Shown here piece by piece: positions 1 to 64,000 of a stretch of 64,000 nucleotides of DNA. The stretch lies in the NCBI GenBank assembly GCA_030698625.1, contig JAUYMS010000050.1, positions 1 through 64,000 on the forward strand. The letters run 5' to 3'. The stretch is from Candidatus Omnitrophota bacterium (lineage in GTDB: Bacteria > Omnitrophota > Omnitrophia > Omnitrophales > Aquincolibacteriaceae). Position numbers and translations under genes: made by a program. Positions within the stretch are counted from its first letter, which is position 1, and every line of letters starts with the position of its first letter. The notes under the pieces are model-generated. The model was not told where the DNA came from. It made no database searches and saw only the letters and a program-made list of their open reading frames with translations.

Positions 1-3000
1 TAAACACGCTCAGGCTTTTGCCGTCCCAGCTCAAACTCCCTAACGCCGTCCCTTCAAATTGCGTGCTCACCGCATAGTCCAAAAATACTCGACTCGTAAA
101 TTCAGTTCCGACTTCCCAACCCGCATTCCACACAGCCGCCATTGCGACGGGGGCGGAGGCCTTGTCATACTGGTCAATCGACGTCACTTCCCGCTTGTTC
201 TGGTCGCCGTCATCAGGACCGCCGGCCGCTTCGCCTTCCAGGTTAAAAACACTCAGGCTCTTGCCGTCCCAGCTCAAACTCCCTAACGCCGTCCCTTCAA
301 ATTGCGTGCTCACCGCATAATCAAGGAAAACACGGCTCGTGAACTCTGACGCCACGATCCAACCCGTGCTCCAAACAGACGCCATTCCGATCGGGGCAGC
401 CGCCTTGTCATACTGGTCGATACTTGTCACTTCACGCTTGTTCTGGTCACCGTCATCGGGACCGGCGCCTGCTGCGCCCTCGAGGTTAAAGACACTCAAA
501 GTCTTGCCGTCCCAACTCAAAGAGCCGAGCGCCGTCCCTTCAAATTCGTCAGATGCCGCGTAATTTAGAAAAACACGGCTGCTGAATTCCGGCGCGAGGA
601 TCCAACCCGCATTCCACACAAGGGCCATCGCGGCAGGAGACGCAGCTTTGTCATATTGGTCAATACTTGTCACTTCGCGTTTATTCTGATCCCCATCATC
701 AGGACCCCCGGCGGCTTCGCCTTCTAAGTTAAACGCACTGAGACTCTTACCGTCCCAGGACAAAGACCCCAGCGCCGTGCCTTCAAACTCAGTACTCACT
801 GCGTAGTCGAGGAAAACACGGCTGGAGAATTCCGAGGCAACTGCCCAACCCGTACTCCACACTGCCGCCATCGCGACCGGAACCGCCGCCTTGTCATACT
901 GGTCGATACTCGTCACTTCGCGTTTATTCTGATCGCCGTCATCAGGACCGCCCGAAGCTTCCCCTTCAAGGTTAAATACACTCAGGCTTTTACCGTCCCA
1001 GGACAAAGACCCCAGCGCCGTGCCCTCAAATTCACTCGCAACGGTATAATCAAGAAAGACACGGCTTGTGAATTCTGCCGGCACCACCCACGCGGTGCTC
1101 CACGTCAGGGCCATTCCGGCAGGAGCGCCCGCTTTGTCGTACTGGTCGATGTTTGTGACTTCGCGTTTGTTCTGATCGCCGTCATCCGGGCCGGCGCCGG
1201 CTTCCCCTTCCAGATTGAAGACACTCAAACTTTTGCCGTCCCATGAAAGAGACCCCAGTGCCGCCCCCTCAAATTCAGTGCTGACCGCATAATCAAGAAA
1301 GACACGGCTCGTGAATTCGGAAGCAACTTCCCAGCCGGCATTCCACACAGCCGCCATCGCGGCCGGAGCCGCAGCCTTGTCATACTGGTCGATACTCGTC
1401 ACTTCACGCTTATTCTGGTCGCCGTCGTCAGGGGCACCGGCCGCTTCACCTTCCAGGTTAAAGACACTCAGGCTCTTGCCATCCCAGCTTAAGCTTCCCA
1501 GTGCCGAACCCTCAAACTCGTCTGTCACAGCGTAGCTTAGAAAAACACGGCTTGAAAAATCACCGGCATGCGCCGCGAGCCAGCCCGTACTCCATGTGGC
1601 TGAGGCGGCGCTTTCGGGACTGGCACTCAAGTCATACTGATCAATACTCGTCACTTCGCGTTGGTTCTGGTCGCCGTCGTCCGGTCCGCCCGCCCCTTCG
1701 CCTTCCAAGTTAAAAACGCTCAAGCTCTTACCATCCCAGCTTAAGGACCCCAACGCCGTGCCTTCGAACTGATCCGACGCGCCATAGTCGAGATAGACAC
1801 GACTCGTGAATTCCACAGAAACAATCCATGACGTATTCCAGACTGCGGCCATTGAGGCAGGTGCCGCGGCTTTGTCATACTGGTCGATACTCGTCACTTC
1901 GCGTTTATTCTGATCGCCGTCGTCAGGACCGGCTCCCGCTTCGCCTTCAAGATTAAAGACGCTCAGGCTCTTACCGTCCCAGCTCAATGAACCCAGTGCC
2001 GTTCCTTCAAACTCATCCGAAACCGCATAGTCAAGAAAGACGCGGCTCGTAAATTCCGTTGCCACGGCCCAACCCGCATTCCAAACCAGTGCCATGGAGG
2101 CGGGTACGGTCGCCTTGTCGTACTGATCTATTGAAGTCACTTCACGTTTATTCTGGTCGCCGTCATCCGGGCCGCCCGCTGCTTCGCCTTCCAGATTAAA
2201 GACGCTCAGACTCTTGCCGTCCCAGCTCAAGCTTCCGAGCGCCGTGCCTTCGAACGCATCCGAGGCCGTATAATCCAAGAACACGCGGCTCGTAAATTCC
2301 GCTGAAACTGCCCACGCCGTGTTCCACGTCAACCCCATCACGGCGGGCGTGCCGCTTTTGTCATACTGGTCAATACTCGTCACTTCACGCTTGTTCTGAT
2401 CGCCGTCGTCCGGACCGCCTGCTGCTTCGCCTTCTAAATTAAAGAGGCTTATGCTCTTGCCGTCCCAACTCAAACTCCCCAGCGCCGTTCCTTCGAACTG
2501 ATCGCTGACCGCATAGTCAAGAAACACACGACTTGTAAATTCAACAGCAACTTCCCACGCGGTATTCCATACGGCAGCGAGACTCGCCGGCGCCGACGCC
2601 TTGTCGTACTGGTCAATGCTCGTCACTTCGCGTTTATTTTGATCGCCGTCATCGGATCCGCCGGCCGCTTCACCTTCCAAGTTAAAAACACTTAGACTCT
2701 TACCGTCCCAGGAGAGACTCCCTATCGCCGTTCCTTCGAATTGATCAACCCTCGCATAATCGAGGAAAACGCGGCTCGTGAATTCCGACGCGACAGCCCA
2801 GCCGGCATTCCATGCGGCAGTCATAGTGCCGGGAGCGTTCGCTTTGTCGTATTGGTCGATGCTTGTGACTTCACGCTTGTTTTGATCGCCGTCATCCGGT
2901 CCGCCGCCGGCTCCGCCCTCCAGATTAAAAATACTCAGGCTCTTACCGTCCCAGGAGAGACTCCCTAGCGCCGTTCCTTCGAACTGGTCGGATACGGCGT

Positions 3001-6000
3001 AATTCAAGAAGACGCGGCTTGTGAATTCACTCGGCACTTCCCATGCCGTGTTCCAGACAAGCGCCATTCCGGCGGGAGTCGTCGCCTTGTCGTATTGATC
3101 GATACTTGTGACTTCACGCTTATTCTGATCGCCATCATCCGGACCTCCTGCAGCCTCACCCTCTAGATTAAAAGCACTCAGGCTCTTGCCGTCCCAGGAG
3201 AGACTTCCCAGCGCCGATCCTTCGAACTGGTCTGTCGCGGCGTAATCCAGAAAAACACGGCTTGTAAACTCGGTGGCAACGGCCCAGCCTGCATTCCATG
3301 ACAAAGCCATGCCGGCCGGCACAGCGGCTTTGTCATACTGGTCGATCGACGTCACTTCACGCTTATTTTGATCGCCGTCGTCCGGACCTCCGGCTGCTTC
3401 ACCTTCCAAGTTAAAAACACTTAGACTCTTACCGTCCCAGGAGAGACTCCCTATCGCCGTTCCTTCGAATTGATCAACCCTCGCATAATCGAGAAAAACA
3501 CGGCTCGTAAATTCACCCGCGACGGCCCAGCCGGCATTCCATGCCGCTGCCATGCTCGCGGGAGCCGACGCCTTGTCGTACTGGTCGATACTTGTCACTT
3601 CACGTTTATTTTGATCGCCATCGTCCGGACCTCCGGCCGCTTGACCTTCCAGATTGAAGACACTCAGGCTCTTGCCGTCCCAGGTCAAGGAACCCAGAGC
3701 CGTTCCTTCAAACTCATTAGCAGCTCCATAATTCAGAAAGACTCGGCTTCCAAACTCAGCGGCAACTTCCCAACCGGTATTCCACACTGCGGCCATAGCG
3801 GCAGGGGCAGAGGCCTTGTCATACTGGTCGATACTCGTGACTTCGCGCTTATTTTGGTCGCTGTCATCGGCGGCACCGGCGGGCTCACCTTCGAGGTTGA
3901 AGACACTCAGGCTCCTGCCGTCCCAGGAGAGACTGCCGAGCGCCGTTCCTTCGAACTCATCAGTCGCAGCATAATCGAGAAACACACGGCTTGTGAATTC
4001 ACCCGTCGCCGTCCAACCGGTATTCCAAAGCGCAGCCATCGCTGCAGGAGCAGCCGCCTTGTCGTACTGATCAATACTTGTCACTTCACGTTTGTTTTGA
4101 TCGCCGTCATCAGGGCCGCCTGCAGGCTGACCTTCAAGATTAAATACGCTGAGACTTTTCCCGTCCCAGCTCAGGGAACCCAAGGCCGTTCCCTCAAATG
4201 CGTCGGTCGCCGCATAGGCAAGGAACACGCGACTCGTATGTTCGGCAGGCACCATCCAACCGGTATTCCATATCAGCGCCATACCCGCGGGTGCCGCGGC
4301 TTTATCGAATTGATCAATACTCGTTACTTCACGCTCATTTTGGTCGCCGTCGTCCGGACCGCCGGCAGGCTCGCCTTCCAGATTAAAAACACTCAAGCTC
4401 TTGCCGTCCCAGCTCAGGCTTCCCAGCGCCGTACCTTCAAATTCAGTACTAACCGCATAATCGAGGAATACTCGGCTTGAAAATTCAGTTGCCACCGGCC
4501 AAGCGGTATCCCACACCGCAGCCATCGCGGCAGGAGATGATGACTTGTCATATTGATCGATGCTTGTGACTTCCCGATTGTTCTGGTCGCTGTCGTCAGG
4601 ACCACCCGCCGCTTCCCCTTCCAGGTTAAAAATACTCAGGCTCTTGCCGTCCCAGCTCAAACTCCCTAACGCCGTCCCTTCGAACTCATTCGTCACGGCA
4701 TAGTCAAGAAACACACGGCTCGTGAATTCACCGGCCAGCGTCCATCCCGCATTCCATACCGCGGCCATTCCTGCCGTTGTAGCAGCCTTGTCGTATTGAT
4801 CGATGCTGGTCACTTCCCGTTTGTTCTGGTCGCCGTCATCGGGGCCTCCTCCGGGCTGGCCTTCCAAATTAAAAACGCTTAGGCTCTTCCCATCCCAGCT
4901 CAAAGAGCCAAGCGCTGTCCCCTCAAATGCGCCGCTGGATGTATAATCCAGAAATACACGGCTCGTAAAATCTGACGCAACGGCCCAACCGGTATTCCAC
5001 ACCGCGGCCATCACCGCCGGCGCCGCTGCCTTGTCGTATTGATCGATGCTGGTCACTTCCCGTTTATTTTGGTCGCCGTCATCCGGACCGCCCGAGGCTT
5101 CACCTTCCAGGTTGAATACACTGAGGCTTTTGCCGTCCCAGCTCAAAGAGCCCAGCGCCGTCCCTTCAAACCCGTCGGTCGCCGTGTAATCCAAGAAGAC
5201 ACGGCTCGTGAACTCCGAAGCTACGGGCCAAGCCGTATTCCACACCGTCGCCAACACTGCAGGCGTCGTGGCTTTGTCGTACTGGTCGATAGTCGTCACT
5301 TCTCGCTGGTTCTGATCACCGTCATCCGGACCGCCGGCAAGCTCACCTTCCAAATTAAAGACACTCAAGCTTTTGCCGTCCCAGGAAAGAGATCCTAGAG
5401 CAGACCCTTCGAATTCGTTTGCGGCGGTGTAATCGAGGAAAACTCGGCTCGTAAACTCCGCCGCTATCTCCCAGCCTGTGTTCCACAGGGCAGCCATGAC
5501 TGCCGGAGTTGAAGCCTTATCATATTGGTCAATGCTCGTCACTTCGCGCTTATTCTGGTCGCCGTCGTCCGGGCCGCCGGCCCCTTCACCTTCCAGGTTA
5601 AATACACTGAGGCTTTTTCCGTCCCAGCTCAAACTTCCGAGTGCACTCCCTTCAAATTGGTCGGTTGCCGCATAGTCAAGGAATACTCGGCTTGAAAATT
5701 CAGTTGCCACCGGCCAAGAGGTACTCCATGTAAGCGCCATAACAGCCGGCAATGACGCTTTGTCGTACTGATCAATGCTCGCCACTTCACGGAAGTTCTG
5801 GTCACCGTCGTCCGGGATTCCAGCGCGGCCTTCAAGGTTAAATACGCTCAGGCCTTTACCATCCCAACTTAGGCTTCCAAGCGCCGTGCCTTCGAAACCG
5901 TCCGTCGCCGTATAATCGAGAAAGACGCGGCTGGTAAATTCAGCAGGCACCAGCCACGCCGTGTTCCAAACAAGCACCATTGCCGCCGGCAAAGCGCCTT

Positions 6001-8400
6001 TATCGAACTGGTCAATGCTCGTCACTTCATGCAGATTCTGATCCCCGTCATCGGGAACGCCCGCTTCTCCTTCAAGATTGAATACACTGAGGCTCTTTCC
6101 GTCCCAGCTCAAGCTCCCGAGCGCCGTCCCTTCAAACTCACCTGTAACCGTGTAATCAAGGAATACGCGGCTGGTAAATTCAGCAGGCACGATCCAGGCC
6201 GTATTCCAGGTCAGTGCCAGCGCAACCGGCACAGCACTCTTGTCATACTGGTCAATGCTTGCGACTTCCTTCCGGTTCTGATCGCCGTCATCCGAAACAC
6301 CGGCTTCGCCTTCCAGATTAAAAACACTCAGACTTTTGCCGTCCCAACTGAGGGACCCAAGCGCCGTACCTTCAAACTCATCCGTCGCCGTATAATCGAG
6401 AAACACGCGGCTGGTAAATTCTGCGGGCACGACCCACGACGTGTTCCACGCGATCGCCATAACGCCCGGAAGCGTGCCCTTGTCGTACTGGTCGATACTT
6501 GCGACTTCATTTGAATTCTGGTCGCCGTCATCGGGAATACCCGCTTCGCCTTCCAGATTAAAGACACTCAAGCTCTTGCCGTCCCACGAGAGAGACCCCA
6601 GAGCCGTACCCTCGAACTTATCCGTAACCGTATAATTCAAGAAGACACGACTCGTGAATTGCCCGGCTACAGGCCAGGCCGTGTTCCATACCAGGGCCAT
6701 CGTTGCGGGCGAGATGCTTTTGTCATACTGGTCAATGCTTGCGACCTCGTGAAAATTCTGGTCCCCGTCATCGGGAACGCCGGCTTCGCCTTCAAGATTG
6801 AATACGCTCAGGCTCTTGCCATCCCAGGAAAGAGATCCCAAAGCCGTTCCTTCGAGATCATTTGTCGCCGTGTAGTCCAGGAAGACTCGGCTCGTGAATT
6901 CTCCCGCCACCACCCATGTCGTATTCCACATCAGGGCGAGTGCAGCCGGCGTTATACTCTTGTCATACTGGTCAATGCTTGCAACTTCTTTGAAGTTCTG
7001 GTCGCCGTCATCAGGAACACCGGCTTCGCCTTCGAGATTGAATACGCTCAAACTCTTACCGTCCCAGCTCAAGCTTCCAAGCGCTGTGCCCTCGAATTCA
7101 TCTGTCGCGGTATAATCAAGAAAGACGCGGCTGGTAAATTCAGCCGCAACCACCCATGCCGTGTTCCAAGTGAGGGCGAAACTCGCCGGAGAAGCGCTCT
7201 TGTCATACTGGTCAATGCTTGCGACTTCATGCAGATTCTGATCTCCGTCATCGGCAATGCCCGGCTCGCCTTCAAGATTGAATACGCTCAGGCTCTTGCC
7301 GTCCCAGGAGAGAGAGCCTAAGGCTGTCCCTTCGAGATCATCTGTCGCCGTGTAGTCCAGGAAGACACGGCTCGTGAATTCACTTGCCGCCACCCATGTC
7401 GTATTCCACGTCAGAGCGAGCGCAGCCGGCGTTATACTCTTGTCATACTGGTCAATGCTTGCGACTTCATGCAGATTTTGATCGCCGTCATCGGCAATGC
7501 CCGCCTCGCCTTCGAGATTGAATACGCTCAGGCTCTTGCCGTCCCACGACAGGCTCCCCAAAGCTGTCCCCTCGAATTCGTCTGTCGCTGCATAGTCGAG
7601 AAAAACACGACTCGTAAAATTTGCGGGTGCAAGCCAGGAAGTATTCCAACCGATGGCAAGCGACAATGGTGCGGTACTCATGTCATATTGGTCAATACTT
7701 ACAACTTCTTTTTGATTTTGATCGCCGTCGTCGGTTCCTGCATCTTCCAGATTAAATACGCTCAGGCTCTTGCCGTCCCAGCTCAAGCTCCCGAGCGCTG
7801 TCCCCTCGAAATCATTTGTCGCCGTGTAGTCCAGGAAGACTCGGCTCGTGAATTCTCCCGCCACCACCCATGTCGTGTTCCATGTCAGTGCCATCGCCGC
7901 AGGCGCCAGGCTCTTGTCGAACTGATCAATGCTCGCCACTTCCTTTAGATTCTGGTCCCCGTCATCGGCAATGCCGGCTTCGCCTTCCAGATTAAACACG
8001 CTCAGGCTCTTGCCGTCCCAGGACAGTGAGCCCAAAGCAGTACCTTGGAACTCGTCACTCGCCGCATAATCCAAAAAGACACGGCTGCTAAAGGTTCCGG
8101 CAGCCGCCCACGCCGTGCTCCACGTAGCGGCAAGCGGCAGTAACGGCGGGAAAACGTCGAACTGGTCAATGCTCTTGCTCTCAAAACGATCACCATCTTC
8201 ATCTTCGTCTCCGGCTTCGAGATTAAAGACGCTCAGGCTCTTGCCGTCCCAACTTAAACTGCCGAGCGCGGCTCCCGTCAACACATTGAGGTAGACACGG
8301 CTGGTAAACGTAAAACCCGGCCCCGGCACCGCAGGCATAGCAGCCGGCGACGAAGGCGTGAGTGGAATTCTTGGCTCGGCTTCATATTGGTCGATGGATT
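1..8400 (-). repeat. 34-copy coding tandem array, 75-84 aa unit (mostly 240 or 243 bp)
   Basis: Anchoring on the SIDQYD codons, successive copies lie 243 bp apart from the left edge to about 5764, except one of 252 bp. They are then 240 bp apart to about 7684, followed by units of 234, 240 and 225 bp. Core motifs are SRVFLDY, SWDGKSLSVFNLE, PDDGDQN and SIDQYDK. The acidic PDDGDQN loop could bind a metal ion, but that is inference. Two subfamilies are visible: EVTSIDQYDK with a GEAAGG-type insert (left, 243 bp) and EVASIDQYDK without it (middle, 240 bp). Copies become more diverged toward the N-terminal (right) end. The array continues beyond position 1. Confidence 0.95.
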
Positions 8401-11400
8401 CCAAATCGAGATTCGCGTCATAGTTAAATTTGCTAAGTGACCGCCCGTCACCGCTCAGAGAACCCCGCGCGACACCATCGGCATCGACGAAGGTACGGCT
8501 ATCGTAAGTCGTCAGCTCATAAATGCCGGAGACCTCAAGCTGTGACCGGGATGTCATAGTACCGGTCGACGCCGGATCGAAAGGCATATATTGAAAACCG
8601 GCGGCCGTATTCTGGTCAATCATTTTGTGATTGTCGATCCACAGGGTCCGGCTCGTGAGCGGATCCACCTTAAATGTCGAAACGACGGTGACGTCCTGAG
8701 CCGCATTGATACCAAGACTCATTGCAGGATCACCGTCTTCGATAAACGTCCGGCTACGATAAAGACCCGCATTGTAAAGACCACTTACCGCGGCAGGACT
8801 TATCATCACGAGCGGATTGAAGCTAGCAAGGTCAATACCGGGGCCCACGACCTGATCCGTAAGCATATGCGTGTCAACCCAGGCGAGCTCCCGGGTCGCG
8901 GGATTTACTTGGAAGCTCGAAACCTCTTCGACTTCACCTAACCGACTGATACTCAGCGAAAGGACGGGCTCCTGGTCTTCATTAACGAAACTCCGAGAGC
9001 CGATGAAGTCATCGGTGGCGCCCGCAAGCAGCGCCACAAGGGCCTCGCGAATCGTATCCACCGCGGCATTCGTCGTGATTTCGTTCTGAACAAGCGCCCA
9101 GGTAATATCGCTCGCCCCCTGCACGTCATAGCCGTCGGTATAGATCAGCGTGCGCTCATCCTGCGCATAGCTGAAGATGGTATAGTCGTCAATATAACGT
9201 GTGATCCCGACATAACGGTACGTCACGCTGAACTCCGTGCGCTCCCCGTTTTCGTGAAAATAGACGGTCGACTTTAACTTCGTCGGATCGGTCGGAATGA
9301 CGACAACGCTTTCGCTGACCGGCAGCGTCGCAAAGTTGGAATCGCCGACGATGTCGTACTCGTCAATCTGCCGCAGGTCTCCGTCACCCCCATCGTCATA
9401 AGTGAAAACATTCAGTCGAACAGGCCGGCCGGCGGCATTGATTTGAACGCTATAAGCCGCGCGGTTGCCATCGGCATCAAAGTAAGTACGGTTCCGGTGC
9501 TCGTAATCGGTTTTTGTCGGCAACAGAGCATCAATGGCATCCTGAGTGGTATCGCTAGGATTCAAAACAAGGTAGTTTGCGATGTCCGCCGCAGTCATAT
9601 GTGCCGGTCCCGTGATCTTGTGCTCGTCAAGGTAGGCTGGCTTCCGTGAACTCGGGGCATAGCGCGTAATCGAATAGGAAATGTCCTGACGCACCGCTGA
9701 GGCGTCGTACCCATAACGAAACTCGATCTGCGGTAAGTCGTCCTCGAAAAGGATTTCGGATATAAGACGGTCGTCGACCATTGCCAGCGGTGAAGCCGAG
9801 GTGCCAGGATCGTCTGCTGTTGCGCCAAAAACATCGTATGTGGAAATTTTTGCAAGCCGGCCGCTTACGGAATCATAGTCAAAGACTTGTTGTTCATTAG
9901 GAAGCACCACAAGCGGATCCCCGCTCGCCGGATCGTCGCGGTAAGTGACAACCTGGCGCACTAAATCGTTAAAAAAGACGCCCTTCTGGTATTGGGTACG
10001 CGACCGCAGGATATTGAGGGCGTCATGTTCTTCCACGTAGTCGACATAGCCTTCAATTGTGTAGTTGTAGGTGCTGATACGGCCGGTCTTGTGGTTTTCG
10101 ATGGTCTGAATCTGCGGCTCGTTCTCATCCGGGAAAATCGGAGAGTTCCGGTAAGTCAGCGTACTCTCAAGAAACCCGCTCCCTATAATAGAAGGATCGG
10201 CCTCCTGGCTGACGTCATACTGTTTGACGCGGTCGGGATGCGGCATCACGGCATCGTCATAGAAATATTCGTCGCGCTGCAACACCTTGATGCCGTCATT
10301 ATCGTAGGTAAAGATGTAATTAATCTGATCGCCGCCGTTTTGATAGAAGATTTCACTTGCCGTTCGGTTCTCAGTCAGCGACTCTTCTTCGACGACGCGA
10401 TCAAGGTCTGCGTTTGCCGGATCAATCAGCACCGAAATAGCCGGCGGGACATCATCGTCATAATGATAACGGCGCACCTTGCCGTCCCAGTCGACCACGA
10501 AGTCAATAATCTCGTTACCCGTACCGTTTGGACCGTCCATCAGTGTACCAACACCGTTCTTTTTATAGACAATGAAACCCGAACCGCTGTTCAGCTCGGC
10601 ACAATCGGCCCCGCCTTTCGCATCTGTGTCCGCGTATGCCCAACAAGGCGAGGCCGGTGTGATGTCTGACTGCTGGTAGACCATCGTCTGAATCCGCCCC
10701 TTGAGGTTGATGACCTGGTCGAGCACCTCACCCGCGCCGTCGGAGGGATCGAGGCGAAAACGCTGAACAACCCCGGTATTGAAATAGATCGTAGTCAGGT
10801 CGCTCTCGCGGTTCACGATTTCCGGAACGCCCAACGCATCGGTCACATTGCCGTCGTCCTCGCCGGTCGGCCATACGATATCGTTCTCGATAACACCGGA
10901 ATCGTAAAGCTTACGACTCAGACGACCGTCAATGTTTTGAGTAATGCTTTGTGCACTGCCTTTGCCCGTCCAGTTGATGCTGTCGAGACGAGTCGCCGTC
11001 GGTTCGCCCGCGGCCGGAGTAATGCTGTAATTGTAGGTGCGGATCGGGCTGCCGACATTGTCGCGGATATCTTGGATGAGACCGTTAGAAAGGTTTGTCT
11101 CGGTGCCGTCGGCGGCAACATATTTAATGAGTTCTTCACGGTCAGGAAAAATCTGATAGTGGCGCTGCGTGCCGTTGACGACGTCGATTTCAATGCGGAT
11201 ATTCCCAGCATAAGAATACGTGACCTGCGGGTTCAGTACCGGACTTCCGACGCTACCGCTCCAGGTACCCTGCGCCAAGATACGGCCGAAGGTGTGTTCG
11301 CTGTTATCGTACTCATAGGTCGTGTAGGTATTTTCATCCTCATTCAGGATGGTCATCTTGCCGGCAACTGAGTCGTCATAGGTAGTATTGCGAGAGGGAT

Positions 11401-14400
11401 TATTGACATTGTCACCGATGAGCGTCCCCCCTTCGAGAGGCTTCTCTATCTTCCTTGAGGTCGCATTGAACGCATAATCGGTATACTCGTCGTCTTCGCC
11501 GGCCTTCACGGTAATTACGCGAACCTCGCCCGGATTGACCACATAATCGTATAGGGTCGTGGCATTGGTATTCGTCACCACGTCACCGATGAGCGTCCCG
11601 CCCTCCACGGGTTCAAGGATCCGGTTCGTATCGGAGTCAAATACGAAATCCGTATATTCATCGTCACCGCTCTTCTTATTAATGACCCGGACGTGGCCCG
11701 GATTGACGACATAGTCATAAAGTGTGGTCACGTTAGTATTGTTGATGGCGTCTGCAATCAGGGTACCGCCCTCGACGGCTCTGCCGATGGTCTTGTTCAC
11801 GGCATCATATTCGTAGTCGGTATAGCGGTCGTCCCCGGTCGCGTTGATTTCAACCACGCGAACATAGCCGGGATTTACGGTGTAGTCATAAGTCGTCGTA
11901 ACATTGGTTGCAGTGACGACATCACCGATCAGAGTACCGGCCTGATCCGGCTCCTCGATCTGGCGCGTGTCTTCGTTGAAGACGTAGTCCGTAAATTCAT
12001 CGTCCTCGCCGCCCTTCTTCTCGATGACCCGGACATAACCAGCCCGCACGGCGTAGTCATAGGTGCGCGTCACAACTGTATTGGTAATCACATCTCCGGT
12101 AAGCGTACCCGCTTCGACCGGTTCTTCAATCTGACGAGTCACAGAATTAAACACCATATCCGTATACTCGTCGTCGCCGGCCTTCCTCGTGACAACCCGG
12201 ACATGCCCCGGATTCACGGCATAATCGTAATAGACCTCCTGATTCGTATTCGTGATGACGTCCCCGATAAGCGTGCCCGATTCCAGCGGCTCCTCGATGT
12301 CGCGAGTCGTCTCATTGAACGCAAAGTCCGCATAGCGATCGTCCTCTCCGGCAATAAAATCCACAACCCTGACATCTCCGGGCCGAACAACATAGTCGTA
12401 GATGGTCGCGATGTTCTTATTCGTGATCACATCACCGGCGAGCGTTCCCGCATCCACGGGTTCCTGGATCTCGTGTTTGTTAGCATCATAGACAAAATCG
12501 GTATACTCGTCGTCTTCACCGGCTTTTTTCTCGATCACGCGCACATGACCGGCGCGGACGTCATAGTCATAAACCGTAGTCGGGTTCGTAGCCGTGATGA
12601 CATCGCCGATCAAAGTGCCCGACTCGACGGGTTCGAGAATCTCTTTTGAATTAGGGTCCACGACAAAATCGGTGTACTCGTCGTCCTCCCCGGCCTTCTT
12701 GGTGATCACACGCACATGACCGGGGTTAACGGCATAGTCATAGATCGTACCAGGATCGGTGTTGGTCGGGCTGTCCCCGATGAGAGTCCCGGATTCGAGA
12801 GGCTGCCCGATAACACGCGTCGTTTCGTCAAAGGTAAAATCAGTATACGCGTCGTCTTCGCCGTCCTTCTTTTCGATTACGCGCACATCGCCGGGCCGCG
12901 CCGTGTAGTCATAAAGAGTAGTAGGATTCGTGGCAGTGATGACATCGCCGATGAGCGTTCCTGAATCAAGCGGCTCTTCAATTCGATCGTCGGTTTCATT
13001 GAAGGCAAAATCGGTGTACTCATCGTCTTCACCGGCCTTTTTCTTCACCACCCGGACGTTACCAGGATTGACGGCGTAGTCATAGATCGTCGTCTCATTC
13101 GGGTTGTTGACATTGTCTCCGATGAGAGTACCCGCACTGAGGGGCTTCCCCTCATTAAGAGTAAAAGCCAGGGGATCGTACTCATAGTCGGTGTACTCGT
13201 CATCCTCTCCGTCCTTCTGCCTCACAACTCGAACGACATCACCCGGGAGGTATTCATAGTACGTGTCCTGAACCCGATTCCCGTTTTCGTCGATAAAACC
13301 TGCCGCGAGCGGCTCCTGGCGTTCACGGTCAACGCTGTCATAAAAGTAGGTAATGTAGCGGTCCTCAAGCAGATCCACGGCTGTCACGCGGTCGGTAGTG
13401 GAGTAATCCTGCGCGGTGCTCGACTTCTGAGCCAGAGTATTGGTTTGCTCACCGGTCTGCGTCCCGTCATAGACGTCAACCTTGATGGTCTCATTACCAA
13501 TATTGAAGCTGACCGTCGTTTCATTTGCGGTTGTATCCTTCTTGACGTTTCTGCTGACCGATTCGGTTAGAATCGCCGTGTTTGTGCTGACATCCACCGT
13601 ATAATGAAAGGCCTTGCCAAAAAATTCGATTATCACGTCATAGGTATTCGGCCCTGTATTCGTCACACTCGTCTCAGTGAAGTTATCGCGGTCGGTTTCG
13701 AGTTCCCTCTCGAGGTCAGCCTCGGCCCAGAAATAAGCCTCTTCCTCCGGAGTGAGCGCCGTGTCAACCCGCAAAGCGGTGAAACTATCGCTCAGAACGT
13801 CGATTGTGTACTTATAGTCAAAGTCGGGATAGCGCAGGACGACTTCATAGGTGTCGGTCCCAATCTTGGTCACGCTTCGGCGTTCGAATTCGTCGCGGTC
13901 GACACTGAGATCATCTTCAAGATCCTGTTCCGCCCAGAAGAGCGCTTCCTCTTCGGCCGTCAGGAGCTCCGTAACACGCGTGACCGTATCGCCGTCGATA
14001 TCTACGGTATAGCGGTAATCACGATGCGGGTAACGCAGGGTCACCTCATAGGTTTCAGGCGAATCCCCCTTTTTAACAAGCCCAATGCGGCGAAAGTTGC
14101 GGCCTTGCACGGTCAGGTCATCCTGCAAGTCGCTCGTGGCCCAAGACCAAGCCTCTTCGAGGACTGATATACCCGCGGTGGAATCCGGCGCAGGCGCCGG
14201 AGGCGCGGCCGTGCGGTCGACATTCAAATACGTATAGTCTGTGTTCCCGTACCGCAAAGTGACATGGTAAAAGGGATCAGCCCCATTCACATCCGCACTC
14301 ATGCGGAGAAACTTTGAGGCCGGCACCGCTGTACCGAGGTGGTCGAAAAGAGCCGCCTCAGCCTTCTGAAACGCCTGCACTTGCTCTGCCGTCGGTGCGC

Positions 14401-16675
14401 CGGAACGAAACGTATGGACCTCCATGGGAGCGGCTTCCCTGACGATATCCATCGAAGCGACAAACTGGCCTAACTGCATATTGGCCAAATATTCGCCTTT
14501 CTCGCCCCTTACTGCCGATTTCTCTTTGGCCGTAGCCATACGCGCTACGAACGTCTCAAAATCTTCCTGATGCTCTTTCACCCCGGAGCGGTTGTACCAG
14601 AAAACCCCCTGCGAGGTAATGACCGCTTCAAGGTTCGTCTTATCAGCCTGAGCAAAGTCCAGCTCGCTGGGCCCGTCCTGTTTCGACACAGGGCGAGTTG
14701 CGTCCTTACCGACCGGTTGAATATGCGCTAGGAGCTCAAAATCCTTCGTGAGCTCCAGAGCCGGATCCCACAAGAAAATCTCCTGCGGGTCGCCGCTCTT
14801 TGCAAAGACATATTGCCCCTTGTAAACACCGATCATGACTTCTTCCTCGGCTTCCAGCAGAGACGCAATGTCAGCCGATTTAAAACTTTCAACTACGACA
14901 CCGACGCTCACGTTCTCCTGCATCAGGAGCGTAAGGGCATACTCCATGGACCGTGACTCGTGGCCGTCATAGGTATAGACGAATTCTAATTTCTCCTCCT
15001 CTTTGTCTTGAATTTTCTCGAGCTCACCGTATGTTTCGACAACCTTCTCCTCTTGAATAGAGCCGTCAGGTGAGAGAGTGAAGGTTCCGCGATTTATAAG
15101 TGATCCGAGCTGCTCATTTTGGTAGGTTGCTGTGAAGTAGGTTTGAGTGGATAGATTAAAAGAAGTCCGCGTCTCCATCACGGGATCGTACTTAAAAACA
15201 AAGTCGACGGGTTGATCAACATTCTCCGGGGGTCCCCGCAGCCGGATGAGATTCCCCAAAGTATTTCTGGGTTCTGCGGTGTAAGTTAAAATGGATCCGT
15301 CTTGTTCGCGGACCACAAAACTCTCACCTTCGCGAGTCATGGTTATCTCTAACTGCGGAATCGTTGCGTTGCGTATGATGCCCGACTCCGTCAACGGCGA
15401 GGAGGTATCCAAAAACCCCTCACCGGTCCAGATCGCATCCGCAAGGTCATCAAAGCGCACGAACCTTCCGCGGGCGTAATCCATCACAGTCAGACTCTTA
15501 CCGTCTTCGCCGTATACAAATTCCTGCTGGTACTGTTCCTTATCGTCCCGCATTTCAAAGTACACCAGAGGTCCGACACCGCCGCCTTCGAGCCGCAAAC
15601 GTTCGACCACGAAATTCGGATCATCGGCTTTGCTGAAGCGATAGGTTTCTAAATCTTTCCCCTTTTGTCTTCTATGCGTCAACTCAACATTAAAACCGTC
15701 TTTGACCTCAAGGCCGTCCTTCCCCAGGGTTTCGGCTCGAAGAAGCGCGCCCGGCTTTTCGCCGTCCATCAGGGCATAAATATAATTCGTATTGGTCATA
15801 CGATCGATAAAGTGCATTTCCTGCTTCACGTCATCGTAGCGAAACGTAACGGAAACCTCGTCGGTATTGTGCTCCAGGAGACGGCCCTTTTCTCCATACT
15901 CGGTCATCTCATGGACATCCCAAGCTGAGGCATTTAAGGGATCTTCCCAGGTAACCAGTTCGTTTTCATAGTCGTAGCCGGTCACTCTGACAAAGCTTCC
16001 CGCTCCGCCGTCTTTGACAACAATGCCCGAGGCCATCAGGTTTTCGAGATTCCCGTCCGCGTTCTCCGAATAGTCGTGAAACGTATCGAACTTATTTTCG
16101 TCAAGCGACACGGTCTCGATACGCACGATATTGCGGCCCTGCTCGTCCGTCATGCGGTTAAAGATTCTCTGTTCTATCTCATCGGGATAATTGGCATTCG
16201 TGAAATCGCCGATCTCGAAAATGTCGGAAGTACTATTGCTTACCGTAAAATAAGCCCCTGTCTCGTCATTGTAAAACGTCGTGGTGCCGTCGTTCTTGTT
16301 TTCGAGCGCTTCCAACTTACCTTGCCTGCGAGCCTTTTCGGAAAGCGGCGTTATCTCCATAAAGATCTTGAGTTGTGACTCGGGTAATTCTACGTCTTCA
16401 TACTTCCGGTCATCGACCGCTTCGGGAGATATCGTTTCTTGCGATGGACGGCTTAGCGGACCTTCATCAAAACCCTGCATGTAGTGAATGTCGCTAAGAT
16501 CCTGTTTGTCTTCTGCACCGCCAGGAAGAGCTACGACGGGTGTTGCGGGCGCCGTGGGGTTATTTGCGTATGCGAGATTGGCGTCAACAGAAGTAGAAAG
16601 GAAGGTAACGACAACGACAATCGCTATCGCTTTGATAAACCAAGGTTTGCTGCCTATGTGCCATGCTTCGTACAT
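1..16675 (-). CDS. Giant secreted tandem-repeat protein (giant gene C), 3' end outside window
   Basis: One uninterrupted minus-strand frame runs from ATG at 16675 off the left edge, at least 5,558 codons; frame was checked at several points and all repeat spacings are multiples of three. The start has a GAGGTG ribosome site about 9 nt upstream. The N terminus is a Sec-type signal peptide (residues 1-37: Lys-containing n-region, VVVV-rich core, cleavage after AYA). After about 700 non-repetitive residues come four 69-aa repeats (about residues 760-1020), eleven 57-aa repeats (about 1140-1760), about 1,000 residues of diverged beta-rich repeats with SRTF.D..G patterns, then 34 repeats of about 80 aa to the edge. 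The style resembles YD/RHS-like surface proteins, but only by pattern. Likely exported and structural or adhesive; no enzyme motif seen. No RSELR motif was found, unlike the other two giants. Confidence 0.85.
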   Translation of the reverse strand, partial: MYEAWHIGSKPWFIKAIAIVVVVTFLSTSVDANLAYANNPTAPATPVVALPGGAEDKQDLSDIHYMQGFDEGPLSRPSQETISPEAVDDRKYEDVELPESQLKIFMEITPLSEKARRQGKLEALENKNDGTTTFYNDETGAYFTVSNSTSDIFEIGDFTNANYPDEIEQRIFNRMTDEQGRNIVRIETVSLDENKFDTFHDYSENADGNLENLMASGIVVKDGGAGSFVRVTGYDYENELVTWEDPLNASAWDVHEMTEYGEKGRLLEHNTDEVSVTFRYDDVKQEMHFIDRMTNTNYIYALMDGEKPGALLRAETLGKDGLEVKDGFNVELTHRRQKGKDLETYRFSKADDPNFVVERLRLEGGGVGPLVYFEMRDDKEQYQQEFVYGEDGKSLTVMDYARGRFVRFDDLADAIWTGEGFLDTSSPLTESGIIRNATIPQLEITMTREGESFVVREQDGSILTYTAEPRNTLGNLIRLRGPPENVDQPVDFVFKYDPVMETRTSFNLSTQTYFTATYQNEQLGSLINRGTFTLSPDGSIQEEKVVETYGELEKIQDKEEEKLEFVYTYDGHESRSMEYALTLLMQENVSVGVVVESFKSADIASLLEAEEEVMIGVYKGQYVFAKSGDPQEIFLWDPALELTKDFELLAHIQPVGKDATRPVSKQDGPSELDFAQADKTNLEAVITSQGVFWYNRSGVKEHQEDFETFVARMATAKEKSAVRGEKGEYLANMQLGQFVASMDIVREAAPMEVHTFRSGAPTAEQVQAFQKAEAALFDHLGTAVPASKFLRMSADVNGADPFYHVTLRYGNTDYTYLNVDRTAAPPAPAPDSTAGISVLEEAWSWATSDLQDDLTVQGRNFRRIGLVKKGDSPETYEVTLRYPHRDYRYTVDIDGDTVTRVTELLTAEEEALFWAEQDLEDDLSVDRDEFERRSVTKIGTDTYEVVLRYPDFDYKYTIDVLSDSFTALRVDTALTPEEEAYFWAEADLERELETDRDNFTETSVTNTGPNTYDVIIEFFGKAFHYTVDVSTNTAILTESVSRNVKKDTTANETTVSFNIGNETIKVDVYDGTQTGEQTNTLAQKSSTAQDYSTTDRVTAVDLLEDRYITYFYDSVDRERQEPLAAGFIDENGNRVQDTYYEYLPGDVVRVVRQKDGEDDEYTDYEYDPLAFTLNEGKPLSAGTLIGDNVNNPNETTIYDYAVNPGNVRVVKKKAGEDDEYTDFAFNETDDRIEEPLDSGTLIGDVITATNPTTLYDYTARPGDVRVIEKKDGEDDAYTDFTFDETTRVIGQPLESGTLIGDSPTNTDPGTIYDYAVNPGHVRVITKKAGEDDEYTDFVVDPNSKEILEPVESGTLIGDVITATNPTTVYDYDVRAGHVRVIEKKAGEDDEYTDFVYDANKHEIQEPVDAGTLAGDVITNKNIATIYDYVVRPGDVRVVDFIAGEDDRYADFAFNETTRDIEEPLESGTLIGDVITNTNQEVYYDYAVNPGHVRVVTRKAGDDEYTDMVFNSVTRQIEEPVEAGTLTGDVITNTVVTRTYDYAVRAGYVRVIEKKGGEDDEFTDYVFNEDTRQIEEPDQAGTLIGDVVTATNVTTTYDYTVNPGYVRVVEINATGDDRYTDYEYDAVNKTIGRAVEGGTLIADAINNTNVTTLYDYVVNPGHVRVINKKSGDDEYTDFVFDSDTNRILEPVEGGTLIGDVVTNTNATTLYDYVVNPGEVRVITVKAGEDDEYTDYAFNATSRKIEKPLEGGTLIGDNVNNPSRNTTYDDSVAGKMTILNEDENTYTTYEYDNSEHTFGRILAQGTWSGSVGSPVLNPQVTYSYAGNIRIEIDVVNGTQRHYQIFPDREELIKYVAADGTETNLSNGLIQDIRDNVGSPIRTYNYSITPAAGEPTATRLDSINWTGKGSAQSITQNIDGRLSRKLYDSGVIENDIVWPTGEDDGNVTDALGVPEIVNRESDLTTIYFNTGVVQRFRLDPSDGAGEVLDQVINLKGRIQTMVYQQSDITPASPCWAYADTDAKGGADCAELNSGSGFIVYKKNGVGTLMDGPNGTGNEIIDFVVDWDGKVRRYHYDDDVPPAISVLIDPANADLDRVVEEESLTENRTASEIFYQNGGDQINYIFTYDNDGIKVLQRDEYFYDDAVMPHPDRVKQYDVSQEADPSIIGSGFLESTLTYRNSPIFPDENEPQIQTIENHKTGRISTYNYTIEGYVDYVEEHDALNILRSRTQYQKGVFFNDLVRQVVTYRDDPASGDPLVVLPNEQQVFDYDSVSGRLAKISTYDVFGATADDPGTSASPLAMVDDRLISEILFEDDLPQIEFRYGYDASAVRQDISYSITRYAPSSRKPAYLDEHKITGPAHMTAADIANYLVLNPSDTTQDAIDALLPTKTDYEHRNRTYFDADGNRAAYSVQINAAGRPVRLNVFTYDDGGDGDLRQIDEYDIVGDSNFATLPVSESVVVIPTDPTKLKSTVYFHENGERTEFSVTYRYVGITRYIDDYTIFSYAQDERTLIYTDGYDVQGASDITWALVQNEITTNAAVDTIREALVALLAGATDDFIGSRSFVNEDQEPVLSLSISRLGEVEEVSSFQVNPATRELAWVDTHMLTDQVVGPGIDLASFNPLVMISPAAVSGLYNAGLYRSRTFIEDGDPAMSLGINAAQDVTVVSTFKVDPLTSRTLWIDNHKMIDQNTAAGFQYMPFDPASTGTMTSRSQLEVSGIYELTTYDSRTFVDADGVARGSLSGDGRSLSKFNYDANLDLESIDQYEAEPRIPLTPSSPAAMPAVPGPGFTFTSRVYLNVLTGAALGSLSWDGKSLSVFNLEAGDEDEDGDRFESKSIDQFDVFPPLLPLAATWSTAWAAAGTFSSRVFLDYAASDEFQGTALGSLSWDGKSLSVFNLEGEAGIADDGDQNLKEVASIDQFDKSLAPAAMALTWNTTWVVAGEFTSRVFLDYTATNDFEGTALGSLSWDGKSLSVFNLEDAGTDDGDQNQKEVVSIDQYDMSTAPLSLAIGWNTSWLAPANFTSRVFLDYAATDEFEGTALGSLSWDGKSLSVFNLEGEAGIADDGDQNLHEVASIDQYDKSITPAALALTWNTTWVAASEFTSRVFLDYTATDDLEGTALGSLSWDGKSLSVFNLEGEPGIADDGDQNLHEVASIDQYDKSASPASFALTWNTAWVVAAEFTSRVFLDYTATDEFEGTALGSLSWDGKSLSVFNLEGEAGVPDDGDQNFKEVASIDQYDKSITPAALALMWNTTWVVAGEFTSRVFLDYTATNDLEGTALGSLSWDGKSLSVFNLEGEAGVPDDGDQNFHEVASIDQYDKSISPATMALVWNTAWPVAGQFTSRVFLNYTVTDKFEGTALGSLSWDGKSLSVFNLEGEAGIPDDGDQNSNEVASIDQYDKGTLPGVMAIAWNTSWVVPAEFTSRVFLDYTATDEFEGTALGSLSWDGKSLSVFNLEGEAGVSDDGDQNRKEVASIDQYDKSAVPVALALTWNTAWIVPAEFTSRVFLDYTVTGEFEGTALGSLSWDGKSLSVFNLEGEAGVPDDGDQNLHEVTSIDQFDKGALPAAMVLVWNTAWLVPAEFTSRVFLDYTATDGFEGTALGSLSWDGKGLSVFNLEGRAGIPDDGDQNFREVASIDQYDKASLPAVMALTWSTSWPVATEFSSRVFLDYAATDQFEGSALGSLSWDGKSLSVFNLEGEGAGGPDDGDQNKREVTSIDQYDKASTPAVMAALWNTGWEIAAEFTSRVFLDYTAANEFEGSALGSLSWDGKSLSVFNLEGELAGGPDDGDQNQREVTTIDQYDKATTPAVLATVWNTAWPVASEFTSRVFLDYTATDGFEGTALGSLSWDGKSLSVFNLEGEASGGPDDGDQNKREVTSIDQYDKAAAPAVMAAVWNTGWAVASDFTSRVFLDYTSSGAFEGTALGSLSWDGKSLSVFNLEGQPGGGPDDGDQNKREVTSIDQYDKAATTAGMAAVWNAGWTLAGEFTSRVFLDYAVTNEFEGTALGSLSWDGKSLSIFNLEGEAAGGPDDSDQNNREVTSIDQYDKSSSPAAMAAVWDTAWPVATEFSSRVFLDYAVSTEFEGTALGSLSWDGKSLSVFNLEGEPAGGPDDGDQNEREVTSIDQFDKAAAPAGMALIWNTGWMVPAEHTSRVFLAYAATDAFEGTALGSLSWDGKSLSVFNLEGQPAGGPDDGDQNKREVTSIDQYDKAAAPAAMAALWNTGWTATGEFTSRVFLDYAATDEFEGTALGSLSWDGRSLSVFNLEGEPAGAADDSDQNKREVTSIDQYDKASAPAAMAAVWNTGWEVAAEFGSRVFLNYGAANEFEGTALGSLTWDGKSLSVFNLEGQAAGGPDDGDQNKREVTSIDQYDKASAPASMAAAWNAGWAVAGEFTSRVFLDYARVDQFEGTAIGSLSWDGKSLSVFNLEGEAAGGPDDGDQNKREVTSIDQYDKAAVPAGMALSWNAGWAVATEFTSRVFLDYAATDQFEGSALGSLSWDGKSLSAFNLEGEAAGGPDDGDQNKREVTSIDQYDKATTPAGMALVWNTAWEVPSEFTSRVFLNYAVSDQFEGTALGSLSWDGKSLSIFNLEGGAGGGPDDGDQNKREVTSIDQYDKANAPGTMTAAWNAGWAVASEFTSRVFLDYARVDQFEGTAIGSLSWDGKSLSVFNLEGEAAGGSDDGDQNKREVTSIDQYDKASAPASLAAVWNTAWEVAVEFTSRVFLDYAVSDQFEGTALGSLSWDGKSISLFNLEGEAAGGPDDGDQNKREVTSIDQYDKSGTPAVMGLTWNTAWAVSAEFTSRVFLDYTASDAFEGTALGSLSWDGKSLSVFNLEGEAAGGPDDGDQNKREVTSIDQYDKATVPASMALVWNAGWAVATEFTSRVFLDYAVSDEFEGTALGSLSWDGKSLSVFNLEGEAGAGPDDGDQNKREVTSIDQYDKAAAPASMAAVWNTSWIVSVEFTSRVYLDYGASDQFEGTALGSLSWDGKSLSVFNLEGEGAGGPDDGDQNQREVTSIDQYDLSASPESAASATWSTGWLAAHAGDFSSRVFLSYAVTDEFEGSALGSLSWDGKSLSVFNLEGEAAGAPDDGDQNKREVTSIDQYDKAAAPAAMAAVWNAGWEVASEFTSRVFLDYAVSTEFEGAALGSLSWDGKSLSVFNLEGEAGAGPDDGDQNKREVTNIDQYDKAGAPAGMALTWSTAWVVPAEFTSRVFLDYTVASEFEGTALGSLSWDGKSLSVFNLEGEASGGPDDGDQNKREVTSIDQYDKAAVPVAMAAVWSTGWAVASEFSSRVFLDYAVSTEFEGTALGSLSWDGKSLSAFNLEGEAAGGPDDGDQNKREVTSIDQYDKAASPAAMALVWNAGWILAPEFSSRVFLNYAASDEFEGTALGSLSWDGKTLSVFNLEGAAGAGPDDGDQNKREVTSIDQYDKAAAPIGMASVWSTGWIVASEFTSRVFLDYAVSTQFEGTALGSLSWDGKSLSVFNLEGEAAGGPDDGDQNKREVTSIDQYDKASAPVAMAAVWNAGWEVGTEFTSRVFLDYAVSTQFEGTALGSLSWDGKSLSVF
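11400..13260 (-). repeat. 11-copy coding tandem array, 57-aa unit (about 171 bp)
   Basis: Eleven copies are anchored on the EYTDF/EYTDY codons at about 13191, 13014, 12843, 12672, 12501, 12330, 12162, 11991, 11820, 11652 and 11481. Spacings are 168-177 bp. Each unit carries YDY.VNPGHVRV, KKAGEDDEYTD, a hydrophobic/acidic stretch ending EEPVE and GTLIGDVITNTN. A degenerate twelfth copy is visible near 11325. The alternating Tyr/Val pattern suggests a beta-strand solenoid or YD-type repeat (inference). Confidence 0.9.
13620..14400 (-). repeat. 4-copy coding tandem array, 69-aa unit (207 bp)
   Basis: The motif FWAEQDLEDDL is followed by FERRSVTKIG, TYEVVLRYPDFDYKYTIDV and a linker ending LTPEEEA. 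Two FWAE sites (about 13721 and 13928) and the matching SWAT site (about 14135) are exactly 207 bp apart. A fourth, most diverged copy (ALFDHLG, YHVTLRYGNTDYTY) precedes them at about 14215-14350. The unit reads as helix plus two beta strands. Confidence 0.85.
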
Positions 16676-16873
16676 ACTTTAAAGCACCTCACGCATGAAT
16701 TGGAAACGCGTTGCACTTGTACACACACTTTCCAAAAGCGAGAACTTACGCGGGAGACTTATTTCCCGTGCTATTCGGACACTCGTCTTAATGGTCATAG
16801 GAACCAATTAAGGACCTTTTGTCACAACAAGTTATGTCTTATTAAAAGGAGTAAATTAACGGCTCTAGAAACA
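16676..16873 (-). other. Long AT-rich 5' leader of giant gene C with hairpins
   Basis: About 190 nt lie between the predicted transcription start (near 16867) and the ATG. The leader has short inverted repeats: CGGGA/TCCCG around 16751-16768, and GGAAA/TTTCC arms enclosing about 22 nt near 16701-16732, just upstream of the ribosome site. No riboswitch consensus was recognised and no gene is seen here. Confidence 0.4.
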
Positions 16874-16902
16874 AGTTTACCTAGTGACAAAATAAATGTC
16901 AA
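16874..16902 (-). promoter_or_regulatory. Sigma-70-type promoter of giant gene C
   Basis: On the minus strand: TTGACA (perfect -35) at 16902-16897, a 17-bp spacer, then TAAACT (4 of 6 to TATAAT) at 16879-16874. It sits in the AT-rich gap between hflX and giant gene C and points toward C. Confidence 0.7.
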
Positions 16903-17013
16903 CTGCATCTATTAATAATTTATAGCATATTAGCTCATTACATAAATAACAGATAATATTTATGACTCTTAATGACTACTATTTAATGAATAAGTTATAT
17001 ATTGATTTAATAA

Positions 17014-17043
17014 GTAATATCTGTAAGGACTTACAGATATTAC
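17014..17043 (-). terminator. Perfect 13-bp stem-loop downstream of hflX
   Basis: A perfect inverted repeat (arms 17014-17026 and 17031-17043, 4-nt loop) begins 12 nt after the hflX stop. The stem is AT-rich and the following minus-strand sequence is AT-rich but lacks a clean T-run. It could end the housekeeping transcript or be a protein-binding palindrome upstream of the giant C promoter. The rest of the gap (16903-17013) is AT-rich with no gene seen. Confidence 0.5.
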
Positions 17044-17055
17044 GGTGCAGATTTT

Positions 17056-18189
17056 CTAAGAGGAGGAGTGGCCAAAATCGGCCAATGGGGAGTGATTTGA
17101 GGCAGTTCTTAGGTCCTGAATAATGCCCTCCAGCTTCACAATAAGCCCATTCATACCCAGACTGCTCTTGGCTGATATGAGCATCCCGTGAGCCCAGATG
17201 CCTTCAGCGCGGCGCTTTTCATCATCCGAGAGCAAGTCAGCCTTATTGAGAACCAGGACGCTTATTTTCTCAGCAGCGTTGATTTCCTGAAGAACTTCAT
17301 CAACAGCCGCTTTCTGCTGCTCCGCATGGGGACTCGCCGCATCAAGCACATGAATCAGCATATCTGCCTCAGTCACCTCTTCCAGGGTCGCGTGAAATGC
17401 CTTCACAAGGCCATGCGGCAAGTCCTTAATAAGACCCACGGTGTCAATAAAGAGAATATTGCTTTGACCGTTGACCGACTGCAGCCTCGTCATCGGATCC
17501 AGCGTCGCAAAAAGTTTGTCTTCCACATAGGCCCCGGCTCCGGTCAGGGCATTCATGAGCGTAGATTTACCCGCGTTGGTGTAACCCACCAATGCGACTG
17601 TCGTAAAATGCTTTTTTTTTCGGCTCAAACGGATCAGGGCCCGGTGCTTTTCGACCTTTTCCAGTTCATCCTTCACGCGCGCAATTCTCTTCCGAATCTT
17701 TCGGCGATCCCATTCTAGTTCCTGCTCACCCGGTCCTCTTGTCCCGATACCGCCGCCGAGACGCGACATCTTCAAGCCCAAACCCATCAAGCGCGGTAGG
17801 ATGTAATTGAGCCGCGCCAATTCCACTTGCAACTTTCCTTCTCGGGACTGGGCCCGCTTGGCAAATATGTCCAGGATTAAACCCGTACGGTCTACGGGAG
17901 TAATCTTGCAATCCGTCTCGATGTTGCGTGCCTGGCCCGGGCTCAGGTCGACATTAAAAATCAGAAATTTGGCGCCGGCCGCTTTGGCCGCGGTGCGGAC
18001 TTCTTCCATTTTCCCTTTGCGTATCAAATGACTCGGACTTGGCTCGGGGAGAACTGCTTTGGAGAAACCCACGACTTCGCGCTCACAGGACCGCGCTAGT
18101 TCAGTGATCTCTTCCAGGCTTTCATCGAGGTAATGGCGTGGCTTCTTTCCGATCTGTACGATTACGAGATACGCTTTAATATTAGACAT
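17056..18189 (-). CDS. hflX: GTPase HflX
   Basis: A 377-aa ribosome-associated GTPase of the HflX family, which splits or rescues stalled ribosomes under stress. The N-terminal nucleotide-binding domain is followed by the family hallmark glycine-rich segment (GGGIGTRGPGE, residues 145-155) and a basic coiled coil. The G domain has G1 GYTNAGKST (202-210), G3 DTVG (249-252) with the HflX-type DLPH following, G4 NKAD (315-318) and G5 SAK (339-341). It is shorter than the E. coli protein (426 aa) mainly at the C terminus, as in many bacteria. The ATG start overlaps the end of miaA by 8 nt, so the two are probably translationally coupled. The miaA-hflX pairing is common in bacteria; no hfq lies between them here. 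Confidence 0.97.
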   Translation of the reverse strand: MSNIKAYLVIVQIGKKPRHYLDESLEEITELARSCEREVVGFSKAVLPEPSPSHLIRKGKMEEVRTAAKAAGAKFLIFNVDLSPGQARNIETDCKITPVDRTGLILDIFAKRAQSREGKLQVELARLNYILPRLMGLGLKMSRLGGGIGTRGPGEQELEWDRRKIRKRIARVKDELEKVEKHRALIRLSRKKKHFTTVALVGYTNAGKSTLMNALTGAGAYVEDKLFATLDPMTRLQSVNGQSNILFIDTVGLIKDLPHGLVKAFHATLEEVTEADMLIHVLDAASPHAEQQKAAVDEVLQEINAAEKISVLVLNKADLLSDDEKRRAEGIWAHGMLISAKSSLGMNGLIVKLEGIIQDLRTASNHSPLADFGHSSS

Positions 18190-19120
18190 GGGCCGTCTTC
18201 AGGATCTCGCCACAGAACACATCCGGCCGCATATCGCTTGTCCATGTCATCCAAACAATCCCCTTTTCCTTCTTGAACCATGTCCATTGCCGTTTGGCAA
18301 GTCTTCGCGAATTACGCTTGATCAGTTCGCGCGCCTCCCGAACTTTAACACGATCCGCGGTTCTGTTGTTTCTCACATGCGGCAACAGCTCCTTGTAACC
18401 CACAGCCTGCGACGCCGTTCTGGATAAACGCCCCTGCGCCAGTCGTCTCACCTCGGCAAGCAAACCAGCCCGGAACATACGGTCAACGCGGGCATTGATA
18501 CTCGCGTAGAGCTGTGATCGTTCTTGCGTAATGCCGATAACGCGCGGCTCAAAACCGAGCGCGGTAAGGGGCCTGCCCCGCCCCCGCCAGTAAGAGGGTT
18601 TCTTGCCCGACAGCTCCGCAATCTCCAAAGCCCTTATGATTCTCCTTTTGTCGCTCGGTTTGATTCTTTCTGCCGCACAGGCATCCTTCCGTATTAAACG
18701 CGCATAGGCTTTCTTTAATCCTCCGGTCCTGATCTCCTTTTCCAGACGCGCACGGAACTTTGGATCCGCACCCGGTTGACCCGATAGCCCTTCGAGAAGA
18801 GATCGGATATAGAGACCGGTGCCCCCTACGACGATCGGCACCTTGCCCCGCTTGCTGATACTGCTGATTTTTTTCAGAGCAAGGCGTTGGTACTCATACA
18901 CGGAAAAGGGGTTCCCCGGCGACCGCACATCGATGAGATGATGCGGAACCTGCCGGCGATCTCGACGGAGCGGTTTCGCAGTACCGATGGACATTCCGCG
19001 ATAGACCTGCATGGAATCGGCTGAAACAATTTCGCCGCCTATACGGCTTGCGAGAGTCACGGCTAAAGCGGATTTCCCGACCCCTGTCGGGCCGACTAAA
19101 AAAAGGACGAGTGGCTTCAC
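18182..19120 (-). CDS. miaA: tRNA dimethylallyltransferase MiaA
   Basis: A 312-aa enzyme that transfers the dimethylallyl group of DMAPP to N6 of A37 in tRNAs reading UNN codons, in the cytoplasm. Visible are the P-loop GPTGVGKS (residues 10-17), the substrate segment SADSMQVYRGM (33-43), the HHLID motif (60-64) and GGTGLYIRSLLEG (99-111). Length is normal for the family. The start codon overlaps the argS stop by 4 nt (ATGA) and the 3' end overlaps hflX by 8 nt, so it sits in the middle of a tightly packed operon. Confidence 0.97.
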   Translation of the reverse strand: MKPLVLFLVGPTGVGKSALAVTLASRIGGEIVSADSMQVYRGMSIGTAKPLRRDRRQVPHHLIDVRSPGNPFSVYEYQRLALKKISSISKRGKVPIVVGGTGLYIRSLLEGLSGQPGADPKFRARLEKEIRTGGLKKAYARLIRKDACAAERIKPSDKRRIIRALEIAELSGKKPSYWRGRGRPLTALGFEPRVIGITQERSQLYASINARVDRMFRAGLLAEVRRLAQGRLSRTASQAVGYKELLPHVRNNRTADRVKVREARELIKRNSRRLAKRQWTWFKKEKGIVWMTWTSDMRPDVFCGEILKTAHV

Positions 19121-20784
19121 ATCGACTCGGGCTGTGAAATACCCAGTACTTCGAGGCCGCCTTTCAGGACAATGCGCGTCGCCTCCGACAAGAGCAGTCT
19201 CGCTTTTGTCACTTCGGGGTCATCGCCCAAAACACGGTGCAGAGAATAAAACTTGTGAAACTTGACGGCCAGGTCACGCAAATAATCGGCCACCCGGTAG
19301 GGTTCCATGAACTCACTCGCTGAGACCACGGCCTTAGGGTATTCGGATATCACCTTAATAAGGTTTGTTTCCTCTTCGCTGCTCAGGAGCTTGAGGTCCG
19401 CCTTAGCGGGTACGGGCTGCTCGGCATTTCTGAGTATGCCCGAGATACGCGCATGGGCATATTGAAGATAGTAGACGGGGTTATCCTGTGATTTCTGGCG
19501 CGCCAGATCCAGATCAAAATCCAGATGGCTTTCCACCCTGCGCATGATAAAGAAAAAGCGCGTGGCGTCTACACCGACCTCCTCGTAAAGTTCGCGAAGC
19601 GTGACAAACTCCCCGGCCCTTGTGGACATGCGCACCGGCTCGCCCTTTCGGTACAAAGTCGTCAATTGCACGATGCGAATTTCGACTTGGCTCGCGTCAT
19701 AGCCGAGGGCCTGGCATGCCGCCTTAAGGCGGGCGATGTATCCGTGATGATCAGGCCCCCAGAGGTTGATGAGACGATTGCAACCGCGTTCAAACTTCTG
19801 CCGGTGATAAGCGATATCCGGCGCCAGGTAAGTAAAATCGCCCGAGGATTTCCTGACCACGCGGTCTTTGTCATCACCGTAATCGGTGGATCGAAACCAC
19901 AGTGCTCCGTCCTCTTCAAAGAGCTGCTTCTTTTCTGACAGATAATCGAGAGCCTTCGTAACGTGCCCTTTCTTATAGAGAGTCTGCTCACTGTAATAAC
20001 TGTCGAAGGATACCCGCATTGTCTTAAGATCCGCACGGATGTCTGCCATCATGGCCTCCATCGCATAAACCCGGCAAACCTCCACGGCCTTTTCCTCAGT
20101 CTCCTTCAAGAGTGAATCATTTTTCTCCGCGATGAGCTTCTTGGCAAGGTCCACGAGATAAGCGCCCTGATATCCGTCCTCGGGCAGCGCCTTGTCCATA
20201 CCCAGTTCCTGACCGTACCGCGCCCATAAGCTCGCTCCGAGAAGTCCCATCTGCCGGCCGCCGTCGTTGAGATAGTATTCAGTAATGACCTCATGCCCGC
20301 TTTTGCAGAGGATGCGCGCCAAGGAATCTCCGATGGCTGCCTGCCGGCCGTGCGCAATCGTTAACGGACCGGTCGGGTTCGCACTGACAAATTCTAATAA
20401 GACTTTCACGCCCTTACCGAAATCAGATTTGCCAAATTCCTTGCCCTTACGGATCACTTCCAGAAGGACCTCAGCCACCGAACCCTTCGCCATATAGAAA
20501 TTAATGAACCCGCCGCCGGCAACCTGAAAGCGGTCAATGGCCTCAGCCTTGGGCAGGGCCTTGCCTTCTTCCATGATAAGTACGAGTTCGTCGGCTATAA
20601 GGGCAGGCTTTTCATGGACGAGTTTGGCGAGCTTAAAAGCAACATTGGAAGCAAAGTCACCGTGCGAGGGATCACGCGTGACGATAATTTCGAAACCAAA
20701 AGACTCCGGTACATCGACACCCTTGCGTTTACAATAGTCAACGACTGTCTGGTCGATGAGATTATCTAGGAGGTCTTGTCCCAC
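19117..20784 (-). CDS. argS: Arginyl-tRNA synthetase
   Basis: A 555-aa class I aminoacyl-tRNA synthetase that charges tRNA-Arg. It shows the N-terminal Add-1-type domain, then ANPTGPLTIAHGR with the HIGH-equivalent HGR at residues 145-147, the LWGPDHHGYI strand (341-350) and the atypical KMSKS region (RMSTRAG, about 385-391) usual in bacterial ArgRS. The C-terminal anticodon-binding helices contain YAHARI (442-447). Translation begins at a GTG directly after the rsfS stop, with an AAGGTG ribosome site inside the end of rsfS. It overlaps miaA by 4 nt. Confidence 0.97.
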   Translation of the reverse strand: MGQDLLDNLIDQTVVDYCKRKGVDVPESFGFEIIVTRDPSHGDFASNVAFKLAKLVHEKPALIADELVLIMEEGKALPKAEAIDRFQVAGGGFINFYMAKGSVAEVLLEVIRKGKEFGKSDFGKGVKVLLEFVSANPTGPLTIAHGRQAAIGDSLARILCKSGHEVITEYYLNDGGRQMGLLGASLWARYGQELGMDKALPEDGYQGAYLVDLAKKLIAEKNDSLLKETEEKAVEVCRVYAMEAMMADIRADLKTMRVSFDSYYSEQTLYKKGHVTKALDYLSEKKQLFEEDGALWFRSTDYGDDKDRVVRKSSGDFTYLAPDIAYHRQKFERGCNRLINLWGPDHHGYIARLKAACQALGYDASQVEIRIVQLTTLYRKGEPVRMSTRAGEFVTLRELYEEVGVDATRFFFIMRRVESHLDFDLDLARQKSQDNPVYYLQYAHARISGILRNAEQPVPAKADLKLLSSEEETNLIKVISEYPKAVVSASEFMEPYRVADYLRDLAVKFHKFYSLHRVLGDDPEVTKARLLLSEATRIVLKGGLEVLGISQPESM

Positions 20785-21120
20785 TTACTTCACCTTGGCG
20801 GAGTCACCCCAGAGGGTTTCCAAACTGTAAAAAGAGCGGGTTTCCCGATAGAAGACGTGGACCAGCACCGCACCGTAGTCCAACAGCACCCATTCACCGG
20901 TTGTCAGCCCCTCAACATGCCAGGGCCTCTCCTTCTTCTTTTTCAGGGTTTCCACAATATGCTCGGCAATCGCGCGGACCTGCCGATCGGAATTCCCGTG
21001 GGCAATGAAGAAGTAGTTAGCGGCGCTGGTGAGCTTCCCTACATCAAGGATAACGGGGTCTACGGCCTGTTTGTCTTCGGCGGCCTGCCGAGCAAGAAGG
21101 GCAATACGTTTAGGCTGCAA
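20785..21120 (-). CDS. rsfS: Ribosomal silencing factor RsfS
   Basis: A 111-aa RsfS/Iojap-family protein, which binds L14 and blocks 30S-50S joining under starvation. The family signature is seen as D.GKLTSAANYFFIAHG near the N terminus and WVLLDYG..LVHVF with FYSLETLWGD at the C terminus. The start is taken as TTG: an in-frame TAA lies three codons upstream, and a GGAGGT ribosome site lies 11 nt before the TTG. The usual rsfS-nadD neighbourhood is absent; instead argS follows with no gap. Confidence 0.94.
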   Translation of the reverse strand: MQPKRIALLARQAAEDKQAVDPVILDVGKLTSAANYFFIAHGNSDRQVRAIAEHIVETLKKKKERPWHVEGLTTGEWVLLDYGAVLVHVFYRETRSFYSLETLWGDSAKVK

Positions 21121-21153
21121 GCTGATTTAATACCTCCATAGGTTTCTAGTATA

Positions 21154-21630
21154 TCAGGTCGCCTCACCGGCTTCAATTGCCAGGAGCTTCCTTTTCCACG
21201 CCATTCCGCCTGAGTAACCGCCAAGAGCACCGCCTGAGCGAACCACCCGGTGGCAAGGGAGGATGATCGGAAGACGGTTTTTTCGCATTACCGACCCTAC
21301 AGCCCTGCTGGCCCGGGGATATCCTGCCCTTTTTGCGAGCTCCTGATAGCTGATGCGATCTCCCGGACGGACTTTCGCCAATGTCCGCAGCACCTTTTTC
21401 TCAAATGGGGTATAGCCTGAAAGATCGACGGGTACCCGTTTGAACGAAGCGGGACTCCCATGCACATACTTCCGCAGGATTCCAGCGGCTTGCGCAAGAC
21501 TTTGCGAATGATGCGAACCGGCCGGCCTCTTGGCCTTCGCCGATCGCGGAAAGCGAAGCCGATACAATCCCTGCTCCGATGCTTCCAAAGTGAAACTTCC
21601 GTAACGAGTCTTTACATTCGTCTTTTTCAT
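21154..21630 (-). CDS. ogt: Methylated-DNA--protein-cysteine methyltransferase
   Basis: A 158-aa suicide DNA-repair protein that removes the methyl group from O6-methylguanine. The active-site motif PCHRV is present with Cys at about residue 126, preceded by the DNA-recognition helix (ISYQELAKRAGYPRASRAVGS split over residues about 93-113) and followed by GGALGGYSGG. The N-terminal ribonuclease-H-like domain is short, as in Ogt-type proteins; no Ada regulatory domain is present. The ATG overlaps the stop of ald (ATGA), so expression probably follows ald. A 33-nt gap separates it from rsfS. Confidence 0.94.
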   Translation of the reverse strand: MKKTNVKTRYGSFTLEASEQGLYRLRFPRSAKAKRPAGSHHSQSLAQAAGILRKYVHGSPASFKRVPVDLSGYTPFEKKVLRTLAKVRPGDRISYQELAKRAGYPRASRAVGSVMRKNRLPIILPCHRVVRSGGALGGYSGGMAWKRKLLAIEAGEAT

Positions 21631-22754
21631 TTTTTGTGTGCCTCCCTGATTTTCAGATCCAGGAGCTTTCCGCCCCGGACATTGACCGCAGATCTTAACT
21701 CCGGAAACTTTTGCAGCGCTTCCTCAAAATTAACTGCCATGGCCTCGGTGTAAGAGACGGACGCGGCAGTAAGAGCATCGGAGGCCCCCCTTCCGCAATA
21801 GGCCGGAATATTGGCAACCGCAAAGCGAATGTTGCCTAGAGAATCTCGATAAAGGGGCTCATCATAAGTCGTTGAGTGAGACTCGGGGAAATTCCCCCCC
21901 TGGTCAATGGCGACATCCATGATCAGCTTAGGTCGCAGCCGACTCATGGCCCGGAACATTTGTTCATCAAGCACATGCAGGGCACGTGCCCCCGTCTGAT
22001 GGACGCACCCAAGCAGCATTTCGCTTTCCGCGAGCAAAGCCTGAGTGATTTCCTCCGGAGCCAATGCGGTCGCCGGGATAGCCTCGCGTTTCGCCGCGTT
22101 CTTTTCTATAACCGTGACCTCACCGCCGAGTGCTTGTGCGAATTCCATAGCCTTTATGCCGGCCACACCCCCGCCGAAGATCATCACCCTGCCGAGAGAC
22201 AAACCTTCGGGCGGATTCGGATAGACATCAGCAATAGCCTGCATTTGCTGTCTAAAATCATCCGGTAAATGCAGTGACTCTGCCGCAAATAGGTTGCAAC
22301 TTCGAAAATAAGCGCCGTAAGCCACGGCCAATGCACCGGCAACCTCACTCATCGGTGCCAGAAGCGGCCTTTTATCACCGACCTCGAGCGTCTCAAACGC
22401 AATTGCTGTGACTCGTGCCGCTTCTAGGGCGCGGACTAAATCGCATTGCTCAGGCGACGCCAAATGGAGAAAGCAAAAGAGAACCTGCCCTTCGCGCAGC
22501 AGATGAAACTCCTGAGCGATCGGCTCCTTGACCTTCTGAATCAAGTCACAGGTACCGTATACGGCAGCGGCATCCCGCGCAAGCTCAGCACCCGCCGCAA
22601 CGTAATCTCGATCGGAATAACCTGACCCGGCACCCGCTCCGCGCTCGACAACAACGCGCAGCCCATGCCCTTTGAGTTCACTGACTCCCTGCGGCGTAAG
22701 ACCGACACGCCGTTCGCCGGTCTTAACTTCGCGCGGGATGCCAACCGTATTCAT
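21627..22754 (-). CDS. ald: Alanine dehydrogenase (AlaDH/PNT family), divergent
   Basis: A 375-aa NAD-dependent dehydrogenase of the alanine dehydrogenase/transhydrogenase family, expected to interconvert L-alanine and pyruvate plus ammonia. Family motifs: PREVK..ERRVGLTP at the N terminus, GAGSGYSD, KVKEP (substrate Lys, residue about 75), LHLA (His about 97), PMSEVAG, nucleotide-binding FGGGVAG, and VAIDQGG. Between PMSEVAG and the nucleotide-binding loop the usual GGKG..L.GVPGV segment is replaced by an unrelated insert (LHLPDDFRQQ to PPEGLSLG). The ANMPGAVP region reads ANIPAYCGRG. Substrate specificity may therefore differ. It starts 6 nt after the nadE stop with no clear ribosome site and overlaps ogt by 4 nt. 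Confidence 0.85.
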   Translation of the reverse strand: MNTVGIPREVKTGERRVGLTPQGVSELKGHGLRVVVERGAGAGSGYSDRDYVAAGAELARDAAAVYGTCDLIQKVKEPIAQEFHLLREGQVLFCFLHLASPEQCDLVRALEAARVTAIAFETLEVGDKRPLLAPMSEVAGALAVAYGAYFRSCNLFAAESLHLPDDFRQQMQAIADVYPNPPEGLSLGRVMIFGGGVAGIKAMEFAQALGGEVTVIEKNAAKREAIPATALAPEEITQALLAESEMLLGCVHQTGARALHVLDEQMFRAMSRLRPKLIMDVAIDQGGNFPESHSTTYDEPLYRDSLGNIRFAVANIPAYCGRGASDALTAASVSYTEAMAVNFEEALQKFPELRSAVNVRGGKLLDLKIREAHKK

Positions 22755-22760
22755 AGGAAG

Positions 22761-24446
22761 TTAACGGTCAAAACGATTCGTGATGGGCATGCGGCGGCCA
22801 AACCAGGCCTTTTGGGTTACCCGCAGGATAGGCGGTGTCTGCCGGCGCTTGTATTCGTTGTGATCCACCCTGCGAATAGCATCCTTAACCGTGGCTGCCG
22901 AAATGCCGCGCGGCCTAACCATTTCCTGAATCTCATCCCGGCTGCGGTTCTCTTCTATATATTGATACAGAACCTCATCCAGCAAATCATACGGAGGCAA
23001 GGAATCTTCGTCCTTCTGGTCGGGCCTCAGTTCCGCCGAGGGCGGCTTCCTGATAATCACGTCCGGAATGACCTCCTTATCGCGGTTGCGGTACCATGCC
23101 AGCCGGTACACATCGCTCTTATAAACGTCTCCGAGAACGCAAAGCCCCCCGGCCATGTCCCCATACAGCGTACAATAGCCCATCGCCAATTCCGATTTAT
23201 TCCCGGTGGATAACAGCAAGCGCCCCTCGTCGTTCGACAGATACATCAGTTCAAGCCCGCGAATTCTGGCCTGTAGATTTTCCATAGCCAGTGTGATCTT
23301 CTTTTTCCCCTTAGCTTTTCGGCCGCTGCGCTGTGCGTCGTAGGCCTTCACCAAGTAATCATATTTACCCCGAATCGGGTAGTTGCGGAACTCAATCCCC
23401 AGCCTCTTGGCCAGCTCCTCGGAGTCCTTCCAACTGCCGCGGGATGAAAAACCACTCGGCATGGTCACACCCAATACCGCATCTTTCCCGAGAGCATCGA
23501 CGGCCAACGCTGCCACCACGGCGGAATCAATACCTCCGCTCAAACCAATGACGACCTTGCGAAAGCCGTTCTTGCTGCAATAGTCTGAAATGCCCAAGCA
23601 CAGCGCCTCATACATCTCAGCGGGCTCATTAATAGGCGGCAAAACAATACCCTGTTCTTCAGGACGCGGAGATTCCCAATCAAAGAAACACAATTCTTCC
23701 TTGAACGGTTTCGCCCGAAATAGAACGCGCCCCTTGGAATCCACGAAGACGCTGCGGCCGTCAAAGATCAGGTCGTCCTGGCCGCCAACCTGGTTCACAT
23801 AGAGTAGCGGGCAGCGGGATCGGACGGCATGCCGCTTCAACAGGCTGTCGCGAACGCCGGCAACACCGCGGTAATAAGGGGATGCCGAGATATTAATGAT
23901 GAGCTGCGCTCTTTGCGAGACAAGGTCACTGACCGGTTTGTGCGCGTAGCCCTGATCCCACAGGTCTTCACAGATCGTCGGGCCCACACGACCGAGGCGC
24001 CATGGGATGACTTTACTGGCTTTGCCGGACTCAAAAAATAATTCTTCTAAGAAGACGTCATAAGTCGGGAGCAGACGCTTATGCTGCTTGGCCTTGATCT
24101 TGCCTCCCTCAAGCCAGGCCAGCGCATTATAGCTGCGGGCTGGGTGATGATTGGCTCCGGGCGGCTGCTTGGCCGCAGGCTCGACAAAACCCAAAACTAC
24201 GGCGGTCTTCTTCCCTTTTGTCGCGAGGGCAATACGGTCGAGATGCTTTAAACCCTCGGAGACAAAACCCGCCTTATTGGCAAGGTCCCATACCGGATAG
24301 CCCGAAAGCGCCAGTTCCGGGAAGACAATGATATCGGCTTTTCGCTGCTGGGCGCGCCGAACCCACGCCAGGATTTTGCGGACATTGCCGGCATAATCTC
24401 CGACTGTCGGGTTCATTTGTGCTATGGCAAATCGTATCTTCTTCAA
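22761..24446 (-). CDS. nadE: Glutamine-dependent NAD+ synthetase
   Basis: A 561-aa two-domain enzyme making NAD+ from deamido-NAD+ with ammonia from glutamine. The N-terminal nitrilase-type amidase domain carries the triad Glu44 (FPELALSGYP), Lys123 (KRLLPTYDVF) and Cys159 (TICEDLW). The C-terminal synthetase has the PP-loop SGGIDS (303-308) and the STGNKSE motif. Length is typical of the bacterial two-domain form. Translation starts at TTG, set by a GGAGGAG ribosome site about 6 nt upstream that is part of a palindrome. It follows the GAF gene by 62 nt and precedes ald by 6 nt. Confidence 0.96.
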   Translation of the reverse strand: MKKIRFAIAQMNPTVGDYAGNVRKILAWVRRAQQRKADIIVFPELALSGYPVWDLANKAGFVSEGLKHLDRIALATKGKKTAVVLGFVEPAAKQPPGANHHPARSYNALAWLEGGKIKAKQHKRLLPTYDVFLEELFFESGKASKVIPWRLGRVGPTICEDLWDQGYAHKPVSDLVSQRAQLIINISASPYYRGVAGVRDSLLKRHAVRSRCPLLYVNQVGGQDDLIFDGRSVFVDSKGRVLFRAKPFKEELCFFDWESPRPEEQGIVLPPINEPAEMYEALCLGISDYCSKNGFRKVVIGLSGGIDSAVVAALAVDALGKDAVLGVTMPSGFSSRGSWKDSEELAKRLGIEFRNYPIRGKYDYLVKAYDAQRSGRKAKGKKKITLAMENLQARIRGLELMYLSNDEGRLLLSTGNKSELAMGYCTLYGDMAGGLCVLGDVYKSDVYRLAWYRNRDKEVIPDVIIRKPPSAELRPDQKDEDSLPPYDLLDEVLYQYIEENRSRDEIQEMVRPRGISAATVKDAIRRVDHNEYKRRQTPPILRVTQKAWFGRRMPITNRFDR

Positions 24447-24455
24447 TCGAATCTC

Positions 24456-24473
24456 CTCCGCCGTACGGCGGAG
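24456..24473 (-). promoter_or_regulatory. 18-bp perfect palindrome covering the nadE ribosome site
   Basis: CTCCGCCG, TA, CGGCGGAG: a perfect GC-rich palindrome 9 nt upstream of the nadE start codon. On the mRNA its 3' arm supplies most of the GGAGGAG Shine-Dalgarno, so a hairpin would hide the ribosome site. No T-run follows, so it is unlikely to be a terminator. It could also be a dimeric repressor operator. The rest of the 62-nt gap shows nothing else. Confidence 0.55.
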
Positions 24474-24508
24474 TATAGCACAACAAACCTTAATTTAGGA
24501 TAAGGGCC

Positions 24509-25330
24509 TTACGGACGCGAGGGGTGGGATGATGACTTGAGTTCTTGGGACTTCTCTGAGAGCGCGACCCGCATGCGCTCAATGTAAATGGCATGCCCGA
24601 CAAGCGTAGCAAAGACACTCGCCTTCTTGACATCATGCGCCGTAAACTTGTCGCGGGTTGCGGTCCGGTTCATATTCAAGACACCGAGCACTTGCTCGCC
24701 GAAACTGATAGGACATACCAGAGAGGACCGAATAAGCGGATTTCCTTCAATGCCGCGGAAGAGCATGTAATTTTCAAGTCCCCCGTTGATGAGAAACTCG
24801 CGCTTCTGCTGAACGGCCAGACCGGCAACACGTTCACCGACATCCAGATGAACCTTACGCGAAGTCTCCATGCTGATACCGCGCCCGGCGGCGATATAGA
24901 GTTTATTCTTCGAATCGATCAACATAAGAGAACCTTCGTCGGCATTAAAGAGAGTGCCCGTCAATTCCATGGCTTTGTCTAGCAGACTCTTCAAGCCGTC
25001 CGATGAAAAGAGCGGAAAGCACAATTCGTACATGGCTGTCGACTTGACCTCGGCCTGCTGTAATTCACGGGTCTTATCGAGAAGCTCGTTGACCTTCTCT
25101 CTCAGTTCCACCTTTAATTCGTCATGGCGCAATTCCAGGGAGCGCACCAGAAGCCCGACGGATACCGAAAAGAGCAATCCCATGGCGAGAATAAAGTGAC
25201 TAAAAAGGCTTCGGTCGAGGGGGTTTTCGGAATTAAAGTAGCTGTCCCATGCCAGGAAGCTGAATAGGAGAGACACCATAAAGACAACCAGTGACGCTCT
25301 AAATTGACTACGGCTCGTTGTATCATTCAT
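24509..25330 (-). CDS. Membrane-anchored GAF-domain protein
   Basis: A 273-aa protein with two predicted transmembrane helices (about residues 12-32 and 45-64), a charged coiled coil (about 65-95) and one cytoplasmic GAF-type sensor domain (about 98-255: DEGSLMLID, LYIAAGRG, GLAVQQKREFLING, RSSLVCPI, QVLGVLNM). No histidine kinase, GGDEF, PP2C or other output domain follows, so it may signal by protein contact or heterodimerise with a partner. It is the first gene of the housekeeping run and has a good promoter almost at its start codon. The link to nadE and the other enzymes downstream is only by position. Confidence 0.8.
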   Translation of the reverse strand: MNDTTSRSQFRASLVVFMVSLLFSFLAWDSYFNSENPLDRSLFSHFILAMGLLFSVSVGLLVRSLELRHDELKVELREKVNELLDKTRELQQAEVKSTAMYELCFPLFSSDGLKSLLDKAMELTGTLFNADEGSLMLIDSKNKLYIAAGRGISMETSRKVHLDVGERVAGLAVQQKREFLINGGLENYMLFRGIEGNPLIRSSLVCPISFGEQVLGVLNMNRTATRDKFTAHDVKKASVFATLVGHAIYIERMRVALSEKSQELKSSSHPSRP

Positions 25331-25342
25331 ACGCGATTAGTC

Positions 25343-25372
25343 CCTATAAAAAACGATAGCATGCTTTATCAA
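25343..25372 (-). promoter_or_regulatory. Promoter of the GAF gene / housekeeping run
   Basis: Minus strand: TTGATA (5 of 6) at 25372-25367, an 18-bp spacer, then TATAGG (4 of 6) at 25348-25343. Predicted transcription would begin about 6 nt before the ATG at 25330, giving an almost leaderless mRNA. No other convincing promoter was seen up to hflX. Confidence 0.55.
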
Positions 25373-25423
25373 TTTTACAAGATGCACAAGGCTAATTATA
25401 TCAAAGGGTTAGGTGAAAAGATT

Positions 25424-25456
25424 AAGGGGAAGTGACTGAAATAGCCACCTCCCCTT
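25424..25456 (-). terminator. Rho-independent-type terminator of giant gene B
   Basis: Arms AAGGGGA.GTG and CAC.TCCCCTT pair around a short loop with two A-C mismatches, starting about 43 nt after the giant B stop. The minus-strand 3' side continues with a T-rich stretch (AATCTTTT). Together with the GAF promoter it accounts for most of the 168-bp gap 25331-25498. Confidence 0.65.
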
Positions 25457-25498
25457 TGCGCCCGGAAGTTCGGGATAATGCCAATAATGATACTTTTG

Positions 25499-28400
25499 TT
25501 AGGCAGCGACGGCCAAACGGCGTACGGCTTGAATCATGGTCGTAACGTAGGTAATGACTTCTGCGGTATAGCCCTGGCGCTTCATTTCGATTTCGAGCTG
25601 AATAATCGTGCGTTTATTGAGCAGTGAGCCGCGGAGCAAGTCGGCCGTGATCAGCAGGGCCGTAGCCAGCGGGAGAACCTGCCCCTTATCGACGCGCGCC
25701 ACATTCGAATAACCCACGCGCTCCAGCTCATCGGATTCCCCGATCAATGCCGTTTCATCATTCTTATTCCGGCCTCCGGCGGCGCGGCGCACCTGCCTGA
25801 CGAGTTCGAGCGTACTCGAGCTTGCCAGCACTTCAAGATGGACCTGATCGGCAAGTTTTGCGGTCGCTCCGAGATTCGTCAAAGTCTGCCTCAATGCCGC
25901 GCCGAACTTGCGCTCGTCCGCATCCGTAGGCAGGAAAAGACTAAAACGATCTTGAGGATTAGCCATCAACATCACTGCCAGCAGGATCAAGGTGGTGTCA
26001 TCTTCGATCTCGGTGCCGGTCGGCGACTCTAAGAGATGAACGGCGCTATCGGTATGGCCTTCCAAAAGATCGGCAAACGGTCCGAGCGCCGCCTTCGCGG
26101 TATCCAGCACCAGGTTTGCTTTTTCACGATTTTCGAAAGCACTGCCGTTGATCGTTCGCAGCAACAAGGCCAGCGCTTCCAGTTCCGAAATATTGAGTTC
26201 ACCGGCCAGATTTTGCACTGTCTGATAAAGCCCGGCACTTTCTTCGGCAATCGCAACAAGCTGTGCGCTCAAGGCGACGGCCAGCACGACATTTGTCGTC
26301 AGTTGCTGTGCGCTGCGGTTCGCCGCAGCCGTCGAAACTCCTCGCGTCGCGTCAATAGGCCGCAATTGCGCCACCGGATTATCCGACCGCGAATCACGCA
26401 ATTCCGAGCGGCCGGCATCGCCTTCCAAAGTAGTCGTATCGCCTGCATTCGTTGCGGTATCGGCTTTCGGGTCCACGACATTCGTGCCTTCGGGTTGCTG
26501 AACGGTCAGCGTAATACCCGGTTTCAGATCTTCAATCCGGTGGAGAAGACCATAGGTAACAGCATCGTAAGCGGTTGCCGGCCTTCGAGGCAGCTTATCG
26601 GCGATCGCCTCGATTCGTTGCCTGAGAGGCTCATAAAGATCGGCTTTAAGTTGGGCCGACTCAGTCGCGTCGTATTCATTCACTCTACTGATGATCCTTT
26701 CGGCTACAGTCCGGCCGACCCGCGCTACCTCGGTAATCAAGGCCAGAAGTTCCGGTTTCTCGTCATCTTCGATGACCCGGTTCAAGCTCTGGCTGGCCGC
26801 ATAAAGAATATCAATTCCCGTATCCAGCGTTTGTCCGTGGGCCTCAAGCGCATTGCTGCGATGTTCTTCCGCAGTCAGGGAAGCGTCCAAGACGGTGTCT
26901 CTAAGATGCGATTGCAATCCGGCTTGCGTGGCCCAGCCATTCAGCCTCGAAAGCGCCGCGGCCCGAGTCTCCTTGGACGGATTTGTAATGTCGCGAATCG
27001 CCTCGTCATAATCAAAAGCACTCCGCAATTCGGAGCGCGTGGCGTCTTCTATGCCGCGCGTATCATCGGGGCTCACCGAGCTGCGCCGGTTGCCCGATTG
27101 AACGGAGACTTTCCCTGTGCCGTCTACATGCGCATTTCCGCCAAGATCACGAAGCACCCGGGCAACTTCTCTCGAGTTCGGTCGCACATACTCTGTTCTG
27201 TTACCGACCCGAATGGCAATCCTACCGCCTCCGGCTTTCCAACTCTGCGCGCGTAACTCGGAGCGTTGAAAACCACTGCGGATCGTGTCGGCAAGTTCCT
27301 TAAATCCGCCGTAACGGATCTGCTGAAAAACCTGCCGAATCACGTGATCCTGCAAACTGATATCTGCTTTAATACGCGCGAAGGCGGCTCCTTGAGACGG
27401 ATCCCCAAAGATGAGGCTATCGGTCACTTCGACACCTGCGGGTCGTCCCGAAAAAAGGATCAAACCTGTTTCAAAACCGTATGCGATGAGGCCTCCGACC
27501 ACGTTTCTATGAGCACCTGCGGAGGCTTGATCGATAATGGCTTGCTTCACTCCCAGCGCCGTCAAATCAGTAATAATTTCCTGGCTTTTACTTTTCTGTG
27601 CGGTGGCAATGAGGCTTTTGAGCTGACTAACTTCGCTGCGCTTATCGTTTTCGTTCGTGTAGACGAGAAGGTCCGGCTCATAGAGCGCGGCCGGATGATT
27701 CGGATCGGAGATAAAGGGATTCTTGAAAATTTTCTTCGTAAAAATGAAGACCCGGAAGTTCGCACCATCATAAGTGAGTAACAAATTGTAGGTGAATTTG
27801 CTGTTGGGCGTCAGCACAAGCGAGCCATCTTCGTTGGCTTGTGACAAAATCTTAATCACGCCTTCTGCTGTAGCTAGGGCGTCGGATCCTTCAACAACCA
27901 GGGTCGAGCGGAGCGGGAAACCTTGATTTTTCTTAAAGGCCTTATCATTGACTTGGGAGTACTTCACCCCTTTATCGTCAACGTGAAGTTCTTCAAGTGC
28001 ATCAGGCTGCGCCAAGGCTTTTTCAGCATTCGATTGCTTGAGATATCCCTGATAATGCAAATGCGGAATCGTGAAGCCGGAGAAAGCCACATTCAGAAAG
28101 TCACGAAAGCGAGTACGTTCCCCGGCCGGTACGTTGGTCTTGAGATTCAGAAGACGGCTCTCAATGTCTTCTACCTGAGCCACTTGCAATGCAATATGGT
28201 CGTGAACCGCATTCATGCTGTTTGGCTGATGCGGATAAGGATTGGCCTGTTCACGCCACAGCACGCCGTCAGGGCCTATATACGGAAGAAAGCGTTGAAG
28301 CGGAAAGTAATCGTCAATATAGGGGCGCGAAAGGATTGTCTCGGGTAGGCTTCCGATCGTACGCGTTGCGAATGTCCCGCCGCGCTTCGCACGGCCGGGG

Positions 28401-31400
28401 TTGTACTGGAAACCAAACTGATACTTGCCGTAATTGCGAACCACGGCGCCTTCCTTGATCCCGCGCACCACTTCTTCGCTGACCACTCCCGCGCCCAGCT
28501 GCTGCAGGAAAAGTAAGATTTTCGCGTCCTCGCGTGAAACATCGCCCCGTTCAAGTGCAGAAATAAGGAGTTCCACGGCCAGGTCATTCAAGTCGATGAA
28601 ACGGTCGACGGCTACCTTCAGCTGCTTAATGACTGCTTTCGCATCAACCCCATCAAAACCCGCGCTGGTCTTGAGGGCCTGCGAGAGGCGACCTTCAAAC
28701 AATCCAAACGTTAGTGTGCTATCATTCAGAATAATTTGATCATTAGTCCCCCGTCCGTTCTCATTCATGTAGATCTCACGCACTTTGCGCAGCACGTCAA
28801 AATAGGGCGCATTTTCATCGCCGAGATGCTTTGTAAAAAGGTCGCCTTTGCCGACTTGCGTAAGCCGGTTGATGACGGAAAAGAATTTGATCTGTTCGCG
28901 AATACTGCCCGCATTCGACCCGAAAATGGAGGGCACAGGCTCCACCCTGTTTTGGGTTACGACGCGAAGCTGATACTCGGTGTCCGGCAATGCAATAACC
29001 AACTTGGAGGTGTCGTCAACACTATCGTCAAGCTTCTCAAGATAGAGATCAAAACTGCGCTTGAAGCTCTGCGAGCCCCGCAGCTTTGCGACGGGCTTGT
29101 TCGGACCAATCACGTCATAAAGAGTATCCAAGCGTCTCGAGGACAAGCTGACACGCGGCGTAATCTCTGACGCAACTCCGGTTACCAAGAGTTCCTCATC
29201 CAAAGCCTTGAGCCCCAGATAGTCCACGAAAGCGCGTAGTGACGTATTCAAGAATTGCTCATGTCTTTCTGTGCGCAATTCGGAGCGGTCTAATCGAATA
29301 TCGTAGGGCCTGCTCAAGAGATCGCTTGTCACGTTCAGGACCCGGTAATTACTACGCGACGCGAGATGGCCTAATTTTGCCACAACGATCTTGACTGCCT
29401 GCTCATAAGTTAGTGGTTCGCCTGCAAAATCAAAAGGAGATTCAACGCTTGTAAATAGAACAGGATGCGGGCTATCCGCAGCCGGACCTACATCATCAAC
29501 GTTAACCTCCAGCACTACCGTATCACCCTGGCGTAGCACCACGTACCAACCCTCAAGACGGGCCTGCGCATACGGCGATGTGGGGTCATAAACTTCAACG
29601 CTTCTGTCACTGCGAACCAGTGCCAATGGTAAGAGAGAACTTAATAAGGCGCTTGTCTCAGCGCGATGCGCTGCCACGAGCTCCTGAAACCGCAATCCGG
29701 CACTCAGAGCCCTGCTGACGGGTTTCTCAAGGCGTGCTAGGCGAGCCTCCTCGGCGGCTCGGATGATCCCGTCAATGTCCGTTGCATTAAGAACTTTATG
29801 GGTCTGTCCCACGCGAATGATAACGACATATCCGTCCTCAGACGGTTCAATAGAAATAATATCTTTAAGATCGAGTTCCACGGCACCGGCGGTCTCGGCT
29901 TCTAGCGGGATAGGGTCGCCATCGATTGAAATTACAATGTTGCCGTCTACAATTCGGACGCTGCTGATAACCGCCCGAGGAATCTCACGGTTCCGGACAC
30001 GAAAAACGTCAGCATCTTCGAGCAGACTAAAATTCACACCGCGGCTGGACAGCGTGCTGTATCCGGCTCTCGCACCGAATGCCCTCACCGCGGCTTCGAC
30101 TTCTTCAACCGCCTCGATCCACTGAATGGCCTCGCCACTAAAATCGGAACGCACGCCAAAGTCTAAGGACAGAAGATTACCGGATCCTCCGTCGATTCGG
30201 CCATCGCTGATGCGCAGCGTCGCAAGAAGCATTTCGCCCTGCGGGAGGACTCCCTGCGTCAACCGTACCTCCAGCGCATCCATAACCGTTCTGCTCCTGT
30301 CATCCGGCTCAATCACACGCAAATGTCTCGACGGCTCCAGCAATCTCGAGGGAATGAAAGACTCCAGCAATTCGTGAAGCGGTTCCACGCCCTGCGGAAT
30401 TGAAAGAATCGAAGGGTGCGCCGCGCCCTTCAAGAAGTTAATGATGTCATCCACACTGCGTAATTCGGAGCGGGTTACGACCGTCAACTTGTGAAAACTG
30501 CCATCGAAATACTTAAAGTCAACTGTCTCAATCGTGCTTTTTCCGTAAACATAAGTGGTTCGGTTCGGTCCTAAAACCTGTGATAGCTTCTCAAAGCTCT
30601 CGGCAAACTGAGCTGCGAAAGCTCCGTCCTCGACAACCTTATCCCGGTTCACCCAAAGCTCAACTTCGCGCCGAGGCAAACCTGCGGCAACCAGTTCTGC
30701 CAAAAGATCGGGTTCGAACTGCAGGAACATCCATTTTCTATCTGTTTCTAAGACCTGACGAGCACGCTCTGCCAATTCCCCATCCTGAATTTTAGACAGG
30801 TCCGGGTAGCCGATCTTGGCAATAAAAGAAAACGATGTCTCGGTAATACTCTCCGCAGCATCCCCCGGCCCTTTACGGCCGACGGCGACGTAAATACCAT
30901 CGTCAATTTCTGAGCCGATGGCGCTATCCAGTACTCGAGTTTTTGCTGTATCCGGCGGAAATGTCTGATATTCCTCCATCGCGGCCAACGGCGTAATAAT
31001 GAGTGTGTCGTCGCCAGTAATATCAGATGCTATCTTCAGGCCCAATACATTAAGTGCGAAATGCGTCTCATCCCGCAATTCGGAGCGGAATTCCACCACA
31101 GATTTCCACGGAGCACTTTCATTGAGAGGGTGATCGAGAACTGCGGCAAGCGCTTTGCTGGCCACCTCTGGGTCGAGCGGTTTATCCGCTTCTTTACGAA
31201 AAATATCGGACAGCTCTTCAACTGTGGGGGTAACGCCGTTATCGATTTCACGATGTATCCAGCGGCTGAACAACTGAATGTCCTTCTCGTTCGCATCGGC
31301 CGGTGCGCCGAGTGCCGCCAAACGGTCGATGACATCCGGCAGTTGAATAATCCAACCCCGCAACTTACCGCTCTTGGCGATATCGTCGGCAGCAAAAGTC

Positions 31401-34400
31401 GGTAAATAAGCGATATGCCCTGCTGCCGCGCCTGAGAAAAAGTTTCGAATGTCTGTCGAGGAGGTCCCTAAAAGATTTACGTGGTCAAGCATGATGAAGC
31501 GGCCCTCATTATAGGCGGCCAGCAGATCCTCGGACTCTAACGGCAGCGGAAGCATTTCAAAAAATTCGCGAATGTTAAAGGTCGGGACCACGCTGACGAC
31601 TTCGATACCGGAGTCTACCAACAGTTGGGCATTCTCGGCTTTCCACTGCTCCCATTTAATCACAACGTCGCGTCGCGGATCCGCCCCGTCATAAGTAGGG
31701 ACATAATCCCCAGTCTTTTGGAGCTCTTTAAAATTAGGTGCGAAAATATGCGCGTGGTCACCGCTGGCAAGATAAAGAATCTTCAACTTGCCTCGGCGCC
31801 CAGCGTTTAAGGGGATGAATTTCTGTGTCTTGGACTCCCCGTCCAATTCGGATTGTTCCTCAATCGTGGAATACTCAATCAGGCCGCCCGAGAGCTCAAC
31901 GAACTTCCTAACGGTTTCCCGTCTTTCCGCGAATACCTGCGGCGATCCCGTACCCGCCTTACGGTAGTCCACGCCATGCAGGAAGAAACCCATCACATCC
32001 AATTTGTTCTGCGCCATCATGCGAAATGCCGGTTCGTACTGGCCCACATGAAGCGGATAGGCCATGGTGGCAATGATTCCAACGCTCACATCTCCGGTGT
32101 TTTCATTGTTCTCGGTAAAAGGCGGTACAAAATCGTATCCAAAATCGACTTTATCGTTTTCTCCTGCAGGAAGCTCATGCCACCGGAGCCGCTGCTTGCT
32201 CAGGTCATTGCTGATATCTCCGTTGAGAAAGTGAACGCCGATCTCCCACAAAGACTCCTGCAGCTTACGTTTGATCTCGCTCGCCATGGCCGCGTCTTCG
32301 GGAGAGCCGTCCTCTTTGATGTTGTCCAGGACAAGATTTTGGTAAACCGTCTCGATATTGACACGCTGTTTAGAACTCACGTCAGCGTCTACAGATCTTG
32401 CGTAGTCATATTCAACGATCCTGTTCTGCTCATGCGTGTCGGCGTTTAAAAGGTAGACAAAAGTGCGGGTCAGCATCTGATAAGGATTTCCCTTGGCATC
32501 AATCTCATTGACAAAGGCCCTTTCAAACACTATTTTCCGTTCGCCATCTTCGACAAGAAGCGCGGCGCCAAAAGTCACGATATCATCGCTGTCGTAAACC
32601 ACCACTGTCGGTATGGGACTTACTTGTTTCCCTAGAGCACTAAGATAGTCGGAGGCCACCGTCAGTTCGGGAAAGGACTCGACCGTCGGCGTCCCGTATT
32701 TCTTCAGCTGTTCGGCGATTTTCGTCTTTGTCTTCCGTTGATTGTAGGCGTTTCCGTTCAACACACCGTCGCGGTAGGCAACGCCCTTCGAGTCGAACCC
32801 GTATTCCATTTCGGCAAGGACGGCCTTGTGGTCACGCTGCAAGTCATTGCCTTCTTTATCCATGACCCATGGCGTCATTCCGTAACCCGAGAAGACGTGG
32901 CGCGTGTTGCCGCCTTTTTTGCCGTCGGTGAAGGTGCTTTCCAGTATAAAGTGCTCAAATGTGACGGTTCTCGCGGCTGCTGTCTTCGTAATCTTTAAGG
33001 CATCAAGTGTGTAGGAAAGCGCTTCACCCGGAATGGTCGGCAAGCCCGATTCTTGAAGGACCTTCGTGCTTTCACGTTCGAAGTTAGCGGCTGCGCGATC
33101 ATAGTTCGCCGCAATTAACGCATAACTCTTAGTATCGCTGCCTTGAAACTGCTCGAGGCCTTCGGGGAAAATGATTACGTTTTTGATATATCCGAGCTCG
33201 ACACCGAGAGCGGCAAGTTTATCGAGGGCATCCCTGGCATTTTCCCTATCCAAACTTGTGATCAATTGCGGTTCGAAGGGCGCCTTGCCGCTTTCGAGAA
33301 TAGCAACGATCACGTCGCGCGGGGTTGTGTTAGTGGTATATTTCTCCACAACACCTTTTAGATAAAAGGCGTCGGTCTGATACTTCCCATCGACCTTCAC
33401 GCCGGTACTGGCCCAGTAAACCTGCTGACTCAGAAGGTCCAGCGTATTACCGGTTAGGCTGTAATCCGAAAAGTGCCGAGCGACAAATGAATTCCACTCG
33501 CCATCCTTCTCAAAGTGCTGCTTCCAAATGCCGCCGATATTGGCTTGGGCGAAAGCCAAAGCCGCCTTCGTCGTGTTGACAACGCGCTCGGGACCGTTAA
33601 GACGTAATTCACGGAATAATGCGATTGCCTGTTGATAATCATCATCTGTTAATCGTTGATCCGCCGTAAGAAGCTGAAGTCTTCGATAGTTTGCGATCTG
33701 ATTCACCAGATGCGCATGTCGCTCACTCTGCGTGGATTGATCGAGTGAATCGCGCACCTTTTCAATATGGGCAATGATTGCATTAAAACTTTCATCCTCG
33801 AGCAAGGGAGCCACATTCCGGTCGTCACGACTGACGAAGTCACTCGAAACGCTCTGAGGAATTAGCCGAGCCAACTCATCGGCAGAAGTCTGTCCATTGG
33901 CTGTGATATACGATTCAACGAATCTCCTGACACCGTTCTTGTGCGCCACCACCGTCGCTTCGTACTGCTCGCCCGTTGCCACCAAGGTATAGTTGACGTT
34001 GTACCCCAAGGCTTGGAGCTCTTCACCGGCCTTCAAGCCAATGCTCGTCGCCGGAATCTTAAGGAAAATATTGCGCTGAGTCTCTTTGCCGCCGAGCAAG
34101 GCAATTTCTCTGCGAGTTGCCGCGAGTCTCTTTTGACCGGCCGCTACAATCGCCGCAACCAAGGCAGCTTCATCCGGGCCCTCCGCTGTCACAATCTCGG
34201 TCGGAAGTTCCGTGCTGACAAAACCGTGACGGCCCTGTGACTCTTCATATATAGGTAGGAGTGCGAGTGCTATCTTCGCCACAAAACTGTTGATGAGCTT
34301 TTCATAGGCGAGCTTGACGACTTCGCCCCGCTTGTCAGCCCCACGAAGCGCCGCAGTCTTTCTCAAGATATCCTCAATCGCTTCGGTTAGCGGATTCTTA

Positions 34401-37400
34401 CGGCCCGCAGCCTTGGCAAGCTTTTGAATCTCATCGATATAGTCAAAATTGCTGTTATTGTTGGTCGTCACGGAGTGAATAATGCGGTGCTTGATCAGGA
34501 GCGGCAACAATCCGCCGCGGCGCATATCGATTTCCTTCGGCTGATCCAGCGAAATCACATGTTTGAGCTCGGCCAACTGCCGCGCCCATTCCTCGACCTC
34601 TTCGGTCACCTCATACCGCAACTCAGACCTGTCGACATCTAGGTTCTGACTGACAAGCTCTCGTCTAAGGGCTTTGCGAGCCGCAAGATCATCGGCATTT
34701 TTAACACTAAATCTGTGTAGACCGATCACAAAAGCGATGACACCAGTAACAGTTAAAAATGCGGAAATCCCGGCAATCCAATAAGGCACGGTAAGTACGG
34801 CGCCCACGGCTGCACTCGCAATGCGCACGGCTGCCAGAAAACCGCTCAGCGGACCGATCACCGTCGGTATGCCTGCAAAAACCAGGAGTCTTGTTAAAAA
34901 TTCGGAACTCTTTTTTTCCTGGCGCTGCATAAGCTCTGTCAAATTCGTGTAAGTCTGCTCAGTCGCAAAGCCATCGAGAAAATGATTGAGCTGCTCGATT
35001 GCCTTCCTTACAAGAGCGGCCGTCTTTTCGGAATCGAAACCAAGCTGTTTAAAACGCTCTGCCACCTTAACCCTGTCGTCGGCCAAACGGGCCACTTCCA
35101 GATAGTGGGCGCGCGTCACATCCGTTAATCGACTCTTCGCCTCTGCCGGCACGTCACTGACCAGCGCATTACGCGTATAAAGATCGACAAGATCATTCAA
35201 AACATTGGCTTCACTGAAGTCGGGTGCAACCGCACTCCGCAATTCGGAGCGGACACCAAGGCTTGTAAGGGCGGCCTGGATGGCGGTGAAACGTTCTTGA
35301 CTGTCGCGATAACCTTGCTCATCCGTTCGTCTTGAACGCACATACATCGATTGAATGCTGTATTCTTCGGACAACAACCCCTGAAGCTCCTCAATCGCCG
35401 CTTGGCGTTCGGAAGTCAATGCTTTGCCAAGTGCTCGAATGGCGGCGAGCTTACTCTCGTGCCTCGACTCTTCTACCGCATTTACTGCCGGCACGGCCTC
35501 GTCCGTTGTAAGCTGTGTATCTAATGGAAGTAACCGGAATGCGGCTACAGCCAGCAGGCCGACAAAGAACGCTGCAAATAAGGCGGGGACAAGAATGGGG
35601 ACATGGGGTTCCGGCCGCGGCTGTGCGAACTGCTCGGGATCCGGCAGTCTCCGTAAATCATGCAGAAGATCTAACAATTCAGGATCAAAGTGTTGTAAGC
35701 CATCGACCGCGGTTTCGAGTCCCTCCTGATCAGGCGCCTCACTATTCGTTGCGGTCAAAAACAGTGTCAAGGGACTCTGAGGAATATGCTCCCCGTCGTT
35801 TGAAAACACCTGGGTGTCTCTAAAAGTGAGCATTGAATTAGGGTTGGCCTCCAAGAGACGCAGCACTTCGCTAGGCGACTTTATGAGCGCGAAATTAATG
35901 GGGCCGTTCGGGAAAAGCACCCCATTGTCACGGACGCTAAGCTCTACACCGGGAAACCGCCGTTCTGCCGAGCCGTCTATAAAACTTCGCACCACATTGA
36001 TTGCAATCCGGCGAGCTTCACCCACCGTCACTTCCCGCAATTCGGAGCGGCTGCGAGGACCGTAGAGAACCTGTGCGGCCCTGAGCATAAAGCGGTCCAG
36101 GCCTGAAAGCGGGCCAGCGGCGTAATGCCAGTAAGCGATCTGTGCCAGCCGATCGGAGTCACTGACACCCTGGGGCCGCGGTGTCTGCGGTCCATAAAGC
36201 ACCTTTGCGGCCGCGAGCATAAAGCTGTCCAACTTGCTCCGCAATTCGGAGCGGGCGGGAAGGTGTCCAACGACCACTTGCTCGCCGGTGCGGATAGCCT
36301 TTTCTCTTTGAGTTAAAAGATCTGAAAGTTCCCGCTGTCTGTCTGCGAGCGCATCAACCGCCGCACGATTTCTCGCGGCTTGGGCTTCTAATTCTGCCGG
36401 CGAAGTAATTAAATCTTCCGGTCTCAGGGAGATGCGGGGCTCATATACGGGCGCTTGGACAGGCTGGATCGGCTGATCGGGGTCATCGAAAAATTGTCCA
36501 CGCTCCACTAGGGGCCGGTCGAGTTTCAAAAGGGAGCTCGGTGATGTTGGCGGTAATGCGGGCTGCACGGCAAACCATGTCGCAAATAGCCCAACAGCTA
36601 GAAAGAGTAGTCCTGAGCCCGCCGTTCCGGCCAAAGTAAGTCGGTCTTGGTTCTCTTCGGAAAGACGCAGTTCCGAGCGCAAGAGACCGATCGATCTTAG
36701 GATTCGCTCGCGGCGAAGAATATCGGGATGCCTGCCGATTTCAACGTTACGCGAGGCGAAATCAGCTGCAAGATTCTTATTGAGCGGAAATGCGGCGGTC
36801 TTCTTTAAGAGTTCGGCGAATTTCGGGTTCTGCTCCAGAAGTGAGCGCTCCAGGATAAGCGGAATATTGCTTATGTGCCGGATGTAATTGTCACGTGCCG
36901 TCACATAGGGCTGTGCATCATTGGTGATCAGTGCCTCGCGGGCCGCATTGCGAATCTCTGCCTGCAGACGGTTGGTTTCATTAACGATATACCCGACTTC
37001 GCCGTCACCCACGGGATTTTCAAACAGGCTCACAGTGTCAAAGGTGTCCAGATCAATTTCTAAGGTTCTGCGGTCCCGAGCAGTCAATGTGTCTTTCACA
37101 TAAGAATTTATCCGATTGAGAATCTGTTGGAACACCGGACCGGCCACGTCATAGGTGGCCTTCTGTACGGATAGAATGGCAATGACCTCACCAACGGTGA
37201 TATCTACGTTGGCGCCTCTGCCGCTTCCGTCATCTTTAACCCAACGGTCCCGCATGGCGCGTCCGTCACCGGTTTCGTAAAGTTTGACGGGCTGATAATC
37301 CTCGGGGATGCGTTTACCCTCCTCATCCAATTCGAAGGTCCCGTCTTCCTTGAGTTTGTAGCGTAACGGCAGGTTAAGGCCAAGATTAGTGGCAATGATA

Positions 37401-40372
37401 TGAACTAAGTCACCCTGGGCCGCGTCTTCACGCTCTTCCTGCGTCGCTTTCGTCAGGTCGCGATAATCTCTGAGCTTCGAAACAAATGTGGGAAAGTCGG
37501 GGCGTCGCAAAAGTTTCAACTTTATCAGGAGGCGGATGAACTGATATTCCGGCTCTCGCGTATTCAGAAAGTACTGCGGCGCGCTATCGCGCATGAGAGG
37601 TTCGGCGGTCTCGACGATGTCATAAATATCCAACTGCGTCAGGATATTCACCTCGCCCGGTCGCCCGGGTCTTTCTTCGGGGAATTCAAACTTTTCCTCG
37701 GTAATGACGTGTTCCGCGATAGCCATGACGGCATTGCGAAAAAAGAATTCACGGCCCAGACGGTCGCCGGTCAAATTCGGCTCACGCGTCGCTCTGGCGT
37801 CTCTCATTTCTTTAATGACGAGCGCACGGCTGATGACGGCTTCCGCGCGGTCCTGATTGAAGGCCTGGATAAATCCTGAGGGGCTTTCCTGAGTCAGGCG
37901 ATAATGTTCGGCCGTAGTTAAAACCTGGCCGGCTTCAGCTCGGTAGACAAGGCTGCTTCCCGTTAAACCGCGATTACCCGTACGGCGCTCGGTAAACAAA
38001 TTCCGAATCGCTGTTCTGCGGTCAACCGTACGGCGGGCATCACCGATCAGCACCCGCAATTCCCGGCCCAATTGTTCTAAATCTTGGCCGGCCGCCAATC
38101 CGGGAGTTAAAGCCCCGACAAAAGTAATAGCAGCTGCCACCTTGGCAGCCACCGCCAACTTTGCAGCATCGCCGGCTCTGCGAAAAAGTTCACGGCGCGA
38201 AATTTTTTCTTCCGTCCGGAGCTCGGAGCGATCAGGGGGCTCATAGGCACTCGTACGGACAATCGTTTCCACTCCGGCAGGAACAAAGGTAATCACAATC
38301 GGCTGAACGGATCGGCGGTCAGCCGCAGCTTGCCTGCCGGCATAAACCCGCGTGAACGCCTCTCTGGCCAATGTTCTCAAGGCCACAACGATGGCGCGGC
38401 CCTCGACGGGAACTCCGTCGTCCATACTTGCGCTCGCGGGGCGGTCTTCTATAGAAGGACGCAATTCCATGGCGGATCCGCCCGCAGCCGTTTTGGCCTG
38501 CGCATCGAGCGTCTCGCTTAGAATTTCATGCCCATTGATTGCCCGGGCAATGACGCCGCCGATTTCGGAATGCGGCATTTCGTACTTCTCCCAGAGGTTC
38601 ACGACGCCGACAGTCAAAACAGATTTTAGGTACAGCGCTTCCTGCACCGAAAGAAAAGACTCTTCAAAGTAGGCCGACAGATCGGCATTCTCTTCGCGCA
38701 GTACTTGGTGGTAAAGCCTCCCCCCATCCGACTGCCTGATGCGAGGCTGCACTACGGCATAGCCGATGTTTTCTTCTTTCATGACTTCGGCCAGACCCGA
38801 GGTATGAAAGCCGCCGGTAATAAGAACGGTAATATCGTTTTCAGAAGTCGCTGCCAGCGTTTTCTCGATGAGAATCCGGTCGCGTTCCTCAGCCTGCTTA
38901 TAAAAGCTTAAGGCCGACGCCGCAAATGTTTCGATGGCCGCATGCCTCGCGAAGCGGTCCGTAGCGGCTTCGGGCTTAATGCCGTTGCCGTGCTCTTCGA
39001 TGAGGCGTTCGGTACGCCCGCCCAGAACGGATTCGAGAATGGCCCCGTGGTTGGGTACAACTGTTTTATAGTCATCGCGCGTCAGCTTGAGGCCGACAAG
39101 CTTTTCGAGCATGATGAACCGGTCCAGGATCTCGATGAGTTCCTTTTCCGCGTCTCTACCTGCTAATTTATCGATAAGCCAGGTTTCCAGCTGGGCCATT
39201 TCGCCGAAAAGCTCGGTCGCTTCGACTTCCTGCCGGAGAATGGTCGCGCCGATGGACTTCCAGAATTCACGGTAAGCGTTTAGATCAAGTCTCTTGGCTC
39301 GAGCAAAACTCCAGGTTTCTTCTGCGACATGTCTTGCGGCCTTATGAGTCTGGAGATGCCGAAAGGCATCCACCAATTCCTTTTCCTTAGCCGTCTTCGC
39401 AACACCCTCAAGCTTCTCGAAGACTTTTTCAGTTTCTATCTGCGCCTTCGCAATATCGATGACTTTTTCCAGTTCGCCGAGCACTAAAGCGCGGACAAAA
39501 TGCGGGAAGCGGATTTGCTCGAAGCGATTGTTCAGGTCGATTTGCAATTCTTCAAAGACTCTGCCGGAGAGAAAATTGAGATAGGCCAGTAACTGCGGTG
39601 CCGAATTGTCGTTGCCATAATCGCCGAGTTTGCGGCGTTGTCTTTCGCGGATAAATTTGCGCAGCTCCGGGTTAAGCACGCGTGACTGCGCCAGTTCCAG
39701 GTTCTCGCGGGTAACCTCGAGGAGTGCATTGATTTCATCCTGGCGGAATAGAACATCACGGTAAGTGCTGAGATTTTCACGGTAGACATCAGCATCTTCC
39801 ACACCGACATAGCGAACCGTGCCCTGATCAGCACCGGAACGATACTGTTCCCAGGCAAAGAGTTCGGCGCCGGTAAGTTCCCCTTTGGATGCCAGGTCGT
39901 CGACGATGGCCTGGTTTACCTCGGGATATTCGGGAAACATGTCCAGATACTCGGGGTGAATCGTGTCGTCGGCCCCTTCGAGAGCAACGGTTAAGGACTT
40001 CCCTTCGGCTTCCTGGTGATCCTTGAGCCAGCTCAGGATCTTCTTAATGCTCTGCTGGGCATCGGGATTGGCGTGAGCGTCCTGCAAATGAATGACGAAA
40101 GGTTTTCCGGAACCGGCATACTGTGAAGGCTGGTAATACTCGCGGACCTGACCCAGATCTGCGGGAATGTCCAGGGCCGGCAGATAATCGCCCAGACCTG
40201 ATACTTCACCGATGCTCGCCAACGGATTCGCATGAATCGCTTGCGCATAAGCCGGCGTGCTCCCGAGAACCGTAGTCCAGGTGAAGACAAAGCTCACCGC
40301 CATGGCAGTCAAACGTATGCTACGCCTGGTCATGAGTGTCTCTGAGTAGGTCGTCTTCTTTGTATTATCCAT
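25499..40372 (-). CDS. Giant exported multi-module polyprotein (giant gene B), 4,957 aa, complete
   Basis: A complete 4,957-aa frame with its own promoter and terminator. Residues 1-45 form a Sec signal peptide (cleavage after AYAQA); Met15 gives a more normal n-region and could be the true start, since neither ATG has a strong ribosome site. Modules in order: TraB/ChaN/EreA-like domain (about 90-560), RSELR then Tat-like segment (715-763), unassigned region with scattered membrane helices (about 1240-1260, 1580-1600, 1790-1850), transaldolase domain (about 1955-2400), NadD-like nucleotidyltransferase (about 2755-2990), beta-rich unassigned region (3100-3690), HIT-like domain (about 3900-4250), helical C terminus. 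Twelve exact RSELR pentapeptides begin at residues 715, 1232, 1374, 1442, 1708, 1915, 3096, 3301, 3696, 4370, 4446 and 4655. Whether it stays one chain or is cut is unknown. Confidence 0.9.
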   Translation of the reverse strand: MDNTKKTTYSETLMTRRSIRLTAMAVSFVFTWTTVLGSTPAYAQAIHANPLASIGEVSGLGDYLPALDIPADLGQVREYYQPSQYAGSGKPFVIHLQDAHANPDAQQSIKKILSWLKDHQEAEGKSLTVALEGADDTIHPEYLDMFPEYPEVNQAIVDDLASKGELTGAELFAWEQYRSGADQGTVRYVGVEDADVYRENLSTYRDVLFRQDEINALLEVTRENLELAQSRVLNPELRKFIRERQRRKLGDYGNDNSAPQLLAYLNFLSGRVFEELQIDLNNRFEQIRFPHFVRALVLGELEKVIDIAKAQIETEKVFEKLEGVAKTAKEKELVDAFRHLQTHKAARHVAEETWSFARAKRLDLNAYREFWKSIGATILRQEVEATELFGEMAQLETWLIDKLAGRDAEKELIEILDRFIMLEKLVGLKLTRDDYKTVVPNHGAILESVLGGRTERLIEEHGNGIKPEAATDRFARHAAIETFAASALSFYKQAEERDRILIEKTLAATSENDITVLITGGFHTSGLAEVMKEENIGYAVVQPRIRQSDGGRLYHQVLREENADLSAYFEESFLSVQEALYLKSVLTVGVVNLWEKYEMPHSEIGGVIARAINGHEILSETLDAQAKTAAGGSAMELRPSIEDRPASASMDDGVPVEGRAIVVALRTLAREAFTRVYAGRQAAADRRSVQPIVITFVPAGVETIVRTSAYEPPDRSELRTEEKISRRELFRRAGDAAKLAVAAKVAAAITFVGALTPGLAAGQDLEQLGRELRVLIGDARRTVDRRTAIRNLFTERRTGNRGLTGSSLVYRAEAGQVLTTAEHYRLTQESPSGFIQAFNQDRAEAVISRALVIKEMRDARATREPNLTGDRLGREFFFRNAVMAIAEHVITEEKFEFPEERPGRPGEVNILTQLDIYDIVETAEPLMRDSAPQYFLNTREPEYQFIRLLIKLKLLRRPDFPTFVSKLRDYRDLTKATQEEREDAAQGDLVHIIATNLGLNLPLRYKLKEDGTFELDEEGKRIPEDYQPVKLYETGDGRAMRDRWVKDDGSGRGANVDITVGEVIAILSVQKATYDVAGPVFQQILNRINSYVKDTLTARDRRTLEIDLDTFDTVSLFENPVGDGEVGYIVNETNRLQAEIRNAAREALITNDAQPYVTARDNYIRHISNIPLILERSLLEQNPKFAELLKKTAAFPLNKNLAADFASRNVEIGRHPDILRRERILRSIGLLRSELRLSEENQDRLTLAGTAGSGLLFLAVGLFATWFAVQPALPPTSPSSLLKLDRPLVERGQFFDDPDQPIQPVQAPVYEPRISLRPEDLITSPAELEAQAARNRAAVDALADRQRELSDLLTQREKAIRTGEQVVVGHLPARSELRSKLDSFMLAAAKVLYGPQTPRPQGVSDSDRLAQIAYWHYAAGPLSGLDRFMLRAAQVLYGPRSRSELREVTVGEARRIAINVVRSFIDGSAERRFPGVELSVRDNGVLFPNGPINFALIKSPSEVLRLLEANPNSMLTFRDTQVFSNDGEHIPQSPLTLFLTATNSEAPDQEGLETAVDGLQHFDPELLDLLHDLRRLPDPEQFAQPRPEPHVPILVPALFAAFFVGLLAVAAFRLLPLDTQLTTDEAVPAVNAVEESRHESKLAAIRALGKALTSERQAAIEELQGLLSEEYSIQSMYVRSRRTDEQGYRDSQERFTAIQAALTSLGVRSELRSAVAPDFSEANVLNDLVDLYTRNALVSDVPAEAKSRLTDVTRAHYLEVARLADDRVKVAERFKQLGFDSEKTAALVRKAIEQLNHFLDGFATEQTYTNLTELMQRQEKKSSEFLTRLLVFAGIPTVIGPLSGFLAAVRIASAAVGAVLTVPYWIAGISAFLTVTGVIAFVIGLHRFSVKNADDLAARKALRRELVSQNLDVDRSELRYEVTEEVEEWARQLAELKHVISLDQPKEIDMRRGGLLPLLIKHRIIHSVTTNNNSNFDYIDEIQKLAKAAGRKNPLTEAIEDILRKTAALRGADKRGEVVKLAYEKLINSFVAKIALALLPIYEESQGRHGFVSTELPTEIVTAEGPDEAALVAAIVAAGQKRLAATRREIALLGGKETQRNIFLKIPATSIGLKAGEELQALGYNVNYTLVATGEQYEATVVAHKNGVRRFVESYITANGQTSADELARLIPQSVSSDFVSRDDRNVAPLLEDESFNAIIAHIEKVRDSLDQSTQSERHAHLVNQIANYRRLQLLTADQRLTDDDYQQAIALFRELRLNGPERVVNTTKAALAFAQANIGGIWKQHFEKDGEWNSFVARHFSDYSLTGNTLDLLSQQVYWASTGVKVDGKYQTDAFYLKGVVEKYTTNTTPRDVIVAILESGKAPFEPQLITSLDRENARDALDKLAALGVELGYIKNVIIFPEGLEQFQGSDTKSYALIAANYDRAAANFERESTKVLQESGLPTIPGEALSYTLDALKITKTAAARTVTFEHFILESTFTDGKKGGNTRHVFSGYGMTPWVMDKEGNDLQRDHKAVLAEMEYGFDSKGVAYRDGVLNGNAYNQRKTKTKIAEQLKKYGTPTVESFPELTVASDYLSALGKQVSPIPTVVVYDSDDIVTFGAALLVEDGERKIVFERAFVNEIDAKGNPYQMLTRTFVYLLNADTHEQNRIVEYDYARSVDADVSSKQRVNIETVYQNLVLDNIKEDGSPEDAAMASEIKRKLQESLWEIGVHFLNGDISNDLSKQRLRWHELPAGENDKVDFGYDFVPPFTENNENTGDVSVGIIATMAYPLHVGQYEPAFRMMAQNKLDVMGFFLHGVDYRKAGTGSPQVFAERRETVRKFVELSGGLIEYSTIEEQSELDGESKTQKFIPLNAGRRGKLKILYLASGDHAHIFAPNFKELQKTGDYVPTYDGADPRRDVVIKWEQWKAENAQLLVDSGIEVVSVVPTFNIREFFEMLPLPLESEDLLAAYNEGRFIMLDHVNLLGTSSTDIRNFFSGAAAGHIAYLPTFAADDIAKSGKLRGWIIQLPDVIDRLAALGAPADANEKDIQLFSRWIHREIDNGVTPTVEELSDIFRKEADKPLDPEVASKALAAVLDHPLNESAPWKSVVEFRSELRDETHFALNVLGLKIASDITGDDTLIITPLAAMEEYQTFPPDTAKTRVLDSAIGSEIDDGIYVAVGRKGPGDAAESITETSFSFIAKIGYPDLSKIQDGELAERARQVLETDRKWMFLQFEPDLLAELVAAGLPRREVELWVNRDKVVEDGAFAAQFAESFEKLSQVLGPNRTTYVYGKSTIETVDFKYFDGSFHKLTVVTRSELRSVDDIINFLKGAAHPSILSIPQGVEPLHELLESFIPSRLLEPSRHLRVIEPDDRSRTVMDALEVRLTQGVLPQGEMLLATLRISDGRIDGGSGNLLSLDFGVRSDFSGEAIQWIEAVEEVEAAVRAFGARAGYSTLSSRGVNFSLLEDADVFRVRNREIPRAVISSVRIVDGNIVISIDGDPIPLEAETAGAVELDLKDIISIEPSEDGYVVIIRVGQTHKVLNATDIDGIIRAAEEARLARLEKPVSRALSAGLRFQELVAAHRAETSALLSSLLPLALVRSDRSVEVYDPTSPYAQARLEGWYVVLRQGDTVVLEVNVDDVGPAADSPHPVLFTSVESPFDFAGEPLTYEQAVKIVVAKLGHLASRSNYRVLNVTSDLLSRPYDIRLDRSELRTERHEQFLNTSLRAFVDYLGLKALDEELLVTGVASEITPRVSLSSRRLDTLYDVIGPNKPVAKLRGSQSFKRSFDLYLEKLDDSVDDTSKLVIALPDTEYQLRVVTQNRVEPVPSIFGSNAGSIREQIKFFSVINRLTQVGKGDLFTKHLGDENAPYFDVLRKVREIYMNENGRGTNDQIILNDSTLTFGLFEGRLSQALKTSAGFDGVDAKAVIKQLKVAVDRFIDLNDLAVELLISALERGDVSREDAKILLFLQQLGAGVVSEEVVRGIKEGAVVRNYGKYQFGFQYNPGRAKRGGTFATRTIGSLPETILSRPYIDDYFPLQRFLPYIGPDGVLWREQANPYPHQPNSMNAVHDHIALQVAQVEDIESRLLNLKTNVPAGERTRFRDFLNVAFSGFTIPHLHYQGYLKQSNAEKALAQPDALEELHVDDKGVKYSQVNDKAFKKNQGFPLRSTLVVEGSDALATAEGVIKILSQANEDGSLVLTPNSKFTYNLLLTYDGANFRVFIFTKKIFKNPFISDPNHPAALYEPDLLVYTNENDKRSEVSQLKSLIATAQKSKSQEIITDLTALGVKQAIIDQASAGAHRNVVGGLIAYGFETGLILFSGRPAGVEVTDSLIFGDPSQGAAFARIKADISLQDHVIRQVFQQIRYGGFKELADTIRSGFQRSELRAQSWKAGGGRIAIRVGNRTEYVRPNSREVARVLRDLGGNAHVDGTGKVSVQSGNRRSSVSPDDTRGIEDATRSELRSAFDYDEAIRDITNPSKETRAAALSRLNGWATQAGLQSHLRDTVLDASLTAEEHRSNALEAHGQTLDTGIDILYAASQSLNRVIEDDEKPELLALITEVARVGRTVAERIISRVNEYDATESAQLKADLYEPLRQRIEAIADKLPRRPATAYDAVTYGLLHRIEDLKPGITLTVQQPEGTNVVDPKADTATNAGDTTTLEGDAGRSELRDSRSDNPVAQLRPIDATRGVSTAAANRSAQQLTTNVVLAVALSAQLVAIAEESAGLYQTVQNLAGELNISELEALALLLRTINGSAFENREKANLVLDTAKAALGPFADLLEGHTDSAVHLLESPTGTEIEDDTTLILLAVMLMANPQDRFSLFLPTDADERKFGAALRQTLTNLGATAKLADQVHLEVLASSSTLELVRQVRRAAGGRNKNDETALIGESDELERVGYSNVARVDKGQVLPLATALLITADLLRGSLLNKRTIIQLEIEMKRQGYTAEVITYVTTMIQAVRRLAVAA
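27700..28430 (-). other. HIT-superfamily-like domain (GalT/GDP-hexose phosphorylase type) in giant gene B
   Basis: The sequence passes through NPGRAKRGG (about residue 3989), NPYPHQPNSMNAVHDH (about 4045) and IPHLHYQGYLKQ (about 4103), then a NLLLTYDG strand. The H-x-H-x-Q signature HLHYQ and the upstream NPGR and NPYP blocks match the layout of the plant VTC2/GDP-galactose phosphorylase branch of the HIT superfamily, which cleaves nucleotide sugars. The assignment rests on motif order only; substrate is unknown. Confidence 0.5.
31400..32100 (-). other. NadD-like nucleotidyltransferase domain in giant gene B
   Basis: VGIIATMAYPLHVGQ (about residue 2760) resembles the N-terminal strand and HxGH loop of nicotinate-nucleotide adenylyltransferases, with the second His replaced by Gln. 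Further on, ERRETVRKFVEL matches the conserved R..M/V helix. LYLASGDHAHIF precedes TSSTDIRNFF (about 2975), which matches the ISSTxIR motif. The HxGH change may impair catalysis or shift substrate. Confidence 0.6.
33190..34550 (-). other. Transaldolase domain in giant gene B
   Basis: In order: HSVTTNNNSNF (about residue 1968, the TTN.S block), FVSTEL (about 2053, acidic catalytic region), NIFLKIPATSIGLKA with the Schiff-base Lys at about 2105, GYNVNYTLVATGEQY, YWASTGVK (about 2320) and TTNTTPRDVIVAI (about 2347). These are the conserved blocks of bacterial transaldolases, in correct order and spacing. The enzyme moves dihydroxyacetone units in the pentose phosphate pathway in the cytoplasm, so its place inside a protein with an N-terminal export signal is odd. 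The domain directly follows RSELR at 1915. Confidence 0.85.
36057..36240 (-). repeat. Short direct repeat (FML.AA.VLYGP) bracketed by RSELR copies
   Basis: SKLDSFMLAAAKVLYGP and SGLDRFMLRAAQVLYGP recur about 43 residues apart, the first just after one RSELR (36239-36253) and the second just before the next (36035-36049). The nucleotide sequences of the two copies remain clearly similar (roughly three quarters identical over about 43 bp), so the duplication is fairly recent. Confidence 0.8.
38084..38200 (-). other. Internal Tat-signal-like segment in giant gene B
   Basis: Immediately after RSELR (residues 715-719) comes a stretch with SRRELF (725-730), matching the twin-arginine S/T-RR-x-F/L pattern loosely. 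A hydrophobic alanine-rich core and a LTPGLAAGQ c-region follow (to about 763). That is the order of a Tat signal peptide, but it lies over 700 residues inside the protein. Confidence 0.6.
38700..40120 (-). other. TraB/ChaN/EreA-like N-terminal domain of giant gene B
   Basis: Residues about 90-560 open with VIHLQDAHANPDAQ (about 94-106) and a VALEGADD strand (129-136), continue through long helices, and close with LITGGFHTSGLAEVM (about residue 518) and a GYAVVQPRI strand. The pattern His-rich first strand, LEGA, helical insert, GG.H loop resembles the TraB/TIKI/EreA/ChaN superfamily. No function can be fixed from this. Confidence 0.45.
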
Positions 40373-40435
40373 AATCTCTTAAGAGAGAGCCCTTTATGAC
40401 TTAGTGAGATATTTTTAAAAGAAATTTGTTATGAA

Positions 40436-40464
40436 AAGATACCTGGTGAATTTGGCTTTGTCAA
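40436..40464 (-). promoter_or_regulatory. Sigma-70-type promoter of giant gene B
   Basis: Minus strand: perfect TTGACA at 40464-40459, 17-bp spacer, TATCTT (4 of 6) at 40441-40436, giving a leader of about 57 nt. A CTCTCTTAAGAGA palindrome lies just before the ATG at 40372. Confidence 0.75.
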
Positions 40465-40589
40465 ACCCAGACAGGCTGTGATTTATCATTATCAATCAAT
40501 TCATAGCAATGATTCTATCGGATATATAACATCCCGCATTACCTGGCGGACCCGGCCAACAGGAGGGAAAAGCCGCCTACAAAAAGATT

Positions 40590-40666
40590 GAGCGAAGACG
40601 GCCGGTAAAGATGACCTCTACCTCGCCGGGGGAACGTACGATGTAAAGGCTGTACCGTCTTCGCTC
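40590..40666 (-). terminator. Long inverted repeat ending giant gene A
   Basis: A perfect 12-bp inverted repeat (40590-40601 and 40655-40666) encloses 53 nt and is followed on the minus strand by AATCTTTTT. The large loop contains smaller CCGG-type pairings. A weaker GGCGG/CCGCC hairpin follows (40545-40577). The remainder of the 311-bp gap 40373-40683 holds only the giant B promoter and an ATCATT/AATGAT palindrome near 40485-40512. Confidence 0.55.
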
Positions 40667-40683
40667 AAAGGGTCCAGGTCGCG

Positions 40684-43600
40684 TTACGCGGATTGCGCGA
40701 GTTCGAGAGCCGCCGCGTAAGTCGCTTGGATAATTTCCGAAACTGTGATCATGCGAGCATTGTCACTGATTCTCCGGTCATTGGCACCGATCACGAGGAT
40801 AGTCCCTTGTGATAGAGGCACCGCGCCGAGCAGGGCCGCTTGAATCAAAGCCAAATCTTTGGCCTTCAGGGATGCTGCGTCTTTGCCCTTCAGGGATGCC
40901 GCAAAAATCTGAATGGTGTTTGCTGCAGCCGACTCCTCCTCAAGACTGCCGACAAATCCTGCCGTATCTCCGACAAAGACAGCGAAACGACCCTCAACCT
41001 GCGCCCTGAGACTGGCGGCGATCGGCTCGCTGCTTGCGAGGATCACGATCTCGTATTTGCCTTCGACCGTGCTGCTGATCTCGACCGCGTCGCTCACGCT
41101 CTCCACGAGGATTGCGACCTTCGAGTCCGGCGTTTCCGTGTTCGCCTTATTGACAAGCTCTTGGATGAAGGCGACATTGTGCTGAGTTTTTTTGTACTTG
41201 ATCACAATATGACCTTCCTCACCTATATTAGCGACATCGGGACGAATATCTGTGAACTGCGTAAAATTCTTTAGCAAAGAGTTCACAAAGAAGGTTGAAA
41301 ATTCTCTGTTCTCGTTGCTGCGTAATGTTTCCAAAATGGCATTGAGTCGCACAGCCTGCGTTTCATCCAGAGCTGCCGTGAGCCTATCAATAGGCGCGGC
41401 AGCCGCTGCAGGTGCACTGCGTAATTCAGAGCGCTCGGTAATGCCAATCCCCCGTGTGTCGATCGTAACTTCACCATTGGTGACCTGAATCGGTACGATG
41501 AGGCTGCCGTTTCTGTCACCATTCTTATATTCAACCGTTACCTGAGTGCGATCTTCATTAATCGTAATCTTGCCTTTTGCCACACTATCGAGGCCGATAA
41601 ACTCAAGCGTGCTTTCGATCTGAGTCGCCGCCGTGTCATCGGAGTTCCCAAAGCTTTCGGCCTTATATTCGAACTGTTCCTGCAGTTTATGCCAAATCCT
41701 GGCGCGTAGGATATTCCACGCGGCGAGGGTTTCCGGCTGCCTGTCCGCCTTAAAGCGGCTCGTAATATAGTAGTCCTTATGCGCCGCCACCTGCTCGAGA
41801 AACTCAAGCGTCTTTGTGCCCGAATTGTGAACTAGAAGATCAGCAACTTCAGCGGCAAGCACGCCGCGTGAGGCTTCGTCGGCGATAACCAATCCGAGCT
41901 GCTGCGCGACCCGCTTGCGTGCAATGTCTGCCGTTAAGCGGCGCACCGACTCCAGCTCTCTGAAACTCTCGTTGAAGAAACTCAACTGACTGGGCACCAG
42001 TTTTCCGTCACCGACCGAGGCAATATCCACGACATGGAGGACCAACTGAAAATCTAAGGCATCCCGGACGGCGGCATCCCCTTTTTCGCTCTGCAATGCA
42101 CCCAAGAACGCGGCAAACTTATGGGGCACCCCTTCACCAAGACTCTGGTCACCATAAACAGTATGGTACACGATCATTTTCTGCAGATAGTCGATCGTAC
42201 CGCGGTCATACACGCCCAGCTTCTCGTGCAGATCACCGGCGAGCTTCGCACCCAACTCATAGTGATGCGCCACGTCCACAAGTTTTGCATAATCATGCAA
42301 CGCCAAGAAATCCTGGAAAAGCTTGCGCCTACTTGGATCGCTGTAGATACGCCGCGTTGCGCGAGAGACCTGCCACATTTCGTAATTGAAGGTCTCGCGA
42401 ACGCCATCGCTCACAACGTCAGCGTTCCTCTGCTCCCACAGCCGGCCCAATTCTTCGGCCGCGCCCGTTTCAACGATCGCATCATATTGGCTCAGGCGAA
42501 CCAGGATCTCAAGGTTCTCAACGATAGCCAGATAGTGAGCCCATTGATTCATGTGTTCGCCGGAAGCTTGTTTCCAGGCGGCACTTCCCTTGATTTTCTC
42601 TAACTGCTGCAGCGGAATGAAACGCGCATATGTTTCCAATAAGGCCCCGAAGCTATGTGACGCTGGCAATGATTCCAGCGCGCGGCGAAGGTCCCCACGC
42701 ACGAGATCATGGCGCTCTGCCAGAAGAGACATAAACTCCTGCCTCTTAATCGTATCGAGCGAGCGGCCCCGGTTCTCATCAACCAAAGCTGCGACTGCCG
42801 CTTCGTTTTCCTGCAGAGTACGCAATTCCGACCGGTCGGTTTCGCCGTCGGCATCCGCAGCACTATCTTCGGCAACCTCAGGCGCGGCAGCACCATCAGC
42901 TCCGTCATCAGGTTCCGGGCGGTCCGGACGTATAGGAGGTCCGACATTGGGCGGGCTATTATCTGCCCTGCCAAAAATTCGTCCCCAAATACGTGCGGCC
43001 GCCCGGTAGATCCCGTACAGCAGGACGGCAACCCAGCTGATAGGATCAATCCGGTCAAGAAAAGTCCAGGGGCTCGCCTCGCCGCCGGACAAATAAGCCT
43101 TTTTCGCGATCGCCACCGCAGCACGAAACACCACAACGTTAAGCACAAGAATTCCGGCAAGGATACCCGCCGCAACTGTGAAACCGCCGGCAAAAAGTGC
43201 ATAGATCGCAAGCCCGTAGATGCCGATGCTCGCCGCCGTAAGCGCGAACTTGAAGAGCCCGGCTGAACGGGCCTTACTCAACTGAAGTGCAGGAAACTTC
43301 CAGAACTTCGGAATAATCACAATGTTATCGCCAAAGGCCTTATTGCCGAAGAAGTCATCAACCATCGCGAGGTTCTGAGCCGCCATGTTCATCGGCTTGA
43401 GCAGGATTGCCAGGAAATGACCGAGGAGTGACGGCAGCACGAGCGCGGCAATGACAGTCACCGAATAGTGCCGGATAAAGATGACAAGAGGGTTGTCCTG
43501 CGGCATGAAGAAATTATCGAGCCCCGCCAAAAGATAAACCGCGGTTCCAACCACAACCATCCCCAAGGCAAAGAGGCCGACGATCTTTCCCACCGTGAAA

Positions 43601-46600
43601 GCCCAGGTCAGGAGAAAGGTCGTGACATCCCCGAACATGCCGAGGAAAGAGGAAACCTTCTTGCCGCTCACATGTCCCGCTACGGCCTTTTTTAACGCCG
43701 CGGTTGATTCGTCCCAGTCGCTTTTCAGGAGAAGATCAATCGAGCTGAAGAAGCTCGGGGCTCCGCGCAGGCCGAAGAGCGCAAACAGGAATGTTATAAA
43801 AAGGGCAGCGGCAACCGACCCGCCCACGGTGATAAGCGCCAGTTGTAAATTGCTCGCAAAGAAGAGCAGCCAGACCGCAATTGCAGGGCCGGTAAAAAAG
43901 AACAGGAACTGTTTGAAAATAATCCTTAGGTCCATGGGGCGGAAAAGTGATTTGTGGCCGTCCTTGTCCTCGAGAATCTCGAGAATGATCACACGTTTCA
44001 CCGCATCATCCTCACCATCTTCCACAACTTCACTCCATTTTTTTCGGGTACGGTCGGCAATGTTCTGCGCTCCTTCCATGACGCGATCACCGGCACTCAC
44101 CACGGCCGCTTCATAAGCCACCAGCATGGCCCGCCAGATAAGATCATCGGCGCTGTCGGGGTTATCCGGCTCGGTCACATATCGATTCATAAGGTCTGAG
44201 AATTCCCTGATTCTCTTATCGATGTTAGCGCGCCATTCGGGTTCGGTCGTTCCCCACTTGTTGTTTTGCAGTGTCGGAATGTCGCGGATTTCCTTCAGGG
44301 CATTCGTGTCACGTTCCCCCGGCGCAGGATCGGTGGTTGCAGCGATCCTCACATCGATGACAAACTGTTTCACGTCATCCCAGACCACCTTTTCGAAGCG
44401 GTCACCGGCACCGGCGCGCCCTTTCGTAAACAGATCGTCAAACGCCGCACTGCTCGTGCCGAATGATTCCATCTTAGCGACAGCGCCCAGGTGCTTACGG
44501 ATCCTTGACGGAGTGTATTTGCGGAGCACATAAATGGCAAGTTTTCCTGCCGTTGTTTTGGCCATCCACACAAGTGGCTTTGAGGAATACCAAATTGCGG
44601 TATCACCAAGCCCCCAGCTGGCCACAAAACTGATGCCCCACACCAAAACCCAGTGATGCGACCAGGTCAAAACCGCACCGGCCACGACACCGAGCAACAG
44701 AAAGAACGATACTTTCGCTAAGGAAGCGGCATCATAAGTCGAGAGGCTCGAGCTTGCCGATTTGACGGCTGTAAAACTGGCCCAAGGCAGGGCCTCTCTA
44801 AGAATTTTGGCCATGGTCGCGGCAGTACCGATCAGGTATACGGTGATCCAGAATTGCAATGCCGAGATCGCGGCCCAGGCTTGAGGGCTGTCTGAGGCAA
44901 AAAAGGCCGTTAGGCTCTCAATGACCGGCTCCAGCACCGGAAACAGATAGGTAATGGCGCCGGCAAGCCAAGCGCCGAAAAATCCAAAATAGGCCGGGAA
45001 CCATACCGCCGCCGCGCCCATAAGCGCGGAGGTCGCCAAAATGCCGGTAAAGATGTACATGACCGGGATATACCTGCCCGTGGAGCGGTGGATAATATAT
45101 ACGGCCATAAAGGCAACGATGAATGCCGCGATTGCCACGATCCCTAAGCTACCGAGAATAACGGCATCAAATACTGTTCCGAAGAACATGGCGCCGATAC
45201 CGAGCACCCCTAAGGCAATGGCCCAGCGCAGGCGGGTTTGCCTACGCCCGTGTTCGACGCCGTGCATGCGTTCCTGCAAGTCATAGAGCCTTTGATGCAC
45301 GGCGCTAGTCGCAGCCTCATCCGCGGTAATATAGGGCTCAGTTCCGTCACCAAGCGGGCCCGTGGAAGTACGCAGCGGTTCTCCACCGGCCCCGACGCGC
45401 AGGAAGTTCTCGGGAAAATTCGCCGCCGTCAACTGGGGGCGGATCAGCGCGATCAAGGTCGAAATCGAAAGCAGGAAGTTACGTGTGCGCCCGTCGGCAT
45501 ACCCGGCCGAGTCTCCTTTTTGGGCACCGCGGAACATCGCGTAGTAGATCATAAGAAAGATAGCGATAAAGAATAGCGCCATCACGACGGGAACCTGAAA
45601 CATCGCATACATGGCAAACCCGGTCGCCAGGATCTTAAAGGGTGCATTTTCAAAATTAAACTTGCCCCGGTAAACTGAGCGCCATAATAGGGCAAAGGCC
45701 AAAATCAGAAAGGTCTTGTAAGCCAGCGGCAGGGTCGCAAGATAAGGAGCGCCGCCCAGCAGCGGCACCCACGAAAAGAAGGCCACTCCCGCCAACGGGG
45801 CCAGTCCGCCGAGCGCCCAAATGAATGCGAGCAGGATCAACGGCTTAAAGAGCGGGGCCTCTACCAACGCTCTGTCGCGAAGCTGCGGGATAAAACTCCT
45901 CTCCAAATCAGGTTCTTTGAAAATATTCCATCGAATCAGATCCAGCGGATGTTTCCGATCAGACGGCGCTTTGATTTCAGGCAGATTCTCCCGCATACGA
46001 TTCAGGAATTCCCTATCGCCTTTGCGGTTGGCATCGAACCACTGATATGCGGTGTATACCAATGAAATAAGAGATGCGCCGATGCCTACAGCCAACGGCG
46101 AAACATGCCACCAAATATGCGACAGGGTAATATAGTTGCTGAACTCCTGCAGACGGCCGATCGGGAAAATCCTGTCGGAAAAACCGGAAACGGTCAGAGC
46201 AAGAAATCCGCCGACCATCCAGTTGAGAAGCACGATGTCGTTGGCATACATTTTTTGGGCCAGAAACATCTGCCAGCGGTCGAGGAGTGTGTACCCCGGC
46301 CCCATCTGATGGCGAACATAAGGAATCACACCCTGAAACCAGCGTGCCACGGCGCGGGCCAACTCCTCTTTTAAGTTGGAGACGGCCGCTTCCTGCACCA
46401 AAGAGTTCTTCAGAATGTAACCGCCTGCCGCGCTGCCTTCCGCGTAATCGTGAGAGAGTTCCAGCAGGTAGAGTACAGCAAAGGCACCGCCATGATGACG
46501 CATTTCAAAATTTCCGAGCAGCGCGCCTCCGAGGAAGTAACCAAGCAGCATACCGAAACCAAAGACACCCACGCCTACGCCGCCGGCGAGTTGCCCGATC

Positions 46601-49600
46601 ACAAGCGCCAGCAGTCCGCCAAAGAATAATCCGCCCAAACTTCCTTTAGCAAAGGCAAGGGCCAGGCGCTGCGGCATCTCGCGCATACCGCGGTTCCAGT
46701 TGTCGATAATAACAGGGCCTTTACCCGTAAAGTTGGCGCGGTTCTTGGAGAATTTTTCCTGCGCCGCGGCATAAAAGGCCCCGATGACGGCGGCTTCACC
46801 ATTCATACGGGTGAAGAGGGTCTGGTACTTTCCGGAGATACGATAGATAGGCTGTCCCATCGTCGCCCAAGGATGCTCGGCCATTTCACGGGCACCGTAG
46901 CGCACCGAGAGATACGCGGGATTGTGCCTCTCAAGCAGCGATTGAAACTCCGCCCTCGAAACCTCGTAGTGATCGGCGATTTCCTGCCGAAGTCTTTCCA
47001 ACTCTGTCAGGTAGGGGTCCGCTTCACCGGGGTGATTCACCGCATGCGCCGCACCGGCGAGACGTGCCTCTTCGACGAACTCCGGATCGATCGTCGTCTC
47101 AAGAGCCAGCCTATCGGCCATCCAGACAATGGCCTCCTCTTCGAGCATCCCGGCAATGTTTTTGTCGTCGAGAATGTAATGGGCCCAGAGGCGGTCGGGG
47201 CTTTTCAGGTCGAGTTCGATTCTTTTTTCGTAGCCATAGACAACTTCAATGCCCTTGTACTGGGTGGCCCCCACGCCGATAAACTGCTCAAATCTGCCGC
47301 GGGCGGCAGTGCTGATATAAAGCTTCGGATGCCCTCTCTCGATGGCCGTGGTCTCGCCTTCCACATTTCTGAAACCCAAATGCGACAGGTCTCCGTAAAT
47401 AATTTCCTGAGTAGGCGTACTTATTTTCATTTCGGGCGAAACATGTAAGGTCCTCGGCACATCATCGCGGCCCTGTATGGACAAACTGAAATTATCATCC
47501 GGCACATTTTCGAGCGTTATCGAAACGGTACCGTCCCCTCGCGAGACAGACTTTCCAACGATCCCTTCATTCGTAGTGGTTCTGACAGCCGATGCCAGCC
47601 AGCGCACTTCGCGGTCAGCCTTACTACCGCTGACATCGAATTCTACGATGACGTTTGTTCCGTCGCGTCGTACTGTAACGGTCGCGCCGAAAGCAATATT
47701 ATGAAGGGTTCTGTCCACAGTGGCCGAGCCCAGGGGTATGGAAGTCACCGGCAACGTACCGCTATTGAAGGTAATCCCCGCGACATCCGCAACCACATTT
47801 CCAAGTTTATCCTTTTGAATCGCTTCACGGGTTGTCGTACCGGAAGTCCACATGAACCAGAAAGTGGTAATAGCGATAGTCGCAAGCGCGATTCCGATGG
47901 GAAGCGCTGCTCCCCAGCCGAGCCATAGGTTGGCGATACTGCCTATCACAAGCGCAAGCGCTCCGCGAAAACCGCCCTGCAGGAAGACTTTCCACTCCAA
48001 GTTCCGTCTCACGCCCGTCTCACCGGTCTCTTCGGGGATAATCTTACCTTCGCCGAGCAGCCTCATCGCCTCTGTGAAGCGGTAAAGTTTGCGGCCGTCG
48101 TTTTCTTCGGCGAGGGCTATCGGATCAGCGGTTTTAAAGTAGACTGTGCGCCGCTTCTGCCCGAAGCGCTCCACTGAAGTTGTGTGCATAGCATGCATTT
48201 TGACTACCTGATCAAGGATCTCATCATCTTTTTCCAGATCCGGCGGATCCTGGTTTTTGGGATTGGGTTTCGGATCCCCGGTTTGGTGCATGATAAGCGG
48301 AATATTAAAGCCCGGATTGGCGCGGGCACTCTTTTCGAGGTTTCCGACAATACCGGTCGAGGCCTCGAAGCTTTCGTCGGCCTTCTGGGCACCGAGATAA
48401 CCGAAATTCTTGCCCGTATTCATGGTAATAATGTAAATGGACATCTGTGAGCCGTCCGGAACGCCGTCCCTCTGCTTGGCCTCGTCATCCATCATATCGA
48501 AGGTCAGGACTCGGCGCCTTTGTCTCAGCCCGGCGCTGAGCACTTCCAGACGGGCTCGTAAGAGATGTAATTCCTTATCGCTCAACGATTGAACCACGGT
48601 GCGAAAAGCCGGGCTGCCGACCAAAGCACTGATGGAACTGACGGCCGTACCCGAAAGGCGGGCCACCTCCGCCAGTACATGACGGTAATGGTCTTTCGAT
48701 GAGTGAATCACGATATCCACGAACTCCTCGGCAGTCATTGCCGGATAATCATGAAGAGGAGCAGCGCCGGCTCTGAGTTCCGAGCGGCCGGCCTCATAAC
48801 GCGGGCGGGCATCTTCGGCAAATTTATAGCCTCTGTTATCCACAAGTTCGTCGTAGACCTGACCCAAGGCCACGTCAATGATATCTGCTTCAGCACCGGC
48901 CAGCGTATGTTCTTCGGCAGCTTCGGCCGCAGTCAGATCTTCATTACCGGTGACACGGCGCGGCTTCTGAGTAATGAGACGGTCCTGGATGATATGACCG
49001 GTCGTAATACCCAGATAAGTAAAGGCTGTGATCATGAGTACCGACCAAAAGGCGGCGGACGTTCCCATAAGGTGGGCATAAGCGTAGTGATAACCCATGA
49101 GTCCGGCGAAGCCAAACACCTTGGTGAAGTACCAGCCGTTTGAAAAATCAAGCGGCAGAAACCCCTTGGAGACGGCCTCACCCGGTTCCGGCAACCGTTC
49201 CTTACTGACCTTCATAATGTAGTAGGCTGCGTATATCGAGGAAGAAACGAATGCCGCGACAATTCCGAGCCACGGACCAAATCCCATGGCACTAAGCGCA
49301 GTCAAAATAATCCCGGTCACAATTGCAGAACCCACAAAGGCATCGCCGTTATCATAGATGATCTGTTTAAGAAGACTGCGTTCGCTCTCGCGTACATTGC
49401 GCTCACGGACCATGCGAACCGTGAAGTAGAGCGCCGCGCCCGCCAAGGCAACGGCAACACCGATAAGAGGATTCAGACCCAGGGCAATAGGCGCGGCCAT
49501 CGCACCCGCCGCACTGCTGATTCCCACGACGCTGGCTTCCCGCTTGTGCTCAAAGACGCCCCTCTGTGCGGCCAGGCGGTCCGAAATGATCTTATCTCCG

Positions 49601-52600
49601 ACGTATCGAACCGTGCGGTCCTTGCGCTGTCTAAAACCGATATAGTGTGCCCATACCGTATAAAGCCCGAGTGCAAGCGCAAAGATCAGAACCATCCAAT
49701 GTGCAATCTCCCAGGCGCGCGAGCGTTCGGTGATGGACCTGTCTTCCTCGATTTCGCTGAATGCCCTGCTGACGGCTTCACGATTACTCCAATCCGTTTT
49801 CTGATCTTCTAAAGTCTTCTGCACGAACCGTTGCTGCGTGGCATCGTCACCCAAGTCCGAGGCCAACATCTCCTCAACCAAGCGCTTCCTCTTCTTGTAT
49901 TCTTCCGACCTTTCATATTCGGTCTTCACCCTCGGTTCGATCAGATTGAACTGGTCCAGACCGACGCGGCTGATACGGCTGATCAGCGCCAGCATCTCTT
50001 CGATAACGCCGTCCTGAGTGTCGTCGCGTTCAATCCCGGCCGCTTTCCATGCCGCCCGAATCTTGGCGAGATCGTTGAAAACACGCTTCACCTCAACCGG
50101 CATCATCGACTGATCCGTCAAAACCTGTGCCCAGCGGTCGCGGCCGCCGATTACCGTGCCGTCAGCCAGGGTCCGGGGCTTATCGACAATTGTGTTCTCC
50201 AAACCATAGGCCTTAATCCAGGCATCAATAAGTTGCGAGGGCGCGAGAAGGCGTCCGCGATCATCACGGTCATTCTCATCGAGCTGCACTTTGGCATCGT
50301 CGGCTTCCAGAAAGACATCCACAAAATATCGAGTCAGCGTGTCCTCGACGCCGAGGATCTTATGAAGTTCCCCGTTGATCCGCTGTTCGGTGATGAAGCT
50401 AAGCGTCGCTTCCACGTCCAGGAAGTGATCGAATTCGCGCCGCACTTCTTCAACGATCGTATCGGTATCGAGCAGAATCGCTTTAATGACCCGCTTCAAG
50501 ACGCGCTGATATTCGGGATCCGACGGCGGCGGGAAGCGGCCGCTCTTCGCCATGTTGGCTTCCAACAGGGCAACCCACGCGGCATAATCACCGGTAAGCG
50601 AATTCGGCAGAGTAATATTATCGACCTTGTCCGCCTCAAGCGTCTGAATGAATTTGACCACATCGGTCTGTTGATCCTCCGCGTATGTCAAAAAGCGGCG
50701 GTCGCGGCGGGTCAGGAGCCTCAAAATAATATAATCATCGCGGCTATCCGCATTTTCGAACATATTGTCAGTCAGCGGCAGGCGGCCGCCCTGCGCAATC
50801 GTGCGGACTTCTTCGCTGATTTCATGCCCCATAAAAGTGAGGTTCTTGAAGTTTACTTTACGCTGTTCCTGAACGCTCATGCCCGGCACTTGAAAGCGGG
50901 GCTGCGCTAAGCTCCTGTAAACTCCGCGCCAGTAGGTCATCGAGCTATCGTCCATGATGCGGAGCAATTGGCGCTGACCGTGCCAACGCACGAAGGCCAT
51001 CGTCTCGTTCTCCGCATTCATCGCTAAGTGATAGCGGTTCACGTTACTGTCGCGGGGTAAGACATACTGCATGGTCATACGCATGCGCCAAGCGGGAATC
51101 AGGTTTGCTGGAATCGGATCATCTGAGAACCAGGAGGTCGCATGATTTAAGAGTTTGGAAAGACCGCCGCGAAGCGGGAAAACGCTTTCTTCGTAATACA
51201 TGCCCGGCGAAAAATACCAGTAGATCAAGTTATCCACATACAGGTTCCGGTCAAGGTACGGTCCGCCGGTACGGTCGGCGGCGGGCGGATTCACCCACCT
51301 CTGAAATTGTGCCGTCATCTTAAAGAAATCTTCGTACTCGGCAGGGGTACGCTGTAAGCGCTCCAAGAAGGACACTTCGGCCGAGGTCATCGCCATGATG
51401 TAACCGGGTTTACGCCAATAGTTTTCGTACAGCGTCCAGATGACTTTTTTGCGCTCAATCCGCTGGACGACTTCGTCGACGGAGATATTTTCGTTTTTTT
51501 CCAGCATGAGATCGAACCACCAGCTCGCAAGACCCATCAATTGATATTGGTCAAAAACGCGCTGATAGATCGCACGATTTGCCTCACTGTCTTCAAAGTC
51601 ATAGCCCTCACTCCTGAGCTTGAGGAGGAATTGGTTAAACTTGTACTTGGAGATCGGATCGCGGTTCTCATACTTGATCGGATAAGCGACTAATGCCTTC
51701 AAGATTCGGTCAAAGTCGCTAAGCCAGGTGGAGACATCGCCGCCGTGCGTATCCCGCATGTTTGAAAAACCAGCAAGCATGTTCACGAGAAAAACGGTTT
51801 CAAACTTCTCCTGCTCTCTTTGCAGATTGAATTCGCCCGCGTTGTTCGGATCGGCAAATACGGGGACTTTAGCGTCCTCCTGGAGAAAGCGCAGATCGCG
51901 GTACCGGCCCATCTGTGACAGGAGATACATCTTTTCTCGGAGTTCATAGTAATTTTCGGCCGGCTGAGCGATTGTGGTCGTCCGGCCGTTGGCGTTCGAA
52001 AGGTCGAGCTCTTCGGGCTTCACAACAGGTATCCGGGTAAATTTCAATTGCGAGAAGAGTTCGCGAAGTCCTTTTTTTACTTCTTCCGGTGAACCATAAT
52101 GGGTAATCAAAGCCTCCAAGGTCCGAACCGAAGTTTCAAGTTTCACCCGGAGCGCAGCCCTTTCATAACGGGCAAAGAAGGAGATCTGACCAGTCAGCTC
52201 GTAGAATATTTGGATCTGGTTGGGGTCGGCCTGTTCGCCCTTCGCCTGTTTGACGACTTCGGCAAAGCTTCGCGTCAACTCCGCGCGATAGTCCGTTACA
52301 ATACCGAGCCGTGTCAAATAGTCCTTAAAATCAGCGCCGTCAATGAGGTAAACGTAACTGTCGAAGAGGCCTTTTGCCTCGCGGCTGTCCCAGCCGAGCT
52401 GTTCCTTTTCGGTCACCCAGTTGACCAGGAAGCCGAGATCGACCGGATTATTGATGATGTCTAATTTGCGGCCCGGTTGTTGCGTCAACAGCTCCAGGAT
52501 TTTCGAGACCTCGGCTTGAATGGCAGGGTCGCCTGCCTTGGTCAAAATGTCATGCCGACGCTTGATTTCATTTTCCCAATGGGCTCCGCGCTCCGCCGGC

Positions 52601-55600
52601 GCAATATTGTGCCACCTGTTGCGCGAACCGATATCGCCCTGATCGCGGCCGATCAATCCCACCATGTAGGCGAGTTCCCCGTTCAACCAGCTCATCGCAT
52701 GACGGTTGGCAAAGCTCATATCCCTGCCGGTTAGTTGTTTGTAGAGCGCGCCGAGTTTTGATTTGGTCAAGGCCGGGTCGGCAGCGTCGCGGCCGATAAA
52801 TGCAGGCGCAATGCGCGTCATCTCATCAATCTTATCAAGGATGAGCTTTCTTGTTTCATCCCCGATTTGCTTATTGGGATCCCCGCTCTGATACGAGATT
52901 GCAATGGCCTCGGCCAACCCATATAAGACGCCGCGATCCTGAGCGCGGTCCAAATTGGCAGGGCGGTCATAAATCACACTGATAAATCTTGAGACTTTGT
53001 CCTTAAATTCTTCAATGAGTAGCACCTCGGCCATCATATCGGCTCGGCCGCCCATCTTGACATAGCCGCCTCTTTCCAGAACCGTACGGCCCCAGCCGAT
53101 GACCGAACCCTGAATCGCCGCGGACTCCGGCATACGCCGACCATAATCGGCGAGTTCGGTTTCTGCCGCGAGCTTTTTGGCGGCATCGGCACTATCCAAA
53201 TCAGAATGCTGACCGTTCATGGCCAAATCCAGAATAAAGGCATCACGAATGATGCGCAATCGCGTAGCGTCATTGGTGAGCATCACCGTCAAATCCTTAC
53301 TCCAGGACTCAATCTTTCTGTCCGCCGGAGGCAGATTCAAAGATTCCATATAGCTCGGCTCACTGATCTGCGCATAGGTCCAAGCCATAAAGAAGGCCTG
53401 CGCTTCGCCTTCGTTTTTCAGCACGGCGTCACGCGTAAGTTTCGGAAACTTGGCCTGATCCCGCAGAAGCGCGCGGTAAAGGGCATCCGCGTCGGTGAGC
53501 GCCAGGTCCACGTTTGCCGGTACAGAGATATATTCACGAATGTGCTTGGCTTCATCCACCCAGGTTGTCCAGCCTTTCGCGGCACCCTGCTGTAGGAATA
53601 CGATAAGGCGGCCGCGGGAATCTTCGTCCATACTCTCGATATTCCGGCCGCTGATGGCGGGGTAAGTACCGCCGAGACCTGTGGCAACTGCCTGCCAGAA
53701 ATCATTGGCCTCTCTGGCCGCAGGCTCGAGTCCCACGGTCGCAATAAGTTCAGCGACGCGTTTGCCGCGGCCGCTTTCCTGCGGGGTCCCGAAATCGAAT
53801 TTTGACTGCACCAGGCCACGCGTCCAACTCTCCACCCAGCCACGTGCGTTCCCGTCAAAAGCGAGACTCTGGCGAAAGCGGTTGAGCTGCTGATAAAAGG
53901 GATCATTCGTATCATCCTTATTTACAGGCGCAATAGGAAACCGGGTCGTATCACCCTTCAACCCCTGAATCACGTAAAAGGTATCGAGAACATGATCAAA
54001 CTTGGTCAGGGTCAACCGGTTTGTGCGTACGAAGGCCTCGACGAATGCGGTCGCCGCGGCATCCATCGGCATATTCCTGCGGAATTGTTCCAACTGTTGA
54101 TTAAACGGGTCTGCAGGATCAGTCAGATTCTCTGCATTGGCTTCCCGTGAGGGAAACCGGGCCTCATCGGCCTTGCGGCGCTGCCATTCACGAAAGGCTT
54201 CGCGTACGACATCGACTCCGTCAACACTGGGCGGCGCCTTGACCGTATCGCGGGAAACCACGATCGTCATACGCGAACTGATAGTCGACCCGGCCGTAAG
54301 CGCATCGCGGTTCGTCGCCAATGCGTTCACGTTATCCGGCAAACGATCGACATCCGCCTGAGTGAAAACATTCGCCGTAAGGTCTAAACCGGGCGGTACC
54401 CCGTTAAAACTGTAAACCAGTCCATCGAGGGGAGCCGACTGGGCGCCCATCGTCATGGTCACGTCCGGCACGCGGTATTTCCGCCACTGCATCTGTGCGG
54501 GGTCGCGGTTCGCCTGTCCGACGATGATTTGTGTGAGATCGGTATTCTCGGGATGCAACCTCTGGGTCGTCGGATCAGCCGGATTGGTAAGATCAATGCG
54601 GGTGGAACGGATCTGCCCGTCTGCTCGATGCGAACCCAGTACGGTATCACTGTCATGAAAGCCCAATTGCGGGCCGTTGGCGCGGCGCGTCATGCTAGTT
54701 GCAAAACCGACGAGGCCCACTTCATGCGCGGCGACATCTCGTCTTATGAAGTACTCTTGTGTCGCCTCAATGTTCATCGTCGCTTCGCCCTCACTCCAAC
54801 CCCGGTCATTAAAGGTGATCTTGAGTTCAATGACACCTGTAAACTTCTCATTCTCGATATCCAACGTTAGGACGACAACATCAGAATTCGGTTGCGCCTG
54901 TATATTCGCATTGACGATTCTCGGAAACGACTCGGGGCCGCTCGTAGTGCCCTGCAATCCAAAGCGAAGCGTACCGCCCATATCGGTCTTCGGAACCATC
55001 GGACGCAGGTAAACACCGTCGGCCATGATCACGAAACGCGTCGGCGTTTCACCGGTAAAGGTATTGCGGCGACGATACTCGATACCCGCCACACCCGTCG
55101 TTTGCGTAAGTTCGGGAACATCGGCGAGGTTCTTCACCTGAAAGGGCGTCCCATTGGCGCTGGCCGCCATCACGTTCCTATGGCCTACCTGACCATGCGG
55201 CAGATAGCGGATCGACTGATTGGCATCGACTACCTGGACGATGCCGAGAGCGGCCTCATTCTCTCGAATAAGCGTCTGGTACTTGTGCTGATCGGTGGTG
55301 GGGGCGGCCAATGTCCCGCCCGGCTGATAATCACCGCGTGACCGGTTCCTGGCTCTTTGCCGAAACGCATTGTAGGATGAACCAGGCCCTGCGCCAGCCG
55401 GAGCCCCTACCTGCCCCATTGTCTGTGTCGCAACCGCCGCCAAATTGGGAAAGGGTCCGGCACGAGCAACCACAACTCCGAGTGCTAGCATTGCCACCAG
55501 TAGAATAGTTCTGCCAAGGCTCAGCAGACTTTTTGCTGCTGCCTTAAGAATATTGCCGTCACGGAGCTCGGAGCGTGCCGCACCGGGAGCAGCACCCGGG

Positions 55601-58600
55601 ACAATAGGCTTAAAGTCCTCGGCATGCGCCTTCTTGATCACTTCCATCAGGACATTCCAATATAAAGAATGATATGCCGTGTTATCCGTAAACTTCGCCT
55701 TGAACTTCTCAAAACGCGCCAGCACGCCCAGCTTCCGCATCATCTCAGTCTCTTTTGCCGAATCAATAGTTCTAGTGCTCAGCAGATCCACGAGTTCGGC
55801 ATGCTTGGTCAATTCGCCGAAGAGCTTCTGGTCGAAAATCATAAGATCCCTGAAAAATGTCGAACGCACCGCCTCGGCGGAAATAAAACCGAGCCCCACC
55901 GGGACATCGGGTCTCAAATAAATCAATCCCCAGTCCGCGATATGCTTCTCCTCGATTTTTCCTGTAGATATATTCGTGAACGACAGCTTGTATTTCGCGT
56001 CCGCGCCCTTCTTCTGGTCATCAACAATCATTCGGATAAGGGCATTGCGGTTTTCGTCGGCAGTGTAGTCTTCCATATAAGCACGTACACGATCCTCCAA
56101 AATCGCCCCGGTTGAACCGCGCAGCGTGTAGCGGAAGAGATCGGACTGCAGACGCCCCTGGTCTTCAGGGCTCAGGTTCCGTTCGCTTGTATTTGCGGGA
56201 ACACTCGGCCGGACCGGCTCAAGCTGATTGAGGATATTGCTGAGTTCGATTGTCCGATCGAGGAGGCTTTGTGGCTGATTCGGGACATTTGCAATGAACT
56301 CCATCTTAGCGCGCAGGACATTCTGGACATACTTCTTGACGGCGCCCGCGATGGTGTCTTTGGCGGTCTCAGTGACTTCCGCATGAATCAATGCGTCTTC
56401 AGCCGTCGTAAGCAGGATTCCCATAAGGAACGATGAGTTTTCAATGAGTTTCACCAACTGTCTGTCAGAGACGCGTAAGGTCCCATCTCTGAGCGGCTCG
56501 AAGAGCCATCTCTTATCGCGCTGGCCGACTTTGCTCCAGTCACGCATGTCCCCTTGACGCCACAAGGCATATTGGCGTACGGCATCATAATTCTTGAGCT
56601 CCGCCGCCGCTAAGATGATCTGGATAATGCTGTCTGCGTCATAACCCTTGGCCACGAGGTCGTCCATGATCTTGGTGACGATCCCCTGATCGATCCACTC
56701 CGGATCGGAAAGAAGTATCGGCCTCGGACTTCCGGGCTCAGTGAAGAAGATTTCGATCGGGCTTGTCGGCAGGTCACGGTTTGTACGATGAGTCAGTGCT
56801 TTAACCACACGCAGGCGCGTCTGCAGACTGGGCCCCTGAGTCAAAACTCCCGGGTCATCGTCTTTAATCGGAATACCGTTAGTCCGTGCGTAAGCCATCC
56901 AGGGCATGCGCACGTTCACATCGTAATCGAGCGCCATCTGTGAAGTCCACTGCGCGATGTCGGCCGCATATTGTGCCAGCAAAGCGTTCGGCGCTAAGGC
57001 CAAATCAAACTCGAAGTCAGCTGCATTCGATTTGGCCGGCAGACTGCCGCTCTGCAGTTGTGTGGCTGCTGCACCCGCAAGCTCCTGATATCCGCGGCCG
57101 CTCCGTTCCGTAATAGACAACATCATCTGGACCTTGAGATTAATATGACGGTGAAACGCATACGGCAGGGTTCCGCGATTGACCATCTTGTTGGCCCAGA
57201 GGAGAAATTCGCGGATCTTGGCGCGATCCATGGTTACCTGACCTTTGCCGTTGGGACCGCGGTTGATCGCAAAAAAGTCTTTCGCGTTACCGTTCAGAAA
57301 AAGGTAATAATAACCGGGGCTTCCGTCGGCCAATTCAAAGAACTCTTTCCCATAAGTCCATTCGTAAACCTCGCGAAACTCCTTCTCAAGATCCATTTGC
57401 AGCCGGTAATCTTTGCCGAGCGCTTCCAAGTTGTTGGCATAGTAATGCGAGCGGAACGAAAAGTTGAAGAGCATTTTACTCAATTGGTCCAGGGCAGGCA
57501 CCACGACCTGGTCCGTATCGAGCGCTACATTGCGCGGCAGCGATTGTGGGTTGGCAATGACGAACCATCCCGTCGAGCGGTCCAACTTAGGATCCTTCTG
57601 CCCGATTTCGGCCAGTTGACCGCGCAGTTTTGCCATCGCCTGAGACTGGCGAGCCGCAACTTCCGGTGTGCCATGGCTGATCTCGCGGAAAAACTGAGTC
57701 GTCTGCATAATGCGGGTCACTGTAGTTGCTCCCGGTCTGCGGCCTGCAGCGATATCTTTACGGTCCAGCTCGTTCCGTTTTCTCTGCCAGTCGGCTAATG
57801 TGACTTCCGTCAACGAGGATGTGTCCTGAGCATAAACGCTAATGGAGGGATCAATTGTATAGATTCCGGCTGACGGTTTTGCCTGAGTGCGAGGGTTAAG
57901 CGGCACCCCGACAAAACGGCCCTTTGCCGTCGGCAGTTGGACCAGCTGCAGTCTTTCGCTCAAACTCGCAATCGCGGAGCGGAAATTCACCGCATGCGTC
58001 GTGAGAACTTCATGTGGATTCTGCGGAATATAAAAGGCCAAAGCATACATTGCCTCGGTCCCCGGCAGGATATGAGGTGCGCGCCCGGAGTAAGCGCTGC
58101 CCAATTCGTGATCAATCACCAGGGCATTGGCCCCTTCAAGGCGTCCGTAGAGGTCGAAATCGAATGACGGGTGAATCATGCGTGAAGCAACCACGAGTCG
58201 TGCCTCCTGCAATAAGAAATAGCGAAGAGACCTCTCCACGTTGGCGTGCGCCGTCGTAGGATATTTAAACCGCGTTGCCATGCTCAACATCGCCTTTGTC
58301 TGGGCCGTATTCAGATTAGCCGTATAGGCTGTATGGGCGCCGGATATATCCCACCACGGAACCAGGTCGGCGATAAGGCGGTCATCTTCGATCGACCCGA
58401 TCTTGGGAACAATGGCCGCGGCTGAGATATCGATATTTCCAAGTGCTATATCTGCCACCGAAAGGTGAAGGGCATAACCAAACTGAGTGAGGCGGCTAAA
58501 CCTCACACCCGGGTTTTGGACATACCACTGACCGTTAAGAAGGCCCTCTAGGTCGTCATTATCCATATCGCTCAGGTTGACTTCGCGAGATCTCTCACGG

Positions 58601-61600
58601 TTGAGCAAAACCGAATCGCTCACCAGGGAAAGCCGCGTTCTTGCGACTGTCATGTTTGCAATGAGACGGTTTAAAAACGTGATCCTCAATGCGCGGTGCT
58701 CCGGCAGATCACTGTCAATTCTCATGATCTTTGTCAGCCTTTTCCAGAACTGCTGCTGCGTGTCGACTTCGTCTGTGATATTCTTCGTGGCGTCGTTGGT
58801 ATGAAAAGCCGTATATTTGAGCGCCGAAGCCGGTAGCAATTCGGTACGGCGTAGTACCACTGGATCGCTCGTACTTTGGTAAGAAAGCGCCGTCGGAAAG
58901 CCAAACTGTTTCTGCCCGGGAGCTTTTATCGCTCCCCACCGGCTTAGCAGTCTACGCCACAGGTTGATTTCGATGAGATCCTGATCCGTCAGCCCCGCAT
59001 GGGCAACATGGCTTATTTTATAGGGCTGATTCCCTCGCCCCGGACGCGAGGTCTGCTGCACGGTCTCGCTGCGCACAGCCACGTCCACACCGGGTACAAC
59101 CAGCTCACGCCGGCCGTCATTTCTGGCCAGGAGCGCCGGATCAATCTCGGCAATACCCGGAGGCACAATCACTAAGGGACGCGCCATTGGCGCCATTCCG
59201 TCACCCGGAGCGGGTACCACGGCACGCGGCTTCGGCGCCTCCACGGGCGCGACCGGCTTCTTCTCTACAGGTTTAACCGGTATAACCACCTTCGGGGCAT
59301 CGGGAGCTTCACCGGGTTCAACCGGCTGAACAACACGCGCCGGCTCGCTGGGTTCGGGTGCCGCAGGCTCACGCCCCAGGCGGTTGACAATGAAAGTCTT
59401 CAGCGCCAGCACGGCAACCAGGACGCCGACAATCGCGAGACGGCGAACGAGGAACCGCTTCCTATCGGCACTCGGAAACTGCTGCTCATAAAGGAAATAC
59501 TTAAAAATGGTAAGGATAACGGCAACAGGCAGCATGACAACGGACAGACCGGCAAAAGCAAAGCCTCCAATACTGATATGGAGAACGCCCAAAACAGCCA
59601 CGGCAACAGCCAGCCAGTAGACAACTGTAAAAAAGCCGGCAGCAATACGCTCAGGCAATGGCGGCATTTCAGGGAGCATCGGAATCTCGTCGCCACCCGT
59701 AGCAACCGTTTCACTCGCTGCCGCGAGATCAGCCAAAGTATCATCGGCCTCATCCGCTCCGGCAGGCGTTTCCACGCCGGAGATGCGGTCTGTCCTATTG
59801 ATAATGAGACTTTCCATTCTTGTAAACCGTTCAACAAAGCCGGGACGGAGAGGTACGCGGCCGTTGAGCGTCAACAACTTTTTCATTCGCTCGGCTTCCG
59901 CCAGAAATTGTCTCGCTTTGTCCAAATACTCTCTCATATCGCTTGCGCGAATGAATGTCTGAAGTTGCGTGTGGAGTTTCTTAAGGACATATGCGTCGAC
60001 CCCGCCTTCAAGTGACATGATGACCGACAATGCGGCCGTAAGGCCGTGGTCCGCAATTCCTTCCACAATAGGCCTGATATCAAGCTCCGCTTTCACCAAG
60101 CCGCGATAGCCGTTCCACATGGACGTTTCTTGATTTGACTCCATGGCCGTACGAGTGGCTGTGCGGAGATTCCTCGCGGTGGCGATGATATGACTATCAA
60201 CGCGATTGCGCATGCCGGCAGAGCTTTCGAGAGAGCGTGTGTCACCAAAATGAGTCAGCAGCTCGTCATAAACCACTAGCAATGCCCGTATGTAAAGGAA
60301 TGTATCGATCGCTTCGGAAAGATCACGTATGCGCGTCGAGGTCCGTTTCCCGAACGCTTCCTTAAAACGACTTTCAATCGTCAACTTTAACTCCCCTAGC
60401 AGTTTCCTCTTGCCTGCATCATCGTCAGGAATTGTCACACCGGCATCACGGGGCAATAATTTGACTGCCGGAGCAATGGTTGTTGCGGGAGCTTCGATAA
60501 CGCTATCGGCACCGGATTCACTGTCGGCAGTCACGACATCCGCCGTAACCGCAGCCGCATCTCCTGCGCGCGTTTCCGGCAATGTCGGTATCACCGCTGC
60601 GAGACGCTTCATTTTTTCCGTAATACGCGGAACCGTAGTACTCGTAATCTCCCCAACAAACGAATCGACACCGGCAAGGGCCGCTTCCACTTCGGGAAGC
60701 TTTCCGCCCGCGATGAATCCGAATTGATGGCTGTCCGCCACATCGGCCTTCAACTTCTGCATGGCGTGATCAGCCGCATCGACTGCCGCGAGCATCGCCG
60801 GAGTTAACTCCGGAACGGCTTCGGCGGCTTCGGCGCGTGTCATGCCGTTATTCAGGATAAGATCGACGGTCTCTTCAATGGTTCCGGCGGCTTCATCCAG
60901 GTCGAGACGGATGTCCTGGGCCGCCGCACGAACTTGGTTGAGTTCATAGGCACGTCCCAGGTTCTGAAAGCTCGCGGCAGCATCTGCCATGCCGCTGACG
61001 ACGCTTCGACGCAACGCCTCCAACGGAGACATCTCACTCTCGGTGCGAAGCTCGGAGCGTGCGGCGTCCTTCACGTGTTGGCGCCAATGATACATATAGG
61101 CTCCTTGATATTCCCGTTTGCTGGACAAGCGCTTCACGAACTCAGCAAGCGCGGCATCATAAGATGCCTGGTTATTCTGCCATGCCAGCAATTGCCCGGG
61201 GTTATCGACCAACATCACACTCTGGAAGGCCTTGTCTTGAATCTGTTTAAGGATGACATCATCCGTGTCGTTCTCACGGATCTTGATAATTTGTCGCACA
61301 ACTTCAATCGCCTCACGCGTTACGACCGCGGTCTCCTGATCCTTCTGCGGGTCGAAGGTAAGCATCAAGAGGCCGTTGACGAGGCCCTGAAGTTCCGGAT
61401 CTTCACCATAGGCTTTAATGGAAACATCCTTGGGTAATTCGATTGCGTCTCCAAAAAGGGCAGGATAGAATTTTGGGGTCAGGGCAATGGCAGCTTCCAC
61501 TGAAGGCCGTAATTCAGTATTGGTCATAACTGCGATGATGTGATTGGTACGCTTAAGCTCTAGCCCAAGATTCGCTTTCGTCCCCAATTCACGCTGATCG

Positions 61601-64000
61601 GGGAAGTTGATGGCTAAGTTGTTTTCGATTGAGGTCCGGATAATGGAGCTGTACAGCGCCAGCGCCTCTCGCGGAAAATCTTCAAACGCTGTGTCAGCCG
61701 GAAGCTGTACGCGCTCTTGCCCTGCCGGGCTGTACTGAACGAGTCCGTTCTGATAATCGATGGCCGTCTTGCGAATAGCGGCAAGGTCCAGCTTAGCGAT
61801 CGTTTCCTTCCAGCGATCAAAACCCTGAGTGTAGTTGAGTTTGCTGCTTCCTTGGTTGAACACAACCTGAGTGGCCCAGTCGCGAAGAAATCCGATCTGT
61901 ACGGGTCCGTGTACGGGATCGTCAAAGTTAAAGTTGGTAATCGGCTTGGAAGCATGCAGATTGTAGATTTCAAGGGCTTGTGTCTGGATCTCTGGTTCGG
62001 TCATAAGGGACAAAATAGCAATCGCAAAATTGGCATCTTGATTACTGCGGATCACACTATTGGCCTGCGCTGTTAGAAATCCGGAATCGCGGTTATCGAC
62101 GAAGAGACGAAGCCTGCGGCCGCCGCGTAGCTCGTCGGCCAATTCCACGATGGCTGCTTGAATAGCCACGAACTGTTTAATTTCATCCGGGGTCACGTAG
62201 CCGTTCTTGATGGCCGAACCCACCTGCGCCAGAGTGTACCCCATTGTGAGGTTGCGCATGATATCGGCAGTCTCCAAGTACAGATTGCCCGCAACCGAAG
62301 GGCGAATGCCCGCGCTGTAGTTCGATACAAGGTCCGGGGTAACGCGGCCCTTGCCGAGCTCCGTTCTGATCCCCATCATGTCGTTCATATACTTGGCCAA
62401 AGCGCCGGATTTCAGGGCGCGCATTTCAAGCGGGAGATTCGGAAAGTGAAAATACAGATTGGCCGCGATGTTATGCACGTACTCGCCGCCGTGGACGAGG
62501 ACATTGTCACGGCCGAGAGTGATCTTCTTATGAATGTCACCCGAACGGTGCGAGGCCAAGAAGTCATCCACAAGGACCTCTCCGAGTTCGTGCCGCATAA
62601 GCTGTTGAATATAACCCTGTTCGAGAAGGCCGGTCGTAAGGTCGACGGCGCGCTGCAAACGCGGTGAACTGAGGAGCGTGGCCAAATCCATGTCGCGGCC
62701 CTTATCTTCGACGAGGAGGAAGAAGGCCTCGGGATTTTTGACGATCCAATCCAGATAGATGCGCGCAAACTGTTTGGCCATCCGGTCTTTATCTTCGAGC
62801 TTGTCAATGCGACGGCTGAGCGACTGCTCCACAGTCAGAATAAGTTTTCTGAGATCCGCATCACGGATAATACTGTTGCGCTCAACGAGGTTGATCTTGA
62901 AATCCATTTGATTGATCCGGCGGTTAATGAGGAAATCGGCAAGAGCGCGTTCATACGATTCCTGCGCAATCATATCCTTAACGACTGCTATTTCCTGTTG
63001 AAAGGCCTGCCCCATCTGCGAAATTCTTTGGTGCACCGCGGCGATATCGGCTTGCTGGCTCCCATATGCGGCACCGGCTGGACGGACCCCGCTGAAGCGG
63101 TCGAGCGGGCGGATATACGGCTGAAAACTCGGCGGCGACGGGGCCAGACCGGTACGCGGATATTCGGGATAATCGGGAATCTCGCTTGCCTTAATAAAGG
63201 GCGGTACATAAACTCGCATTTCGATAGGCCAGGCACGCATCTCAGCGAGTCCGTGCCCGGCATAAATGGCATCCTGCAGGACGAGTTCGGCATTGCGAAT
63301 GTCGCGGCGATCTTCCACCGCCAGATTCCGGTACCAATCGCGTGGGGTGTAATATAGCTGTCCCGGGGTAACAATACTGTGGATCCAATTCCGTTCGCGT
63401 TGAAGCGCTCGTCTCGCAATCAACAGTCGTGAATCTAAATCAGCCTTCGCCTCGTCGGTCGTCGCCTCAGCCAATTGCCTCGTCAAATCTTCTACCGTTC
63501 TCTGGGCCTGAATGAATCCGGCTTCATGAATCTGCGCTCTGTTATATTTATCAGCATTCATGGTCTGGAGAATATGCAGGTGCACATTTTCTTCATTACC
63601 CCCATTACGGCGGAAAAAGACTTCACCGGCAGCGCGTGCCCAAGCCGTTCCTAGCAGTTCGGACCAGGTCATCTTCCCGAGATTATTCGCCTGGCGGGAT
63701 GCATTCCACGGGTTCGTTTGCCAATAATCTGCGATCGACTGACGCGCGGTAAATGGCAGCAGCATCTCGACAGATTCCTGTCTCCACGTAAACAGATCGT
63801 TAATGTCGCTGATCGTATGCCTGTTAAAATCATTTTTCCGCATTTCATAGATGGCCCCGTCACTGTGTGTTTCGTACCAGAGGCCGTACTTTGCAGCCCA
63901 ATCATGCTTTTCGTAAACACGCTGTCCCACCGCGGGAAGCTTACGATCAAGGAAAGTCTTCGTGTAATCGATGTTCCACGCCAGGGCTTCCAGAAACTTC
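40684..64000 (-). CDS. Giant multi-module membrane polyprotein (giant gene A), 5' end outside window
   Basis: Open frame from the right edge to TAA at 40684, 7,771 codons; a GTG at 63930 is internal because the frame stays open to 64000. Order of contents: helical, charged N-terminal part (64000-61060); RSELR; alpha-helical region, three membrane helices (about 59690-59390) and a Pro/Val/Lys-rich linker; large unassigned helical region; RSELR (55561); signal-like segment and OpgG-like domain; long helical region; membrane helices (about 49720-49020); RSELR (48772); a module with many membrane helices (about 47960-42990); acidic linker; RSELR (42820); HD-like domain; RSELR (41419); final 249-aa alpha/beta domain. 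Probably an envelope-spanning protein. No ATPase or complete glycosyltransferase motif was recognised. Confidence 0.88.
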   Translation of the reverse strand, partial: KFLEALAWNIDYTKTFLDRKLPAVGQRVYEKHDWAAKYGLWYETHSDGAIYEMRKNDFNRHTISDINDLFTWRQESVEMLLPFTARQSIADYWQTNPWNASRQANNLGKMTWSELLGTAWARAAGEVFFRRNGGNEENVHLHILQTMNADKYNRAQIHEAGFIQAQRTVEDLTRQLAEATTDEAKADLDSRLLIARRALQRERNWIHSIVTPGQLYYTPRDWYRNLAVEDRRDIRNAELVLQDAIYAGHGLAEMRAWPIEMRVYVPPFIKASEIPDYPEYPRTGLAPSPPSFQPYIRPLDRFSGVRPAGAAYGSQQADIAAVHQRISQMGQAFQQEIAVVKDMIAQESYERALADFLINRRINQMDFKINLVERNSIIRDADLRKLILTVEQSLSRRIDKLEDKDRMAKQFARIYLDWIVKNPEAFFLLVEDKGRDMDLATLLSSPRLQRAVDLTTGLLEQGYIQQLMRHELGEVLVDDFLASHRSGDIHKKITLGRDNVLVHGGEYVHNIAANLYFHFPNLPLEMRALKSGALAKYMNDMMGIRTELGKGRVTPDLVSNYSAGIRPSVAGNLYLETADIMRNLTMGYTLAQVGSAIKNGYVTPDEIKQFVAIQAAIVELADELRGGRRLRLFVDNRDSGFLTAQANSVIRSNQDANFAIAILSLMTEPEIQTQALEIYNLHASKPITNFNFDDPVHGPVQIGFLRDWATQVVFNQGSSKLNYTQGFDRWKETIAKLDLAAIRKTAIDYQNGLVQYSPAGQERVQLPADTAFEDFPREALALYSSIIRTSIENNLAINFPDQRELGTKANLGLELKRTNHIIAVMTNTELRPSVEAAIALTPKFYPALFGDAIELPKDVSIKAYGEDPELQGLVNGLLMLTFDPQKDQETAVVTREAIEVVRQIIKIRENDTDDVILKQIQDKAFQSVMLVDNPGQLLAWQNNQASYDAALAEFVKRLSSKREYQGAYMYHWRQHVKDAARSELRTESEMSPLEALRRSVVSGMADAAASFQNLGRAYELNQVRAAAQDIRLDLDEAAGTIEETVDLILNNGMTRAEAAEAVPELTPAMLAAVDAADHAMQKLKADVADSHQFGFIAGGKLPEVEAALAGVDSFVGEITSTTVPRITEKMKRLAAVIPTLPETRAGDAAAVTADVVTADSESGADSVIEAPATTIAPAVKLLPRDAGVTIPDDDAGKRKLLGELKLTIESRFKEAFGKRTSTRIRDLSEAIDTFLYIRALLVVYDELLTHFGDTRSLESSAGMRNRVDSHIIATARNLRTATRTAMESNQETSMWNGYRGLVKAELDIRPIVEGIADHGLTAALSVIMSLEGGVDAYVLKKLHTQLQTFIRASDMREYLDKARQFLAEAERMKKLLTLNGRVPLRPGFVERFTRMESLIINRTDRISGVETPAGADEADDTLADLAAASETVATGGDEIPMLPEMPPLPERIAAGFFTVVYWLAVAVAVLGVLHISIGGFAFAGLSVVMLPVAVILTIFKYFLYEQQFPSADRKRFLVRRLAIVGVLVAVLALKTFIVNRLGREPAAPEPSEPARVVQPVEPGEAPDAPKVVIPVKPVEKKPVAPVEAPKPRAVVPAPGDGMAPMARPLVIVPPGIAEIDPALLARNDGRRELVVPGVDVAVRSETVQQTSRPGRGNQPYKISHVAHAGLTDQDLIEINLWRRLLSRWGAIKAPGQKQFGFPTALSYQSTSDPVVLRRTELLPASALKYTAFHTNDATKNITDEVDTQQQFWKRLTKIMRIDSDLPEHRALRITFLNRLIANMTVARTRLSLVSDSVLLNRERSREVNLSDMDNDDLEGLLNGQWYVQNPGVRFSRLTQFGYALHLSVADIALGNIDISAAAIVPKIGSIEDDRLIADLVPWWDISGAHTAYTANLNTAQTKAMLSMATRFKYPTTAHANVERSLRYFLLQEARLVVASRMIHPSFDFDLYGRLEGANALVIDHELGSAYSGRAPHILPGTEAMYALAFYIPQNPHEVLTTHAVNFRSAIASLSERLQLVQLPTAKGRFVGVPLNPRTQAKPSAGIYTIDPSISVYAQDTSSLTEVTLADWQRKRNELDRKDIAAGRRPGATTVTRIMQTTQFFREISHGTPEVAARQSQAMAKLRGQLAEIGQKDPKLDRSTGWFVIANPQSLPRNVALDTDQVVVPALDQLSKMLFNFSFRSHYYANNLEALGKDYRLQMDLEKEFREVYEWTYGKEFFELADGSPGYYYLFLNGNAKDFFAINRGPNGKGQVTMDRAKIREFLLWANKMVNRGTLPYAFHRHINLKVQMMLSITERSGRGYQELAGAAATQLQSGSLPAKSNAADFEFDLALAPNALLAQYAADIAQWTSQMALDYDVNVRMPWMAYARTNGIPIKDDDPGVLTQGPSLQTRLRVVKALTHRTNRDLPTSPIEIFFTEPGSPRPILLSDPEWIDQGIVTKIMDDLVAKGYDADSIIQIILAAAELKNYDAVRQYALWRQGDMRDWSKVGQRDKRWLFEPLRDGTLRVSDRQLVKLIENSSFLMGILLTTAEDALIHAEVTETAKDTIAGAVKKYVQNVLRAKMEFIANVPNQPQSLLDRTIELSNILNQLEPVRPSVPANTSERNLSPEDQGRLQSDLFRYTLRGSTGAILEDRVRAYMEDYTADENRNALIRMIVDDQKKGADAKYKLSFTNISTGKIEEKHIADWGLIYLRPDVPVGLGFISAEAVRSTFFRDLMIFDQKLFGELTKHAELVDLLSTRTIDSAKETEMMRKLGVLARFEKFKAKFTDNTAYHSLYWNVLMEVIKKAHAEDFKPIVPGAAPGAARSELRDGNILKAAAKSLLSLGRTILLVAMLALGVVVARAGPFPNLAAVATQTMGQVGAPAGAGPGSSYNAFRQRARNRSRGDYQPGGTLAAPTTDQHKYQTLIRENEAALGIVQVVDANQSIRYLPHGQVGHRNVMAASANGTPFQVKNLADVPELTQTTGVAGIEYRRRNTFTGETPTRFVIMADGVYLRPMVPKTDMGGTLRFGLQGTTSGPESFPRIVNANIQAQPNSDVVVLTLDIENEKFTGVIELKITFNDRGWSEGEATMNIEATQEYFIRRDVAAHEVGLVGFATSMTRRANGPQLGFHDSDTVLGSHRADGQIRSTRIDLTNPADPTTQRLHPENTDLTQIIVGQANRDPAQMQWRKYRVPDVTMTMGAQSAPLDGLVYSFNGVPPGLDLTANVFTQADVDRLPDNVNALATNRDALTAGSTISSRMTIVVSRDTVKAPPSVDGVDVVREAFREWQRRKADEARFPSREANAENLTDPADPFNQQLEQFRRNMPMDAAATAFVEAFVRTNRLTLTKFDHVLDTFYVIQGLKGDTTRFPIAPVNKDDTNDPFYQQLNRFRQSLAFDGNARGWVESWTRGLVQSKFDFGTPQESGRGKRVAELIATVGLEPAAREANDFWQAVATGLGGTYPAISGRNIESMDEDSRGRLIVFLQQGAAKGWTTWVDEAKHIREYISVPANVDLALTDADALYRALLRDQAKFPKLTRDAVLKNEGEAQAFFMAWTYAQISEPSYMESLNLPPADRKIESWSKDLTVMLTNDATRLRIIRDAFILDLAMNGQHSDLDSADAAKKLAAETELADYGRRMPESAAIQGSVIGWGRTVLERGGYVKMGGRADMMAEVLLIEEFKDKVSRFISVIYDRPANLDRAQDRGVLYGLAEAIAISYQSGDPNKQIGDETRKLILDKIDEMTRIAPAFIGRDAADPALTKSKLGALYKQLTGRDMSFANRHAMSWLNGELAYMVGLIGRDQGDIGSRNRWHNIAPAERGAHWENEIKRRHDILTKAGDPAIQAEVSKILELLTQQPGRKLDIINNPVDLGFLVNWVTEKEQLGWDSREAKGLFDSYVYLIDGADFKDYLTRLGIVTDYRAELTRSFAEVVKQAKGEQADPNQIQIFYELTGQISFFARYERAALRVKLETSVRTLEALITHYGSPEEVKKGLRELFSQLKFTRIPVVKPEELDLSNANGRTTTIAQPAENYYELREKMYLLSQMGRYRDLRFLQEDAKVPVFADPNNAGEFNLQREQEKFETVFLVNMLAGFSNMRDTHGGDVSTWLSDFDRILKALVAYPIKYENRDPISKYKFNQFLLKLRSEGYDFEDSEANRAIYQRVFDQYQLMGLASWWFDLMLEKNENISVDEVVQRIERKKVIWTLYENYWRKPGYIMAMTSAEVSFLERLQRTPAEYEDFFKMTAQFQRWVNPPAADRTGGPYLDRNLYVDNLIYWYFSPGMYYEESVFPLRGGLSKLLNHATSWFSDDPIPANLIPAWRMRMTMQYVLPRDSNVNRYHLAMNAENETMAFVRWHGQRQLLRIMDDSSMTYWRGVYRSLAQPRFQVPGMSVQEQRKVNFKNLTFMGHEISEEVRTIAQGGRLPLTDNMFENADSRDDYIILRLLTRRDRRFLTYAEDQQTDVVKFIQTLEADKVDNITLPNSLTGDYAAWVALLEANMAKSGRFPPPSDPEYQRVLKRVIKAILLDTDTIVEEVRREFDHFLDVEATLSFITEQRINGELHKILGVEDTLTRYFVDVFLEADDAKVQLDENDRDDRGRLLAPSQLIDAWIKAYGLENTIVDKPRTLADGTVIGGRDRWAQVLTDQSMMPVEVKRVFNDLAKIRAAWKAAGIERDDTQDGVIEEMLALISRISRVGLDQFNLIEPRVKTEYERSEEYKKRKRLVEEMLASDLGDDATQQRFVQKTLEDQKTDWSNREAVSRAFSEIEEDRSITERSRAWEIAHWMVLIFALALGLYTVWAHYIGFRQRKDRTVRYVGDKIISDRLAAQRGVFEHKREASVVGISSAAGAMAAPIALGLNPLIGVAVALAGAALYFTVRMVRERNVRESERSLLKQIIYDNGDAFVGSAIVTGIILTALSAMGFGPWLGIVAAFVSSSIYAAYYIMKVSKERLPEPGEAVSKGFLPLDFSNGWYFTKVFGFAGLMGYHYAYAHLMGTSAAFWSVLMITAFTYLGITTGHIIQDRLITQKPRRVTGNEDLTAAEAAEEHTLAGAEADIIDVALGQVYDELVDNRGYKFAEDARPRYEAGRSELRAGAAPLHDYPAMTAEEFVDIVIHSSKDHYRHVLAEVARLSGTAVSSISALVGSPAFRTVVQSLSDKELHLLRARLEVLSAGLRQRRRVLTFDMMDDEAKQRDGVPDGSQMSIYIITMNTGKNFGYLGAQKADESFEASTGIVGNLEKSARANPGFNIPLIMHQTGDPKPNPKNQDPPDLEKDDEILDQVVKMHAMHTTSVERFGQKRRTVYFKTADPIALAEENDGRKLYRFTEAMRLLGEGKIIPEETGETGVRRNLEWKVFLQGGFRGALALVIGSIANLWLGWGAALPIGIALATIAITTFWFMWTSGTTTREAIQKDKLGNVVADVAGITFNSGTLPVTSIPLGSATVDRTLHNIAFGATVTVRRDGTNVIVEFDVSGSKADREVRWLASAVRTTTNEGIVGKSVSRGDGTVSITLENVPDDNFSLSIQGRDDVPRTLHVSPEMKISTPTQEIIYGDLSHLGFRNVEGETTAIERGHPKLYISTAARGRFEQFIGVGATQYKGIEVVYGYEKRIELDLKSPDRLWAHYILDDKNIAGMLEEEAIVWMADRLALETTIDPEFVEEARLAGAAHAVNHPGEADPYLTELERLRQEIADHYEVSRAEFQSLLERHNPAYLSVRYGAREMAEHPWATMGQPIYRISGKYQTLFTRMNGEAAVIGAFYAAAQEKFSKNRANFTGKGPVIIDNWNRGMREMPQRLALAFAKGSLGGLFFGGLLALVIGQLAGGVGVGVFGFGMLLGYFLGGALLGNFEMRHHGGAFAVLYLLELSHDYAEGSAAGGYILKNSLVQEAAVSNLKEELARAVARWFQGVIPYVRHQMGPGYTLLDRWQMFLAQKMYANDIVLLNWMVGGFLALTVSGFSDRIFPIGRLQEFSNYITLSHIWWHVSPLAVGIGASLISLVYTAYQWFDANRKGDREFLNRMRENLPEIKAPSDRKHPLDLIRWNIFKEPDLERSFIPQLRDRALVEAPLFKPLILLAFIWALGGLAPLAGVAFFSWVPLLGGAPYLATLPLAYKTFLILAFALLWRSVYRGKFNFENAPFKILATGFAMYAMFQVPVVMALFFIAIFLMIYYAMFRGAQKGDSAGYADGRTRNFLLSISTLIALIRPQLTAANFPENFLRVGAGGEPLRTSTGPLGDGTEPYITADEAATSAVHQRLYDLQERMHGVEHGRRQTRLRWAIALGVLGIGAMFFGTVFDAVILGSLGIVAIAAFIVAFMAVYIIHRSTGRYIPVMYIFTGILATSALMGAAAVWFPAYFGFFGAWLAGAITYLFPVLEPVIESLTAFFASDSPQAWAAISALQFWITVYLIGTAATMAKILREALPWASFTAVKSASSSLSTYDAASLAKVSFFLLLGVVAGAVLTWSHHWVLVWGISFVASWGLGDTAIWYSSKPLVWMAKTTAGKLAIYVLRKYTPSRIRKHLGAVAKMESFGTSSAAFDDLFTKGRAGAGDRFEKVVWDDVKQFVIDVRIAATTDPAPGERDTNALKEIRDIPTLQNNKWGTTEPEWRANIDKRIREFSDLMNRYVTEPDNPDSADDLIWRAMLVAYEAAVVSAGDRVMEGAQNIADRTRKKWSEVVEDGEDDAVKRVIILEILEDKDGHKSLFRPMDLRIIFKQFLFFFTGPAIAVWLLFFASNLQLALITVGGSVAAALFITFLFALFGLRGAPSFFSSIDLLLKSDWDESTAALKKAVAGHVSGKKVSSFLGMFGDVTTFLLTWAFTVGKIVGLFALGMVVVGTAVYLLAGLDNFFMPQDNPLVIFIRHYSVTVIAALVLPSLLGHFLAILLKPMNMAAQNLAMVDDFFGNKAFGDNIVIIPKFWKFPALQLSKARSAGLFKFALTAASIGIYGLAIYALFAGGFTVAAGILAGILVLNVVVFRAAVAIAKKAYLSGGEASPWTFLDRIDPISWVAVLLYGIYRAAARIWGRIFGRADNSPPNVGPPIRPDRPEPDDGADGAAAPEVAEDSAADADGETDRSELRTLQENEAAVAALVDENRGRSLDTIKRQEFMSLLAERHDLVRGDLRRALESLPASHSFGALLETYARFIPLQQLEKIKGSAAWKQASGEHMNQWAHYLAIVENLEILVRLSQYDAIVETGAAEELGRLWEQRNADVVSDGVRETFNYEMWQVSRATRRIYSDPSRRKLFQDFLALHDYAKLVDVAHHYELGAKLAGDLHEKLGVYDRGTIDYLQKMIVYHTVYGDQSLGEGVPHKFAAFLGALQSEKGDAAVRDALDFQLVLHVVDIASVGDGKLVPSQLSFFNESFRELESVRRLTADIARKRVAQQLGLVIADEASRGVLAAEVADLLVHNSGTKTLEFLEQVAAHKDYYITSRFKADRQPETLAAWNILRARIWHKLQEQFEYKAESFGNSDDTAATQIESTLEFIGLDSVAKGKITINEDRTQVTVEYKNGDRNGSLIVPIQVTNGEVTIDTRGIGITERSELRSAPAAAAAPIDRLTAALDETQAVRLNAILETLRSNENREFSTFFVNSLLKNFTQFTDIRPDVANIGEEGHIVIKYKKTQHNVAFIQELVNKANTETPDSKVAILVESVSDAVEISSTVEGKYEIVILASSEPIAASLRAQVEGRFAVFVGDTAGFVGSLEEESAAANTIQIFAASLKGKDAASLKAKDLALIQAALLGAVPLSQGTILVIGANDRRISDNARMITVSEIIQATYAAALELAQSA
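42000..42540 (-). other. HD-superfamily-like domain near the C terminus of giant gene A
   Basis: A WAHYLAIVENL helix is followed by LALHDYAKLVDVAHHYELGAK (split about 42240-42307), then MIVYHTVYGDQ (about 42145-42177) and LVLHVVDIASVGDGKL (about 42000-42045). The HD pair in an HD.AKLVD context, later His residues and the closing VVD fit metal-dependent HD phosphohydrolases. Its place directly after RSELR (42820) supports a separate module. Substrate unknown. Confidence 0.55.
42990..47960 (-). other. Polytopic membrane module of giant gene A
   Basis: Hydrophobic segments long enough to span a membrane recur at about 47960-47830, 46640-46500, 46235-46060, 45870-45540, 45240-44620, 43900-43780, 43640-43330 and 43270-42990. 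They are separated by charged soluble loops, and roughly twenty helices are likely. The module ends in an Asp/Glu/Pro-rich linker before RSELR at 42820. No transporter or synthase family was recognised. Confidence 0.7.
53810..54170 (-). repeat. Internal duplication of about 50 residues in giant gene A
   Basis: ARFPSREANAE...DPFNQQLEQFRRNM (about 54160-54050) is repeated as TRFPIAPVNKD...DPFYQQLNRFRQSL (about 53945-53860), each followed by a similar helical stretch (FVEAFVRTN and WVESWTRG). The copies are diverged at the DNA level. Confidence 0.7.
54550..55560 (-). other. Internal signal-like segment followed by OpgG/MdoG-like domain in giant gene A
   Basis: Right after RSELR (55561-55575) comes a Lys/Arg n-region, the hydrophobic core ILLVAMLALGVVV and an ARAG cleavage-like site, as in a Sec signal peptide. 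The following domain contains FPRIVNANIQ, a run ending YFIRRDVAAHEVGL, FATSM and GFHDSDTVLGSH with a later TNP. This order resembles the FPyFR, RKDV, GIAPLTSM, HDSDGL and NNP blocks of OpgG/MdoG, periplasmic proteins of osmoregulated glucan synthesis. The match is by eye and partial. Confidence 0.5.
59190..59355 (-). other. Proline-rich spacer following three membrane helices in giant gene A
   Basis: After membrane helices at about 59690-59390 comes a stretch rich in Pro, Val, Glu and Lys (PEPSEPARVV, PVKPVEKKPVAPVEAPKP), comparable to the rigid periplasm-spanning spacers of TonB-like proteins. It suggests the chain crosses an envelope compartment here (inference). Confidence 0.6.

Follow-up and report, generated by a model that had tools for sequence, protein, structure and literature searches.

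Viral polyproteins, such as coronavirus pp1ab and HIV Gag-Pol, hold many proteins in one reading frame and have a short recognition sequence at most of the joints. In multi-core RiPP precursors, e.g., those of the cyanobactins, repeated pentapeptide recognition sequences that serve a dedicated protease lie between units of a few residues. The palindromic RPE elements of Rickettsia are short stretches repeated in many ORFs. Giant bacterial genes have so far been treated as encoding single enormous proteins, of unknown purpose. In the Omnitrophota, an ORF of 39,678 aa has been described in Velamenicoccus (PMC10066038), and PVC-lineage ORFs reach ~85,800 aa (cited in PMC12057145). In the passages found in this literature, the Omnitrophota giants are huge, poorly annotated ORFs with a signal peptide or transmembrane (TM) segments; they are described there as single surface or predatory proteins, with no mention of a junction tag, of tag dialects or of a common head.

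The window analyzed here, a stretch of DNA of 64,000 nucleotides, comes from a genome of the same phylum, as judged from related contigs. As the original prediction had it, ORFs A and B (Table 1) contain 17 exact in-frame copies of the pentapeptide RSELR, 12 in A and five in the part of B that lies in the window; the numbers expected from composition are 0.014 and 0.013, respectively. The entire ORF B (13,048 aa; contig C44, 40687-79830) has a signal peptide, the start of the head domain described below and 12 copies of RSELR. ORF C (2-16675) and the housekeeping ORFs are free of it, and the codon variety was found as reported: Leu is encoded by TTG, CTC, CTT, CTG or TTA and Ser by TCC, TCG or TCT, with Arg as AGG in the copy at 34616 and as AGA in that at 48772. 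RxExR pentapeptides other than RSELR were not found in ORFs A and B.

Table 1. Features of ORFs A and B in the window (positions are those of the window).
Feature	Positions	Strand	Basis
ORF A, giant protein of 4957 aa: signal peptide, head domain, segments between 12 RSELR	25499..40372	-	
ORF B, in-window part, 5 RSELR	40684..64000	-	
Signal-peptide-like N-terminal segment, ORF A	40232..40330	-	sequence
Head domain, ORF A, ~aa 70-545; remotely TIKI/ChaN-like	38738..40165	-	
RSELR, ORF A aa 715; first after head; Tat-like signal next	38216..38230	-	
Tat-signal-like stretch SRRELFRRAGDAAKLAVAAKVAAAITFVG..., ORF A; begins 10 aa past start of aa 715 tag	38087..38200	-	
RSELR, ORF A aa 1232; hydrophobic segment next	36665..36679	-	
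RSELR, ORF A aa 1374	36239..36253	-	
RSELR, ORF A aa 1442	36035..36049	-	
RSELR, ORF A aa 1708	35237..35251	-	
RSELR, ORF A aa 1915; AGG is first Arg; transaldolase segment next	34616..34630	-	
Transaldolase/F6P aldolase (PF00923) domain, ORF A aa 1988-2206, between tags	33755..34411	-	
RSELR, ORF A aa 3096	31073..31087	-	
RSELR, ORF A aa 3301	30458..30472	-	
RSELR, ORF A aa 3696	29273..29287	-	
RSELR, ORF A aa 4370	27251..27265	-	
RSELR, ORF A aa 4446	27023..27037	-	
RSELR, ORF A aa 4655	26396..26410	-	
RSELR, ORF B	61045..61059	-	
RSELR, ORF B; signal/TM-like segment next (ILLVAMLALGVVV)	55561..55575	-	
RSELR, ORF B; AGA is last Arg	48772..48786	-	
RSELR, ORF B	42820..42834	-	
RSELR, ORF B	41419..41433	-	

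The phenomenon is not confined to the window, and is far more extensive than was stated from it. A CGN/TCN-coded RSELR pattern gave 218 matches genome-wide, against 14 for the reversed control, and the matches were clustered, on one strand per region. Within ~360 kb of such clusters, 18 giant ORFs (109,325 aa) were analyzed. They contain 150 copies of RSELR where 0.32 are expected, so that the comparison with chance proposed at the outset came out in favor of the tag, and chance or composition was rejected as its source. All one-residue variants of RSELR pooled amounted to 13, with 19 expected. Among the 150 copies there are 118 distinct 15-mers, and the copies differ pairwise by 4.15 nt on average, with all differences synonymous; hence, selection acts at the peptide level, as had been proposed. 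An amplified segment was rejected as the origin of the copies, because their flanks group into 136 clusters upstream and 137 downstream. A DNA-level repeat or palindrome was likewise rejected in view of the 118 spellings and of the reading frame: 150 of 155 occurrences are in the giant frame, and the five in other frames or short ORFs are near the chance level. RSELR is an exact peptide under strict selection on the protein. The tagged giants with a visible start have a signal peptide followed by a conserved head domain of ~550 aa.

The tags are located between domains and not inside them, as had been noticed in the window: in nine ORFs none of 71 tags falls within a Pfam domain, with 6.1 expected (P=0.0015). 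Our conclusion is that RSELR tags the module junctions of giant proteins in a lineage-specific manner. Tags were found directly before or after complete proteins, namely UDP-glucose dehydrogenase (UDPGDH), triosephosphate isomerase (TPI), enolase, PPDK and Tat signal peptides. Seven cases of single-copy UDPGDH had an intact start; they come from seven genera and have different, unrelated upstream neighbors, and in all seven the enzyme starts 4-23 aa past a tag. In the host genome it begins 5 aa past RSELR, and in the six other genera a tag of the local dialect is placed 8-23 aa upstream of the embedded enzyme. A second, tandem type of UDPGDH terminates at a tag in five genera. The PPDK_N domain ends 1 aa ahead of RSELR. 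In genome G062, a TPI (1181-1441) that keeps its catalytic residues lies between RSEAR at 1169 and RSEAR at 1446; an enolase N-terminus is found downstream of RSEAR, and in G060 a circularly permuted isomerase ends on one side of a tag, with an enolase-like start on the other. In G189, methyltransferases and CheR are flanked on both sides by [GA]ARL[AS] tags. Single ORFs enclose independent proteins (TPI, UDPGDH, the enolase N-terminus, PPDK, transaldolase, methyltransferases and Tat signals), and two of the features that define a processed polyprotein, several proteins per ORF and a conserved recognition sequence at the joints, are present; the other two, cleavage at the joints and a cognate protease in cis or trans, are predicted.

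Tat signal peptides work only at the N-terminus of a protein. In the host genome, four of five Tat signals begin 7-15 aa past RSELR, and in the pooled set five of eight lie within 15 aa of a tag, with 7% expected within 40 aa. The general enrichment of TM or signal segments past tags was modest (9/150 versus ~4.6 expected), and its informative component is the Tat signals. The residues around RSELR are linker-like, with P, Q or D before the tag and S, T or A, then D or E, after it. Sorting signals of the Sortase or PEP-CTERM type consist of one motif close to the C-terminus, with a TM segment and a basic tail behind it; this candidate was rejected, since RSELR has many internal copies and a TM segment within 60 aa in only 12 of 150 cases.

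On sequence grounds, RSELR is probably, if by no means certainly, a site at which bacterial polyproteins are processed by cleavage. Among the three options raised by the original prediction, a protease site, a docking tag or a joining scar, the protease site fits best. Some observations count against cleavage. A few tags are merely 9-11 aa apart, tagless two-domain segments exist (NTP_transf plus glycosyltransferase in G189, and tandem UDPGDH), and many tag-delimited segments have no match to a known family. Head-bearing giants lacking a detectable tag were also present in the samples from families f10, f14, f23, f41, f50 and f56. Most of the enzymes checked have stand-alone copies too, so that release of the embedded ones is not demonstrably needed; the idea that the bracketed TPI is the sole copy was rejected, as a stand-alone TPI is also present in most genomes.

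A search across related genomes was another check proposed beforehand. RSELR is abundant in few genomes across the phylum, and other tags are found elsewhere. Other Omnitrophota genomes, but not the host genome, are rich in R[SA]E[V/M/I]R, and the residue choice within R[SA]E[L/V/M/A/I/T]R varies by genus: by unbiased k-mer counts, the giant ORFs of the relatives carry RSELR/RAELR/HSELR in G034, RSELR/RSEQR/RSELH in G050, RSEAR in G062, RSEVR in G103, and RSEMR in G001 and G020. Families f4 and f8 have an unrelated tag, [AG]xSLG (A.SLG, 18 versus 0.36 expected in G042), and family f20 has another one, [GA]ARL[AS] (GARLA, 33 versus 0.25 expected in G189, where its one-substitution neighbors were seen 10 times with 10.8 expected). 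The giants with these unrelated tags bear the same head domain as the RSELR giants, and the placement is equivalent, with the first copy just past the head; in G031, tags lie between repeated domains. At one homologous junction three different tags were observed, LLKWQ-RSEPR (G000), SKWQQ-AASLG (G097) and YRWEIRS-RSELR (G050). The exact, selected pentapeptide at the joints thus has unrelated equivalents in related families; the dialects have in common only that position 2 is often small and position 4 often Leu. KYPT of G080 was considered as a fourth code and rejected, since it belongs to a tandem-repeat domain. Neither the dialects nor the common head of the tagged giants is visible from the window alone.

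Each giant is a single frame in which a signal peptide and the head are joined to a string of otherwise ordinary enzymes, regulators and secreted proteins. In the mechanism that we propose, a dedicated endopeptidase would recognize the five residues of the tag and cleave at them. The cut would probably be close to the last Arg, given the small residues (S/T/A) and then acidic ones that come next. Cleavage would free separate proteins, able to use their own signal peptides, and the genome-wide set of tags may shift or switch in step with the specificity of the protease. If this is right, the predicted mechanism is that of viral polyproteins, with many proteins per frame, a short recognition sequence at most joints and the same proposed processing. 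Unlike them, the present case concerns a cellular bacterial genome with dozens of giants made of ordinary bacterial enzymes, the tag is exact within the host genome, and cleavage is predicted from sequence alone. Like cyanobactin-type precursors, the giants repeat some five conserved residues between their units, but these units are entire proteins, hundreds of residues long, and the tag is used genome-wide across unrelated giants. In contrast to Rickettsia RPE, a single frame is used and the peptide, not the DNA, is conserved.

In the literature searched, a scope that leaves priority uncertain, there was no report of the RSELR tag, of its dialects or of Omnitrophota polyproteins; the matches listed for RSELR were apparently software names, and those for "pentapeptide" apparently unrelated. 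We know of no bacterial polyprotein system of such a kind. Should tags of the RSELR type prove to be cut sites, some of the longest proteins predicted in bacteria may never exist whole. Proteins would be made as a string and then released, which is a gene organization known mainly from viruses and a protein-making strategy so far unrecognized in bacteria. The tag would offer a simple rule for dividing giants that resist annotation into real proteins. The codes of the different families would offer a natural series for a protease and hundreds of sites changing jointly.

Alternatively, the chain might stay intact, with RSELR, placed in flexible linkers, binding a receptor (a scaffold, the S-layer, a chaperone or an export factor) and spacing the modules on a surface fibre. 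A short exact motif with linker-like flanks, repeated along exported-looking proteins with a front signal peptide, is compatible with such docking, and Omnitrophota giants are treated as surface proteins in published work (PMC10066038). However, Tat signals and complete enzymes start right past the tags, which suits separate proteins, not modules strung along an exported chain that stays whole, and the tags are irregularly spaced (9 to 3310 aa apart); we regard such a docking or anchoring role, the main rival of cleavage, as unlikely. A neutral or purely structural linker multiplied by segment duplication could account for the few RSELR copies found within duplicated segments, but the flanks of the 150 copies are nearly all different, and such a linker would yield one-substitution variants, which are not in excess. 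This explanation is barely credible.

Selection on a peptide at module boundaries would also be expected of a co-translational separation or pausing signal, acting like a 2A or arrest peptide in the ribosome tunnel, and such a signal would free the downstream N-termini as well. Nevertheless, 2A peptides require ~18 residues ending in NPGP, whereas here five residues and weak flanks are conserved, and RSELR, AxSLG and GARLA have little in common for a ribosome to read, which makes this origin improbable. The joining scar of the original prediction, i.e., a mobile or recombination element whose in-frame insertion leaves behind 15 bp for RSELR, could explain why Ser is encoded by TCN in 97% of the copies (59% in the background) and the first Arg by CGC in 56% (33% in the background), as if they had been copied. 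The TCN bias is also expected if the copies descend from each other and the serine was never lost, as we infer, since a change from TCN to AGY requires passing through another residue. The diversity of spellings, the lack of surplus one-substitution relics or decayed copies, and the absence of the element above chance from out-of-frame, intergenic or non-giant positions all speak against the scar. Flank conservation is weak and confined to the protein level, with no DNA conserved beyond the codons, and unrelated peptides occupy equivalent junctions of related families. We consider a DNA-level origin very improbable, and retain a cleavage site as the preferred reading.

Of 285 Omnitrophota genomes, 145 have the head domain, which opens ORFs of ~520 to 35,113 aa; it was not found in phage and plasmid collections. 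Comparison with PDB, Pfam and NCBIfam sequence profiles gave nothing convincing, and no profile exceeded its cut-off; PF04187 (ChaN) reached a best score of 25.5 bits against the giants (cut-off 27.7). Sub-threshold PF04187 matches were present in six giants, and in the three inspected all fell within the head domain. The AlphaFold model of the head was poor (pLDDT 40), its low confidence being due to the use of just two sequences; ChaN ranked first among its PDB fold matches (E 0.11, probability 0.51), and RRSP and PMT-C were also among them. ChaN, RRSP and PMT-C are members of the TIKI superfamily, and RRSP shows that a TIKI domain can act as an endopeptidase at a specific site (PMC6254334). 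The head is likely a remote relative of this superfamily (TraB, ChaN, erythromycin esterase, RRSP and PMT-C), to judge from its H...E...GGFH arrangement, its sub-threshold ChaN profile matches and ChaN as its best fold match; it carries a large helical insert, and no profile match exceeds the cut-off. We hypothesize that the head is a candidate protease and, more speculatively, that it could be the very protease that acts on the giants. It is a tentative and rather doubtful extension that part of the proteome would consist of self-processing polyproteins, in which a TIKI-like head cuts lineage-specific pentapeptides and head specificity and tags have co-evolved into the RSELR, AxSLG and GARLA codes. 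The invariant residues of the head, as numbered in ORF A, are H100, E132-G133, E391, F490-Y491, R497 and G520-G521-F522-H523. With respect to the 2His/2Glu-type active site that defines TIKI enzymes (PMC6254334), H100, E132 and H523 are invariant in 22 head sequences, and D/E98 is mostly retained.

ORF C, a giant ORF in the same window as the two RSELR-bearing ORFs, belongs to a different giant class from the giants with the head domain (the conserved N-terminal domain of ∼550 aa) and the RSELR tag. It carries a repeat around ALGSLSWDGKSLS, in ∼34 copies; RSELR is absent from it, and it was not recovered by the head-domain search.

Giant ORFs discussed in the text
Feature	Location	Strand	Remark
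Head-domain ORF, 35,113 aa	G048:C37, about 80000-185144	-	sequence partly N
ORF C, signal-peptide protein, 5558+ aa	window, 2-16675	-	open-ended length
Head-domain ORF, 2116 aa	L208, 1537-7884	+	contig IMGVR_UViG_3300045144_000334 (IMG/VR)

ParB/DNA-methylase-like and terminase-like genes share the IMG/VR contig with the head-domain ORF, which suggests that the head domain may also be carried by phages of these bacteria. The known tag dialects were absent from the portion that was read. Among the relatives, one giant that starts with the head domain and measures 13,298 aa (L209, G080:C59) contains KYPTxxAT...GG(D/N) units, which were rejected as a junction tag because they form a tandem-repeat domain. 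Short repeats (TDxSGAAP, LTQTHLAT, RLTLRDI) are abundant in the L227 giant (G229:C26), which is without a known tag.

In the RSELR copies of the host genome, CGC encoded the first arginine in 56% of cases (33% in the background) and TCN the serine in 97% (59%), whereas the leucine and last arginine codons were closer to background. Paired tags, spaced by 9-11 aa, were observed in L080 (the C13 giant) and L088 (C27): RSELREAGTAMRSELR, with two occurrences and an identical spacer, and RSELRPGAARSELR.

Circular permutation can occur in enzymes embedded in giants: it affects triosephosphate isomerase in the G060 giant (L171, G060:C43), and in L069 of the host genome (aa 5417-5885) the PEP-utiliser domain precedes the PPDK N-domain, a permuted order.
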